In this document: positions 1-64,000 of the stretch, piece by piece | Layout: each line of letters starts with the position of its first letter | Position numbering within the stretch: position 1 is the stretch's first letter | From: Pohlia nutans | Lineage: Eukaryota; Streptophyta; Bryopsida; Bryales; Mniaceae | Direction of reading: 5' to 3' | DNA length: 64,000 bases | Assembly (NCBI GenBank): GCA_022496805.1 | Contig: CM040092.1 | Coordinates: 13,162,113 to 13,226,112, forward strand | The notes under the pieces: generated by a model | What the model was told of the DNA's origin: nothing | The model's database searches: none | Seen by the model: only the letters and a program-made list of their open reading frames with translations | Position numbers and translations under genes: made by a program

Positions 1-131
1 CATATACTAAAACCAACAAGACAAAACCCATTACCAACTGTAACTCAAGCTACAACCAAAATCATTGCAGCATTGATTGTGGATAATGCCACTAGCTGTT
101 GGTGAAAGGAGCCAGTTGGTAATGGGGTAAC

Positions 132-427
132 CACCTTATGAGGAGAGGGGAGAGAGAAGAAGAGGGAAGAGGGAGAGGGAGAGAGAAGAGAGGAAGAAAG
201 GAGAAAATGAGGCAGTGGGTGTGCGGCCACACACCCACTAGCCCACAACAGACTAAAAATAGATTTTATTTTTTATTTTATTTTTATTTTATTTTTATTT
301 TATTTTATTTTTTGGTGCATCCTCCGCCGTTTAGGGTTCAGCCGCCAGCGGCTGAACCCTAAATTTTTATTTTTTTTAGTTTCTATTTTCAGGGTTCATG
401 AGCCCCAAACAAAAAAGAAGACGAAAT

Positions 428-461
<34 letters not shown>

Positions 462-486
462 TTTTTTTTCTTTTTTTTCTTTTTTT
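132..486. repeat. low-complexity block (GA-rich, TTTTA, poly-A, poly-T)
   Basis: A purine-rich GAGAGGGAG stretch (about 132-210) is followed by an ATTTT/TTTTA microsatellite (about 260-312), a poly-A run (about 429-459) and T-rich sequence. The sequence stays A-rich to about 700. No gene is supported; open frames here are products of base composition. Confidence 0.9.
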
Positions 487-841
487 GTCTTTGGTGCGGG
501 CGAAGGATTTGCGGCTGCCATAAGAGGAATGAAAAAAAATAGAAGAAAAAGAAGAAGACAAGAAGGAAGACAAGAAGGAAATGAAATTGAAGACAAGAAA
601 GAAATAAGATAAATGAAACAAGATAAAGAAAAGATAAAAGAAAAAATAAAATAAAAGATAAAGATAAAAGATAAAGATAAGAATAAAAATTAAATTAAAT
701 AATTGTTTGTTTACAATGAAAGTAATTGTAGAATGACAAAAATGGTTGTTTTTTAGACAGTTTTTTAGACAATATTTTTAATGCTTCCGGGGACCAAGTG
801 CATGATTATATGGCCAAGTGCGTAAATAGCGAATTGCGTGT

Positions 842-1770
842 TTACTGAGGAAATACTATTCCCAATGCATTCATCAATTCCACCACCGGGAATTGAACAT
901 TGAGCTCCAACCTCAACATCTCAGCAACATCCTTGCACTGTCCTTTAACAAATGAAATCACGGCCGCCATGTCCTTTGATGACACCGCCACTTTCTTGCC
1001 GCTCAAGGGGTAGATGCTATGGACATGATACGTGTGCCCCCTGATACGGTAGGCTAAGCTTTGGGAGCCGGTGTTCAAATTCGTCAGTCCGTCACCCACT
1101 TTTGAATGATCGTATAGGAATGGTCATGAATAATATCATGAAACATACCAAAGTGTTGCATTTACCAAGCTGTGTCGGGTTCGAGTACATTATGTACAAC
1201 TGAGTTTGGCAAATCTTAACAGCAGCAACATAATCACTAACAAAAACGTGGTTAGACTGCGCAAAATTCATCAAAGAATTGACAGATTCAAGCAATGGCA
1301 TGAGACAAGGAAGTGCAAGCAATGTATCAACATTGCACAACAAATCACAGTTTTGTCGTGTCGTTTCTTTTGCGGCCGCTTGCTTCACAGTCAAAGATAG
1401 TTTTTTGACTGCAGCATTCTTACACGTCTTTGCTATGAGAGTTATGTGTTCATCCATGATTCTTCTCAATGGCTCGAGAAGAGAGATCCATTGGGTCTTC
1501 ACATTACGGAGCATTCTGAAGCCCTCTGTTTCCACAATGTCGGCAAGCTTTTGGGATTCCAAATGCTACTTAGGACTATGACTAAAGTATGCATGCATAG
1601 CTTGGCATAAAGCCTTGAGTTTAGAAACTACCGGCAAATTGGAAAATGGTTCTACAACAAGGTTAGTTCAGTGTGCTATGCAAGGGACACCGAACATAAA
1701 TGAAGCCATATGTTCTTTCATTTGAACTATGACTCCATTCTTTGTCCCTTGGACAACCTTGGAGGGCAAT
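842..1770 (-). pseudogene. broken hAT-type transposase fragment
   Basis: Read on the minus strand, the sequence from about 1,770 down to 842 encodes pieces typical of the middle of hAT-related transposases and their TTF-zinc-finger relatives. An MHAYFSHSPK-like segment is interrupted by an in-frame TAG. Then come KLADIVETEG, a VKTQWISLLEPLRRIM block, LLCNVDTLLALPCLMPLLES and NFAQSNHVFVSDYVAAVKICQ (1,562-1,100). A further piece in another frame (1,099-842) contains VAEMLRLELNVQFPVVELMNALG. The stop, the frame change and the lack of both the N-terminal zinc finger and the C-terminal dimerisation region mark it as a remnant. Its upstream side ends where a foldback arm begins near 1,766. The family call rests on motif resemblance alone. 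Confidence 0.6.
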
Positions 1771-2345
1771 GGTTTGATATGGGTACCTAAAAAGTCCTCT
1801 TAACTTTGAAATTAGTCCCTATGGCAACTTTGAATCGGATTCTGAATGAGTCCCTTTTTAAAAAAAATTAAAAATGAATTGACCAAATGTGGTTTTGATT
1901 TCCTACACTCATGAAGTACACAAAAATAAAATTCAAGTAAAAATTGAATTGGTTCAATGATATTAAAAGAGACTTTTTGTACAAAAATCAGAATTTGTCT
2001 CGACTACTTAAAAAAATCCAAAACATTTGTTTAAAATATCCAATGACATCATTTTGGTACCAATTTTTTATATGAATTACATCTAAGCATGTGTTATTTG
2101 AAATGATTAATTTGAAGGTTTAAAAATATTAGTTATTTTATACTCCAATACTTGCAAATGCTGATTTTGGGCAATTTTCCCATGAAGCATAATAAACATG
2201 AAATTTAATTTATTCAATTAAAAATTTGGACTTAAATTCAAGTATTTCATGTCATCTAGGTGTGGATATAAAATTTGATCCCATGTGAATTATAATTTTT
2301 ATAATATAATCCATTGAATTTGTCATTTTGAAACCATGAAACGGA
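1766..2345. repeat. single arm of foldback element plus TTAA-6-like scrap
   Basis: From GCAATGGTTTGATATGGGTA at about 1,768 to about 2,280 the sequence matches the left arm of the 22,337-23,474 foldback, without the second arm. It joins a short fragment (about 2,281-2,345, containing TTGAATTTGTCATTTTGAAA) that resembles the interior of the TTAA-6 element at 33,767. Confidence 0.7.
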
Positions 2346-2379
2346 ATAAGAGTTCATATAGCCAAAGCTGAGGACTTAA

Positions 2380-3143
2380 CCCTAAAAGTTCAAGGGGCAT
2401 TGGATAAAACATAGATGTGTTATAAAATGTGCCTTCCATATGTTTGATGAAATTTGGTTTAGTAGACGAAATGAAGGGCATCATCTCTACAAGTTATTTG
2501 TACGGTCAAACTTCCAAAAATAACTTTAGATATTTTCTTAATGAATTTAAAAGCATTAACCTTTGAAAATTTTGTATAAATTATAATTTTAACTTTTAGA
2601 GTTTAAAATTTTGCATGATTGGTTTAAGTTGGTTTATCTATTGTAAACTTGAAAAAAGAAAAAGAAATGATGGATGGAACATCGATACTTTCTCCAAATA
2701 GCAAATTTTATAACACTAAGACAATGTTGAGGTGATCCACTTTGAAAAATTATTTTGGGTCGAGTTTAACTCAGATTGACATAATTCAAATTGTGTTGGA
2801 AAGTACATTATATAATAGAGCAATGCAATGGAGACCTCTTTTGAAAATTGGATCGAAAGAGAATCTTCAATTAGATCCACTTTTCTAAGTAATGAGGGAA
2901 TACCATTTGTATTCCATGAATTGTGGGACTACCGTGTCATTGCCACGTACTCACAGTTTCTGATTGTAACTAGGTTGTGGTCCCATTGCAAAAGGGGGAC
3001 GGCTCCCATTGCTCTATTATGCTATGTAGACTTGATGTAGTATTTTAGAATATTTTTTAGTTTTCAATAACTTATTTTTTTGTTCCGGATAACCTGTTAG
3101 ATTTGGACAGCAACCAGAAAATGGTTGTTTGAGCGTTTAGAGG
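2380..3143 (+). mobile_element. TTAA-7 element, long variant
   Basis: It is flanked by TTAA (2,376-2,379 and 3,144-3,147). It begins CCCTAAAAG and ends CGTTTAGAGG. The TTATAAAATG box lies 40 bp in (2,420-2,429). The one-sided hairpin CAACCA-gaaaa-TGGTTG (3,111-3,127) starts 16 bp from the right end. The first 380 bp match the next element (3,411-3,952) with much divergence. The central-right part differs and is about 220 bp longer. Confidence 0.7.
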
Positions 3144-3410
3144 TTAATGGGCATCCAACTTGTGGAAGAAATTGCGGGTAGGGGCAGGGCGGAGGGCTTG
3201 AAAAGCCCAACAGATAGGGGCACAGATGGTGGCATAGGTCATAGGGGAGACATGCCAGGGCCATGGCTATGCGGGCAGGGCCCATGTAAGTTTAGCCCTG
3301 GCCAGCCATATGATGGTAAGAGCAATTATCTGTTGGGGGAGTGTTTGCAAACAGAGGCGCGATTGTGGCCTGTTTTAGGGGCCTCCTGAGTTCATTTTAT
3401 TAACTCTTAG

Positions 3411-3952
3411 CCCCTAAATGACAAAGGTGGTAAGGTCAAAACCTAGATGTGTTATAAAATGTTACTTCTGCAACTTCGATGAAGTTTGGTCCAAAAGAGA
3501 AAATGAGAAGCATGATGTTTAGTAATTATCTGTACAGTCAAAGTTTCAAAAATAGTTTTAGATACTCATTTAATGAATTTAAGAGCATTTACCATTTTAA
3601 ATTCACCAAAATTACAAGTTTTATTTTTAGAATTTGAAATTTGATATGATTGGTTAAAACTAAACATCCTATTCTAAAATTTTAAAAGGAAATTTTTTCA
3701 AATGAGTGAACATCATTAGTTTTCCGAAATAGTAAGTTTTATAACACTAGGACAATATTGAGGTCTTTCTCTTTGAAAAATTCCTCAGTGAACCTCACTA
3801 TTGCAAATGAAATGTATCAAAAAGCACTAGAACATGATCTGGACCCCCAATTCAAACAAAAAATGAAAACGTGAAAAATGTCATTTGCTGCCCATGGGCA
3901 ATCACTGCTGTTTAGGTTGCGACCAGAAAATGGTTGATCGATCATTTAGGGG
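3411..3952 (+). mobile_element. TTAA-7 element
   Basis: Termini are CCCCTAAATGA and TCATTTAGGGG, an 11-bp perfect inverted repeat. The left flank is TTAG (a decayed TTAA) and the right flank is TTAA at 3,953-3,956. The TTATAAAATG box is at 3,452-3,461. The hairpin ACCA-gaaaa-TGGT (3,922-3,934) ends 18 bp before the right terminus. It abuts the next TTAA element with a single shared TTAA. Confidence 0.8.
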
Positions 3953-3956
3953 TTAA

Positions 3957-4527
3957 CCCCTAATTGCCTACAGCCCTCTCCATATTCGGCAGTTTTGCAA
4001 AGATGCATTATAAAATGCAATTAAGAGGGATATTTTGAACTTGATGTATGATTAAAAGATGTACATTATGAATTTTAGATTCTCTCCATACGGTAAAATC
4101 TTTAATTGCAATCACCAATAATTTTGTATAAAATTTGATACATAAAATTTAAAATTCTTTTGTAATTCGATTACGAATATGATATTGATAACCTATGGAT
4201 GAATTTTTTTGTGATGGATCAAAATGTAACATTCTAAGTGTAGTGATTTTTGGAGATTTTTTGGTTGCTTAATTTTATGAATTGACATTTTCAAGAGCAC
4301 TTTTGAACTATTTTGAACTAAGATCTTAGAAATTTTTGGTGAATCACTTGCAATATGAAATGAGGCATAAAAAGTTCACAAATCATCTCCTTTCTAATCG
4401 GTCCTCACATGCATGAAGCTATCTTTCCACGAAATCTACGGCAAAAAATTCACACTGCAAAAGTGCATGACGGATGAGAATACTTGGGTGTCATCATCCA
4501 AAAAGTGGACGCTTAGATAGTTAAGGG
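3957..4527 (+). mobile_element. TTAA-1 element, copy 1
   Basis: This is a copy of the commonest family in the window (about 570 bp, seven near full-length copies). It starts CCCCTAATTGCC after a TTAA shared with the preceding element and ends AAGGG before TTAC (decayed). The interior carries the family box ATTATAAAATGCAA and, near the right end, the slightly decayed hairpin ATCCA-aaaag-TGGAC. It has no coding capacity. Confidence 0.85.
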
Positions 4528-4879
4528 TTACACATCATTGTAGCACAATGATTTGTTTTTGGCATTTAAATGCCAGAAAGCACCAAAAGTAATTGGTGTG
4601 CACCAAGCGTTAAGGAAAAATTGAAGACAAAAATGGATGAAAACGCTAGATTGTTTCAATTTTTGAAAATAAACTCGATTAAAAATCGCCAATTTTTAAT
4701 GAAAGTCATCCAAATATGTGGATGATAAGATAGTTCTATCCAAAATATAGATGAATATGAAAATATTTGGCTACCTTGTTTTATTTTATGTCGCCACTTT
4801 AGCACTTCTCCAAAAACAAAACAAAAATCCATGTTGCAGCTATATCCTGGTAGATGGATGTAACTTATCTAAAGTGAAC

Positions 4880-5700
4880 TGAAGTATCACAAAGTAGATG
4901 AAGGATTTTTCATCCAATTCCTTTCTTGAAGGCTCTTCGTTGGTCATGCCATCTCTTCAAGTTAAATTCAAATCATTCAAGCTATTTTTCATTGACAAGA
5001 TTCCATCGTCATAGGCCCAATGTTTAGAGGTTAATCCTAAATGCCTGGGCCTATGACCATGGAATCAAATTTTACCTGTCACACTCAATTCTGCCACTAT
5101 AAATAAGATTAGAACTTAATTCTATATTTTAAGTAGATGAAGCCATGTCTCTAGTATAAATCATGAATTTTTCAAAAATTTGGTAAAAATTTGAAATTAC
5201 TATGATTTTTGGAAGTGATTGTAAAAAAAATTCATATCAATTACAAAATGATTGTACTCCAAATTTCCAATTCTTTTTACCAAAGGTGTAAATTACAATG
5301 AAGAAAATTATAGGAAATGATAATCATCCATGTATCTAAATTTAGAATAATTTCATACACCATGGTTATACCCACTAAACTTGTAACTCCAATAAAACAC
5401 TCAATTTGCAAAGTTTTTCAAAAATTCAAAGTGGAGTAGAAATTAGACTTGGTAAGCTTAATTTTGTTAGTTAAGCTCAAATGCAATAGAACTCATTTTC
5501 ATGGCCTAAATTTAGTTTAAGTAGAAAATAGAGAAAATCCCAAAATACACTACACGGTGAACTATATTTACTACTCTTTTTGTAGTTAGGACCCCATATA
5601 AAATTCAAAAATAGCTTGAATGATTCGGATTTAACTTGAGAAGGTGGCATGACCAACAAAAATCCTTCCCAAAAAAAATTGGATGAAAATCGTCCATGTA
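4880..5700. repeat. inverted repeat around a central TTAA
   Basis: At 5,031-5,034 a TTAA sits between two mirror-image element ends: GGCCCAATGTTTAGAGG on the left and TCCTAAATGCCTGGGCC on the right. Sequence at about 4,890-5,005 recurs inverted at about 5,590-5,690 (GCATGACCAAC, TTGGATGAAAA). One arm therefore carries roughly 530 bp of extra DNA. It reads as two copies of one TTAA family head to head, or one large palindromic element with an insertion. Confidence 0.5.
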
Positions 5701-6330
5701 GCTGTTGGAATTAAATAGTGAGTTACATTCATAAGCCAAATTTTGGTATGGGCGGCATTTGGGGATTAATCTTGTTATCTTGTAATCTCGGTAACGTGTG
5801 TAGGTGCACAACAAATTTTGGTCGATGGAAATAGTTGGTAATCCCTTTTGAATTGGTGTATTGATTGTAAAATTCAAAATTGCGGACAATAGTTACACAC
5901 CTTATGCAAAAATCTAATTTTCATTTAGACACTTATAGCTCACTCATTTCATGAATATACACAATAAATTCTATATAATACATAAATATACTTTGAAGAT
6001 TACAAAGTTGCATTTTGAGAACATGAGAACATCAAATACTATTTTTAATAAAAAAATCAACCTCTACCACTCTATCAATCTATGACTTCATTTTCACCTT
6101 TATAATGGTTGAGTGCGTGTAGTTATTGGTTACTTTGATGAATTTCATGTGCAATATTATGGACTTCACCGTACTCAAACCCCTTGGTCTGGGAAGGAAG
6201 CTCTAGATTTATCTCTCTCCTTTCCATCCTTCTTCTTTCTGCTTTTCCCATCCCGCCCTCATCCTTTGTTCATTCTTTTTTTTCTCAATCCTTTTTAATG
6301 ATTAAATAATATATAGGATGTTTTCATAGT
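5700..6330. other. AT-rich intergenic, nothing recognised
   Basis: No conserved protein, RNA gene or terminal inverted repeat was seen. Short open frames are scattered and unsupported. Confidence 0.6.
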
Positions 6331-6332
6331 AG

Positions 6333-7260
6333 GGCGTCCTCAATGTGTAGTGACACATTGCACAACAACAAAATTGGCGGTAAAAAATTTCTATTGGTCA
6401 TTGAAATTGGTATCTTTGTAACCATGGATGGACCAGCTACTTCTATTTAGAATTCTCTAGATTCATCTAGAATGTTGTCAGAAAAGAATTCTCTCTATGT
6501 ATGTCTATGCAGATGGATTGACCGGTTCCATTTAGAATTAATCATAACAACAACCTTTTATTTTTGTAATTAATTTTATTTTTACAACCCTTTATAATCA
6601 GCCAATTCCGTTTAGAATCAACCATAACCTTTTATTTTTATACTATAGAGTTTAAGAAGTTTTATTTATTTGTAAACTTATTTAATTGTAAAGATTTCTA
6701 GATAAATCTAGAGCTCCCTTCTCCGGCCGTAGGGTTCTAGTTTTCTAAATTCATTTAGAGTTTTCTCTAGATTTGTTTAGAGTTAGAGTTTTGTCAGAAA
6801 ATATTTCTATAGGTGGACCGGCCAATTCTGTTTAGAATTAATCATAAATATAACTTTTTGTTTTTATAATTATTTTTATTTTCATTTTTCTTGAATCCCG
6901 TCTTGAAGAAAAGAATGGGGGAGTCGGAAGAGTGTGGGATAATCTAGAGCTCCCTTCCCCGGTCACGAGTGTTGTCATAAAAGATTTCTAGGGGTGGACG
7001 GGCCACTTCTGTTTAGAATTAATCATAACCATAACCTTTTATTTTTATGATTATTTTTAATTTTTATAACCCTTTATAACTGGCCAATTCCACTTAGAAT
7101 CAATCATAACCATTTGGTTTTATAATTATTTCTATTTTATAACCCTTTATAATTGTATTTTATTTATTTTTTATTTTATTCAATTTTCTTGAAGACAAGA
7201 ATGGGGAAGTGGGAAGAAGGTGGGATAAATCTAGAGCTTCCTTCACCGGCCACAAGGTTT
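6333..7260. repeat. degenerate direct repeats
   Basis: A block around TTTAGAATTAATCATAACC followed by AACCTTTTATTTTT recurs about five times between roughly 6,520 and 7,150. A second motif (TAAATCTAGAGCTCCCTTC) recurs near 6,710, 6,945 and 7,230. The left edge (about 6,333-6,420, GGGCGTCCTCAATG) resembles, in inverted orientation, sequence near 10,040-10,160 and may be a scrap of a Tourist-like MITE. Confidence 0.55.
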
Positions 7261-8772
7261 TAGCTTTGTGGATAGATGGCTCAAAGATATTTTCAACAAC
7301 TTTCTAAATAAATTTAAAGAACAATGTGGATAAATATATAGAATAATATTCCACCATTTTTGGATATTTGGGAATATTTCATTCAAGTTGTATAACATAT
7401 TAGACATTTGTTTAATTAGATAGCCGACGTCACACATCTAACATGACATCAAGTTGGAAAAAAGTGTCCCGGACATGACATCAAGACTCCACATCAAAGT
7501 TCACTAAACGTAGGGAGAGGGTGCGTGAACTATTAAGGCAAATCACCCTATTGATTTTGTGTTATGTGACTATTTGTGGTCACTACCGGTATGTATCAAT
7601 GTCTTACATTTAAAATTTTGATATGTACACTACTAGACAGTTCATAGTGGCACAAATAGGATGACTGGCAGCTGTTGGTAAAACACCTATTCGGTAATCA
7701 GTACCGAGAGTTTAATAACTACCGAGAAGAAGGAAACTAACAGACTGGACACTCGAACACTAAAGACTAAGTCGATTACCTCGGAACTAAGGTACAATAA
7801 GTTAATCAGACCATATCAAAAATACCTAAAGAGGCTACTCGATAGAGAAGAATCAATATCACAAGAAATCAATCATATAGGAAAATGAGGCGTGCCAATG
7901 GAGTTGGCTCTATTGCTTTTATACCATAGTACAACCAGATCTGACAGTTAGGTCAGATCGGTAAACAGTGTCTGCTAGATCTACCTACTGGGGTAACTTG
8001 GAAAATTACCCAGGTAAGACTCAGATCAGTAGCTCTACCGATAACTCCTAAATTACGGTTAACAATGACTTCTTAATCGGGGCACAAATGGAGTAATTTC
8101 TTAACTGTGGCACAAGCAGGTCCATGGTTTAGGTTACTAGTAAGCTTGAGGCTTGAATCCTAGCTAAAGGCAACATAGCTAAAAACATATACATACAATA
8201 AACATATTTAGAGCTGAAAATACGAGTGAAAATATTGACGTACACTTATATTAAACATATAATTAGGATGAAATAGATATGTATACAAAGGTTTATAAAC
8301 ATATAACCCCTCATATACAAGGAGTTTTGAGAGGAGGTCATGAACGCACGTGATTGTCAAACATGATGTAGAATGCACCCCTGCTGTTGAGTCAATCAAA
8401 TATATGCTCTGATCAATTGAAAATGGATAATTCTGATTAGTTGAAAAATTTGTGTGCAGAAGGATTATTCTATTTTTCCCAAAAATTTCCTTAAATTTCA
8501 ATCTTAGATAACCAAGTAAAAAATCTTAAATTATTTAAAATAAAATAAAAAACATTTAAAATAAAATTATACAAATAATTTTGGAGTTTGTAAAATCTAA
8601 GCATCTCCCATTGTCAAATTGTAAAATTAAATTGCTGCGAAACCATCTTCTCTGTACAGTACATTTAAAAGTATAAGAATTGCAGGCTATGTTACAATTT
8701 ATATTGATCATGTTTTGTGTTTCGGTGTAAGTTTGACGCATAACAAATTTTCTAATGTATCAAGGGGCTAAT
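7260..8772. other. AT-rich intergenic, nothing recognised
   Basis: No gene or clear repeat family was found on either strand. Open frames of 60-97 codons have no recognisable domain. Confidence 0.6.
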
Positions 8773-8776
8773 TTAA

Positions 8777-10715
8777 CCCCTAAAGGTTTTCACCTGTTTT
8801 GTGAAAGTCAAGCCCTACAATTTATAAATATCACATTGTATACTTGCATACTTGAAATATCACATTGTATGATTTATATATTTTCATAGACAGTCATCAA
8901 TATTATGGAGGTATGACAAAGAGTTTATAATGATTGGAAGATACTTGAAATATTTACATATCTTGTCATGTAAATAAGATAAAAATTGAAAAAAAAATAT
9001 ATTTTTGACAAATCAAATATCAAAAATTATATTCAAGGTAGATAAAAGTTATGTTTACAAGTACACTAAATGGCGTATTTAGTGTCCTTGGACACTATTT
9101 CTAAACCCGGACACTATTTAATTTTTGGGAGATACAGTGTCCTTGTAAGAAAAAAAATGAATAAAGTGTTCATATATCATATGGCAACTAATAAATATGG
9201 CATGCCACCGCATGTCACTCTCATAGCTTGGAAAGAACATGGCACTCTCAATGAAAGTGGAAATGACAAGTGGCTAACTCCTATGTAGTGTCAAGGGACA
9301 CTATTTCTCTTCACCTTTGAACAAATTGTGATAAAAGACATCAATTCACCTCGGATGCTAAATATGCCATTCAATGTAGTTAAAAAATGAAAGTGAAAAA
9401 ATTAAAAGAGATGCATGATTGGAGCATTTTTAGAGGGTGTTTTCACACTACGGGTGTTTGAGTCATGAACCATTTTTTTTTCTAATAGTATAAAGCGGTT
9501 GATTTAAAGATGTAATATAATAAATAAGGAAAATACTAAAAAATATTTTAAAATAGTAAATATAATCTTTTGCAATCTTTTAGCATATTTTATATCATTT
9601 TGGAATATTTTGGGATATTTTTGGAATTTTTGGAATATTCATGCTAATGTCTTTTTATCCACTTGCAAACCACGTTGAAATTATATTTCACCCACACCAC
9701 ACGCTCCGTTTTTATTAGCCAACCAAGCTTGCAAGAATTTTTTTGGGAACTCGCCATTATTAAGGCCATTATTGTAAAAGAACAAGAATCGCTGCTATAA
9801 ACCTCTAATATCCACCTTAGTCATTGAATTTTTTTGGAATATTTTTGGAATACGATACTTTTATGTAATAATAAATTAAAGACAAATACTGCCAATACTA
9901 TATCTTCAATGAAACATATCAATTAAAGCGCTAACGTACTTATTGTCCAGCGTCATAGGACGCAATGTATTACAGTTTGGTCCAAATACTATTTTATATT
10001 GGTCACTGAAAATTTTAATATATATACAATCCTAGAATACCTTTTCACTGTTGTTAACATTTTTACCAAAAAACCAATTTCAATGACCAATAAAATGTTT
10101 AAGGGCGAAATTTTGTTTGTTATGTGATGTCACACTACTCATTATGGATGCTCTACCGTGGAAACCCCAGGGAGTGCACTCTTCAAGTATTGTAAATATA
10201 CACGTACGTGCACAACAAGGGTATTATTTAGAACAAATATGTACAAAATGTATGTATAGGAGACATATTGCAATCAAGCGGAAAGTAGATATATATGGGG
10301 CCTAGAGTTAAATGCCTCATTTTTAGCCCCTGTGTACATATGGAAATGTATTTTGAGGCTATGAGATTTGTACATATATTGTTTGATTTCAGCCCAAAAA
10401 AATGTATACATGGGTGTTTTAATAAGGGGGATGCATGCACATGATTCCTAGCTGTATTGAATAGTGCATTCCTGAGGTGGAAACACCCTAGAAAGTCGGC
10501 TTTTGTATTTTCAACACTCAAATTCAAATTTCTTGATGGTGTAAAATCTTCAAATGAAATCTATTCTCCAATCCGAACGGTCAAAAGATGTACCATAACT
10601 CAACTTAAACATCTAACTCAATGAAAACACCAATTCCAAGAAAGCTAAAACATCTGATTTTTTTAAACCTTTGACCAAAAACCATCCAAACAATGGATGG
10701 TTGGTCCTTTAGGAG
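8777..10715 (+). mobile_element. TTAA-10 element (candidate, 1.9 kb)
   Basis: The left end is TTAA + CCCCTAAAGG (TTAA at 8,773-8,776). The right end is CCTTTAGGAG + TTAC (10,716-10,719). A strong one-sided hairpin ACCATCCA-aacaa-TGGATGGT (10,681-10,701) lies 14 bp from the right end. The interior is non-coding and includes a possible Tourist-like fragment (about 9,940-10,160). Pairing of these two distant ends is inferred from their terminal similarity, so the boundaries are less certain than for the short families. Confidence 0.5.
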
Positions 10716-10802
10716 TTACACAATACTTGAATTTCCACAAATCCACCAGGGGACTACACTGTACTTGACTTTTGACAAACCCACAAAGGAGCTAAACTGT
10801 AC

Positions 10803-11340
10803 AGTATCCACCAATAAGTTTACGTTCATTCAGCTTATCAAAGAATTGAATCAATAATTAAATTTATAAAAATATCAATATTAATATCAAACTATATCAA
10901 ACCATTTGAAGTGTGAAAATTTACTTCTTTGGACAATTTTGAATCAGATATTAAAAAAATACAAAATTTATATTTAAATTGAACATTTTTGAGTTGAAAA
11001 CTTCAAACATTGAAATTTTGTAAATATGACCCCAAAAATGATGATTTTTTTTTCCACATGATTCTACAAAGGATTTGCATTCTTTCCATTGAAAGTTTTA
11101 TAAACCATAAGTAACAAAATTTGTATTTATAGTTGTTTGAATTAAGGGTAAAAAATGAAGGTTTGAATTTCAAATTAAAAAATTAAAATTAAGAATTATT
11201 GTTATCAAAACTTAATTGTATGTGTAATTCATCTTGTGCACTACAACTTGTCCAAATTAGGCTCAAAACTTATAATTTTTGTAATTTTTCTTAGCAATTA
11301 TGTGAAAAGTTGAATGAACGTAAACTTGTTGGTGGGTATT
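10803..11340. mobile_element. MITE with GTAC flanks and 34-bp TIR
   Basis: The ends AGTATCCACC and GGTGGGTATT begin 34-bp inverted repeats (core AAGTTTACGTTCATTCA) with about five mismatches. GTAC flanks both sides (10,799-10,802 and 11,341-11,344). Without the element the surrounding sequence reads as one more unit of the local CTGTACTTGACTTT-like repeat, which supports an insertion. The 538-bp interior is AT-rich and non-coding. A partial copy lies at 14,942. Confidence 0.75.
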
Positions 11341-11374
11341 GTACCTGACTTTGCAGAAATCCACATTGTCTTAA

Positions 11375-11909
11375 CTTCTAAATGACCATGGGTTTCTCTT
11401 GTTTTTGAGCATCATTTTCTCCTCTTTCTATTCATTTTCTTGTGAATTTTTTTCGCTCTTGATAGCCACTACCAATTTGAACATTTCAAAAAAATTAAAG
11501 AATTTTTGACCAATTTAACAAAATTTCCCATGTCTCCAAAGACGGTCAAAAAAGGTTCGAAAAGATTGTCATTTCATCTTTTCACTTCAATTGCTATAAA
11601 CTTGCAATTTGAACTGTCAAATTCTATGAAAATTTTACCATTCATTCTCTAGATAGTCTAAAGCAAGATCCTATGGTTAGAGATGCAAAAAAACCATTTC
11701 TAAGGTTTATTTGAAGCCCTGCCCAAATTGCCCATTCTCTCTGTAACCTCCACTTACAAACTCGGAATCAAGAAAAATGTGAATCCCCATTTTTGCATCA
11801 ACATACCAAATTCACATAATGATTCAAAAAAAATTAGGATAAAAATTGACACCATGGGAACCTACCCAAACATTGAAATGTCCTAGTTAGGAAACTTGGC
11901 GTTTAGGGG
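11375..11909 (+). mobile_element. TTAA-9 element
   Basis: It is flanked by TTAA (11,371-11,374 and 11,910-11,913). Ends are CTTCTAAATGACC and GGCGTTTAGGGG. The hairpin TCCTA-gt-TAGGA (11,881-11,892) lies 17 bp from the right end. It is immediately followed by a TTAA-1 copy that shares the TTAA. Confidence 0.65.
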
Positions 11910-11913
11910 TTAA

Positions 11914-12472
11914 CTACCTAGACGTTCATTTTTTGGCGATGTACAAATTTCATCTATGTTTTCTCATCCGTCATACAATTTTTGCAGTGTGGAATTTTTA
12001 CTATAGATTTTATGGGAAGATAGCTTCATGCATCAATGCATGAGTGAACCCATTAGAAAGGGGATGATTTGTGAAATTTTTATGCCTCATTTCATCGTAG
12101 TGATTCACCAAAATTTTCTAAGATCTTAGTTCAAAAGTGCTCTTGAAAAAGTCAACTCATAAAATTAAGCAACCAAAAAATCTCTAAAAATCACTACACT
12201 TAGAGTATTACATTTCAACCCATCACAACAAATTTCATTTAAAGAAACCCTAATCTGTAATCAAAGTACAAAAGAATTTTGAATTTTGAGTTTAAATTTT
12301 GTACAAAATATTGGTGATAGCAATCATAGATTTAACCATATGGATGGAATCTGAAATTTATAATGTACAACTTTTATTTATACATCAAGTTCAACATATC
12401 CCTCTTAGTTGCACTTTATAATGCATCTTTGCAATTCTCCAAATGTGAAGAAGGGTGTAGGCATTTAGGGGG
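11914..12472 (-). mobile_element. TTAA-1 element, copy 2
   Basis: It lies in the opposite orientation to copy 1. It starts with a shortened terminus (CTACCTAGACG, CCCC lost) and ends GCATTTAGGGGG before TTAA (12,473-12,476). The subterminal palindrome is partly decayed (GTTCATTTTTTGGCG). The body matches the other copies throughout. Confidence 0.85.
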
Positions 12473-12476
12473 TTAA

Positions 12477-13010
12477 TATCCTTTGAAAACATCTGAGTGA
12501 TGTTCCACCTCAACTGATGTTTGAAAAATTTATTCATTAAAGAACTAGTGGTAGTTTCCAGTTTGTTTGTTTAATATGTTACGTTGAGATTTCTCAAAAT
12601 GTGCCTTTGCCGGTCACTTTCTTGGTATTGTCGGAAGGATTTTAATTCAACAAGTAGGGATGCATTAAAGTTGCATCGTGGCTTTTTGACCTACGATGTG
12701 GAAATTATAGATTTTTAATCGAGTTTCATCACCATAAATTGAATTAAATTATGGATAAATTATTCTTAAAATAAAATAAAAAGTAAAAGCATAGCTAAAT
12801 CGCACAAAACACTTGGACCAAAAACACTAGTACTGAGGCTCGCTTTATATGAGGGTGGAGGTCACCAAAAATTGAAAGCCAACTTGAATCAAATATAGAC
12901 AGTAATGGATGAAGGGAGAAAACTCTAAAACAACCCAAGAAAGGAGAATTGGATTTTTGTTTTAGTCCAATCCAATTTTTGGAGCTCAAGCTATGTCAGG
13001 GTTTGTTTTT
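12477..13010. other. intergenic, nothing recognised
   Basis: No gene, RNA or repeat family was identified. Sequence from about 13,011 onward belongs to the duplication described next. Confidence 0.5.
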
Positions 13011-13256
13011 AGTGCATTATAATATAATTTCAGTTCATTAAAAATATAAATTTCACGGAATGGACTCGACTTCATCATATAAAGGTCTTGGAGTTGATTT
13101 CTAGATTCAACCAATGTACTACAAGGATTCAAGCTTGTCAAGTTGGAATTTAAGCTTGGAATTTACAAGGTAGCTTGGAATTTACAAGGTGGTGCAAAAG
13201 GCAAGAGAAGCATTGCTGAGAAAAACTTATGCAAGCACGTCACACATATGTGCTTT

Positions 13257-14086
13257 GACTCCTAAACGTCCCGACATTTAGCAACTTTGAGATTGTACAG
13301 GAAAGATCACAACAGATTCGAAGTTTTGTAACTTTCTCATACAATCTCGGATTACTTTTATCCAAGTTACCTTTGCAAGCTTATTAAATTCTCTACGAAT
13401 TAAAGTAATTTTTTTGTGATGGGGAGTTGTTGATGATGTTAAAGAGGCCACCAATTGCAAGTATGTTAAATTTGTTGGGTAGATTTTTATGCTTGCAATG
13501 GTGCTCTTATGTACACCCCATTTACATCTGAGCCATGCTGATATCTATTTTTGAGGCTAGCATCTACTTGTGTTCAAAGGGTCACTTCCAAAATTTTACT
13601 TAACAACGTGCAAACAAAGATAGGGTCCAAATAAATTTTTGAAGGTAAATTTTATAAATGAATTACATTAATATAGGATGCTCAAAATTGATTACAAGAA
13701 TAAAAAGAAAATATTCTCAAAATAATACTAATTATAGTAAGTATTACTTAAATTTTTTAGGGTACTTTTAAATACCCTTTGTTCACACGTGATACTCAAA
13801 AAATACAAATAGTGACCTCTCCAAGAATGGATTGGAAAATTCAAGGGTTAAAAGGCCCTTAGAGTCCCTCTCTACAACCCGTATTTAGCCTTATAATTGC
13901 TCAATTGTGGTTTACTATCTGAATTGTGATATATTGTTAGAAACATATTATCACGATCATCAATTTTGCTTTGTACTCAAAATTGTATGGTCATTGTTAT
14001 TTTGATCAAATACCACCAAATACAGAATATACTATACGGCCGCAAAGCACTTCAGGGCTGTTTCAGGATTAAGCAGTGAAGTATTC
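13257..14086. mobile_element. insertion specific to duplication copy A
   Basis: Copy B reads straight from ATATGTGCTTT into AATCAACAGACA; copy A has about 830 extra bases at that point. The insert starts TTGA + CTCCTAAACGTCC, a TTAA-family-like terminus. An internal GGGTTAA at 13,845-13,851 could be that element's right end (13,259-13,847), leaving about 235 bp unexplained. A deletion in copy B is the alternative. Confidence 0.45.
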
Positions 14087-14243
14087 AACAGACAGCATTT
14101 CTGGAAGAAGAAGGATGCCGATTTGAGACCCTGTCATACAATTTTTTCGTGATATAGTTACAAAACACCCAATTTACACTACCAGCTCAAAACTGCAAAG
14201 CAGACATGACAGAAAAGGCAGCACGGCAGCTCTGAGGACATGG

Positions 14244-14495
14244 TCAAATTTCACGACACACTGCGAGAGCAGGATTCTCGCCTGGTAGCTCAGCTAGAAC
14301 GTCGTGAACCTCAGATTTGGACGCGACTCCTTGATCTTTGTCCATGGCATAACATATGTACACGGTGTCTACGATGTTGCTCAACACCGGAACAAACAGA
14401 ACCAGGACTAGGAACACAATGACCCAACTTAGAACCCAAGTGATCCGCCTCTGGTCCCTCACCTGCCATGTTGACGGAGACAATACTCCATATTC
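14244..14495 (-). pseudogene. duplicated last exon of the CTL gene, frame intact
   Basis: This 252-bp segment equals in length the last exon of the choline-transporter-like gene (32,885-33,136). It encodes the same C-terminus: WVLSWVIVFLVLVLF membrane segment, VLSNIVDTVYICYAMDKDQG and the EVHDVLAELPGE tail. There is no frameshift or internal stop, and the upstream AG acceptor is kept (TTTTTTAGCAG before the exon). Differences include GVLSPSTWQVRDQRRITW against AVLSLSTGLARDQRLITS. The exons encoding the rest of the transporter are absent here, so on its own it is a fragment. It lies downstream of the full gene on the same strand, so use as a distal alternative last exon is possible but not shown. 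Confidence 0.85.
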
Positions 14496-14550
14496 CTGCT
14501 AAAAAACATAGAAAAAATGTTAAACTCCACAACTTGAATGCAAACTAACT

Positions 14551-14776
14551 GTTCCCTCTGTCCGGAAATATCTGTCCTAGTTTTTGGCATTTTTCAACTT
14601 GATGGATTATTTTGGTGAAAAAACCGTTAGTTTTTTCAATAACATGTAGTTTTTGTGTCACTGTCATGTTTGCCCCATTAGAAGTGGAGAGGGCTCACAA
14701 CTGAAGCTTAAAACATAGGAAAGAAACTAGGAAAAGAAAATGTCAAAAACTAGGACAATTATTTCCGGAGGATGGT
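14551..14776. mobile_element. Stowaway-like MITE inside duplication copy A
   Basis: Terminal CCCTCTGTCCGGAAATA and its inverted counterpart (ATTATTTCCGGAGG) correspond to the Stowaway in CTL intron 2 at 33,193. It inserted before the segmental duplication, since both copies carry it at the same place. The ends are more decayed here. Confidence 0.75.
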
Positions 14777-14941
14777 AGAGGATACTATCCCAATCTGTTG
14801 ACAAACCTTATTACCAACATCAACTCATCTCTTCCAATAAGCTTAGTTGGTCTTCAATTAGCAAGTGGTCTAAGCTAAATGTATATGGTCGCTGATCTTT
14901 GAATTAAAATGGGGTCTGCCATCCCTTCAATAGTGGTCTAC

Positions 14942-15178
14942 AATACCCACCAACAAGTTTACGTTCATTCAACTTTTCACATAATTGCTAAGAAAAATTA
15001 CAAAAATTATAAGTTTTGAGCCTAATTTGGACAAGTTGTAGTGCACAAGATGAACCACACATACAATTAAATTTTGATAATAATAATTCTTAATTTTAAT
15101 TTTTTAATTTGAAATTCAAACCTTCATTTTTTATCCTTAATTCAAACAACTACAAATACAAATTTTGTTACTTATCAA
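14942..15178. mobile_element. truncated copy of the GTAC-type MITE
   Basis: It starts AATACCCACCAACAAG and is the reverse complement of about 11,110-11,340. It stops at about 15,178 without the second terminus. Its outer end lies exactly at the right edge of the duplication. Confidence 0.8.
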
Positions 15179-15401
15179 CACAAAACATCAAGAAACCGTC
15201 ACATGTGATCATAAGAGAATGGAGTGTATGTGATGGCAGCTCCAATAGTCTGCTGGAACCTACGAAGTGGATTTTTTAATTTTTTTTTCAATTAATAAAT
15301 AATTGTATAATATGGAAATTTGATGAAGAAAAAAGATGCATAGAAGTATGTAAAATAGTACCTGGTGGCGGTAAGGTTTCCTCACAAGCTTAACCCTTTA
15401 A

Positions 15402-15969
15402 CCCCTAACTGCCTAGCGTCCATTTTTTGGACGATGTACAGATTTCATCCGTAGATTCTCATCCGTCATGCATTTTTTGCAGTGTGGGATTTTTACTGTA
15501 GATTCTATGGGAAGTTAGCTTCATGCATATGTGATCCGATTAGAAAGGAGATGATTTGTGAAATTTTTATGCCTCATTTCATGTTGTAGTGATTCACCCA
15601 AAATTTTGAAGATTTAAGTGTTAAAGTGCTCTAAAAAAAGTCAACTCATAAAATTAAGCAACCAAAAAATCTCCAAAAATCACTACACTTAGAGTATTAC
15701 ATTTCAACCAATCACAAAGAATTTCATCTGTAGATTGTCAATATCTTATTCGTAATTGAATTACAAAATAATTTTGAATTTCACGTTTCAAATTTTATAC
15801 AAAATTATTGGTAATAGCAATCATAGATCTAACCGTATGGATAGAATCTAAAATTCATAACGTACAACTTTTATTCATATATCAATTTCAAAATATCCCT
15901 CTAGGTTGCATTTTATAATCCATCTTTGCAAAACTGCTCAATTTGAAGAGGGCTTTAGGCATTTAGGGG
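15402..15969 (-). mobile_element. TTAA-1 element, copy 3
   Basis: A full-length copy with TTAA on both sides (15,398-15,401 and 15,970-15,973). It starts CCCCTAACTGCC and ends GGCATTTAGGGG. The perfect palindrome GTCCATTTTTTGGAC (15,418-15,432) starts 16 bp inside the left end. The inverted TTATAAAATG box is at 15,909-15,918. Removing it with one TTAA restores the TTAA-3 left terminus. Confidence 0.92.
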
Positions 15970-16345
15970 TTAATGTCCTGATTCAACACTGTTTTCAAAG
16001 ATTCGTTATAAAATGTTTGATGAAAAACAAAAATGAAGTTGATGTACAAAGCAAAGTTGTAAATGTCAATGTGAAGATCACATCTGTACGGTTGGATTCA
16101 TCATATTTTTTTATTAATATTTTTTAATGAATTTTGCAAGGTTTTCTCTTGAATTCAATTAAAAATCCAAATTTACACAAAAAAATTAAAAAAAAACATT
16201 GTAATGAAATTGGAATAACATGCACTACGAGATGGTATGGTTTCCATTATTTGATTCTACTTATTTTGAAAAATCATGTTAAGGTCTCACTTTTTGAACT
16301 TAGAATGAAGCTCGACATAAACCAATTATGTTGTTTTTCAAAAAA

Positions 16346-16678
16346 CTCGGGGGGTGTAGTGATATGTTGGAGTAGCAATATACGTGCGAACAAATGATAG
16401 GGTATTTTAACAACATGGGAACAAAAAATTATAAATGGACTTAGAGGTAATATAGGGTATCAAAAATGGCACTGGACATCTTTAAGTACTATAGGGTATG
16501 GAATAATAGGTAATTTGGAATTATAAGTAATGCAAGCCCTTTTTCTATGAACCCAAAGTAGAAAATTACATAATGATAGCATGTGAAAAAAAAACCAAAA
16601 AAACAAGTAATACCCCCCTATAAAATAGTTGTTGTTTGCACCTATATCTTTAACTTTTTAACACACTGACCCCCCGAG
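16346..16678. mobile_element. 333-bp MITE with 8-bp TSD (hAT-like)
   Basis: Inverted termini CTCGGGGGGT and ACCCCCCGAG are flanked by the 8-bp direct repeat TCAAAAAA (16,338-16,345 and 16,679-16,686). The uninterrupted relative at about 40,400 has a single TTTTCCAAAAACCACAAT, which confirms an insertion. An 8-bp TSD is characteristic of the hAT superfamily; the terminal sequence itself is not a familiar one. The interior is non-coding. Confidence 0.85.
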
Positions 16679-16853
16679 TCAAAAAATCACAATATTGTAT
16701 TTTGAAGATCCATATAGCGTACAAATGATAGTCAACTAGCACAAGAACCAAGACTCCAAGGGAAATTTGGATGGATGAAAAACTGTACATGATGTAGTGT
16801 TGAGAAAGGTTGCAATATGTTCGTCGTTCATTATATAGACGTAGGAAAGTTAA

Positions 16854-17470
16854 CCCCTAAACGTCCTCACCCTTCTCCAAATTCAGCAATTTTGCAAAGA
16901 TGCATTATAAAATGCAACGCAAAAGGATATTTTGAACTTGATATATGAATAAAAGTTGTTCATTATCAATTCTAGATTCTATCCATACGGTTAGATCTGC
17001 AATTGCTATCACCAATATTTTTGTATAAAATTTAAAACTTGAAATTGAAAATTCTTTTGTAATTTGATTACAAATAAGATATTAACAATTTGTACATGAA
17101 ATTTGTTATGATTTGTGCTCCACTATTGTCGGCCACATTTAAATAAGTTTGAGGTTGAATCAGTTGAAATGTAATAGTCTAAGTGTAGTGATTTTTGGAG
17201 ATTTGTCGGTTGCTTAATTTTATGAGTTGACTTTTTTAAGAGCACTTTAACACTGAAATCTTCAAAATCTTAGGTAAATCACTACGACATGAAATGAGGC
17301 ATAGAAATTTCACAAATCATCTCCTTTTTAATCGGATCACACATGCATGAAGCTAACTTTCCATAAAATATATAGTAAAAAATCCACACTGCAAAAAGTC
17401 AATGACGGATGAGAAATCTGAGTTTGATTCTGTCCATCGTCTACATTCTGGACGGTTGGACGTGTAGGGG
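16854..17470 (+). mobile_element. TTAA-1 element, copy 4
   Basis: TTAA flanks both sides (16,850-16,853 and 17,471-17,474). It starts CCCCTAAACGTCC and ends GTGTAGGGG. At 617 bp it is longer than its relatives because of about 45 extra bases near 17,115-17,160. The hairpin is partly decayed (GTCTACATTCTGGAC). It occupies the internal TTAA of the right TTAA-3 terminus. Confidence 0.9.
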
Positions 17471-17649
17471 TTAAAGGGTTAAGGTGACTGCCATTAATTG
17501 CTCCCCATATATAAGGTATTCCAAGCAATTCTTTGAAGCCCGCCATGATACACTGCAATGCAATTCTTGACCATGTGATCAGCTTTTGTGGGCAGATTCA
17601 GGGGTAGGGAATGCCAAAAGGACCATACTTTCTTGTAGCACATACCTCT

Positions 17650-17811
17650 GGAAAGATTCCGCATACCACTGGAAAGATTCCGTATACCACTGAAAAGATT
17701 CCACATACCATTGGAAAGATTCCGTATACCACTGAAAAGATTCCACATACCACTGGAAAGATTCCGTATACCACTGAAAAGATTCCACATACCACTGGAA
17801 AGATTCTAAAA
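17650..17811. repeat. 21-bp minisatellite in left MULE TIR
   Basis: About eight tandem units of GGAAAGATTCCGYATACCACT-type sequence alternate between two variants (CCACATACC and CCGTATACC). The right TIR holds about five to six units in inverted orientation (about 21,329-21,431). Confidence 0.9.
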
Positions 17812-18204
17812 TTCCCTCTTTACTAGTGTGGTCTTACATGTCCGTATTTTATTGAGTTTATACGAATATCGTATATGGATACGCCATATATACGTCCAAT
17901 ATGCATTTCAAAGTTTTTCCGAAATGCCCGTGTCATGGCGCGGGCAGGCGGTTTCCGGGCAGCGATTTTTTGGCTCGTGGGACTCTTTGGGGTTGTGGAT
18001 TGCTGGTGTGAGACTTCGTGGTTTGGTTTTGGCGTTCCTGGTATTCAATATTGGTATTCGATATTGACGGTTCGGTCATCTCAATTGGTTCTTTGAAGGT
18101 GAAGATAGTCGAGCACAAGAACTTAGGTCGGGCGTCGGATTTTCACTTGCTCATCACCAATGCGCAAACAGCTGAAGGTAATCAATCACTCCGACTTTGT
18201 GTAC

Positions 18205-18259
18205 TTGTAGCCGACGAATTCGTCGGCTACAATTGCCTCAATGCACTCTTGAGGCAATT
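18205..18259. repeat. 28-bp perfect palindrome followed by an 11-bp stem-loop
   Basis: 18,205-18,232 is a perfect palindrome centred on GACGAATTCGTC. It is followed by AATTGCCTCAA (18,231-18,241), loop 18,242-18,248, and TTGAGGCAATT (18,249-18,259). The pair sits between sequence resembling different origins inside the MULE and may mark a junction of captured pieces. Confidence 0.85.
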
Positions 18260-18451
18260 AGGAATCCCGTCGTGAGCTCCACCGTCCGCATTCTCTTGCA
18301 ACGTTGGGGTCGACTCAGAGGGAGTGGTTTCTGCAGTATCTTTCATTCCTCCAGCCGCCTTTTCTTCTGTCGACTCCTGCACCTGGGTTTCGAAATTCGT
18401 CGAGTTCGACTCCTGAGTTTCCGTGGTCAGCTCCGCTTCTGAGTTGATCAC
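18227..18451 (-). pseudogene. unrecognised acidic open stretch inside MULE
   Basis: A 74-codon minus-strand frame rich in S, T, E and Q (SEAELTTETQESNSTNFETQ) fits a disordered protein segment. It does not match a family I recognise. Its place among captured DNA makes a second gene fragment plausible. No promoter, intron or homology support is visible, so the call is weak. Confidence 0.25.
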
Positions 18452-19440
18452 GTAGTTTTGTTGTAGCGGAGGATAGTGTATGTGTGCTTTAGCTTTTTGA
18501 AGTGGCTTTTTAACTGGATATAATTCCTGTTGAGCCTTTGTACGATGGTTAATATATTTGTATAATTTTCAGCATTTAGATATCACAGTTCATGACGCTT
18601 TAGACTAAAAAAGTGTTGAGATAATTCTATGGATGCAAAACCCTAGACTGTAGTGCAAATTGTACGTGTTCTTGAAGCATTGTTCTCAGATATGGCGTAT
18701 ATGTCTATATTTGCGTTGTAATGTAATTGGAATTGACTTAATGATCACTTGTGATCCTCGTACAGATCTTTTGATACCTCAATATGTTTGTCGGGGTATT
18801 TATTGACATTAAGTTTCAGACTCTGATTCTGAGGGTTCTAGATATCGGGTGTTATTTTTCTGAATCTTGGGAGATTGTTTGTGGCACTGGGAGTGTTGAA
18901 TCTTCCTCAAAATTATGAACAGATCACTCCTCTTTTCATCGGTGTACGGCCTTTAGATTTTATTTTTTATTGCCGACTTTTAGATGATGAATTGTCGAAG
19001 TGTAGCGAATTACGGTCCTGAATTTGTGCCTTGAGCCGATGGTCGCGGATTGTGGTTTTACCTAGCACCCTGACTACATTAAATGTTTTTGAGGCGTTTT
19101 TATAATGCTGTTTCAGTTAATAATAGCCGGATGGGAAAAAACCATGTCATCTTAGCTCACAGTGCAAATGGAATCTTATAATTATTAGCCGGAAGTCACA
19201 ATTATCATGTCCTTGTCTTGCGCACTCATAATATCATTGTTGTTTGAATGTTAGAGAGTATTTGGATGATTCATATCTTTTGCCAAAAAATACCAGTGTT
19301 ATTATCAAAACGGTTCATCTGCATCTCGCTCAAAACCAGTTCTCCGAGTGGAAGGGCAGTATGGTCCTTTCCCCTGACTTATTCAGTTGTTTTTGTGGAA
19401 TAGCTGCGTTACTGGACTAGCCCTTAAGCATACTGGACTA

Positions 19441-20170
19441 GCCCTTAACATTCGAAGCTCCCTTGATCGTCACACTATCCTCAACACCACACTTGTGGAG
19501 TTGGCCAAGACGTTGGAGCTTGCCAACTGCACCATTTGGGAACCTAATAAAGAGGGTGACACGGTGAAACTTACTCATGAGCTTGACAGACGATACCTTC
19601 AGGTTTGCCCTCTCACAATCTCCGCTCTGTTCTCGTCATGTTTGTTGCTTTTGGTTGCTTTCTTTTCGACTTCTTTTTTCATTTTAACCCGTGAGGGTTC
19701 ATTTTTTTAGCAGTTTTTTTGTAGGTCTTTCTTGTGTCCAATTTTATTTCTGTTTGGCCGACACTTGCAGTGTCTTTCACTGGTTTAGGTGATATAATTT
19801 TTTCACAATTGGTCATTTCAAAACCATGAATCCTTGGGTTAAATTGTCAGCTGCAAGGAAGAGAATCGATATGCGTGTTTGGGAATTGGTGTATGGTGAC
19901 TGTCCATACTAAGGGAAGCATGGGGAACATGCTTGTTTTATTGGCAGGTTCCAGTGACAATTCCTGCGTCTGACAAGATTGTGCAGCAAATCGTTCAAAC
20001 CAATGAAGCAATAGTGATTCCACCTGTGTGTGCACTTGGGAAGGCAAGCAATCACTGTGTATTAGCAGGTGCAATGGCAGCAGTTCGTCTGCCTTTGCTG
20101 TTCGTTTCCAACTTCAAAGGAGGCACACCTGAAGTGGTCAGTGCTCCATACGCTGCTGAACGATTTTCAT
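19441..20170 (+). pseudogene. captured ethylene-receptor (ETR/ERS) GAF-domain fragment
   Basis: Two exon-like pieces encode part of a GAF domain of the plant ethylene receptor type. The first (about 19,449-19,602) contains IRSSLDRHTILNTTLVELAK, then TLELANCTIWEP, and ends at a good donor (CTTCAG/GTTTGCC). The second starts at 19,948 after TTATTGGCAG. It reads VPVTIPASDKIVQQIVQTNE, then AGAMAAVRLPLLFVSNFKGG and VVSAPYA, which corresponds to the VRVPLL-LSNF part of the domain. Splicing is in phase 0. In ETR1/ERS receptors this domain lies between the ethylene-binding membrane segments and the histidine kinase; both are missing here. The intron (19,603-19,947) includes a TTAA-6-like scrap near 19,782-19,838. 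As a fragment it cannot be a receptor. Confidence 0.85.
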
Positions 20171-20666
20171 GTTCTCTTAGTCCTCTATCTATGAGTGAGA
20201 TAAGAATTGGCACTGCGTACCTCTTTTTGTTTCCATAATGTAATGCAATTTCATGACCGGTGTCAGGTCTGAATACTTTGGTAACTGGTGATTTTAGGTG
20301 AATTAATGTTCCGGTTATAAAAGTAGTATGTGAATGTGAAAAACCATTGCTTTCGAATGACAGGCAAAAATAATAGGTCAGAGATGAGTGTCACAGTCAT
20401 TAGCTTCTGACTCAACCTTCAACGTAACTGTGAAGTCGGAAAATCGTGGCATATTCATAGGGGTAAATTCTAGTTACAGAACAGGCATCGAGAATGTTGA
20501 TCGGAGTTCTTCTTCTTCAATGCAAATGGTATTCGATATTGGTATTCGTATAAACTCAAAACCAGCAATCCACGACTTCAACAAAGAGCTCAAAGAGTCA
20601 CACGAACACTAATGTGAGGTATTCCGAGGCCCAGACTCCACATATGTACATTCCCCATCATCAAAG

Positions 20667-20826
20667 TGGTCAGAAACTTGAGCCTTTCAGAAACTTGGTC
20701 AGAAACTTGAGTCAAAAACTTGAATAATAATCATAAGCCAAGCCTTTCAGAAACTTGAGCCTTTCAGAAACTTGGTCAGAAACTTGAGTCAAAAACTTGA
20801 ACAATAATCATAAGCCAAGCCTTTCT
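20667..20826. repeat. tandem duplication with AAACTTG core, inside MULE
   Basis: A unit of about 80 bp built from CAGAAACTTGAGCCTTT and CATAAGCCAAGCC occurs twice in tandem, itself made of CAGAAACTTG sub-repeats. Confidence 0.8.
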
Positions 20827-22179
20827 AGACACTGTACAAGAATCACCAAAACCTGCTCACTCATGTACAAGACTAGCTCAACCACTGCACAAGACTGGCT
20901 CAATCAATGCACAAGAGTCCAGAGAGCTGTCAGCGGGCTGGCTTGGTGCTATGAATATCAGTAGCACAAGGAATTGCTAACCACGGATTTCCAAAGAAGG
21001 GAAAGCGTAGGAAGAATCAAAGCAACCATCGTTTGTGGGAAAAATTCAATTGAAGGATGTTGAAGGTTCTCAAGCGGCGCCCTGGTTGATGCGCGCGGCT
21101 CTCCTGTTCCAAGTGTTTCCGTGGCAAAGTTTCCAAACTGCTGCCCGAAAACTGCTGCCCGGAAACCGCCTGCCCGGAAACTTCTTCCCAGAATTCGCCT
21201 GCCCGCGCCATGACACGGGCATTTCGGAAAAACTTTGAAACGCATATTGGACGTATCCATATACGGTATTCGTATAAACTCAATAAAATACGGACATGTA
21301 AGACCACACTAGTAAAGAGGGAATTTTAGAATCTTTCTAGTGGTATGTGGAATCTTTCTAGTGATATGTGAAATCTTTCTAGTGGTATGTGGAATCTTTC
21401 AAATGGTATGCGGAATCTTTTCAGTGGTATGTGTTACAAGAAAATATGGTCCTTTTGGCATTCCCTACTAGGGTCTAGTCGAGGCTACTACTACCACTGG
21501 GGTGGACTTTCATCATTCTTAGATTCTGTCTAAAGTGATTTATGCATGCCATGATGTGGGGAATCTGCTCATAAGGTTCTTTAGCCCTTGTAGTACTCAC
21601 CTCTTGATCTAGCCATATTCTGTTAGGGAATACCATACGGGATTTCGGAATGCAAGGTTCTGTCAAACTAGTTAAGCTCAACTAAGGTTGAGTTGGTTGC
21701 TTCTCGTCAATGATAGTCCATTGAGCCCATGGTCCCTGAAACTTTCTGAATTTTTTTATAAAAGAATAATGTAGAGCCTTGATGATTTCTGAATTATTTA
21801 TAAAAGAAACTACTATAGATTCACAAATTGAGAAGGGTGTGATCTCCCAACTGCTAAAGAACCTTGTACTGAACACATGAAAAAAAGGAAGGATTTTTTA
21901 AATGTTCTTAGTCGTCTCAAGGTATGGTCCGCACTACTGTTTCTGCAGATTATATGTTTGGCACTGAGGAGATAGCTGGCAATCGTATGTAAGAGCATGC
22001 CCAACAACTGCTCATTATGCACCGAGTTCACATTGAAGATGATGGGTGAGAAGTGAAATCTTCCCTAGCAACAACTACCAAGCCGTGCCTGGTATAGAAT
22101 CCATTGACCAATTACATCTACCACTTTTGTCACTGCTTGGGACAATTATAATGGTGGAGAATAAATTTCCTAAACTTAA

Positions 22180-23817
22180 CCCTTAAACGTCAAAGTAAGC
22201 CCCATGGGCTTAGTTATGAGAGAAAAATGGAAAAAAACTTTCAATTTTGTGAACCAAATAAAGAAAAAATTGGTGCTTTAGAAAGCTGCTGAAAATGCGA
22301 GGCTAGATTCTCAAATTGCGTCAAAGTAGGACAAATGGGTAATGGTTTGATATGGGTACCCCAAGAACCCCTTTGAACTCTTAAATCAACCCCCATAAGC
22401 ATCTTTGAATCAGTCCCTCTTTGAACCAAAATACAAAATTAATTGACTAGATGTAGTTTTGATTTCCTGCACTCATAAAGTACACAAGAAAAAATTCACG
22501 TCAAAATTGAAGTATATTAAAGATTTTAAATGAGACATTTTGTACAAAAATCACAATTTGTCCTAACTACTTAAATACATTCAAAACATTTATTCAAAAT
22601 ATCAAATGACGTCATTTTGGTCCCAAATTTTGAAATATAGTACATGTGGATATGTTTTATTTGAAACGATTACTTTGAAGGATTAAAAATATTATTTAGT
22701 TTGTACTACAACGCTTGCAAACGTTGAATTTAGGCATTTTTTTTTTCACAAAGCATAAAAGTATGAAAGTAGATTTATTCAATTAAAATTTTGAACCTGA
22801 AGTGAAGTAATTCATGTCATCCCGGTGCACATATTTTTTAATTATTTTTTAATGAGTTTTAGTCAACCAAAATGAACAAATTCGTCAAAATTTGGAAAAA
22901 CAAATATATGTAGAAATTTCCAAATTTTGTCGAAATGTCTATTTTGGTTTACTAAAATTCATTAAAAAATAATTTAAAAATATGTGCAAATGGATGACAT
23001 GAACTATTTCACTTCAGGTTCAAAATCTTTAATTGAATAAATTTATTTTCATACTTTTATGCTTTGTGAAAAAAAATGCCTAAACTCAACATTTACAAGC
23101 GTTGTAGTACAAACTAAATAATATTTTTAATCCTTCAAAGTAATCATTTCAAATAAAATATATTCATATGTACTATATATCAAAATTTGGGACCAAAATG
23201 ACATTATTTGATATTTTGAATAAATGTTTTGGATATATTTAAGTAGTTAGGACAAATTGTGATTTTTGTACAAAATGTCTCATTTAAAATCTTTAATATG
23301 CTTCAATTTTGACGTGAATTTTTCTTGTGTACTTTATGAGTGCAGGAAATCAAAACTACATCTAGTCAATTAATTTTTTATTTTGGTTTAAAGAGGGACT
23401 CGTTCAAAGATGCTATGGAGGCTGATTTAAGAGTTCAAAGGGCTTTTTGGGGTACCCATATGAGACCATTGCCCAAATGTAGAATGATCTACAAGTAAAT
23501 AAAGAATTGGGGAGAGGAGGTCGGGCGAGTTGGATCAAAGCGTGCTCACATGGGGACTTTGGGCCTCTGTGGCTCCCAAATCAAGTACGTCATGTGACAA
23601 ATGGAGAGAGCTATATGTCAGCATGAAAGGCGTGCAATGAATGGCCCATATGTGCAGCATTCTGGCCCATATGTGTTGGCCAAATTTCTGGCTTTATTTT
23701 TATTTTTTATTTTCCTTGGGTATTCAAGGGCGCATAGATATGCAAGGGTGCCCAAACTTTGGAAAAAAAAAGATACCGTTCGAACTGCCCGCCTAGGACC
23801 CTTTTGATGTTTAAAGG
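22180..23817 (-). mobile_element. TTAA-5 element split by a foldback element
   Basis: The left end is TTAA + CCCTTAAACGTCAAAG (TTAA 22,176-22,179). The hairpin AAGCCC-cat-GGGCTT (22,197-22,211) lies 17 bp inside. The right end TTTTGATGTTTAAAGG + TTAG is decayed but matches the end of the second copy (TCTTGACGTTTAAGGG at about 41,033-41,048). The body is interrupted at 22,337-23,474. Confidence 0.7.
22337..23474. mobile_element. 1.1-kb foldback element (near-continuous hairpin)
   Basis: Two arms of about 560 bp, inverted to each other, meet at an apparent loop of under 20 bases near 22,899-22,915. The outer termini are GGGTAATGGTTTGATATGGG and its inverse (CATATGAGACCATTGCCC). AAAT flanks both sides (22,333-22,336 and 23,475-23,478). 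Single arms occur at about 1,768 and 30,884. It has no coding capacity. A transcript would fold into a very long double strand, a plausible source of small RNAs. Confidence 0.85.
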
Positions 23818-23821
23818 TTAG

Positions 23822-25696
23822 CTTCATAAAGTGAGTGCATGGTCTTGTCAGAGAATTGGACAAAATGTTTGATGTGAGAACCACGCTCATATATTGACAA
23901 CCAATTTGGTGAGTAAAAATCAAATTCCACACTATAAGGCACGCTTTATCACCCAATGTAGGTATAATCAATAGAGAATGGTTGCTACTCAGCCTATTGT
24001 AAGTGGGTGAAAGCATGGTATTGTATACCAAAAAGTCGATCTGCCTTGCTGAAATTACAATGTTTTGGATCAAAGGCTATAAAAGAGTATCAAATTGTCT
24101 TTTCTATTGGTTCTAATTTCATGGTGTCCTCTGTTGTTCTTACAAGTACTCGAATCCAAAGTTTCAAAGTAATAATCATTAAAAAGAACTACTAAAAGTA
24201 GAGCTCAAAAATAGATTTCATAATCCAATTTCGGGAGCAAATTTGATGAACTGAATCATTTTTACATAAATAGAAATCTTATACCCTTTAAGTCCATTAT
24301 GCATTTGAGGGCTCCAAAGAAAAAAAACTTGAAAAAAGATAATATTTAATGCAATTTTTAGCTTGTTGTATATCAACTTGTCAATTTCGTTCAAAACTAC
24401 TATTTCAATTTTGACTTCTTCAACATCACTAGAACATACATAAATAATTATTGAAGATGATTTTTTCAATTTTCTTTGTGAGACTTCGTTAAACATCATG
24501 TCCTTTATTTAATTAGCAAAAATAAAAATTTAATGCATTTTTCAACCTTGCATTATTGTTTCTCCATAGGGATCAATGTTGGTTCACTTTACTATGCTTT
24601 CAACTGAATCAATTACCATGCATGTTGTACTTTGATCTTCAATTACACATATTAATTACATTATTTTCTCAAATAAAATTAGTGGATCAGTAAGTTGTGA
24701 ATAGGTGGGCATGTCTTTCTATGATTCTTGTTGTTATTAAATCCTCACTTTTTGAAAGAGATAAATTAAGTATCGTAGTTTACTAGCAAGTTTGGCAAAA
24801 AATAATTCTAAAAATAGATGCCTAAAATTCCGGAAAATTATTGACATCTTTTGCCAAATATTATATAATATTGTAATTCAAAATTGCCGAAAAGTGAGAA
24901 GTTGTTACTTTTCACTAGGTTTTAACTTCGTTGAGAGGCTGGTGTAAATTTTAATGGAGAGAAGGTGCTGCTCTTGTAACCAAGCTCACTTACATTAGTT
25001 CACAAAGAATATGGGTTAAGAAGTAGCAAGACTCTAGGTGAGGCTTTTGAGATGTGTCTTACACAGAATTTGGGAGTCCAATTGAGCATAGAAGATGAAG
25101 TTTTTATAATTTTATTTAACTAACAAAAGTTGAGAAATCAAGCCTTCTTCCACCTCCAACAAGTTTTGTGTCAAAATAAGTCTTTATACAAAAGATATGG
25201 ACAAAACAGCGCAGTAGTGTAAAGGTCAAAAATCAAAATGCTTTCCTAATAGTTTTTTGGAGCTCATTTGTGCATAGAAGATCAACTTTTTTGGAATTTT
25301 GTTAGACTTAAAAAAGTTTGGAAATCAAGTAATCTTTCATCTCCGACAAATTTTATGTCATTTGAAGACTTTATGCAAAAGCTATGCATGTTATAAAAAT
25401 GAAGACTAACTAGGTGCTTCACCTCAAAGTTTACATATCCCACATGCATTGTTTGGATACAACTCCACTCCACTTGTATAAAGCACAGAGCATTCTCAAC
25501 TCTCTACTCACATCTTTCTTGTCAACCAATGCATAAAAGTTGGACTTGACAACGAGTCGAATTTTAAAAAAATTAAGGAGAAAACTGCCGAGATGATTAA
25601 TATACTATTTTTAGGTGCCAAACTTACTTTTTGAACTTTAATTAATTATTAGGCAGCAAGGTGCCAAACCTGCTACTAAACTATGGTATTGTCATC
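23822..25696. other. AT-rich intergenic, nothing recognised
   Basis: No domain, RNA gene or repeat boundary was recognised. A pair of weakly similar stretches around 25,080-25,200 and 25,260-25,390 (TAGAAGATGAAGTTTTT / TAGAAGATCAACTTTTTTG) hints at an old local duplication. Confidence 0.55.
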
Positions 25697-25700
25697 TTAA

Positions 25701-25935
25701 CCCCTAACTGCCCAAGCGTCCATATTCTAAATGATGAATGATAAAACTCAGTAAGATTTCATTCATCAAGCCACTTTTTGCAAGTACAAAAAAATACTAC
25801 AAAATTCTATGCCAAGATAGCTTCATGCATGTGTGAACCGATTAGAAAGGGGATGATTTGTGGAAAATTTATGCCTCATTTCATGTTGCAGTGATTGTTT
25901 CTAAAATTTCTAAAGATCTTAGTGAAAAACTGTTC
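25701..25935 (-). mobile_element. truncated TTAA-1 element
   Basis: It starts with TTAA (25,697-25,700) + CCCCTAACTGCCC and the hairpin-end sequence, with a decayed palindrome (GTCCATATTCTAAATGAT). It matches the family for about 235 bp and then stops, without the second end. Confidence 0.8.
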
Positions 25936-26517
25936 ACTACAGATGAATACACGACTCACTGTACACCCCTAGCATATACAACATATAGCCTGTTTCAATG
26001 GAATCAAACTTTTTCAGAGGTTCCAATATGCACACAGCAGAAAACATGTTTTCATTTATTGTCTGTCCTACCAGGGGAGAGACTACAGAAACGCATCGTT
26101 TTCAAGGAGTTACATGGTTGAACAATATAAGCAAGCCATAAAAAGTAAATCTAGAGTAAATACTAAGGCAGAGACTACGCGACTAGCCACTTGTTTCTCC
26201 TTCCAAATGTAAGCAAATTTCATTGCGAAAAGGTAAAATGGACAACACCTGTCCACAAAACATATTTCCAGTAGACAAAGGTATATATGGTGGATGACAA
26301 ATCTTCACTGCTGCAACTGGTGCACGATCAGTCCAGAAGAAAAACATCCTCTGATTGAAACCTCCACAGGATCACTCTTGCACAGTGAGGAACCTTTGAT
26401 ACTGAACACAATCACACGGTCTTAATTTATACTGGCACCTCTACAGTGAAAACATGAAAATGAGGCAAGACAGAACAAGTCAACAGTTATGTACACGAAC
26501 TGGGGCAGCCCATGAGG

Positions 26518-26823
26518 TCAAGGCCAGGTCTCATCCATAAGCTTGGCATGGATTTTGCAACTCAGGTTGGTTTTTGTCGGCAAAGGCCCCAGCAGAACAG
26601 CTTCGATGTCAAAACGTGCTTGCGCACGACCCAGGGGAATTACTAGCGCTCCTGCCACACCAGGGCCTGCCACGGGAGCAACCGCCGCTGGTGGAACATT
26701 CGGTGGCTGTGCCGCTCCGTCCCCTGCAGCGTTCGCTTGTGCCATTGAGTGTGGCTCTGTGTGATCCGGGCGCTGATTCAATCGACGGCTTCTTCTGCAA
26801 AACAAGAATTCACCATCAACCAC
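26518..26823 (-). CDS. possible small gene, alanine/proline-rich product
   Basis: A minus-strand frame of up to 101 codons lies in a locally GC-richer patch. A later in-frame methionine gives MAQANAAGDGAAQPPNVPPA, an alanine/proline-rich segment, then PLGRAQARFDIEAVLLGPLP and a short tail. No family is recognised. It could be an exon of a host gene, since 26.1-28.1 kb lacks recognisable transposons, or chance. Low-complexity composition and the absence of homology evidence keep confidence low. Confidence 0.25.
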   Translation of the reverse strand: MVDGEFLFCRRSRRLNQRPDHTEPHSMAQANAAGDGAAQPPNVPPAAVAPVAGPGVAGALVIPLGRAQARFDIEAVLLGPLPTKTNLSCKIHAKLMDETWP

Positions 26824-27776
26824 AGAGAGCTTCAGAACTCATTACACACGACGAGACATACCAGCATTTAGTTCTGTCAGTCAATATTCTTTCGGTACAG
26901 AGCCTCACAAAGAGGAAACGGAAATTTCAAAACAACCAATCTGGCACTGCATTTTCCGAAGCTTAAGCTGGCGTAGTTGTCGGTGTGAGGATCGATGAAA
27001 TTCTTCTTCAGCGACAAACAAGAAAAATAAGGTGGAGTGTATATAGTCGAAGACTAGGTGGAATGGGATCGCATAGAGACATATATGAAGAGAATATACA
27101 GTAAAGGGCGGATCGTAATTCCAGAGCAAACTCGTAACTGCAGTCTTGCACTGCAGAAATAGTTACACTCGATGGGAAACACCACCATCAGCGATGGCGA
27201 TTCTGTCAATCCCTGCACAGACCCGTTCGCTAGAAACTCAAAGAGGAGGCGGAAATGACAAACAACCAATCGATCTGGCACTGCATTTCCAACGTTAAAT
27301 TGACAATCGTAACTGACGTTGCTCAAACCCAGATCAGCAACGTCAGCAACACTGAACATAGTGAGGGGAAGGCCTACCGGGGGGATTGAAGGACAGAGTA
27401 AGATGGCAGTTCAATGGAGTGAGGGAATTTGGAATTGTAAATGAAGTCTAAGTGAGGTTGCACGGGCTTGACAACGAGAGACTGTAGACGTGAGTGGCAG
27501 CAGAGATGGCCACACTGGTCAATTAAAGAGCAGATTTGCAACCTGGGTTGGCATGAATGCACGCCCTTCCTGTCACTTGAGAGCCTTTTTATACAGCACC
27601 TGGAGTACTAGTGTGGCCTGAAGTCAAGGCTTGGAACTAGATCGCCCCCGCGGACCCACACCGTACCCGCACCTGGATCGCCCCACCAGGTCAACCTTCC
27701 TTCTGTATGCGGGCCAGCCTTCCTTCTGTATGCACCCCCTGTGAATGAGATCATGCACGTGAGCAACCGTTCCGGG

Positions 27777-27851
27777 CACTGAACCGTTCAACACTGAACC
27801 GTTCAACACTGAACCGTTCAACACTGAACCGTTCAAACACTGAACCGTTCC
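27777..27851. repeat. 15-bp tandem repeat, about five units
   Basis: CACTGAACCGTTCAA is repeated with period 15 (27,777, 27,792, 27,807, 27,822 and, after one extra A, 27,838). It makes an LNGSV repeat in the minus frame, which I do not take as a gene. Confidence 0.95.
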
Positions 27852-28113
27852 GGGCACCAGCATGTCATCAGGTGGGGTCCGCGATTCTGTTCTCTTTGAA
27901 CCTCCATGATTCCAAAGAGTGCACGGCAGGCTTCCATTGTGCAAGGTCCGCCAGGCATCCTTTCAGTCAAACGTCTGCTATTGAATAACTGCAGTTCCCC
28001 GCACCCGAATCCACTCCGGACATGCACTCGAGGAACACATGTCAGGGAACCTTCAGTTGTCCAATTCACTGCTGTTTATAGCAATTGGTTGTTAAATTTA
28101 GCAAGTGATTTAA

Positions 28114-28680
28114 CCCCTAAATGCAGAGCCCTCTCCAAATTCGGCAGTTTTGCAAAGATGCATTACAAAATGCAACCTAGAGGGATATTTTGACCTTGAT
28201 ATATGAATAAAAGTTGTACATTATGAATATTAGATTCTATCCATACGGTTAGATCTATGATTGCTTCTACCAATAATTTTGTATAAAATTTGAAACGTGG
28301 AATTCAAAATTATTTTGTAATTCAATTACGAATAAGATATTGACAATCTATGGATGAAATTCATTGTGATTGGTTGAAATGTAATACTCTAAGTGTAGTG
28401 ATTTTTAGAGATTTTTTGGTTGCTTAATTTTATGAGTTGACTTTTTTTAGAGCACTTTTACACTGAAATCTTCAAGATTTTGGGTGAATCACTACAACAT
28501 GAAATGAGACATAAAAAAATCACAAATCATCCCCTTTCTAATCGGATCACATATGCATGAAGCTAACTTCCCATAGAATCTATAGTAAAAATTCCACACT
28601 GCAAAAAGTACATGTCGGATGAGAAATTTTGGATGAAATTTGTACATCGTCCAAAAAATGGACGCTCAGGCAGTTATGGG
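28114..28680 (+). mobile_element. TTAA-1 element, copy 5
   Basis: A full-length 567-bp copy with TTAA on both sides (28,110-28,113 and 28,681-28,684). It starts CCCCTAAATGC and ends CAGTTATGGG. The perfect palindrome GTCCAAAAAATGGAC is at 28,649-28,663. Confidence 0.92.
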
Positions 28681-28689
28681 TTAAAGCAA

Positions 28690-29655
28690 GAATTTGCCAT
28701 CATTCCTGTACCCATTACTGCATGGTAATATGCTTAGGGTTCCCCGTGGAAGATACCGCAATGTAATCAAGAGTAACAGCCTTTCCCCATGGGCCGCCCG
28801 TCCCCGCTGTCAGAGCATAGGCTCTTGACGGAACTGTTTATTGTAAGCATGGGTGTAGTGGTGCTTGTGAATCCCCATACACACCTGTCATTATGAGTGT
28901 GCGCCTATTTTTATAATACACTATTCATATTTATTACGGTCCGCAGTTTTTTTCTTTCTCTTTTATGAAAAATTAGCACATGTGAAACATTTTTTTTTTA
29001 AATTTAAAAATCAATGTAAACATTGCCATATGGCAGCCCCTCAAGAGTTGGGTGAGAACCCACTGTTGAAGGCGGGTGTGGTTGAAGCTCAAAGCCAAGC
29101 CGCTTTTAGTGCGGGTGGAGTCTCTCTCTGACAGTGGGTCGGGTTCATTCACTACGCATGGGGATATGAGGAAGTCTGTCGGTACCGCACTGCAGAGTGG
29201 GCACGGGTGGATGATGACCTAATATGGGTACTCCCTCCAAAATAATATGATTTTTGATAAATATTTTTTTGGTAAGAAAAAAAGATTGGAAAATTACAAA
29301 AATTAGAGGGTGTTATAAACACCATGGCTGCAACTATATACATGGTGTTAAAGACGAAATTTCTAGCACACATAAAATGAGTTAAACATAAGTCACACTA
29401 TGTGAGACACGTAAAAGTGGTATCCATATTAGGCTATTCCCCGGGTGACCCATGGGAACTCATCCTAACATGAAACCTTTGCTTGCATGCAATATCTATG
29501 GAAATCGGGCTAGAATAATCCTCCCCTACGCATCATTACCCAATTCCTCGCCCTTTGATTCCAACTATCACAACGACTACAACCGTTTCGTTTCCGAAAT
29601 ACTCTTGCACCTGCCACAGACATCAATTACAGTATATATTTACCAGCCATATCAC
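28690..29655. other. intergenic, nothing recognised
   Basis: Mixed composition with no recognisable domain, RNA gene or repeat terminus. Confidence 0.5.
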
Positions 29656-29657
29656 TA

Positions 29658-29877
29658 AGGTAGGAGCACCCAATTCCAACATGGTACCCAATGCCGATAA
29701 TTTCTACACAAGGTAGTCATTTCAGAACACAAATCTAAGCACGTCAAAGAGCCCTTATTGTTTGTTGACCAAAATGATAAACTATCTATGGTCTACCTAG
29801 ATTTACGTTCTAAAATGTCTACCGTGTCAAGAAATTATCGGCATTGGGTACACTATTGGAATTGGGTGCTCCTACCT
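29658..29877. mobile_element. 220-bp MITE with TA flanks and 48-bp TIR
   Basis: The ends AGGTAGGAGCACCCAATTCC and their inverse (GGAATTGGGTGCTCCTACCT) continue to about 48 bp with few mismatches. TA lies on both sides (29,656-29,657 and 29,878-29,879). A TA target is typical of Tc1/mariner MITEs, but the ends are not the Stowaway consensus. Frames that cross it are not genes. Confidence 0.85.
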
Positions 29878-30064
29878 TACAAGCAGAGGCGTCATTTCTC
29901 ATGGCCCATTCACACCAGCCCTTACTACCGCACTTACGTTCCTCATCCAAGTAAAATCATATACACTACAATATAATTTGCGCATTGTTGAAGCTCGTCT
30001 TCTCTAAATCCAAGCACTATTGACCACTGAATGCATGCACTTCCCTGCCGCATATTTTCTACTG

Positions 30065-30090
30065 TTTTTTTTTTTTTTTTTTTTTTTTTT
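30065..30090. repeat. 26-bp poly-T run
   Basis: An uninterrupted T run. No upstream retroposon body was recognised on the minus strand. Confidence 0.95.
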
Positions 30091-30236
30091 GCATTGCTTC
30101 ACTTTCTTACATGCGTTCTTTTTGCACAGTAGAGATTTAAATAAAATTGATTTTGTCAGGCTACTTACCATGACGCACGCACATCTTGCCGCATGTGGCC
30201 GGTGTGAACCAGCCATCACTCTGAAGGACTGCTTTT

Positions 30237-30361
30237 CACTGTACACGTTTGTCCTACGTGACAAATCGCACTCACTAAGTCCAACCAAAAAATTGGTGAG
30301 TGCAAAGTGACGTCGTTTGACTCACAGAAGGATTGAAAAACAACACCTTCTCCTTGTATTG
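30237..30361. mobile_element. decayed CACTA-type MITE
   Basis: ATCGCACTCACTAAGTCC, GTGAGTGCAAAGTGACG and CACCTTCTCCTTGTATTG match the intact 146-bp element at 43,133-43,278. The left end CACTGTAC and right end TTGTATTG are mutated versions of CACTAC/GTAGTG. Confidence 0.65.
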
Positions 30362-30883
30362 TATATTATTAAGAGAAATATGTTCGGGGGGTGTTTGCAA
30401 ACAAAGGCACGGTAATTGAGGCCTTAAAAGGTGCATTCGCCTCCTCGGAGGTTCAGCTTGTAATCCCGGTATCATGTCCACGGTAAACAATTACCGTAGT
30501 ATTTGATAATTTTTTCTATATTTATAATCTTTATTCGTGGTGTTTTATCAAATAGGAATGATTGAGGTATTTTTGTAGACTATTTTGTGGCCTTATTTAT
30601 GTTTTGCCATGGATTGAAATTTTTGCTTGAATGGCGTAAGTTGGTAGGTTTTGTCTGCTTAAGCATGGATTTTGGCATTTTATTGCCCTTAGTTGGGCTT
30701 TTAGTACTCTCGATGAAGGTTTAGGAATGGTGGAATTTAGGACAATCGTAGGCCTTAGAATTAGGATAGATGAGACCGAGAGTTAACTTAGAGTGGCGTT
30801 TGAGTAGAAAGGAGTTAACCCATAGTAGAGGATGGATGAACTAGGCTGCGGATGAATGAAGTTGTGGAGTAGGGAATTCAAAT
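30362..30883. other. intergenic, nothing recognised
   Basis: No gene or terminal repeat seen. A short GGGGGTGTTTGCAAACAAAGGC stretch near 30,387 also occurs near 3,336. Confidence 0.5.
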
Positions 30884-31831
30884 GGGCAATGGTATGATAT
30901 AGGTACCCCAAAAAGCCCTTTGAACTCTAAAATCGCCCCTATGGCAACTTTGAATGAGTCCCTTTTTAAAACAAAATAAAAAATGAATCGACCGGATGTG
31001 GTTTTGATTTCCTACACTCATGTAGTACACAAAAAAAATTCTCGTAAAAATTGAAGAGGTTTAAAGATTTTAAAAGAGACTTTTTGTACAAAAATCAGAA
31101 TCTGTCCGAGCTGCTTAAAGAAATTCAAAACATTTGTTTAATATATCCAATGACATCATTTTGGTACCAATTTTTGATATGAAGTACATTTAGATATGTG
31201 TTGTTTGAAATGATTAATTTGAACGTTTAAAAATATTATTTATTTTGTACTACAATGCCCGCAAATGCTAATTTTTGGCAATTTTTCGAGCAAAGCATAA
31301 ATACATGAAAAATTAATTTAGTCAATTGAAAAATTGAACTTGAATTAAAGTATTTCATGTCATCTAGGTGTGGATATTTTTTTAAATAAAAATAGTTAAT
31401 TTTATTTAATTGAAATGGACAAATTTTGACAAATTTGGAAAAACAATTATATGCTTGAAATTTTGAAATTATGTACAATCTTAGTTCAAAAATGCTCTTG
31501 AAAAAATCAGCTCATTAAATGAAGGAACCAAAAAATCTCCAAAAATCATTGCACTTAAAGTATTACATTTCAACCTATCACAACAAATTTCATTCATATA
31601 TTGTCAATATCTTATTTTTAATCAAGTTACAAATGAATTTTCAATTTTAAGTTTCAAATGTTATACAAAAATATTAGTGATTGCAATCATAGATCTAACT
31701 GTATGGATAGAATCTAAAATTCATAATGTACAACTTTTGTTCATACATTAAGTTCAAAATATCCCTCCTAGTTGCATTTTATAATGCATCTTTGTAGTTC
31801 TCTGAATTTGGAGAGTGAGGTCCTTTAGGGA
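30884..31831. repeat. foldback arm joined to truncated TTAA-1
   Basis: About 30,884-31,455 matches the left arm of the 22,337 foldback from GGGCAATGGT to the loop. There the second arm is replaced by a TTAA-1 fragment (about 31,466-31,831) in minus orientation, ending CTTTAGGGA before TTAA. It looks like a deletion with one breakpoint at the hairpin loop. Confidence 0.75.
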
Positions 31832-31835
31832 TTAA

Positions 31836-32417
31836 ATTAAAATTGATATTTCTAATTCATGTTTATAGTCAAAAGTGAAAATTTTATCAAAATTAGTTTT
31901 GCCTACAATAATTGCACTTTTTGGTTTAGTGTAAATAGCTTCAACATTAAAAAGAAGAGGGCCTACACAACCACAAAATAAGGAACAGTTTAATTGTGAA
32001 TCAAACATTTGGAAAGTACAAACATACATAGAATGACCTTTCCTTCTCGTGATTTTCAATCTTTGAGTGTGCTTTTTTTTCATTGTTAAAGTGACTTATT
32101 TCTTTTATGGATGTTGTCGGTGTTTCAAGAGGATTCCAATGCCCTCAAAATGTGTTCATGATGTTTGGATATTGTACAAATACGTTAAAGATTTTTGAAA
32201 TTGTGCTCATCTATGTATGAGCAAAGTTTCAAGAATTCATAACTTATTCAAACCGTATCCAAATAATTCAAGTTTTGGATACTATTGAAATCCTGTTGAA
32301 AACAGGTATGAGAACCACATAAATTTAATCAATCTAATAATGAAAAGAGGACCAACAGCTGGAAGCCACAAGAATGTGATGAAAACTTTATGCAAAGAGT
32401 TGGAAGTGTAACTTGGT
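31836..32417. other. AT-rich intergenic, nothing recognised
   Basis: Downstream flank of the CTL gene; no gene or repeat family identified. Confidence 0.5.
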
Positions 32418-33612
32418 AGTGCATTAGAATATATATTCAGCCCATAAGAATATATATTTTAGGGAATGGTCTTGACTTCATCATGTAAAGGTCTTGGGAT
32501 TGATTTCGTAGATTCGACTAATGAGCTACAAGGGTTCAAGCTTGCCAAACCGCAAAAGCGGCCATCACAATTCATGTAAAGCAGGCCTAAGAAAATGAGC
32601 TTTCAGCTTGAGCGCAGCTACTTATAAAAACTTGGAGTTCACAAGGTGATACAAAAGGCAAGAGAATCATTCATTTGTGAGCAAAACTTATGCAAGCACG
32701 TCCCACATATGTGCTTTAATCAACAGACACCATTTCTGGAAGAAGAGGGGATGCCGATTTGAGACCCTGTTATACAATGATTCTCGTGATATAGTTACAA
32801 AACACCCAATTTACACTACCAGCTCAAAACTGCAAAGCCGACATTGATGACAAAAAAGGCAGCACGGCAGCTCTGAGGACATGGTCAAATTTCACGACGC
32901 ACTGCGAGAGCAGGATTCTCGCCTGGTAGCTCAGCTAGAACGTCGTGAACCTCAGATTTGGACGCTACTCCTTGATCTTTGTCCATGGCATAACATATGT
33001 ACACTGTGTCTACGATGTTGCTCAGCACTCGAACAAACAGAACCAGGACCAGGAACACTATCACCCAGCTTAGAACCGAAGTGATCAGCCTCTGGTCCCT
33101 CGCCAGGCCTGTTGACAGAGACAATACTGCATATACCTGCCAAAAAACGAAGAAAAAATGTCACACCCCACAGCTTGAATGCAAACAAACTACTCCCTCT
33201 GTCCGGAAATAACTGTCTTAGTTTTCGGCATTTTTCAACTTCACATATTCATCTCAGTACTCGAAAAATGGTCCATCTTTAATAGTAATATGTAGTTTTT
33301 ATGTCACTCTCACTGTTCACCCTGTTTGAAGTGGACAGGGCTCACATTTGAAGCATTAAAACATAGGACAAACTATGGGGTAAAAAAAGTGCCAAAAACT
33401 AGGACAATTATTTCCGGATAGAGGGAGTAAGGTAGAGGATACTATCCCGGTCATGTCTCCTATTGACAGACCCTATTACCAACAACAACTCATCTCTTCC
33501 AATAAGCTTGGTTGGTCTTCAATTAGCAAGTGGTGTAAGCATGACTTCACTAAATGTCTATGGCCACAGATCTTTGAATGGAAATGGGGTTGTGTGCTAT
33601 CTCTTCAATAGT
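32418..33612. repeat. segmental duplication, copy B (native CTL 3' end)
   Basis: Counterpart of 13,011-14,941. It includes about 460 bp downstream of the stop codon, the last CTL exon and about 475 bp of intron 2. It is taken as the source copy because it is attached to the complete gene. Confidence 0.85.
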
Positions 33613-36435
33613 GGTCTACAACTTCCCACTTTGAATGATTGCATACGAAATCATTATAAATAGTGATAAAAGTTTGATCTCAAGAGAGTTTGGCTCTTGT
33701 AGCGTCTATCCAGTAAGCTTCTAAAGTGATCTCCCAATGAAAGCACACTCTGGTTAAGATGCTTAACCCCTAAAGGACCAAGAAGCCCAAATTGGGCCTC
33801 TGTTTTTTTTTTTTTTAGCAATTTTGAGTAGTTCCTGTGTGACTTCATTTTGTTCACATTTCTTTTTTTTTTACCAACTGATTCCAGTTATATAAAAATC
33901 TGGTCCTATCTGAATTATATTTTTCACGATACAATCGATTGAATTTGTCATTTCAAAACAATGAATACTTGGTCCTTTAAGGGTTAAAGTGACACAAATA
34001 GTAACCTTATCTCCAAACAGGAAAGGACGAGATGGTTTACCAGCAGGGCATAAGCAACAGAGAGGACGAATGTCACCATAGCCAGAAGTCGATCTGAAAT
34101 AACCTCCACCAGCACTGTGGACAGCAAGTTCCGCTTCAAGAGGTTGTATGTCATGACGGCAGATGCGTAGAAGCTCTCTCCAGTGATGGCTGCAAAGTTG
34201 GAAGTGAACCTCGTGAAGAACTCCACAGCTTCCAGAACCCACTGCAGACAAGCACGCACGAATATCGCCAGTGCGCCTTCTCGGCCTCGTTCGTTGTCTG
34301 CTTTGTTCAATGCTCCCCGAATCACTCGCACAATTGCAACCACCAGACCAGCAAAGCAGGCTGTTCCAAATGAGGGCCCAAACGCCACACTGCACCACAA
34401 CCAAAAGATGGTGAGGCCTAAAAATGACAAGAAATCTACTGACTTGTATGTGAATATTAAAACGCGCATCATAGACATGCTAATAATCGTACACTGCCAA
34501 TCACCGTGCACTTTAATGCAAATAAAATGATCAACAAGGTGCATAGTACTGTGCCAAAGGTGCACGGTAATTGGCATGTGTCTACAATACCTGTAAATAG
34601 AGCAATTGCAATCATTAAAAATCAACAGCTGCTAATCAACACTAAAAATAACCCCAACAGAGAATACTTGTCACATCAGATATCTCATTCAGACTACAGA
34701 GCTTTCACAAACTGGTCAGAATCTCTAAAACCTCATTCTAGCTTGTGGCCTCACTCCCCAGCCCAATAACACTCTGTTTTCATAGACAACATCATATAGA
34801 GAATGTTCTCTATATGATGACACTGATCATACAGAGGCCTCCTTATATATCATGAGGAAGCCTCCCTAGGATCAGTGTGGCCATGGAGAAATTCTCTTTC
34901 CGATGTTCTTGCAACAGTCTAATGAAATATATTTCACTTTGTTTCTCATGCAGCTTTCAAAGTTGAATGAACTGACAATCAACTTCGAACCTTCGTATCT
35001 TTTATTCTATACATCCTGTGTTCCAATTGATTAAAAAATGAATCCGTAGGGGTTTAATTAGTCTAGGTTGATGCAATGTACTCCACTGATGATTAAATAC
35101 ACAAGTCAAAGGAAAAATACAACATGAAACCTAGAGTTCAGAGTCACAGGATATCACTAATGTTATAGCGACTCAATCATGTCGACAACATCAATTTTGG
35201 AATCCGGACTGTAACATCAATTTTGAAAGCCTAAATGTAGCATCAATCATGTCGACAACAAGCTCTCTCTCTCTCTTGTATTGATTGATCAAAGGTACCA
35301 GAATCAAATTGAAGTAGGAAAAGGTTACAGACCTCAAGGAGCGTCTCGTGGCATTCACAGAGGAAGAACCAGCTTGAGCAAAGTACCACTGCGCAATGGC
35401 GCCACTGATGGTGAAGACCTGAATTTGGGCCATGATCATGGCAGACCACAGGACAGCAAATCCTGACAAGTACTCATAATATTGCACCCAAGCAGCAGGC
35501 TCCCAAACACAACACGGTGTATCAGTGCCGCGCGCACACTGTCTGGTAGGATGATCCACCAACTCCGGGTTCACCACCAGCTCCCCATTCGTATAAGCAT
35601 ATCCCATGAAAGCCACAAACGGCACACAGAACAGAACGAGCCCTAGTGACAAACTCGGCAGCGCAACCAGAAGCACCAAATTGTGGTGCAAAGCCTCAGA
35701 AGATGTCTTCACCACGCGAATCGTAAGCTCAATACGATCCCAGTTGGAGTAAATCACATACACCATGAGTCCACACGTGAGCAAGATGATCCCAAACAAA
35801 GCATACTGCCCTGTGGAATCAAATTCAGTTCGGCACTCGATGTTGCGTTGACAGAGAATGAACCAAGTCAGATTCAAAGCTATGGGGAGCAACACTATGA
35901 ACGGCAACGTGGCATATACGAGCTCCTTTGTGTACACTCGAAGCAGGTACAACACTCCTATAGCCAATGGACCACTCAAAGCTAGAGTTAACCCCAGTGT
36001 GACCCATATAGGTGTAGCAGAAGGTGCTGTGCTTTGTATATTTTTTACCAATATACGAGGCAGAAGGATGTGCATAGCTGACATAGCTGACAAAGGCTTG
36101 TTTTCTGGAATGGAGCAACCGCGAGTAGGATCATAATGTGCAGACTCAATGTATTGGTAGTCAGGGTTGGATTTAACCACTCCATAGATGCCAAAGGATG
36201 CTGATATGAGGATGAGGAGAAGAAAGATAATGGTGAAAATAAGGTCCTGGTAAGGCCTGATGCCCACATTGTAGCCAAATACTGTGGATCCATCTTGAGA
36301 GGAAGGCAGAGAAACCACTGTGTCTGGTTGGATTTGGTAACCCCTTCCTACAAGCTCATCTTTATCTAGTAATGGTTCTTCTATTTTCTCACTTTCGATG
36401 TCGTCGTACCTGGATGTCCCTCCTTCAAGTCCCAT
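32885..36435 (-). CDS. choline-transporter-like (CTL/PNS1) membrane protein, 3 exons
   Basis: Exons read from high to low: 36,435-35,333, 34,389-34,041 and 33,136-32,885. All introns are GT-AG (donors GTCTGT and GTAAAC; acceptors GTGCAG and TTGGCAG). The phases fit exactly and give 567 codons. I start at MGLEGG; an earlier in-frame Met adds 16 residues and looks less likely. The N-terminus is cytosolic with an acidic dileucine (EEPLL), a known type of endomembrane sorting signal. Then follow about ten hydrophobic segments, a luminal loop with several Cys, and the family's WSAMIMAQIQVFTISGAIAQ-WYFA block. VAFGPSFGTACFAG and the C-terminal YICYAMDKDQG also fit PF04515. The family moves choline or related solutes, and plant members act at the plasma membrane or trans-Golgi; the substrate here is inferred. 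Intron 2 carries two MITEs. Confidence 0.9.
33193..33427. mobile_element. Stowaway MITE in CTL intron 2
   Basis: Canonical ends CTCCCTCTGTCCGGAAATAA and TTATTTCCGGATAGAGGGAG with TA on both sides (33,191-33,192 and 33,428-33,429), 235 bp. Stowaway elements are Tc1/mariner-type MITEs. Confidence 0.93.
33767..33983 (-). mobile_element. TTAA-6 element in CTL intron 2
   Basis: 217 bp with TTAA on both sides (33,763-33,766 and 33,984-33,987). Inverted ends are CCCCTAAAGGACCAAG and CTTGGTCCTTTAAGGG. The hairpin GCCCAA-a-TTGGGC (33,785-33,797) starts 18 bp inside the left end. Confidence 0.9.
34791..34818. repeat. 28-nt palindrome in CTL intron 1
   Basis: ATCATATAGAGAA, a two-base loop, then its exact inverse. 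It can form a cruciform or RNA hairpin. No larger element around it was recognised. Confidence 0.9.
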
Positions 36436-37408
36436 TCTAGCTCCTTTTCCAATCAGTCTGGAAAGAATAATACACAAAGTCAATCAACAAGCATGTGTCT
36501 CCACACCCCATTAGAAATGTAGAACTCTCATCCATATACAATTTTTTAGTATACTGATTCAAACATTCAATGCCCCTACACTCAATCCTCTCTAATGGCA
36601 TTACCTCAGGAGATTCTATTAGCTCTCTCATACATGTTCACAACTGATTTGGGGAATGGGGATATACAGAGAATGTGGCATTACAGAGTATGTTATTAGA
36701 GAGGATTGAGTGTACCTTTATAACCACATGTTAAAACTCTACTGAACATAAGAAATTCATTCTTTGGAATGATGGACACATGTGGACACCATTCATTGCT
36801 TAATCTCTGAGACAATAAATATGTCAAGGCAAGCTACAAAACGGAAATCTGTGCCCTAAAAGTCCATGTATGAGCACCTGTCACTCAAAAACAAACCCAC
36901 TACAATTCAGATGTCACCAACATCTTGCGACAGTGAAAAGAAAAGCCCTCAAACAGATCCTCTGAAAAAACGGAAGAAATACTAGTGTGGCTCAGCCCTA
37001 AAATTTTCAATTCTCTAGTCCATATAGTGCAATCAATGAAACCAGAATGTCTACGGAACAAATAACCTAAATGCTTATGGCACCACAAAACCCCAAGACA
37101 GTTTGCTGTTCCACATATATCCCAACAACCAAACACAACGTTCACTTTAAAGGAGAGAAAAGGGAGCCATTTCACATTAAACCGAAAAGAGAAACCCAGT
37201 TGTTTCAGAAGCGCACCACGAACCCTAAACTGAAACAGAACCGTCAATGCAATGCAGTGAATCAAAATCAGGCCGAAAAAAGAAAAATCACTTCAAAGTG
37301 TAAAGTACAAACCAGAAAGAAGAGACGAACTGCAAAACTCAATGGAACGAAAGCACTTCGGATTGGTGTCTAATCAAACATTTGCTGAGCTCTTGCAAGC
37401 CTCTTGAG
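36436..37408 (-). other. upstream region of the CTL gene
   Basis: It should contain the 5' leader and promoter. No confident TATA box, start site or leader intron could be fixed by eye, and no other gene is visible on either strand. Confidence 0.4.
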
Positions 37409-37615
37409 CTCCATACTTCCAGTACAAGTGTTCTTCTCTGTCAATCGGATAGATTTGTCATCACCCTCACCGGGTATCAACCCATGCCGGTTATCATCTT
37501 CAGAAGTACGACCTCTGGCTGGAGCTCCATACTTCCGTCAATCGGATAGATTTGCCATCACCCTCGCCGGGTATCAACCCATCCCAGTTATCAGCTTCAG
37601 AAGGAATATCTCAGT
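37409..37615. repeat. tandem duplication upstream of CTL
   Basis: Two units starting CTCCATACTTCC (37,409 and 37,525) share GTCAATCGGATAGATTTG and CCGGGTATCAACCCAT. The first carries about 18 extra bases. Confidence 0.85.
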
Positions 37616-37619
37616 GAGT

Positions 37620-38229
37620 CAGCGGGATACCATCGTGGATACCCTTCAATCTTCTCTCTCTGCTTGACTAAGTCCACTACGTTATCCGGGTACAGTCCAG
37701 TGTATCACACGGTTCTCACTGAACTAGAGTCGTTACGTGAAGTATTGGATCTCAAACGGGTATTTAGAATGAATTAACAGAGTTTTCCACAAACTCAATG
37801 CCACTTACAGCCTCAGTTTTATTGAAATTTTGGGAAATGTAAATTGAGTGCGGTTCATAATTAGCAAAAAACAAAGCATGCACCGGATGAGCCAATGGTA
37901 GAGACAGAAGCATTGATTTGAATTTAGCAGAAGCAAGAAACTAATTTGGGGATTTGGCAACAAGCAAAGCGTTGATTTGGATTTGGCAACGAGCTAATTC
38001 GGGGACATCATTGGGGCTCCCTGAATTAACTCAAATTTGTTGGATCAAGAAAACTGAGGGTCTAAAGTTTTTGGGCATCGTTTTTGGAGCCTTGAAACTT
38101 CACACCTCTAGTTTTTTTGAAAGCAACTGACATGTCTACTTTTATTGAGTTCTCAACCATAGTTTTCACAAACTTTGGTCGAGTCACCCCTCTTTTACAG
38201 ACTTTGCAGATAACTCTAATATCAAAGGT
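37620..38229. other. intergenic, nothing recognised
   Basis: A short GATTTGG-CAACAAGCAAAGC sub-repeat occurs near 37,940-37,995. No gene or element terminus was found. Confidence 0.5.
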
Positions 38230-38233
38230 TTAA

Positions 38234-39042
38234 CCCCTAAAGGTCCCTAGCTTTTTTGGGCTTAAAATCATCATCGCTTTTTATGTGTTATAGGTCTAAA
38301 TGTAAGTGAGGTATAGAAATCTCAACCGTACAATCTTGTAACATACATGTTGTAGATCATGTGGATCAATTTTGGGGTCATTTGGCCATATAGATTGCAA
38401 GATCATAGTGTTTTAGTGCTAAAAAAGGATGCTGAAATTTTCCAAGCAACACAGTTAGAGGTGAAATTCGTTTTCAAAATTACTCAAATGAAAAAACGTT
38501 GAACTAAAAAGTTGTTCAAAATCATCATATAAACACATTAGTACCAAAAAAGCCTCATGAAAAAAATTTAATGTGCCCTAAAATGGCCTTGCAATGTCAA
38601 AAAGTAGCCCGAAAAGTGACCCATTTGAACCAAAAAGCAAAAAGTGTCCAAACTAGACCTGTGCACTAAAATGACTCCCAAACATTCATAACAACATGGA
38701 TTGACCTGAAAATTTTACCATGATAACTAGACTTCAAGGGGAATTCAACCCAACAAGTTTTATTGAAAACGGACTTGGGATGAAAGAGATACAAGCCCCC
38801 GAAGTTACTGCCATCAAAATTCACAGAACTGTCCAAAAACAAGATACCTACTTTCAAATGATCACCAAAAATTCAATTCATCTCTGATTGATCTCAAATT
38901 TTTACCACACATTCCATACATCATGCGGGGAGTTTTTTCAAAATTTCAGCAAAATCGGACACGTTTTGCAAAAGTTACAGCTCTTCGAAGGTGACTGTAC
39001 CCCCAAAAACGTCCATAATATGGACGCCGGGACGCTTAGGGG
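38234..39042 (+). mobile_element. TTAA-2 element, 809 bp
   Basis: TTAA on both sides (38,230-38,233 and 39,043-39,046). Ends are CCCCTAAAGGTCC and GGGACGCTTAGGGG. The palindrome GTCCATA-a-TATGGAC (39,011-39,025) ends 17 bp before the right terminus. The interior is AT-rich and has no homologue elsewhere in the window. Confidence 0.85.
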
Positions 39043-39046
39043 TTAA

Positions 39047-40004
39047 TGTTAGAAAGATGCCAAGTCTAACACTGGTATAGTCCTTCTTGTATAAGATAGT
39101 TTCTTCATTCCTGTGACTTTCAGCTGTTGTTGATTGTATTTAGAAGATTAAAAATTGTAGAACTTGTTTTCATTTTAAAAAGAATTTCAACTCAATAAAA
39201 TATGTAATATTCAAATGGTGTATGAATAAGTTATGAAATTTTGAAATTTTGTTTATAGCTTATGACTTTGTGACTCTTCAATTATTATACATTTACTCAA
39301 CGTTAGATTCGAATCTAGTTTACCCATAGGAATGAGGATACTATCTTATATGTTATATTGACACCTATAAATGTTAATGAATGAATTAAATCAACAATAT
39401 TCGCATTTTCGATGAATAGAATAGGAAAAAATAATATATTTTTTGAATACTAGCAATAACTATTATATATTCAACCTTTCAAAAAATGAAAAATCTTGGA
39501 TTTTTAGTCTAGGTGAACTATTGCTTTAGAATTAGTAAAAAAATTGCTATGAATTTTCATATTTTATATATTCAAAATTTTACTTCCCTTATTGTCCAAA
39601 ATAATTTTAGATTCTTGTGGTTGTTTTTTAAGATTCATCATTGGAATCTAATTTTTTTTTTTTAAGAAATTTAATCATAGGATCTTGTATGTAAAGGTCT
39701 TATCTATCATCATAAAGATTTCAACTTGTTTTACTACACAAATTGGGTGTAAAGTATAAATGAATGTTGCATTTGACAATTTCTAGCTGTCAAAAAAGGT
39801 GGGCAAGATGCTTTTAAAGGTCAATATCTTTTGCTAATTTTTTTGAAATGCTTGCCTCTTTGAGCTAAGTTTAACCATTCAAAAGGTATTCAAATTGAAC
39901 AAGTACACAATTTTATTTTATTTTAAATGTAAAGTTTAGCTAATTTTTCAATGCCTTGTAATGTAAGGTTGTTAGTCCTTGAAGGCCAACAACTTCTTTG
40001 TAAT
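39047..40004. other. AT-rich intergenic, nothing recognised
   Basis: No gene, RNA or repeat terminus seen. Confidence 0.5.
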
Positions 40005-40008
40005 TTAA

Positions 40009-41048
40009 CCCTTAAACGCCTGATTAACCCTTTAACGTTCCAGTTCATCACTGTTTTCAAAGATTCGTTATAAAATGTTTGATGAAAACCAAAAATGGAG
40101 TTGATGTACAAAACAAAGTTGTAAATGTCAATGTGAAGATCACATCTATACAGTTGAATTTATCATATATTTTTTAAATATTTTTTAATTAATTTTGCAA
40201 GGTTTTCTCTTGAAATTCGATTAAAAATCATGAATTAACGATTTTTTTAAAAAAAAATTGTAATGAAATTGGAAGAACATGCACTACGAGATGGTATGGT
40301 ATCCATTATTTGATTCTACTTATTTTGGAAAATCATCTTCAAGGTCTCACTTTTTGAACTAAGAATGAAACTTGACATAAACCACTTCTGTTGTTTTTCC
40401 AAAAACCACAATAACCTATTTTGAAGATCCAAACTGTACAAAGGATAATCAACTTGCACAAGAACCATGAGAACTTTTGGTGGATGAAAACTGTTCAATT
40501 CGAATGGAATTCGAACAGATTGAATACACTATGTTCGTCATCCACTATGTGGACGCAGGCGCCTCAAAGGGTTAAACGTCAAAGTAAGCCCCATGGGCTT
40601 AGTTATGAAAGAATAATGGGGAAAAAAGAAAAAATTCTCAATCAAAATTGAAATGGATTGGTGCTTTGGAGAACTGCTGAAGAAGCGAGGTTAGATTCTG
40701 AAGTTGCGCCAGATTTGGAATATTGTGGAAGAAATGCCAATCATGTGACTGAATTGGGGGGACGGGAGGAGGTTTGGACAGTTCGGGCGTAGGAGAAAGA
40801 GCTTGGGATCTGCATACAATACTTGGCAGTTGGTTGCTTTTCGAATTCAGAGTTTGAGAAGAGTTGATTTCTCCAATAAATTTGTCCACTCTAAAGGTCT
40901 GACTCAAGTGTTTGGTCCAATGGGGGGCTTGCAAGGCTGGTTATTGGCAAAGTTTTTAAATTTGTTGGCCTCCTGGCCTCAGTAAATAGTGCCCGAGATT
41001 TTTTATTTTCCCAAGTTGCTTCAAATGGAGCCTCTTGACGTTTAAGGG
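40009..41048 (-). mobile_element. TTAA-5 element interrupted by TTAA-3
   Basis: Outer ends are TTAA + CCCTTAAACG (TTAA 40,005-40,008) and TTGACGTTTAAGGG + TTAA (41,049-41,052). Near its left end it is split by the TTAA-3 copy at 40,028-40,571. Beyond that it resumes ACGTCAAAGTAAGCCCCATG, matching the copy at 22,180, with the GCCCCATGGGC hairpin. Confidence 0.75.
40028..40571 (+). mobile_element. TTAA-3 element, uninterrupted copy
   Basis: 544 bp, TTAA on both sides (40,024-40,027 and 40,572-40,575). Ends are CCCTTTAACGTTCC and GGCGCCTCAAAGGG. The TTATAAAATG box lies 40 bp in (40,068-40,077). The hairpin TCCAC-tat-GTGGA (40,541-40,553) is 18 bp from the right end. This copy shows the unbroken form of the nest at 15,394-17,478. 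Confidence 0.88.
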
Positions 41049-41180
41049 TTAAGAGAGTTTGAAAAAGTCTATATAATAATTAAAACTCAAAATAAAACTT
41101 GTCAATTGTCAATATTTATGATCCATTGTTTCTCCCATTCAAATATTTAAATTAGACAACCTTGTGATTTGTGCATTTAA

Positions 41181-41695
41181 CCCTTAACTGCCAAAGCGTT
41201 CATTTTTTGAACGATGTACAGATTTCATCCATGTTTTCTCATTTGTCATGAACTTTTTGTAGTGTGGATTTTTCACTATAGATTTTATGGGAAGTTAGTT
41301 TCATGCATGTGTAAACTGATTAGAAAGGGGAATGATTTGTGAATTTTTTAGGTCTCATTTCATGTTGCAGTGATTCACCAAAAATTTCTAAGATTTAAGT
41401 TCAAAAGTGTTCAAAAGTGCTCTTAAAAAAGTCAACTCATAAAATTAAGCAACCAAAAAACCTCCAAAATATCTTATTCATAATTGAATTACAAAAGAAT
41501 TTTAAATTTTGAGTTTCAAATTTTATACAAAAATATTGGTGATTGCAATCATAGATTTGACCGTATGGATAGAATATAAAATTCATAATGTACAACTTTT
41601 TTTCATACATTAAGTTCAAAATATCCCTCTTAATTGCATTTTATAATGCATCTTTGCAAAACTGCCGAATTTAGAGAGTTGTAGGCATTTAGGGG
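41181..41695 (-). mobile_element. TTAA-1 element, copy 7 (internal deletion)
   Basis: TTAA on both sides (41,177-41,180 and 41,696-41,699). It starts CCCTTAACTGCC and ends GGCATTTAGGGG. About 55 bp are missing from the middle. The palindrome is GTTCATTTTTTGAAC: both arms differ from the usual GTCCA/TGGAC in a compensating way. Confidence 0.9.
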
Positions 41696-41924
41696 TTAAG
41701 TGCCCAAAGTAAAAAAATTGAACAAATAGAAACGACCATTGAGACAAATTGGTATGAACCCTCACCAAAATGGTCACTTTGGTCCCTTTGAGACACACAT
41801 ATCAAGAAAATCATTGCAACAAGTTCTTCATGACACATCCTTTATCACATCATGATTCACCCAAAAACAAATGAATATGCCATTTGAATAGCATCATCCT
41901 ACAAAACACACAGTAATGCATTGA

Positions 41925-43110
41925 TCACATGACTCAAATCCATGCATAATATGTAAGCTAGTATCATTGACGAGAATTTGGGCTCAAATTTGAATTTACT
42001 AAAGGCTCAAAATAGAAAAAAGAAAGGAGAGAATTTTGCAGTTGAAGTCTAGCACTCTGACACGCATCACTAAAGCACTGTCTAGTATTATTGACAAGAA
42101 TTCGACACTCAAAATGGCAGAAGGCTCAAAATGGAAAGAAAAATAGAAGAGAATTTTGCACTCTAACATGCATCACCAAAGCTGAATGAGACCACACATT
42201 GATGACGGACTCAAATCTACGGATAACATGAGCACTAATTTTATTGACAAGAATTTCGGGCTCAAAATCGCACAAGGCTCAAAATGGAAAGAAAAAACAG
42301 ATGAGAATTCTGCACTCTAAAAGCATCCACACCATATCAATGAATGAGCCCTTGACTTCGAAAACTAGATTAAATGTGCTTGTATTTAATGTTGTTTTTT
42401 CAAGGCAGGTAAGTGAGAGCCACGGAATATAAGCATGATATAGTGATAATCCAAATACCGATATGTCCCTCTTATAGCTAATTTAAGGAAGGGTTCAGTA
42501 TCCTAGATTGATGGACAATAGTGATTACTTATGTATAGTGATCGTGATTGATTCACAGACTATATAATGGGACATATAGCAATTCAAGAGTGTGGAGATG
42601 ATTACTTGTGACACCAAATTTTGGTTGTGATGATAGTGGTCAAGGGGTGAATTGAAGGGAGAAGGGTGCGGATGCTCTAACAAACATCTCCAACGCTTAA
42701 TGAGACCATGCATTGATGATGAGGCTCAAATCCATGCATAACATGAGCACTGATTTTATTGACAAGAATTTGGGGCTCAAAACCACACAAGGCTCGAGAA
42801 TTTTGCATACTAGCATGCATAACCAAAGTTGAATGAGACCACACACTGATGACGGGACTCAAATCCATGATGCATAACATGATCACTAATTTTATTGACA
42901 AAAATTTGGGGCTCAAAATCCCACAAGGCTCAAAATCGCACAAGGCTCGAGAATTTTGCACTCCAGCATGCAACACCAAAGCTGAAGGAGACCATGCATT
43001 GATGATGGGACTCAAATCCATGATGCATAACATGCGCACTAATTTTATTGATGACAATTTGGGGCTCAAAATTGCACAAGGCTCAAAATGAAGAGAAAGA
43101 GAATTTTGCA
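41925..43110. repeat. degenerate tandem repeat, unit about 120-140 bp
   Basis: Units share GACTCAAATCCATGCATAAC, GCACTAATTTTATTGACAAG, GGGGCTCAAAATC and GAGAATTTTGCACTC, with about six in total. The array is split at 42,321-42,678 by a MITE. A 155-codon minus-strand frame across the right half simply reads the repeat. Confidence 0.85.
42321..42678. mobile_element. PIF/Harbinger (Tourist-like) MITE
   Basis: Ends AAGCATCCACACC and GGTGCGGATGCTC are inverted repeats. The 3-bp TSD TAA is present on both sides (42,318-42,320 and 42,679-42,681). Inserted in the tandem repeat array. Confidence 0.8.
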
Positions 43111-43132
43111 GTGGCCGACATGCATCACCAAA

Positions 43133-43278
43133 CACTACTAGCAAAGGCGTCGCTTCTCACTCATCAGAGTGTCATAGTTCATCGCACTCACCAAGTCCTG
43201 AGCGCCTGGGCAGTGAGTGCGAAGTGGCGCTGTTTGACTCACCTACTGAGTGAAAAGCGACGCCTTCTCCTTGTAGTG
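43133..43278. mobile_element. CACTA-type MITE, 146 bp
   Basis: Ends CACTAC...AAAGGCGTCGCTT and AAGCGACGCCTTCTCC...GTAGTG. The 3-bp TSD AAA is present on both sides (43,130-43,132 and 43,279-43,281). It lies 34 bp beyond the stop codon of the SPH gene and may fall in its 3' UTR. Confidence 0.9.
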
Positions 43279-43311
43279 AAAGCGGAATGAGACGGAGCAT
43301 TGATGAGAGAG

Positions 43312-43764
43312 CTAGGGAGCTAGGGCGGGAGCTAGCGAGGGAGCTAGGGAGCTCGGGAGCTTGGAGCCTCCAAGCCATGGATGATAGAGAGTGGGAGCTT
43401 TCCCATTTTCGGCGAGATAAAAGCCTTGGCGGCCGACGCGCCACACGCAATGCACGCACGGCCGAAAGGGCACGGGAGTGACGGTATCGTCGTCCACCCA
43501 CACCACAAACAGCTGCACTTTGCGTCCCCACTGGAAGCCGCAGGTGTAGCGGGTGGTACCCCAGATGCTGGGCATGAATCCCCACCCAAAGTGCTCGCCA
43601 TAATTGAGCTCCTTCTCGGGGAACTTGCCGCAGTCCACTTCAAGGATCTCCCCTTTGTCTATGAAGTTGTAGATGTTCACGCTCGCTGGGCTGCTGCTCA
43701 TGCATGACAACTCCATAGCCAGCATCCACACTGCAACGACAATAATCGCGTACCACCTTGCCAT
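43312..43764 (-). CDS. S-protein homolog (self-incompatibility S1/SPH family), secreted
   Basis: A single-exon frame of 150 codons. Residues 1-28 form a signal peptide (hydrophobic YAIIVVAVWMLAMEL). The mature part fits the plant self-incompatibility S1 family (PF05938): VNIYNFIDKGEILEVDC, then HFGWGF, TTRYTCGFQWG, FVVWVDD and a closing PCVHCVWRVGRQGFYLAENG. The conserved cysteines of this small beta-sandwich fold are present. Poppy S1 acts as a female self-incompatibility determinant; most SPH proteins have no known role. The C-terminus ends in an unusual LAPSLAPALAP repeat encoded by a GAGCTAGGGA-type tandem run (about 43,312-43,350), so the original stop may have been lost. The start at 43,764 is the one that gives the signal peptide. 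Confidence 0.85.
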   Translation of the reverse strand: MARWYAIIVVAVWMLAMELSCMSSSPASVNIYNFIDKGEILEVDCGKFPEKELNYGEHFGWGFMPSIWGTTRYTCGFQWGRKVQLFVVWVDDDTVTPVPFRPCVHCVWRVGRQGFYLAENGKAPTLYHPWLGGSKLPSSLAPSLAPALAP

Positions 43765-43983
43765 GTTGTGCTCAAAATTGGAAAAGCCATTCCATATTGT
43801 CCAGTTTTGAAAGAGGTTGTGTGCATGTCAATCAACAGGAGCCCTCTGCATCTAGCGTCTAGCATATTCCAAGTACGGTGGGTGTCCCTATGACTGCACG
43901 TACACCAGCCAAAAAAAATCTGGCGAATCCATAGAAGAAAATCAACCACTGTTTGAATTGGTTCTCTGCGTTAATTTTAATTG

Positions 43984-44376
43984 CTAAAGGACGAAAGATT
44001 CATGGTTTTAACCCCTAAGCTCCCAAGAGACCGTTTTTTGGTCGCTACATGTTTTTAACGGGCTGCCCAAAATCAAAAAATAAAATAAATTTTAAAATAC
44101 TACATCACGTCTACTTTTCAACGCAACTTGGAAGGCAGATCTATGTTTTGTTCAATACCCCTCGAGCTTTCAGGGGTTAAAATGACAAATGCTAAATATA
44201 TTATATTATTGGAAATATATTTATGGTGATATATTATTTAGATGGGACCATATTTTATATCACCGGAATCAGTGAAGAACATCGCATGTATTTGTCAAAA
44301 AACAAAAGGAAGTCTACGCATGACTTACTTAAAATTGCTAAAAAAAATGTGAGGCCTATTTTGGGCTTCTTTGTCC
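43984..44376 (+). mobile_element. decayed TTAA-6 element split by TTAA-4
   Basis: CTAAAGGACGAAAGATTCATGG, AATGACAAATGCTAAAT, GGACCATATTTTATATCACC-GGAATCAGT and GGGCTTCTTTGTCC follow the 33,767 element in inverse order. The TTAA-4 element sits at a TTAA after CATGGTT. The outer termini are no longer intact. Confidence 0.65.
44012..44176 (-). mobile_element. TTAA-4 element, 165 bp
   Basis: TTAA on both sides (44,008-44,011 and 44,177-44,180). Ends are CCCCTAAGCTCCC and GAGCTTTCAGGGG. The hairpin GACC-gtttttt-GGTC (44,029-44,043) starts 17 bp inside the left end. It is the shortest family member in the window. Confidence 0.85.
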
Positions 44377-44637
44377 ATATGCATTAACGAAATTATATTA
44401 GTTTCAACGTGATTTGTATTAGTTTTAACGTAGATTTAACACAAAGCCATTTCTGAAAATGGTTGGTTTTCTTCTAGTGATATTTCAGCATAATCTTACG
44501 TGACTTTGATAGTGGCTACTTTTACACTAGAAAATGGGTGAAAAGTGGATGAAATCACCAAAGTCCTCTCAAGAAAATTCTAAAATCGTCAATATTTTGG
44601 GTGAAAGTGCCTTACAATAGATAATGTTGTAGACGAA

Positions 44638-44640
<3 letters not shown>

Positions 44641-44722
<82 letters not shown>
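44641..44722. repeat. (AT)n(GT)n microsatellite
   Basis: About 32 AT dinucleotides (44,641-44,704) followed by about nine GT units. Confidence 0.98.
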
Positions 44723-45615
44723 ATATGTGTATATGTGGATGATTCTGTCCATTTCTTCTGTAACAAGTTACAATCTAGGGTGCGTCTCGCTCTACCAACA
44801 AAAAAACAAAAAAAAACAGGGGGTGTTGCACGCCTTGTTTCCATGCTCTTCGCACTAAAACTAATTACTTAGGAATAATATTAGGAACCGAATTGAAATG
44901 AAACTTTGTGTTCATATATTTGTTCACCAAAATTGATTATGAGCGATAGACTCTTTATTCACGCCGGTAGTAATGCCGGAGTTATATATATGATTTAGTA
45001 AATGAACTCGAGGTACTTCGGTTTTAGTTGATAGAGACGAGTTGGTTAGCCTTTCACTAGAAAATGGATCCAATGAATCTTATCTTGTTTCCATTTTAAG
45101 TACGGGTAGTTCTCACACTGAAGAATCAATTCCGTTATACATCATGGATGTCTGATCACACGGTCCATCATGAATGTCCGGTCACACGGTCCATGGACTG
45201 TTGTATTGATAGAGCATGTCAGAATTGGGTATATTTTTTGTCCCCAATTTCACCTGGATTCCTGTAAAGATGTTCAGCATTTCCTTGGGGCCTCCTATAG
45301 CGGTTTTATATACAAATTGGTTACTATCAGTGCCTTTTGTTTTTTTTTAAGGGCACTCAGCTTCCAGCTCTTCATACCTGGTACATTTTAGGAGATCATG
45401 GGGAAATTTTGCAAGAATAAGAAAGCATCAGTCACTATGCATAGCGAAACTTCTTTGATGTCACAGCCTAGTTGTCCAAAATGGAGTTCTGTAACATTGC
45501 GATACTCAATAGTGTTGTGAAAGTAGTACACTCAAAACTCTTTTATATCACTTCTTTGGTAACCAAGGTACATAAGTTCAGAAGTTGACATGTGAATAAT
45601 ATCAAATCAGACACA
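44723..45615. other. intergenic, nothing recognised
   Basis: A short direct repeat (GTCCGGTCACACGGTCCAT-like, near 45,145-45,195) is the only structure seen. Confidence 0.5.
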
Positions 45616-45618
45616 TAT

Positions 45619-45729
45619 CACTACAAGGAAATTGGTCGTTTCTCAGTGGTCACTTCTCACTTGGTGAGTGCAACTGGTCACATAAGACAAAGATGGTTTG
45701 TGTCTTATGTGACTACTTTCTTTGTAGTG
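45619..45729. mobile_element. CACTA-type MITE, 111 bp
   Basis: Ends CACTACAAGGAAAT and ACTTTCTTTGTAGTG with TSD TAT (45,616-45,618 and 45,730-45,732). The sequence folds further inside (CACATAAGACAAA / TTTGTGTCTTATGTG). Confidence 0.92.
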
Positions 45730-45732
45730 TAT

Positions 45733-46349
45733 GTAATGAATTTTGGTGCATAGTGTATGTACACAATAGCAGATATTGGAATGTGGTTTTGAAGAGTATG
45801 ATGATAATGAGTTTAAAAGCGTACTTGGGAATCAAGAAGGTTGTATAGAACCATTTTCACACTTGTTGAACTCCTTATTATCACATATGTATGCAATTTT
45901 CTTATGACATAAGAGAGTGTGATAATGAGAGTACAAAGTGAACTTTGAATTAGGTACATTTGTTTAATAAGATTTGGTGAGAGAACAAAGAATGTAATAT
46001 AAAAAAAGTCTGAATATACGTAACACATTATTGCTCAATTTGGAAAAAAAATGAAGATTAAAGGTGTTCAATAGGAGGTGTCAAACCTTTTGATTTTTTA
46101 AGTAAGTCAGTGCCGATGCTTGGCATGACAATTTCCACAGCAAAATCATTGTGGGGAGCGTGCATGTGTTCACCATCCTGTGTTTTAAAATAAACACGTA
46201 AGCCCGTGCCAACGCCAGTCCAACACGACTATTCCAACAATGAAACCATCGTGGGAAACGTGCATAAACCAGTATGCAATATTTCACAATTTCGAGGTTT
46301 GTCATCAAATTAGGCAGTACCGTATACAATTTATCTTTGTTCAAAATAC
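45733..46349. other. intergenic, nothing recognised
   Basis: An internal inverted similarity (TTCCACAGCAAAATCATTGTGG and CAACAATGAAACCATCGTGG, both followed by GCGTGCA/ACGTGCA) is seen near 46,131-46,265. No gene. Confidence 0.45.
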
Positions 46350-46352
46350 TAA

Positions 46353-46968
46353 GAGCATTTGCATCCATGCTCCAAACCTGTGGCTCCAAATCTGAGTGTG
46401 GCGAGTCACTGTTGGAAAAGGGTGGCCTATCAAATCCAAACTCCCCCATCGTCGAACTATTGTGCGTTCAGAATAGAGATTCTTGAGCAGAACCAGCTAC
46501 CTAAAAGCAGCTACACTCCGCTGACCCGTGCATCTTCAGCACGCTTCTTCACCTTGGCCACATGGCACCCCAACCCAATAAAATATGAGGTGGCAGGATC
46601 ACGACAAGGAAGCACAAAAATCAAGATCATGTCCCCCTAATTCACTAGTAGGACTTTGGTCCTTTATAACTAGTCTTTTGTGACTTAAATGGTCCAAAAC
46701 GACTTCTTTTCTAAACAATTGAATCACAAAGGACCATGTAAGTCAGAAAGAACTAGTTATAAAGGACCAAAATCCTACTAGTGATTTTGGCCCGGAACAT
46801 GTGCAAGACAAGGTGGAGAGACTCGCGACGTTGGCGAGGAACTATCAATATTTGAAGTGGCCAAGGCTTTGGAGCCCACTCACTTGCTTCCAGCGGGACG
46901 AAAACCAACCCCAGCCTCCAAATAAAGGTTCCGGGCCCTCTCGGTTTTGAGCATGGTTGGCCATGCTC
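46353..46968. mobile_element. PIF/Harbinger-like MITE with nested foldback
   Basis: Ends GAGCATTTGCATCCATGCTC and GAGCATGGTTGGCCATGCTC are followed inside by CAAACC/GGTTTT. The TSD is TAA (46,350-46,352 and 46,969-46,971). The interior is interrupted by the 143-bp palindromic element at 46,642-46,784. Confidence 0.75.
46642..46784. mobile_element. 143-bp foldback MITE
   Basis: 33-bp inverted repeats starting TCACTAGTAGGA, with one mismatch by eye, and a short inner pairing (TTTTGTGACTTAAATGGTCC against GGACCATGTAAGTCAGAAAG). No clear TSD was identified. Confidence 0.8.
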
Positions 46969-47194
46969 TAACGAGTTTGCAGAGTTTTGGAACATGATTT
47001 TGGAAACCATCTGCTCCATTGGGCCAGCTCTAACACCTCCAATCAATTGATTGAAACTCAGGGATGCAAACATCTACCTGAAGTTAACTTCAACGATTCT
47101 GGCTCCTGGCCAGAAAAGAAAACAATTGTTTTTTTTTTCTTTTACCCAAATAAAGGGTAACCGTATAGTGCAAGGCAAGAAAAAAATACAAACC

Positions 47195-47533
47195 GGCCCC
47201 TGTTGGATAACATTCAGTAGCCTTTGTGACTGATGCCTTCTTCCAACAGAATGATGTGGAATATCCCACATTATTTCATCCCCTCAATGAAATGATGTGG
47301 GATATTCCACATCACATCAGTAGCTATGGGGGCACGTGGCATTAAGCAAGAGCAATCAACCATGGTGAGCAGTAACCGAAAGCACTCACTCAATCACAAT
47401 TCAATAGTGTTTTGTAATTGTTTATTTGATTCAATAGTTCATTCAATTACAAATCACTGGTCACTCCATATATAAAGGTGGATGAAACTAAAAGGCAACC
47501 TCTTGGAAGGCTACTGAATGTTATGTTGGGACC
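47195..47533. mobile_element. 339-bp MITE with internal 28-bp hairpin
   Basis: Inverted ends GGCCCCTGTTGGATAAC and GTTATGTTGGGACC share ACATTCAGTAGCCTT. Inside, 47,252-47,279 and 47,287-47,314 pair over 28 bp with one mismatch around a 7-base loop. No TSD was convincing. Confidence 0.75.
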
Positions 47534-47582
47534 AGCAAAGCCAGAACAAACTGACCAACCTAAGTAAACCTACATGACTTAA

Positions 47583-48151
47583 CCCCTAACTGCCTGAGCG
47601 TCCATTTTTTGGACGATGTACAAATTTCATCCATGTTTTCTCATCCGTCGTGCAATTTTTGCAGTGTGGATTTTTTACTCTAGATTCTATGGGAAGTTAG
47701 CTTCATGAATGTGTGATCCAATTAGAAAGGGGATGATTTGTGAAATTTTTATGCCTCATTTCATTTTGTAGTGATTCACCCAAAATTTCAAAGATTTTAG
47801 TATAAAAGTGCTTTTGAAAAAGTCAACTCATAAAATTAAGCAACCAAAAAATCTCCAAAAATCACTACATTTAGAGTATTACATTTCAACCAATCACAAC
47901 AAATTTCATCTACAAATTGTCAATATCCTATTCGAAATCGAATTACAAAAGAATTTTGAATTTTGAGTTTCAAATTTTATACAAAAATATTGGTGATAGA
48001 AATCATAAATCTAATTGTATGGATAGAATCAAAAATTCATAATGTACAACTTTTATTCATACACTAAGTTCAAAATATCCCTCTTAGTTGCATTTTATAA
48101 TGCATCTTTGCAAAACTACCGAATTTGGAGAGGGCTTTAGGCATTTAGGGG
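47583..48151 (-). mobile_element. TTAA-1 element, copy 8
   Basis: A full-length 569-bp copy with TTAA on both sides (47,579-47,582 and 48,152-48,155). It starts CCCCTAACTGCC and ends GGCATTTAGGGG. The perfect palindrome GTCCATTTTTTGGAC is at 47,600-47,614. Confidence 0.93.
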
Positions 48152-48155
48152 TTAA

Positions 48156-48523
48156 AACTAGGACCAATTGAGTTAACCGAAAACAGAAGGGGAGTTGAAG
48201 AAGAGTTGAAGAGGAGTTCTCTCTCTCAAATTAAATATTTTGACAACCATTCTTCATGAATAGTCCCCATAGTCAGGGCTCTTAGGTTGGGGGAGCGGAT
48301 GGGAACTTTCTTCTAGCATTGGGGAGGTCACGAGTTCCACGCCCCATGGTAGCGCAAGGTCTTGCTTTAGATTATTCTTCAACTCACCTTAGACTAGTTT
48401 TGCCGTTTTTCTGAACTGAAAACGAGTTGAAGGTGAGTATGAGGTGAGTTTCCACTTTAAGACACTCTTTTCGGTTAACTCTAATGTTTCTAGCCAATTT
48501 TTAATTTTTAATTTTTAGTTAGG
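48156..48523. other. intergenic, nothing recognised
   Basis: A GAGTTGAAGAGGAGTT / AACTCACC-type inverted similarity is the only structure seen. Confidence 0.45.
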
Positions 48524-48526
48524 TAA

Positions 48527-48759
48527 GAGCATTTGCACCCATGCCCTCCCAGAATCTGACACACTCAATAACTAGATGAAAAGTGCTAAGGGCCCTTCAA
48601 AAATGCCTCTTGACCCTCAATCCTAGCGTATCAAGAAATGGCCCTTCAAATTTAAGTTTAGGGGCGTTCAAGAGTGAAGGAGTGTAAGTTTAAGGGCTCT
48701 TCAAATGTAGATGAATAATTTTAGTGAGTCAACTTTAGCGTGCATGGGTGCGGATGCTA
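48527..48759. mobile_element. PIF/Harbinger (Tourist-like) MITE
   Basis: Ends GAGCATTTGCACCCATGC and GCATGGGTGCGGATGCTA with TSD TAA (48,524-48,526 and 48,760-48,762), 233 bp. Another Tourist-like end (AGAGCATCTTCACTTG) starts at 48,781 without a visible partner. Confidence 0.88.
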
Positions 48760-48762
48760 TAA

Positions 48763-49412
48763 GACTGATTTTTAATGTTAGAGCATCTTCACTTGTACAG
48801 GATAATTTTATCACATTAAAACTTCATCTCTAGTGGAGGGCACTTATTTAGAGAGTAGATCGCTTGATTCCTTCACCCATGCAACTCGCTATATTAACTT
48901 CAAACCAACCACTTGTCTTCTAATGTGCAAAAGTAAAAAGAATCTTCATCATATATTATCCAACCTACTCACTGTAAAAGTAAAAGTAAAATTTGTTGAG
49001 ATTGCACAACCACACCAAAAATTGGCACAGAGAATATTTCGGCTAGTTCAAGCATTAGTTGCTTGCTATTCATCCAAAATATGTCGTCCTCATCTATTGT
49101 TAAAGATGGGCGGCGTGCTCTTAGTTGTAACAATTCAACACTGCTGTAAGTTGAGAGCGAGGCCCGGGGCAGGGTCAACAAAAATTTATTTCTAAACAAA
49201 TGTCAAAAAATTTGGGAAATTGTTTTTTCAAAAATGGTTTTTTATGCTTGAAAAGAGAATCTTGAATAAAATTTGAGAATATCATATCTATCAAAACATT
49301 TATTTCAAAATAATTAAATATTCTGCACAGATTTGCTAATCCTACCCTCTAAAGAATGTTAGAATCTTTGAAACAAACTCAATACTAAGGTGGAGGCACC
49401 AAACAGTGTACT
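48763..49412. other. intergenic, unsupported open frames
   Basis: A 120-codon plus-strand frame (48,833-49,195) has no recognisable domain and follows a Tourist-like terminus. I treat it as non-coding. Confidence 0.4.
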
Positions 49413-49416
49413 TTAA

Positions 49417-50254
49417 CTCCTAAATGCCTACAGGTTTTGGGTAGTACCTAAATGTATTATAAAATGAGGTTTCTTTAACTTTTTTGAGCTTCAAATCTAA
49501 AAAGCATATATAAGACATCCTTATTCAGAGACATTTGTAGAGCTGAATTTGAAATCAAATGCGTGCTAGATATTTTTCAAATGAATTTACAAGAAAAAAC
49601 TATTAAAAATTTCTAAATTTATAAGTTTAATAATCTCATCTTGTGGTTCATTATAATTGGTTGAATCATTATGCATCAATAGTGGTGAAGTTGTTTACAT
49701 AAGTCTTATTACGTAAACAATCGATAGAGGTGTTTTGAGATTTCTTTGTAAGCAATCAAAAAATAATTTAATGGGTTGAAATATTGCACATTATGCAAAA
49801 GTTGATTCAATGTTGTACATTATGTACTTTTGGCCAATCATACCAAAATTCATAAGATAATGAGTATTTTGTATGTTTCTTATAATTAAAAAATAATTTC
49901 TTTTAAAATCAAATTTAAACATATTTTGACACTATTACTTAATTCAATCGTATGAATGTCATGGAAAAGTCATCTACACTTTCATTTGTATTATAGCCTC
50001 AAAGAACGGATTTAGTGCACATTGAACAACTCAAAACTTTGGAATTTTCTTTGTCAAAATTGAAGCTCATATAGAATTGAAGGATCTCATAAATTCAATA
50101 TTGATTTTTTTTTAATTTGAAAAAACTTATGTAAAGGTAACTACTTGAAAAATTCATGTAAAAGAAACCACACTGCAAGAACCCTTTCATTCGTGAGGAA
50201 AGTAGCGGCAATTCTATACATCATGCAAAATTTGCATGATTAGGCAATTAAGGG
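49417..50254 (+). mobile_element. TTAA-8 element, 838 bp
   Basis: TTAA on both sides (49,413-49,416 and 50,255-50,258). Ends are CTCCTAAATGCCTA and TAGGCAATTAAGGG. The TTATAAAATG box lies 40 bp in (49,457-49,466). The strongest hairpin of the set, ATCATGCAAA-a-TTTGCATGAT (50,220-50,240), is 14 bp from the right end. Confidence 0.88.
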
Positions 50255-50739
50255 TTAAGCAATTCTGTAAAGTTGAAGGTATTTTTTTGAAGTAGTATAT
50301 TATTTTAGTATTAGCAATCGAAAATTATTATTTCAAAATTAAAAAACTACAAATTAAAAACTAAATATAATATTTTTGGATTAGCCATGTAATTCTTATA
50401 ATGGAAGTTACCTAAGTTATTAAGATCATCCTATAGACGGGCCTATAGACTTGTCATGAACCAATACTTATCAAATTCAAATTATAATCAGTGATAGTAA
50501 AATATGAGGATGGTTTCAATGCACTTCATAAAGACACTTTGAAAGCAACTCTATAGATTAGACATGGATGCATGCATAGTTTCTGGTGATATCACCTTAG
50601 CTAGTGTGCACTTTGACAAATTAGTTGATGTTTTTCAAAACATCTAACAATACCAATCTTGTAGAATTAAAATTAATTCAATCAATACACGTAGAAGCCA
50701 AAAGAACAACTTTAGGAAGGCATTTTACACTATAAGAAA

Positions 50740-52680
50740 CCAGCGTTTTTTGTGATGTCTGCTGGCATCACGCAGATGTCTGTGGGATGTCCCCCCTGTC
50801 ACGATTGATGTCGAAGAGATGTCCGAAAATGTCTGCACTTTGTGAGAGACATCCCCGTTATCAGAGAAAATCATAGAGATGTCTGCCATTTGACATGGGG
50901 ATGTCAACGGTTTAACGTGGAGATGTCTGAGACGTCGTACACGGTGAGTGGGATGTCACAGAAGACATCCCAGGAGACGTCTAACTGCCACGTCGGCAAG
51001 GGAATTTGGTTTGACTGTGAGTAACTATGTGAAAGTTACTGGGATTTTAGGTAAAGTGCAGCCCGGCAGTAAAAAAATCAGCAAAAAGGGCAGGTCATAC
51101 AAGTGCAAAAGAAAAAACACTCCAGCCTATTTTATAATCATTTTATTCTTGACGTAATACTTCCATATTGTATATATTAAAATATTGTAATAATATTAGA
51201 AAACTTATTACTTTTGATATTTGAAATATTTCCAGTGGCCGACATTTTATGAAATTGTATACATAGTAGTCTTGTAATATTTTAATAATAAATTATATAT
51301 GTTTCAGATTATTTTAATATTTTAATACTATAATAATCAATATCTTAATACTTTAATATTATAATAATCAATATTTTAATATTTTTAATAAATATTTATT
51401 ATTTCCAAATATTTTAATATTTTAATTATATTATTATAATATTATAATAATATTATATTTGAAATGTACTCAAGACTTAAGATTCAAAATGTAGGATAGT
51501 TTTCAGAATTTCTTGGAACCACAAATACGTGGATATTGTATAAATTTTATAATTTAGGACGCACCGTCCACGTGGCATGAGAATTTCCACGTCAGCATAG
51601 ATGACCACTGAGAGGATGTCTGCAGAACGTCTCTGACATCCAAACGTTCCTACTGACGTTCAAACTGACGTCCCCAAAGACATTGTATATGTAGCCCTCG
51701 AAGTCCACCGTGACATCCAACATGACATCTCTGGAAATGTCTGTTCAGATGACCACGTGAATGCCACTGATGTCAACAATGACATCTACCAAAACATCCG
51801 CGCCGACAACGGGAATGTTCTCTGTGACGTGCCCAATGACTTTGTACATGTTACCCTCGACATCCACATAGACATCCACTGTGATGTCTCCTCAAATGTC
51901 TACTTGGATGTCCACGGGAATGCCACTGATGTCCAAGCTGACATCCACCTGAACATCCGCGCCGACAACGGGAACTTTCTCTATGACGTCCACCGAGACA
52001 TCCAGGAGGATGTCTCCGCAGATGTCTGCTCGGATGTCCACGGGAATGCCACTGATGTCAAAGCTGACATCTACCAGAACATCCTCGCCGACAACGGGAA
52101 CGTTCTCTATGACGTCCACCGTGACATCCAGGATGATGTCTCCGCAGATGTCTGCTCGGATGTCCACAGGAATGCCACTAATGTCCAAGCTGACATCCAC
52201 CAGAACATCCTCGCCGACAACGGGAACGTTCTCTATGACGTCCACCGTGACATCTAGGATGATGTCTCCGCAGATGTCTGCTCGGATGTCCACGGGAATG
52301 CCACTGATGTCTAAGCTGACATCCACCAGAACATCCGCGCCGACAACGGGAACGTTCTCTATGACGTCCACCGTGACATCCAGGATGATGTCTTCGCAAA
52401 TGTTTGCTCGGATGTCCACGTGAATGTCACCAGAACATCCGCACGTACAACTGGAACGTTGTCTCTGACGTCCCCAATGACATTGTACATATTGCCCTGG
52501 ATGTCCACCTTGACATCCAAACTAATGTCTCGGCAAATGTCGGTTCGGATGTCCACGTGAACGCCACTGATGTCCACGCTAACATCTACTACAACATCTG
52601 CGTCTACAACGGGAATGTTGTCTCTGACGTCCCCAATGACATTGTACCAAATGTACGCAATGTCTACGCGACAACAAACA
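50740..52680. repeat. subterminal GAYRTC repeat region
   Basis: Dozens of palindromic hexamers GATGTC, GACATC and GACGTC are spaced mostly 12 bp apart, with an AT-rich gap at about 51,120-51,560. The 12-bp period recalls the 12-bp TnpA sites of maize En/Spm. The array is the likely binding platform of the element's own DNA-binding protein. Confidence 0.8.
51907..52430. repeat. 126-bp tandem repeat, about four units
   Basis: GATGTCCACGGGAATGCC-type unit starts fall at 51,907, 52,033, 52,159, 52,285 and 52,411, exactly 126 bp apart, and the units are nearly identical. Each is ten 12-bp modules plus 6 bp. Because 126 is divisible by three and GAYRTC is palindromic, both strands are open with D-V/D-I every four residues. 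Confidence 0.95.
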
Positions 52681-52901
52681 AACATTTTGGTGATACTCTG
52701 GGCCGTTTCTTGCGACGTCCCAAATAACGGCCACTCGTTTTTGTCAATGCTGCACGATGATCCCATCTGCAACACCGGGGCCTATATAGAAGATGATGCC
52801 TGAGCAAGCAGATTTTGTTTTGCCCACATCTTGGTAAACGAGAATGGTGTCATGTACTCATCTTGTGGGCGAGTGTCACGGACATACATTAGAAACTTCT
52901 A

Positions 52902-52977
52902 GAAGATTCCTTGAAGATTCTATAGAATATTCTTTAAAGATTCTTTTAGAAGGTTCTGGAAGATTCTTAGAATATTC
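52902..52977 (+). promoter_or_regulatory. array of heat-shock-element motifs in LTR U3
   Basis: Six perfect GAAnnTTC pairs start at 52,902, 52,913, 52,925, 52,949, 52,959 and 52,970. The block GAAGGTTCTGGAAGATTC (52,949-52,966) is an ideal four-pentamer heat shock element. The 3' LTR repeats the array at 58,866-58,941. These are binding sites for heat-shock factors by consensus; activity is inferred. Confidence 0.75.
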
Positions 52978-53091
52978 TTAGTATATTCTAATAGATTCTA
53001 AGAAGCTGCTCGAGAAGCTTCCTGGTTAGTGGAAGTTGTTTGAGAAGCGTCCTAGTTCACAGAAGTAGCTCGAGAAGCTTCCTATCCAGTA

Positions 53092-53100
53092 GTATATATA
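53092..53100 (+). promoter_or_regulatory. LTR TATA box
   Basis: GTATATATAG about 60-70 bp after the last 30-bp unit begins and before CGAGGCTGAAGGGTTC; the equivalent is at 59,056-59,064. It is the likely start region of the genomic transcript. Confidence 0.65.
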
Positions 53101-53288
53101 GGAGTCGAGGCTGAAGGGTTCTTCAATCTCGACAACGCATTTCTTAGAGCTCTAGCTCACCTCTCTTGGTGTTGTTTGTGTACTCATCTGATCAATCTAG
53201 TTCTTGCATGTTCTCTCTGAACTTCTTATTTAGATTTATTGTGTGTATTTCCGTGTCCGTAACAGTTTGTCGAGACTGATTTCATCTT

Positions 53289-53306
53289 AATATCAGAGTT
53301 GGATCC
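53289..53306 (+). other. candidate primer-binding site
   Basis: AATATCAGAGTTGGATCC resembles the initiator-tRNA-Met primer site (TATCAGAG core) but lies about 25 bp after the LTR, further than usual. A second similar stretch is at about 53,404. Confidence 0.3.
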
Positions 53307-53315
53307 TTCTTGCTT

Positions 53316-53655
53316 GAGAGCGGATCACCCCTCTTCTTGAAGGTATTCTAGCGCTTTAGAGGTTGCGGATTACTTTCCTCTAAACTGATATTTTCTCAAT
53401 TTCAATATCAGAGCTTAGTTTTTCAAAGGCAAAGAGTGGACTACTCCTTCCTTTAAAGATACTTAAGCGTTCTAAGGGTTGCAGATTAGTCTCCCTTGGA
53501 TTGGTATTAATTCCTTCTTTTTAGCAAAGCTAATAGAAAGGACTATTAACATCGATTTCAGAATCTTGCCTTCTTGATAGAGCGTGGATTACCCCTCTTC
53601 TTGAAAGCGTTCTTAGAGGTTGCGGATTACCCTCCTCTAAAGCTGAGATTTTTTA
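53316..53655 (+). repeat. three direct repeats in the gag leader
   Basis: Units at about 53,316, 53,429 and 53,579 share GAGCGGATCACCCCTCTTC / TTAGAGGTTGCGGATTAC / CCTCTAAA patterns with substitutions. They lie between LTR and gag and could be structural RNA elements. Confidence 0.8.
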
Positions 53656-53770
53656 GTGTTTTATTTTCTCTTTTCTCCAAATTAGTTTTAGTAATAGATA
53701 GTGTTACCATCTTCTCCAAAGATTTAACAACTTTTTCTTTTCTAAATTTCAATCGATTTATCTCCTTAAT

Positions 53771-54820
53771 ATGGAAATAAATCAGGCCATGGATAGTGCA
53801 TCGCCACAAATAGAGAATAGAGTGGCAACTCTTGCAGATCTTCAAGCTCTTATGAATAGTGTGCGGGAAGAGATCGCATTTCTTCGCAATCCAAGTAAAG
53901 AGCCTCAAATTGATCCAATGACTGAAGAAGCTAGACGAGAAATTCACGGCCTACAACAAGAGCTTGTTCGATTAAGAGAAGCAAGACATGTATCACCCAC
54001 GACCCTAATAGACAATTCAAGGCCTAGTACAAAAGAACCAAAAGCAAGTATGCCAGACAAGTTTGATGGAACAAGAACCAATTTCCGAGGTTTTGTGCAA
54101 CAAGTACGGCTTTATCTACGCCTATATCCTTCTCGTTATCCAGATGGATTTACTCAAGTTGCTTTCATAGGTACTCTTTTATCAGGAAATGCTCGCTCTT
54201 GGTTTGCTCCGCTATTGGAGAAGGATTCTCCAATACTCTATAACCTAGAGGCTTTCATAGAAAGATTTACTGCTGCATTTGGAGATAGCGATCGAGAAGG
54301 AGTAGCTGAAAGAAAGATACAAAATTTGCGACAAGGATCACGTTCTGCCGCAATCTATGCTGCAGAATTCCAACAACTTACATGTGATCTTGATTGGAAC
54401 GATAAGGCGTTTATGACACGATTTCGATATGGACTGAGAGATGATGTCAAAAACTTGTTGATCACTATGCCTAAAGTGGATACTTTAGAAGAACTTATAT
54501 CTCAGGCAATTATTTGTGACAACCGCCTTTTTGAATTACGACAAGAAAGACGATCAGGTTGGAGAAATGAGGGAGCATTTGCTGCATTTTCAAAAGGTCC
54601 AGAAAATCACTCCACAGGTCCTGAACCTATGCAAATTGATGCGGTACGTTTCAAGCCCCTCACAGCTGAAGAAAAGAAGCGACGGTTTGAACAAAACTTA
54701 TGCTTATATTGTGGAGAGGCGGGCCATAAAGCTACAAATTGTTCGAAGAAACAGAAGACTCAAACAACAAGACTGAGGAGTACAAGCATACAGGAAAACG
54801 AGGACGCCCAGCCACAATAG
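53771..54820 (+). CDS. gag: gag (capsid/nucleocapsid) of Ty3/Gypsy element
   Basis: 349 codons. A coiled N-terminus (REEIAFLRN) precedes the Retrotrans_gag region (KFDGTRTNFRGFVQQVRLYL, GNARSWFAPLLEKDSPIL, RFTAAFGDSDREGVAERKIQ). A zinc knuckle CLYCGEAGHKATNC lies at residues 311-324. It forms the particle that packages the element's RNA. The pol frame starts within its last 82 bp in a different frame, so pol is made by frameshifting or by separate initiation. No stop or frameshift interrupts it. Confidence 0.93.
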   Translation: MEINQAMDSASPQIENRVATLADLQALMNSVREEIAFLRNPSKEPQIDPMTEEARREIHGLQQELVRLREARHVSPTTLIDNSRPSTKEPKASMPDKFDGTRTNFRGFVQQVRLYLRLYPSRYPDGFTQVAFIGTLLSGNARSWFAPLLEKDSPILYNLEAFIERFTAAFGDSDREGVAERKIQNLRQGSRSAAIYAAEFQQLTCDLDWNDKAFMTRFRYGLRDDVKNLLITMPKVDTLEELISQAIICDNRLFELRQERRSGWRNEGAFAAFSKGPENHSTGPEPMQIDAVRFKPLTAEEKKRRFEQNLCLYCGEAGHKATNCSKKQKTQTTRLRSTSIQENEDAQPQ

Positions 54821-57800
54821 GGACTGTGCGGCTGGACATCTCAACATCCAAAAATAATCCAGGTCCCTTCCTCTCAGCTCAACCTTCAGATTGTTTTATG
54901 GTACCTTTACATTTTGGTATTCAAGAACTTCAAGTTAATGCTTTATTAGACTCGGGTGCATCTGCTTGCTTCATAGATGAAGAATTTACCAAGCTTCACA
55001 ATATTCCTCTTGTGAAGAAACCAAAGCCTGTCCATGTAGAGGTCATAGACGGACGACCATTGTCTTCGGGCAATGTTATCCATGAAACTAAACCGTTGAA
55101 GATACGTCTTGAAAACCATGAGAGCAACATTATGTTTAATGTTATCAAGACCCCTTCATGTCCTGTCATTTTGGGACTATCTTGGCTTGATAGATATAAT
55201 CCATTAATAGATTGGAAGTTGCGAAAAGTAACATTTCCAACAAACTCCTTGAAGGTGGAATCTGCCAAGACAATGTCTAGAAACAAACCTTTGTTTATAG
55301 GTGCAAGGGCTTTTATGAAGGAAGCCAAGCAAAATACACCTTTTGTCATCTTTGCTACTCCGACTCGTAAAAATGCGACTCCAACTTTCGTTATTCCAAA
55401 GCAGTATGAAGGATTCAAAGATGTCTTTGAAAAGAAAAATGCTGACATGCTACCAGAACATCGACCCTACGACTGTGCTATAGATCTTCATGAAGGAATG
55501 CAACCACCTTTTGGCCCAATCTACAACTTATCGCAAATAGAGTTGGCAGAATTGCGGAAGTATATTGACGAAAATCTAGCCAAGAATTTTATTCGTCACT
55601 CAAAGTCGTCAGCTGGGGCACCGATTTTGTTCGTGAAAAAGAAGGATGGCTCTCTGCGAATGTGCGTGGACTATCGAGGCCTCAATAAGATAACTAAGAA
55701 AAACCGTTATCCGTTACCTTTGATTTCTGGTCTCTTGGAGCAGCTCGGACGTGCAAAGATCTTTACGAAAATTGATCTTAGGGGAGCTTACAACCTCGTA
55801 CGAATCAAGGAAGGAGACGAGTGGAAGACAGCTTTCCGTACAAGGTATGGCCATTTTGAATATAACGTCATACCTTTTGGCCTTACCAATGCTCCGGCTG
55901 TTTTCCAACATATGATGAATGACATTTTTCGGGAGCACCTTGACGACTTTGTTGTCATCTATCTGGATGACATTCTGATATTTTCGAAGAACGAAGAAGA
56001 ACACAAGAAGCATGTTTGTTTGGTTCTTGAGAAACTACAAGAACGAGGACTCTACGCGAAGTTGGAAAAGTGTCTATTCCACCAAACGGAGATGGAATTT
56101 CTAGGGTTCGTTGCAACTACGGATGGCTTGAAGATGGACCCCAAGAAGGTGGAAGCAATTGTATCCTGGGAGGTTCCGAAGACAGTTAGAGACGTACAAT
56201 GTTTTCTTGGCTTTGCTAACTTCTATCGGATCTTCATCAAGAATTATTCTCGAGTCGCTGCTCCACTCACTTGGTTGACTTGTAAGGACAAGCTCGAATG
56301 GGGACCTCAAGCAGAAAAGGCATTCCAAGATCTTAAGACGACGTTTACTACGGCTCCAATCTTGGTACACCCTGACTTTGCAAAGGCCTTCTATTTGGAA
56401 ACTGATGCTTCGGATTTTGCTTTGGGAGCCGTACTTTCACAGATGGGCGAAGACAGTAAGCTCCATCCAGTTGCGTTTTATTCTCGGAAGTTCTCTGCCG
56501 CTGAAATCAACTACGAAATCCACGATAAGGAACTCCTTGCTATAGTGGATTCTTTCCAAGAGTGGCGACACTTTCTCGAAGGCGCTGCGCATCCGGTGAC
56601 CGTATATACGGATCACAAGAATTTAGAGTACTTCATGTCGGCTCGAGTCCTGAATCGACGTCAAGCTCGGTGGAATATGTCGTTGTCGCGATTTGACTTT
56701 GTTATCACCTATCGGCCTGGAAAGCAACAAGGACTATCCGATGCATTATCGAGGAGATTGTATATGGCGCCTAAAGCTGGAGAAGCAGCGTTTGATCAAC
56801 AATGCGCTACATTGTTGAAATCGGAGCATTTTAGAATTTGCACTGCTGTCGTACCAATTGATGCGGACTTCCTCAACCAGGTACGTACTGCAACAATTGA
56901 AGATTTTGTAGCTCTTGAGATCAAGAAGTGTGCCGATAATGACACGTTCAAGGTAAAGGGAGATCTTTTGTATTTTGAAGAGCGACTGTATATTCCAAAG
57001 GGACCAACACGACTTTGAGTTCTCCAATCTCGCCACGACTTTCCAGCAGCAGGTCATTTTGGATACAACAAGACATTGGAGCTTATTTCGCGAGACTTTT
57101 GGTGGCCCCAAATGTGGAAGGATGTGAAGGAGTTTGTCCTCTCTTGTGATATTTGTTCAAGGTCCAAGAACCCTAGGCATCGCCCCTATGGACTTCTACA
57201 GCCATTGCCTATTCCGCATCGACCATGGTCTTCAGTTTCCATGGACTTCATTACGGACCTGCCGCCTTCAAACTCGTTCGACAGCATCTTTGTTGTGGTG
57301 GATCGGCTCACAAAGATGGCGCACTTTATTCCTTGCAAGAAGACATCGTCAAGTGAGGACACAGCAAGATTCTTTCTTGATAATGTATATCGTTATCATG
57401 GTTTGCCAGATGATATTGTATCGGATCGAGGAACTCAGTTTGTTTCCAAGTTCTGGAGATCTCTTTTTGAGATATTGAAGGTGGATATCAAGCTTTCTTC
57501 GGCTTTTCATCCTCAAACCGACGGTCAGACAGAACGGGTGAATCAAGTCTTGGAGCAGTATCTACGTTGCACCATCAACTACCAGCAAGACGATTGGACC
57601 AAGTATCTACCGTTTGCCGAGTTTGCTTACAACAACACCCTTCATGCGTCGACTCAACAAACACCGTTTTTTGCCAATTATGGATACCATCCAAAGCTCG
57701 ATTTGTTAAATCCAGTAGCAAATAACAACCCGGCAGCAGAAGGCTTTGCGAAGCAGCTGTCGGAACTTCAAGCTACGTTGAAACTTCAATTACGGACCGC

Positions 57801-58296
57801 CCAAGAATCTTACAAGAGGACCGCAGATAAATTCCGGAATGAGGCACCTACTTTCAAGATTGGAGATAAAGTATGGCTTCTCCGACGGAATATCAAGACT
57901 AAACGACCGTGTGATAAGCTGGACTACCGCAGATTAGGACCATTTGTCGTCCAGAAGCAAATCAATCCCGTGGCTTACCGTCTGGAGTTACCAGCCGTTA
58001 TGAAGGTACATCCAGTCTTTCATGTCTCTTTATTGGAGCCTTATCGAGAATCATTTTTCCCTGGAAGAGTGCAAAGTCCGCCACCTAGCATTGAAATTAA
58101 GAACCACGAGGAATACGAGGTCGAAAAGGTGCTAGATTCACGACGAAGGTGGGGCAAGTTGGAGTATCTTGTTCATTGGTACGGCTACGATATTAATGAG
58201 CGAACGTGGGAGCCAGCCGAAAATCTTACAAATGCGCCGCAAAAAGTACAGGAATTTCATCAACGATATCCTGATAAACCGAAGCCATCTCGATGA
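54739..58296 (+). pseudogene. pol: pol: protease, RT, RNase H, integrase, chromodomain; one in-frame stop
   Basis: One frame runs 54,739-58,296, broken once by TGA at 57,016-57,018. Protease has LLDSGASACFID (DSG at codons 71-73). Reverse transcriptase has the YLDD active site at codons 408-411. RNase H has ETDASDFALGAVLSQ and YTDHKNLEYF. Integrase has an HHCC finger (about 57,031-57,160) and the catalytic triad: Asp at 57,244, Asp at 57,424 and Glu at 57,532, the last two 36 codons apart as in D,D-35-E. A GPY/F module (LGPFVVQKQ) follows. The chromodomain (about 58,108-58,240: [33 protein letters not shown]) reads histone marks to guide integration. The TGA lies at the start of the integrase finger and fits a single transition at a CpG. 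With it present, integrase is not made from the same polyprotein. Confidence 0.93.
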
Positions 58297-58331
58297 TAGC
58301 TTTTTTCTCAAGTTTCTTTAGACAAGAGTAT

Positions 58332-58346
58332 AAAAGGAGGGGAGGA
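58332..58346 (+). other. internal polypurine tract
   Basis: AAAAGGAGGGGAGGA sits between pol and the extra frame. It could act as a second plus-strand primer site or be chance. Confidence 0.4.
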
Positions 58347-58433
58347 CACTACCTAAAACTCATAGTTGATGTTGTTATTTTCTCTAAGATAGAATAGAGT
58401 TTTATTCAAGTAGTCATAGTTTGGTCTGCAGTC

Positions 58434-58787
58434 ATGGATAGTCAAGAGATAGATAGTATACCAGTCGTGTCATCTCAACCAACGAACCCACGAAGGCGAC
58501 CCCGAGATGAAGAACCGCCTGTACCACGACGACGACGAAGGATACCAAGCAACCGATCGCTGGTGATTGTATTCGAGGTAGAGCCTGCTTTCAATGGTCT
58601 ACCAGAAGGCGTGTTTGCAGGACAATTTCACAATGAAGACACGGAAGTTCATGCCTGGTCAGAAGTGGAAGGCGTGGGCCACTACCGTTGGCTTCAAGGA
58701 CCAATGAACCACCTACCTCGTGAACAACAATTGGAGTTCATTGCAGACGTCATGCGACAAATCTTCATTTTTTTACGATGGTATTGA
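58434..58787 (+). CDS. extra ORF of the Ty3/Gypsy element, unknown function
   Basis: 117 codons in sense between pol and the 3' LTR. The N-terminus is proline- and arginine-rich with two basic clusters (RRRPRDEEPPVPRRRRR), resembling a nuclear-localisation or nucleic-acid-binding segment. The rest is acidic to aromatic (FNGLPEGVFAGQFHNEDTEV, HAWSEVEGVGHYRWLQGP) and ends FIFLRWY. No family is recognised. It starts 137 bp after the pol stop and is unbroken, despite the stop in pol, so recent constraint is plausible. It may be a captured host sequence or an element-specific accessory protein. Confidence 0.6.
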   Translation: MDSQEIDSIPVVSSQPTNPRRRPRDEEPPVPRRRRRIPSNRSLVIVFEVEPAFNGLPEGVFAGQFHNEDTEVHAWSEVEGVGHYRWLQGPMNHLPREQQLEFIADVMRQIFIFLRWY

Positions 58788-58823
58788 CCGGCGACAACAT
58801 TGCTTCTCGGAGACCTCGAAGCT

Positions 58824-58837
58824 AGAAGGAGAGGTGA
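58824..58837 (+). other. polypurine tract at the 3' LTR
   Basis: AGAAGGAGAGGTGA directly abuts the 3' LTR, the expected place of plus-strand priming. Confidence 0.65.
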
Positions 58838-59228
58838 TGTCACGGACATACATTAGAAACTTCTAGAAGATTCCTTGAAGATTCTATAGAATATTCTTTA
58901 AAGATTCTTTTAGAAGGTTCTGGAAGATTCTTAGAATATTCTTAGTATATTCTAATAGATTCTAAGAAGCTGCTCGAGAAGCTTCCTGGTTAGTGGAAGT
59001 TGTTTGAGAAGCGTCCTAGTTCACAGAAGTAGCTCGAGAAGCTTCCTATCCAGTAGTATATATAGGAGTCGAGGCTGAAGGGTTCTTCAGTCTCGACAAC
59101 GCATTTCTTAGAGCTCTAGCTCACCTCTCTTGGTGTTGTTTGTGTACTCATCTGATCAATTTAGTTCTTGCATGTTCTCTCTGAACTTCTTGTTTAGATT
59201 TATTGTGTGTATTTCCGTGTCCGTAACA
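58838..59228 (+). repeat. 3' LTR
   Basis: 391 bp, matching the 5' LTR except at about three positions by eye (for example CTTCAGTC against CTTCAATC, and ATCAATTTAG against ATCAATCTAG). Confidence 0.95.
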
Positions 59229-59233
59229 GCGAG

Positions 59234-59735
59234 GATGTCTCGCATGATCAACGCGAATGTCCTCTTCAACATCCGAACTGATGTCTTTGCAAATGTCTGT
59301 CTGAATGTTGACATGAATGCCACTGATGTCCAACCTAACATCCACCAGAACATCTGCACTCACAATGGGATCGCTGTCTCTGACGTCCACAGTGACATTG
59401 TAGAAAACATAAGCAATGTCCATCGTGACAACACACGAATATTTCGGTGATACCTTGGGTCCTTCCGTGCGAAGTATCAAGTCACGGTCAGACGTTTCTG
59501 TGAACGCTGCACGATGCTACCAACTGTAACACCTGCGACGCTATTGAAGATGATTCCGCCGACATCCACCTTGACATTGACCCACATCTTGGTGGTCGAG
59601 AATGGTGTCATCTTCTAGGCGAGGATGTCTCGCATGATCAACGCGAATGTCCCCTTTAACATCCAAAGTGATGTCTCCGTAAATGTCTGTTTGGATGTCC
59701 ACGTGAATGCTACTAATGTCCAAACGTAAGCAACG
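59234..59735. repeat. continuation of CACTA subterminal repeats
   Basis: Resumes the GATGTC pattern after the Ty3 element. Two units begin GAGGATGTCTCGCATGATCA (59,231 and 59,620), about 390 bp apart. The 52,820-52,873 sequence is the broken preceding part. Confidence 0.85.
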
Positions 59736-59739
59736 TCCA

Positions 59740-61140
59740 TAATATTTTTGATGCAGTCATTGTTTTCTGACAAATGTACTTCATTTGTAATGCTATTTTT
59801 ATAATTTAAACTTCAAGCTTCTTGTGCATATAGAATTTTAATTATTATACTTTCCGCAATTTTTGGATTAATTAAAAATATTTTCTAACTATACTATGTT
59901 TTACTTAATATTGACATCATTTGGTATGGAGGCATTTTAAACATATCAAAGAATATTTGAATAAATATGAAATCATTATAGTAATTTATATAAGATTTTA
60001 TACATAAGAATTCAGTTGAAATTGCAAAATATTAGATACCAAGCACAATATGGAGATTTGCATGGTATGGTTCACTATATTGAGGGAATTCAGAGTTGTG
60101 AATTATCATGCCTTTTGGTGCATACTTGCGCACATTGTGCATTTCATTGAAAAAATAACTTTTAATCCCCTTTAAATAATATTTAGAAATATTACAATGA
60201 AAAATGAAGTGAACTAACTTTTAAATTTATGTATTTATTAATGATAGAATTAAATCTTAGTTTGTCTAAATGATTTAATCTTGAAGATTTTGAGTATAAA
60301 AACTCCCATTCTAATACCACTTTGAACAATATAGTTAAACTTTGAATGTAAATATAGTTCATGTTTGGTTCTATATTTGAAAATTTGAAAATACTCCCAC
60401 TTGAAAAAATTTGTTATAAAGGAAATTCAAAAAAGAAATCCATCAAAAAAGTATTTTAGAAATAGAGAACAATTTTTGGTAACATGTATTTTAAAATTAA
60501 AAATTCAATAATTTGGAAAAACTTGGAAAAATGTGGAACATATTTCTCTTCACATATTTCTAAATTGGAATAATTTATAACTGAAAATTCCATCAACAAC
60601 CTTCTTTTCTCTTTCATAATTTCTGTGTGCACTTTTGCAGTACACCAAGGCACTAATATTTTACATAAACATTAATTTGGATTGCATGTTTGTTATTTTT
60701 TACCTCTTTTTTTGGCATTGGTAGAAGACATCACTTAGTTGAAGTAGTTCAAATTTTTTTAAACTTCTACCACCAATTTCTATTTATGAAGTTCTAAAAG
60801 ATTAAAAAGAAGAGCAAAGTTGTGCATTCTGACAAACAAGTTGGTGAACCATACCATGCAAACACCCATACTCATCATTGAACTTTCATCATGTTCATTA
60901 CAATGTTTTAAAAAAACAAAAAACTTAGGTACTTTCAAAAACTTCATATTTCTTAATATACTTAAAAGCATTTAGACGCAAGTGTAAGATGTTTTGTTTG
61001 TCTAAAAATAAAATTGTGCTTCTATTAGATTTTATTTGATTAGAAACTTGTATAAATTTCTTTTAACACATTTTTAGACAAGTAAAACGTTTTTAAAAAA
61101 GCAAGACGTCTCAGTAATATAAAGTCTTTAAGTTTATGTG
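59740..61140. other. AT-rich segment within the putative CACTA element
   Basis: No coding potential or repeats recognised. Either intronic or internal filler DNA, or a separate old insertion. Confidence 0.4.
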
Positions 61141-61194
61141 AGTACAAGATGAATTCAAAAATTACAGTCAATAGCCAACATTGGAACGTTTGGA

Positions 61195-61300
61195 AGGACA
61201 TCAATGATGACATCCAGCTGTCCATGAAGATGTCTAAGAGACGTCCGTGATGTCCATGACGTCCCTGCGAACATCTGCTGGGATGACTTTCATCGAGTTC
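61195..61300. repeat. GAYRTC repeat cluster
   Basis: GACATCAATGATGACATCC, AAGATGTCTAAGAGACGTC and GATGTCCATGACGTCC keep the motif of 50.7-52.7 kb. Confidence 0.75.
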
Positions 61301-61709
61301 ACTGGATGAACAGAGGCCGCTAGGGTTAGCTGCCGCAGCTATAGTTAGGTCATGAGACCTTTAAGTGGAATTAGAGGCTTGCACAAAGCTCATTTTTGCC
61401 TTCATTTTTCCAAGAAGTTAGAGTTTAGAGTGTAGAGGTTCTCAAAAGTGTTTTCATCTATTTTTAGAATGATTGTAAACTATATTAAGAGAATAGTAGT
61501 TGTAGAGAGAGCCATGGAACATGCACTGCTTGAGAGATGGGTGTGCAACATTAAAAGGTTTTTCTTTTTCTCTCTGAGCGGACACAAGTGAGGATGCTAC
61601 GCCACCTTGGAGGCGTGGCGACAACGTCAAGGTCGGGGGGCGGGCAACTTGATGAAGAAATTGGTGTTAGTGGATTTCGAAGGCATCCTGTATGACACTA
61701 TGAAGAAGG

Positions 61710-61975
61710 TGTTGTTGTAGAAGAAACCCTAAAACTTGTAGTATTTGATTTGTTGTGGAAGAAACCCTAAAACTTGTAGTATTCGATTTGTTGTGGAAAA
61801 AACCCTAAAACCTGCAGTATTTGATTTGTTGTAGATGAAACCCTAAAACTTGTAGTATTTGATTTGTTGTAGAAGAAACCCTAAAACTTGTAGTATTTGA
61901 TTTGTTGTGGAAGAAACCCTAAAACATGCAGTATATGATTTGTTGTGGATGAAACCCTAAAACTTGTAGTATCCT
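61710..61975. repeat. 38-bp minisatellite, seven units
   Basis: GAAACCCTAAAAC starts at 61,723, then 61,761, 61,799, 61,837, 61,875, 61,913 and 61,951, an exact 38-bp period. Each unit continues TTGTAGTATTTGATTTGTTG. The third unit has A for the initial G. Confidence 0.97.
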
Positions 61976-61989
61976 AATGACTTAGGTAT

Positions 61990-63200
61990 CCTATTATATG
62001 CAGCGCAAATGCACAAACTCTGTGAGGCAGCGCTCGTCAAGCTGCTGAGCAATTCTTGATGCATGTTGTTCCAGTCTTGATGCAGAAGGTATTGCACAAG
62101 GAAGTGCAGCTGCTGGCTAAAGACTTGGATCCCAGACACAACTGGCAAGGGCGGTCGCGGCTGCAAATGAGCAATTTTTCAAGCGGGTGTAACCAGGTAT
62201 GGCCTTCATGTTCGTGGCACGCACCATATATTTACAGCATAGATGTTACCAGAGATGTCATTAGCAATGTCACCAGAGATGTCATCGGACATGGCACCAA
62301 AGATATCATCAGAGATGTCACCACAGTTGTCAACATAGATGTTACTAGAGATGTCACTAAAGATGTTTGGGCTGGATGTCTGCGCCTGAATTCCTAATTC
62401 TAGAGCCCTGTGTTCTATGTTCAATGGTGATGAAGAATGTGGTCAAGACCGTGAGCCATTTTAAGCATTTGTGGATGTTGTGAGGCTTGCTGCAATGTGC
62501 CTTCTCGCACCTTTACATACTGCGGCAATTACTGTTATGCAGACATTAGCAACATTGACGTGTTGTGCGTGACGTCCCACACAGCGTCGACGAACACCAG
62601 AGACGTCCACTTGGGCATCCGTTATGACATGTGGCAGATTTAAATACAACACAGTGTTTTGAACTGACAAGGATTTATTATATTTTGGAATTGGAAATCA
62701 CGTCACTTGATAGCTTCTTTTGTATGCCGTGCTACTGTAATGTCCTGGTATGTATATATGACTTTGGCAGTACTGATTGAATGGCCTACGTTGTGCTCGC
62801 AGATTTGGAGATGAAGGAGAAGGGCGCTGGGAGGCTTATAGACAAAATGTGGTTTCAGAAAATCGTCACAAAGACCCTAATCAATGTTCGTTTTTGACTG
62901 GGGCGGTTGATCGACAGGAACACACCTAAACCCCCTGAACAGACGTCTGAGCAATGGAACGACCTCATCGCCATGCGGGCGACTGAGTTGGCAAAGAAGA
63001 CGTTGGCGCACATGCGCTCAATCTCAAAGCGCAAGGCATCGAAGGTTTGATTCCAAATGCACAGTCTCCGTGAGGCGGCGCTCGTGATGCTGGTTATCCA
63101 TTCCTCATGCATGTTGTTGCACTCTTGATGCCACTGTTGGACTTTCCCTTGCAATGTTTGTGCATGTTGTTCTAGTGTTGACGCATGCTGTAGCAGTCAG
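61990..63200 (+). pseudogene. degenerate CACTA internal coding region (Ptta/En/Spm-like)
   Basis: On the plus strand 62,932-63,048 reads TSEQWNDLIAMRATELAKKT followed by LAHMRSISKRKASKV and a stop. This resembles the W-(x)n-K-S-NR segment of plant En/Spm accessory (Ptta) proteins. Just upstream another frame reads RFGDEGEGRWEAYRQNVVSE. Blocks near 62,005-62,110 and 63,050-63,150 repeat each other (TGTGAGGCAGCGCTCGTCAA against CGTGAGGCGGCGCTCGTGAT). Stops and frame changes prevent a full gene model, and introns may be involved. The family assignment is tentative. Confidence 0.4.
62238..62372. repeat. 12-bp tandem repeat of AGATGTCAYYRN type
   Basis: About eleven consecutive 12-bp modules (AGATGTCACCAG, AGATGTCATCGG and variants), the same period as the left-end array. 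Confidence 0.93.
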
Positions 63201-63219
63201 TGTCTCACATGTTTCTGTG

Positions 63220-63600
63220 GACGTCTGAAAGAACGTGAAGATGTCTCAGCCAACATGCTGGACGTCCCCACTGATGTTGACGTTGACAGTGAGAGCACCT
63301 ACAGCAGCAGCAAGGGCGATGCTGCTTCTGACATTTTGTCTCATCGCCTTTATGTTTGATAAACAGCGTGTGGATGTAATTTGTATGCACGTCATTGTAG
63401 TAAAGTATACGACTTCAACGACAACCGTACTAGACAAAGATCAATGAAGAGGTGCAGAAGGAATTCCAACGGCTGTAGGAAGACAGAGATAGCGCAGAGC
63501 TAGATATCCCCAAAGACATCCCCAATGTTGATTTGACATCTCCAATGTTGTATGAAATGTCCAAGGGGACGCCACAGATGTTTAGTGTACAACTTGAAAA
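63220..63600. repeat. GAYRTC repeat cluster, inner right part
   Basis: GAAGATGTCTCAGCCAACATG, GACGTCCCCACTGATGTTGA, AAAGACATCCCCAATG and ACATCTCCAATG keep the motif. No CACTA terminus follows before the window end. Confidence 0.65.
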
Positions 63601-63609
63601 GAGACATCC

Positions 63610-64000
63610 CGGCATTGATGGAGTAGGAGTCCCAGTACTGGAGTAGGAGCACTGTCTCTGCTGAAGGATCAGGGCTTTGCAAATACACTAGTCAGTCGAA
63701 CCGGGTGCAGTAATAGGACATGGGCGGCCCAACGACACTGTAGCATTGATATATAGTAGGGGACAATGTAATTCTCAATTGAAGTGGTCATGAAAATCGT
63801 TTGAATCGCATATTTTGGGTGTTGTCCATGTGCAGACTAGGAGGATGGCCGATGATATTTGACAGGCTCGCAAATGCACGGATAGCTAGTGGACGGCATT
63901 GGAGCGAGGACACTGCAATTGGCGGTATACAATGTCTCTAAGTGCGGTGCGCAAAGACGTCAGGACTGTGTCAGAGAACGGTAATGTACAGCAGCGATTT
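63610..64000. other. window end, nothing recognised
   Basis: No TIR, gene or repeat boundary was seen; the CACTA element probably continues. Confidence 0.4.

Follow-up and report, generated by a model that had tools for sequence, protein, structure and literature searches.

TTAA elements in the window

The window, a 64-kb stretch of the genome of the moss Pohlia nutans, carries elements of eleven families with TTAA target sites, CC[C/T] termini and, at one end, a palindrome. In element coordinates, bp 1 is the first base after the TTAA. The features are as follows.

2376..3147, minus: TTAA-7 copy b, 772 bp, TTAA at both sides, left end 3147
3111..3127, minus: TTAA-7b left-end palindrome CAACCATTTTCTGGTTG, bp 17-33
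3400..3956, minus: TTAA-7 copy a, 557 bp
3922..3934, minus: TTAA-7a left-end palindrome ACCATTTTCTGGT, bp 19-31
3953..4530, minus: TTAA-1 copy, left-end flank GTAA
5031..5769, minus: X1, eleventh family, 739 bp, left end 5769, absent from the earlier list
5736..5746, minus: X1 left-end palindrome CCAAAATTTGG, centre bp 25
8773..10719, minus: TTAA-10, 1947 bp, hairpin-side flank TTAC
10681..10701, minus: TTAA-10 left-end palindrome ACCATCCATTGTTTGGATGGT, bp 15-35
11371..11913, minus: TTAA-9, 543 bp
11881..11892, minus: TTAA-9 palindrome TCCTAACTAGGA, centre bp 23.5, off register
11910..12476, plus: TTAA-1 copy, truncated left end
15390..17482, minus: TTAA-3 copy b, holding two nested TTAA-1 insertions
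15398..15973, plus: TTAA-1 nested in one TIR of TTAA-3b, left end 15398
15417..15433, plus: TTAA-1 left-end palindrome CGTCCATTTTTTGGACG, bp 16-32 (bp 17-33 in the copies at 28684 and 47579)
16850..17474, minus: TTAA-1 nested in the other TIR of TTAA-3b
22176..22331, plus: TTAA-5 left-end part, far end not found at this locus
22196..22212, plus: TTAA-5 left-end palindrome TAAGCCCCATGGGCTTA, bp 17-33
25697..25936, plus: TTAA-1 truncated copy
28110..28684, minus: TTAA-1 copy
31482..31835, plus: TTAA-1 truncated copy, right-end part
33763..33987, plus: TTAA-6, 225 bp
33785..33797, plus: TTAA-6 left-end palindrome GCCCAAATTGGGC, bp 19-31
38230..39046, minus: TTAA-2, 817 bp
39010..39026, minus: TTAA-2 left-end palindrome CGTCCATATTATGGACG, bp 17-33
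40024..40575, minus: TTAA-3 copy a, 552 bp, adjoining or nested in TTAA-5b
40541..40553, minus: TTAA-3 left-end palindrome TCCACATAGTGGA, bp 19-31
40572..41052, plus: TTAA-5 copy b, right end 41052
41177..41699, plus: TTAA-1 copy
44008..44180, plus: TTAA-4, 173 bp including both TTAAs
44029..44043, plus: TTAA-4 left-end palindrome GACCGTTTTTTGGTC, bp 18-32
47579..48155, plus: TTAA-1 reference copy, palindrome 47599-47615, bp 17-33
49413..50258, minus: TTAA-8, 846 bp
50220..50240, minus: TTAA-8 left-end palindrome ATCATGCAAATTTTGCATGAT, bp 15-35

All eleven hairpins listed in the initial annotation are present, within 1 bp of where it placed them, and its lengths for TTAA-4 and TTAA-10 are right. 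The TTAA flanks that it described are found at both ends of 17 of the 19 tabulated elements (a partly circular count, the ends having been located by a TTAA scan), with TTAA-10 departing from the rule on its hairpin side. The termini also vary, with TTAATCC in X1 and TTAACTC or TTAACTT at some other ends. The flanks are duplications in the nested copies that have an empty site for comparison: removal of TTAA-1c and TTAA-1d from TTAA-3b leaves a single TTAA each, and at the second nested site the comparison copy reads TCAA. Genome-wide, the joined flanks of TTAA-8, -2 and -6 gave no continuous match among the 46 matches listed, in a weak search that scored 40 of 2068 first-look candidates and was dominated by one repeated flank.

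The window elements are short, non-coding and multicopy, with ends common to autonomous elements, and so qualify as MITEs. TTAA-1 alone has nine copies or fragments within the 64 kb. No piggyBac domain was found in the 14 window ORFs of at least 140 aa, and the window gave no Rfam matches at gathering scores.

A palindrome in fixed register at one end

Around bp 25 of their hairpin ends, the ten families listed initially have 63 of 90 arm positions paired, against 22.8±4.2 in 1000 shuffles that kept the terminus, which reached at most 42 pairs at any common centre, and against 21 of 90 at the opposite ends of the same families. Palindromes are thus commoner at the hairpin end than at the opposite end or after shuffling. 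The centre lies within 1 bp of bp 25 in ten of the eleven listed hairpins, and exactly there in TTAA-2 to TTAA-8 (both copies of TTAA-7) and TTAA-10; the listed TTAA-1 copy is centred on bp 24 and those at 28684, 41177 and 47579 on bp 25. The fixed distance proposed initially therefore holds for all but TTAA-9, which has 1/9 pairs at bp 25. The additional family, X1, follows the same register.

The one-sidedness is strong but not absolute, and the claim of a hairpin at one end only must be softened: weaker, off-register stem-loops lie at the other ends of TTAA-10 (TTTCACC-TGTTTTG-TGAAA) and TTAA-6, and TTAA-1 has a family-specific palindrome, GATGCATTATAAAATGCA, deeper in its other end (bp 51.5-55.5; 6-7/9 pairs in 8/8 copies inspected). 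A palindrome near bp 55.5 also occurs in the right end of the autonomous element L028. No common centre was found in 19 right ends between bp 17 and 237, where bp 56 gave a weak z (2.7), and the left-end palindrome of an element is no better represented in its own right end than permutation gives (242 against 243.6±4.5; 22 end pairs). Right ends with at least 7/9 pairs in bp 40-70 numbered 4 of 22, against 2.4 in shuffles.

The family interiors had been described as unrelated. This does not hold for all of them: TTAA-4 and TTAA-7 share pieces at both ends, and TTAA-1 and TTAA-8 share the hairpin end. Together with the half-site GTCCA, common to TTAA-1, -2 and -3, these shared pieces are what one would look for if the palindrome simply reflected common descent of one end sequence, with no selected function. 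Arm covariation across families argues the other way: arms pair with their own partners at 69 of 99 positions in all, against 47.0±4.5 with arms of other families, a value reached in 0 of 20,000 permutations. As autonomous lineages also carry different half-sites in the same place, we consider descent alone highly improbable.

Transposases in elements with the same ends

In the Pohlia nutans genome, 116 matches to piggyBac transposases were scored (PF13843; lowest E 1.6e-81), and piggyBac transposases sit inside elements with the same TTAA-CCC ends as the window families, which bears out the piggyBac identity first suggested by the ends. The partner elements encode a DDE_Tnp_1_7 (PF13843) transposase with three catalytic D residues. 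A C-terminal cysteine-rich pattern is present in 17 of 20 moss transposase proteins; in the six scanned, no Pfam domain over this region scored above the cut-off.

In the autonomous elements, which are 4.7-6.8 kb long, it is the end lying upstream of the transposase that bears the palindrome. The TTAACCY closest to the transposase served as the left end; a TTAACCY end was absent from 27 of 60 upstream stretches, 7 of 20 whole loci had no usable end pair, and in L019 and L028 the end was chosen by eye among candidates. Many of these left ends have imperfect arms, and some palindromes are poor or shifted (2/9 pairs in L017; centres at bp 24 in L035, bp 23 in L057 and near bp 24.5 in the ACCAATTTTGGC group). 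In one lineage only, L079, a second imperfect copy (15/21) lies about 50 bp inside the first.

The signal is weaker in the autonomous left ends taken alone (n=8): 36 of 72 positions pair, against 29.5±4.8, a value reached in 2231 of 20,000 permutations. In a set of 18 ends, bp 25 has the highest fraction paired (0.46), its permutation z of 2.67 ranking fifth among 440 centres after bp 68.5, 110, 175.5 and 75.5; TTAA-4 and TTAA-6 were too short for this analysis. The inner palindromes of the autonomous left ends at bp 68.5 (z 3.35) and bp 110 (z 3.24) are no stronger than 440 centre tests can yield, and are retained only as the second copy in L079. Mean pairing is 6.3/9 in the 11 window MITE families, which were picked out by their hairpins, and 4.3/9 in the 17 autonomous left ends compared.

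A duplicated TTAA does not by itself tell piggyBac from Kolobok, and mobilisation by Kolobok, or by several unrelated transposases, might also be considered for the four of eleven window families that lack a clear autonomous counterpart in the 46 left ends compared: in that set TTAA-2, -3 and -9 lack a close in-register partner, and TTAA-10 one with the same half-site. Since elements with the same ends and a left-end palindrome encode PF13843 transposases, we regard such an origin as very improbable. Rather, piggyBac transposases of the same genome would move these MITEs in trans.

Across the genome, 95,111 ends fit one strict pattern, against 53 for the reversed control. A 40-end sample was taken as the first 41 matches listed minus C1:638498, which lies inside the preceding 100-bp stretch, and all 40 fall within the first 0.78 Mb of one contig; with near-copies still in, the top count at another centre was 6/40 (bp 82). 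In another sample, near-copies were dropped within the sample only and some ends come from window families.

Relation to piggyBac and piggyBat

The one-sided pattern is genuine, and animals already provide a described mechanism for it. In Trichoplusia ni piggyBac, a palindrome spanning bp 17-33, present at a single end, is bound by paired cysteine-rich domains (CRDs) of the transposase (PMC7351741). The moss elements share its TTAA target, CCC ends, a related transposase and a left-end palindrome centred on bp 25. The moth span is matched exactly in TTAA-2, -5 and -7b, as well as in three TTAA-1 copies (28684, 41177 and 47579). However, T. ni piggyBac repeats its 19-bp palindrome deeper in its right end, whereas none common to the moss right ends was found, although TTAA-1 and L028 each have one near bp 55.5. 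The palindrome of Myotis lucifugus piggyBat, at bp 19-30, is confined to the left end (PMC11707139, PMC13405395), and the moss layout, with a palindrome near bp 25 of the left end and none common to right ends, is piggyBat-like, TTAA-1 being the exception. The moss transposase C-terminus, too, aligns with piggyBat rather than piggyBac, although weakly. The repeated left-end motif of piggyBat resembles the second copy in L079, but an inner repeat is not general in the moss and the palindrome letters are unrelated.

The human piggyBac-like elements MER75, MER75B, MER85 and Looper also carry subterminal or inner inverted repeats, at one end only in MER75B but at both ends in MER75, MER85 and Looper (PMC12324416). 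A one-ended feature is therefore not undescribed, as had been supposed, although we found none for plant MITEs in the open-access literature searched. Coral CMITEs are likewise related to piggyBac: they duplicate TTAA and end in CC[C/T]T, and one family shares its TIRs with an autonomous element, but the host is an animal, and hairpins, palindromes and stem-loops are absent from the main text of that report (PMC2872659). Types of piggyBac ends have been classified (Bouallegue et al., via PMC8086355). As piggyBac is among the superfamilies present in all groups of PMC4438587, its occurrence in plants is not new as such.

The initial annotation proposed that the mobilising enzyme reads the hairpin structure or needs a different complex on each end. 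The second idea agrees with what is described for piggyBac and piggyBat (PMC7351741, PMC11707139, PMC13405395). For the first, a transposase or host protein would recognise an extruded hairpin or cruciform at one end, structure alone mattering; symmetry that is kept while sequences vary would suit it, and such a role has been proposed for inner inverted repeats in the PGBD5 paper (PMC12324416). In the solved piggyBac and piggyBat complexes, however, the palindrome takes the form of a duplex that a CRD dimer bends (PMC7351741, PMC11707139), a base-exact register would suit a duplex site better, and the imperfect arms of many autonomous left ends would fold poorly. We therefore judge an extruded structure unlikely. 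The fixed register, an often non-complementary centre, the imperfect arms and the solved complexes together make a predicted CRD-dimer site, read as duplex DNA, the most likely identity of the 'hairpin'.

Thus, the TTAA elements are very probably non-autonomous piggyBac MITEs mobilised in trans, with the 'hairpin' as the left-end site for the transposase CRD dimer. The duplex palindrome at bp 25 would lie two to three helical turns from the tip, where the two CRDs of a transposase dimer would clasp and bend a single end, both tips being held by the two catalytic cores; with no site at the corresponding place in the right end, the synapse would be asymmetric. We propose that the family-specific letters reflect a CRD specificity peculiar to each transposase lineage, and that a fixed protein geometry preserves position and symmetry. 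More tentatively, and with somewhat more doubt than confidence, we suggest that Pohlia nutans has been flooded by piggyBac and keeps a natural library of numerous transposase lineages, in each of which a distinct left-end CRD operator sits in the nearly invariant bp 25 register shared with the moth, and that selection may have made the operators of the MITEs more symmetric, and higher in affinity, than those of the autonomous parents.

What is new here is the amplification of piggyBac in a land plant, the register common to moss and moth, and an eleventh family. We found no report of piggyBac flooding on such a scale in land plants in the open-access literature searched, and the data reveal a very dense invasion. 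A pattern noticed in plant MITEs from sequence only is thereby linked to a structurally solved mechanism. The moss offers numerous natural pairs of transposase and operator in which the half-site varies but its position does not, so that the CRD recognition code and the role of one-sided binding are directly testable, and it is a possible source of new plant transposition tools.

Palindrome position at the left ends of the window families

The ten families of short TTAA-flanked elements, TTAA-1 to TTAA-10, are read here as piggyBac MITEs (non-autonomous miniature elements), with a palindrome that forms a putative left-end site for a dimer of the transposase's C-terminal cysteine-rich domain (CRD). 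The initial annotation had described CCCCTAA-like ends, one of them with a hairpin 14-18 bp in from the tip, and an end scan recovered all ten families in their places. With the base that follows TTAA counted as bp 1, the palindromes have these positions (suffix letters denote copies).

Left-end palindromes of the window families
TTAA-8 and TTAA-10: bp 15-35, centre bp 25
TTAA-1, listed copy: bp 16-32, centre bp 24
TTAA-1, three other copies: bp 17-33, centre bp 25
TTAA-2, TTAA-5 and TTAA-7b: bp 17-33, centre bp 25
TTAA-4: bp 18-32, centre bp 25
TTAA-3, TTAA-6 and TTAA-7a: bp 19-31, centre bp 25

TTAA-9 is an outlier, centred on bp 23.5, and an additional family, X1 (5031-5769), has its palindrome in register at bp 25. 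When pairing was scored over nine arm positions around bp 25 in the ten hairpin ends, 63/90 positions were paired, against 22.8±4.2 in 1000 dinucleotide shuffles that kept the terminus (any common centre reaching at most 42) and 21/90 at the opposite ends of the same families; neither control, both of which the initial annotation had proposed, matches the palindrome.

Because it was these ten ends that drew attention to bp 25, two further samples were examined. Among 42 distinct TTAACC ends from 20 transposase loci, some of which belong to the window's families, 11 reach six or more of nine pairs at bp 25; the other integer centres average about 0.9 such ends each. The second sample comprised 40 ends from the genome pattern search, in list order, with one of the first 41 omitted as overlapping. 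Here 14 ends reach six pairs at bp 25, the mean over bp 32-84 being 0.70 per integer centre and the next-best centre, with near-copies kept, being bp 82 (6/40); for distinct ends the figures are 9/27 at bp 25 and 0.40, at most 2, elsewhere. Since about half of the ends are expected to be right ends, one-sidedness predicts that roughly a third would carry a palindrome.

The two arms also covary. Re-dealing the right arms among the 11 window families gave 47.0±4.5 pairs against the observed 69/99, a value that none of 20,000 permutations reached, while the same test on right ends gave 24/99 against 24.5. These families are partly dependent: TTAA-4 and TTAA-7 have end pieces in common, and the left end is common to TTAA-1 and TTAA-8. 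Letters in common push the permuted mean up, and the test still holds despite this kinship.

Right ends

A scan of bp 17-237 found no palindrome centre common to the right ends, nor is an element's own left-end palindrome copied in its right end more often than under permutation (242 versus 243.6±4.5 permuted, 22 element pairs). Strong palindromes within bp 40-70 occur in 4/22 right ends against 2.4 in shuffles. The right end of TTAA-1, however, has an inner palindrome of its own at bp 51.5-55.5 (6-7/9 pairs) in all eight of eight copies; the right end of L028, a locus around a transposase elsewhere in the genome, has one at bp 55.5. The right-end palindrome of T. ni piggyBac, as given in PMC12324416, lies 31 bp inside the 13-bp TIR, a position close to that in TTAA-1, so a putative CRD site at the right end is possible in the TTAA-1 lineage. 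By eye, a TTATAAAATG motif is common to the right ends of otherwise different families, namely TTAA-1 (bp 51) and TTAA-3, TTAA-7 and TTAA-8 (bp 40), and may mark a candidate binding site at that end or reflect shared ancestry.

Transposases and autonomous elements

The piggyBac-type transposase that the initial annotation had suggested looking for is present. A search with the transposase domain PF13843 over the genome (697.8 Mb, 332 contigs) gave 1305 first-look candidates and at least 116 scored matches, with E-values from 1.6e-81 to 3.1e-74; many of these matches lie in open frames of at least 500 residues and some contain stops. None was found in 14 control genomes. DNA transposons account for 23.68% of the Pohlia nutans assembly in PMC9247546, in whose main text the word piggyBac does not occur.

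Usable TTAA-CCC end pairs flank the transposase at 13 of 20 loci fetched whole (spacing 4.7-6.8 kb), and a left end was obtained from 33 of 60 stretches upstream of transposases. The autonomous left ends number 46, of which 17 are distinct; in these, 73/153 arm positions are paired at bp 25 against 57.9±5.8 permuted (146/20,000 permutations reach 73). Eight autonomous left ends on their own gave no significant pairing at bp 25. When centres from bp 17 to 237 were scanned in 18 autonomous left ends, bp 25 had the highest fraction paired (0.46); by permutation z it (2.67) ranked below 68.5, 110, 175.5 and 75.5, the top value for any of the 440 centres being 3.35. Once the window MITEs are included, bp 25 leads on both measures (0.54 and z 5.1; next z 3.04).

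Autonomous half-sites vary with lineage (GAGGC, CCCAGCCC, GACCA, GGACA, CATGCA and others). The palindrome is shifted to bp 23-24.5 in L057, L035 and the ACCAATTTTGGC group, and is of poor symmetry in L017. In L079, upstream of the transposase at contig C21:8043652, the palindrome is followed some 50 bp deeper by a second, imperfect one (15/21), which resembles the repeated left-end motif of piggyBat.

Compared in register over bp 8-42, TTAA-1, -4, -5, -6, -7, -8 and X1 are identical to an autonomous left end at 23-27/35 positions, and TTAA-2, -3 and -9 to the best such end at 17-20/35; TTAA-10 reaches 24/35, but its half-site differs. TTAA-1 further aligns over 109 bp with the left end of L017 (79%, E 1.5e-18). 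The hairpin therefore marks the left end, which lies upstream of the transposase.

Insertion sites, neighbouring features and abundance

Each end of TTAA-3b has an inner TTAA into which a TTAA-1 copy, TTAA-1c or TTAA-1d, is inserted. With both removed and one TTAA left at each site, TTAA-3b aligns to the uninterrupted TTAA-3a, closely on the left and less closely on the right, where TTAA-3a reads TCAA; in these nested copies, the comparison with an empty site that the initial annotation had proposed thus shows the TTAA flanks to be duplications. No genome-wide empty sites for TTAA-8, TTAA-2 or TTAA-6 were among the matches listed. The TTAA-6 site (33763-33987) has a paralogue at contig C7:13471008-13471672, with flanks 95-96% alike and an insertion of other length, which suggests that the insertion predates the locus duplication or changed later. 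TTAA-6 lies on the 3' side of a choline-transporter-like gene or in an intron (33763-36483).

Other features of the window
14206-14505 and 32847-33146: repeat pair, 93% alike
17621-17827 and 61674-62015: tandem arrays, 21-bp and 38-bp
33984-34625 and 35191-36483, minus strand: two ORFs, parts of the choline-transporter-like gene (nearest named protein from Ceratodon purpureus, 72%)
43312-43764, minus strand: S1-like self-incompatibility ORF (PF05938, E 5.7e-15), in a moss
51629-52664: 126-bp repeats in tandem, in five overlapping copies that lie right beside one LTR of the Ty3-type element
52874-59137: Ty3-type LTR retrotransposon with chromodomain (gag, RT, RNase H, integrase, Tf2-1-like SH3)
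59229-59723: repeats related to the 126-bp repeats, beyond the element's other end

The 300-bp stretches 52874-53173 and 58838-59137 of the Ty3-type element are 100% alike, so its insertion is probably young.

The hairpin had been presented as something not known in plant MITEs. The asymmetric palindrome is in fact a known part of piggyBac biology; for such MITEs in plants, or for a comparable abundance of piggyBac in a moss, we found no account in the open-access literature searched, and accounts may exist in other literature. The 22 listed elements and fragments make up 13.3 kb, or 20.8% of the window. In the genome, TTAACCCYTWAMNGNC, a strict pattern for the ends, matches 47,378 + 47,733 times, against 26 + 27 for the reversed pattern; the strict pattern catches only 14 of the 44 listed window ends, some of them truncated, and the true genome number is therefore likely higher.
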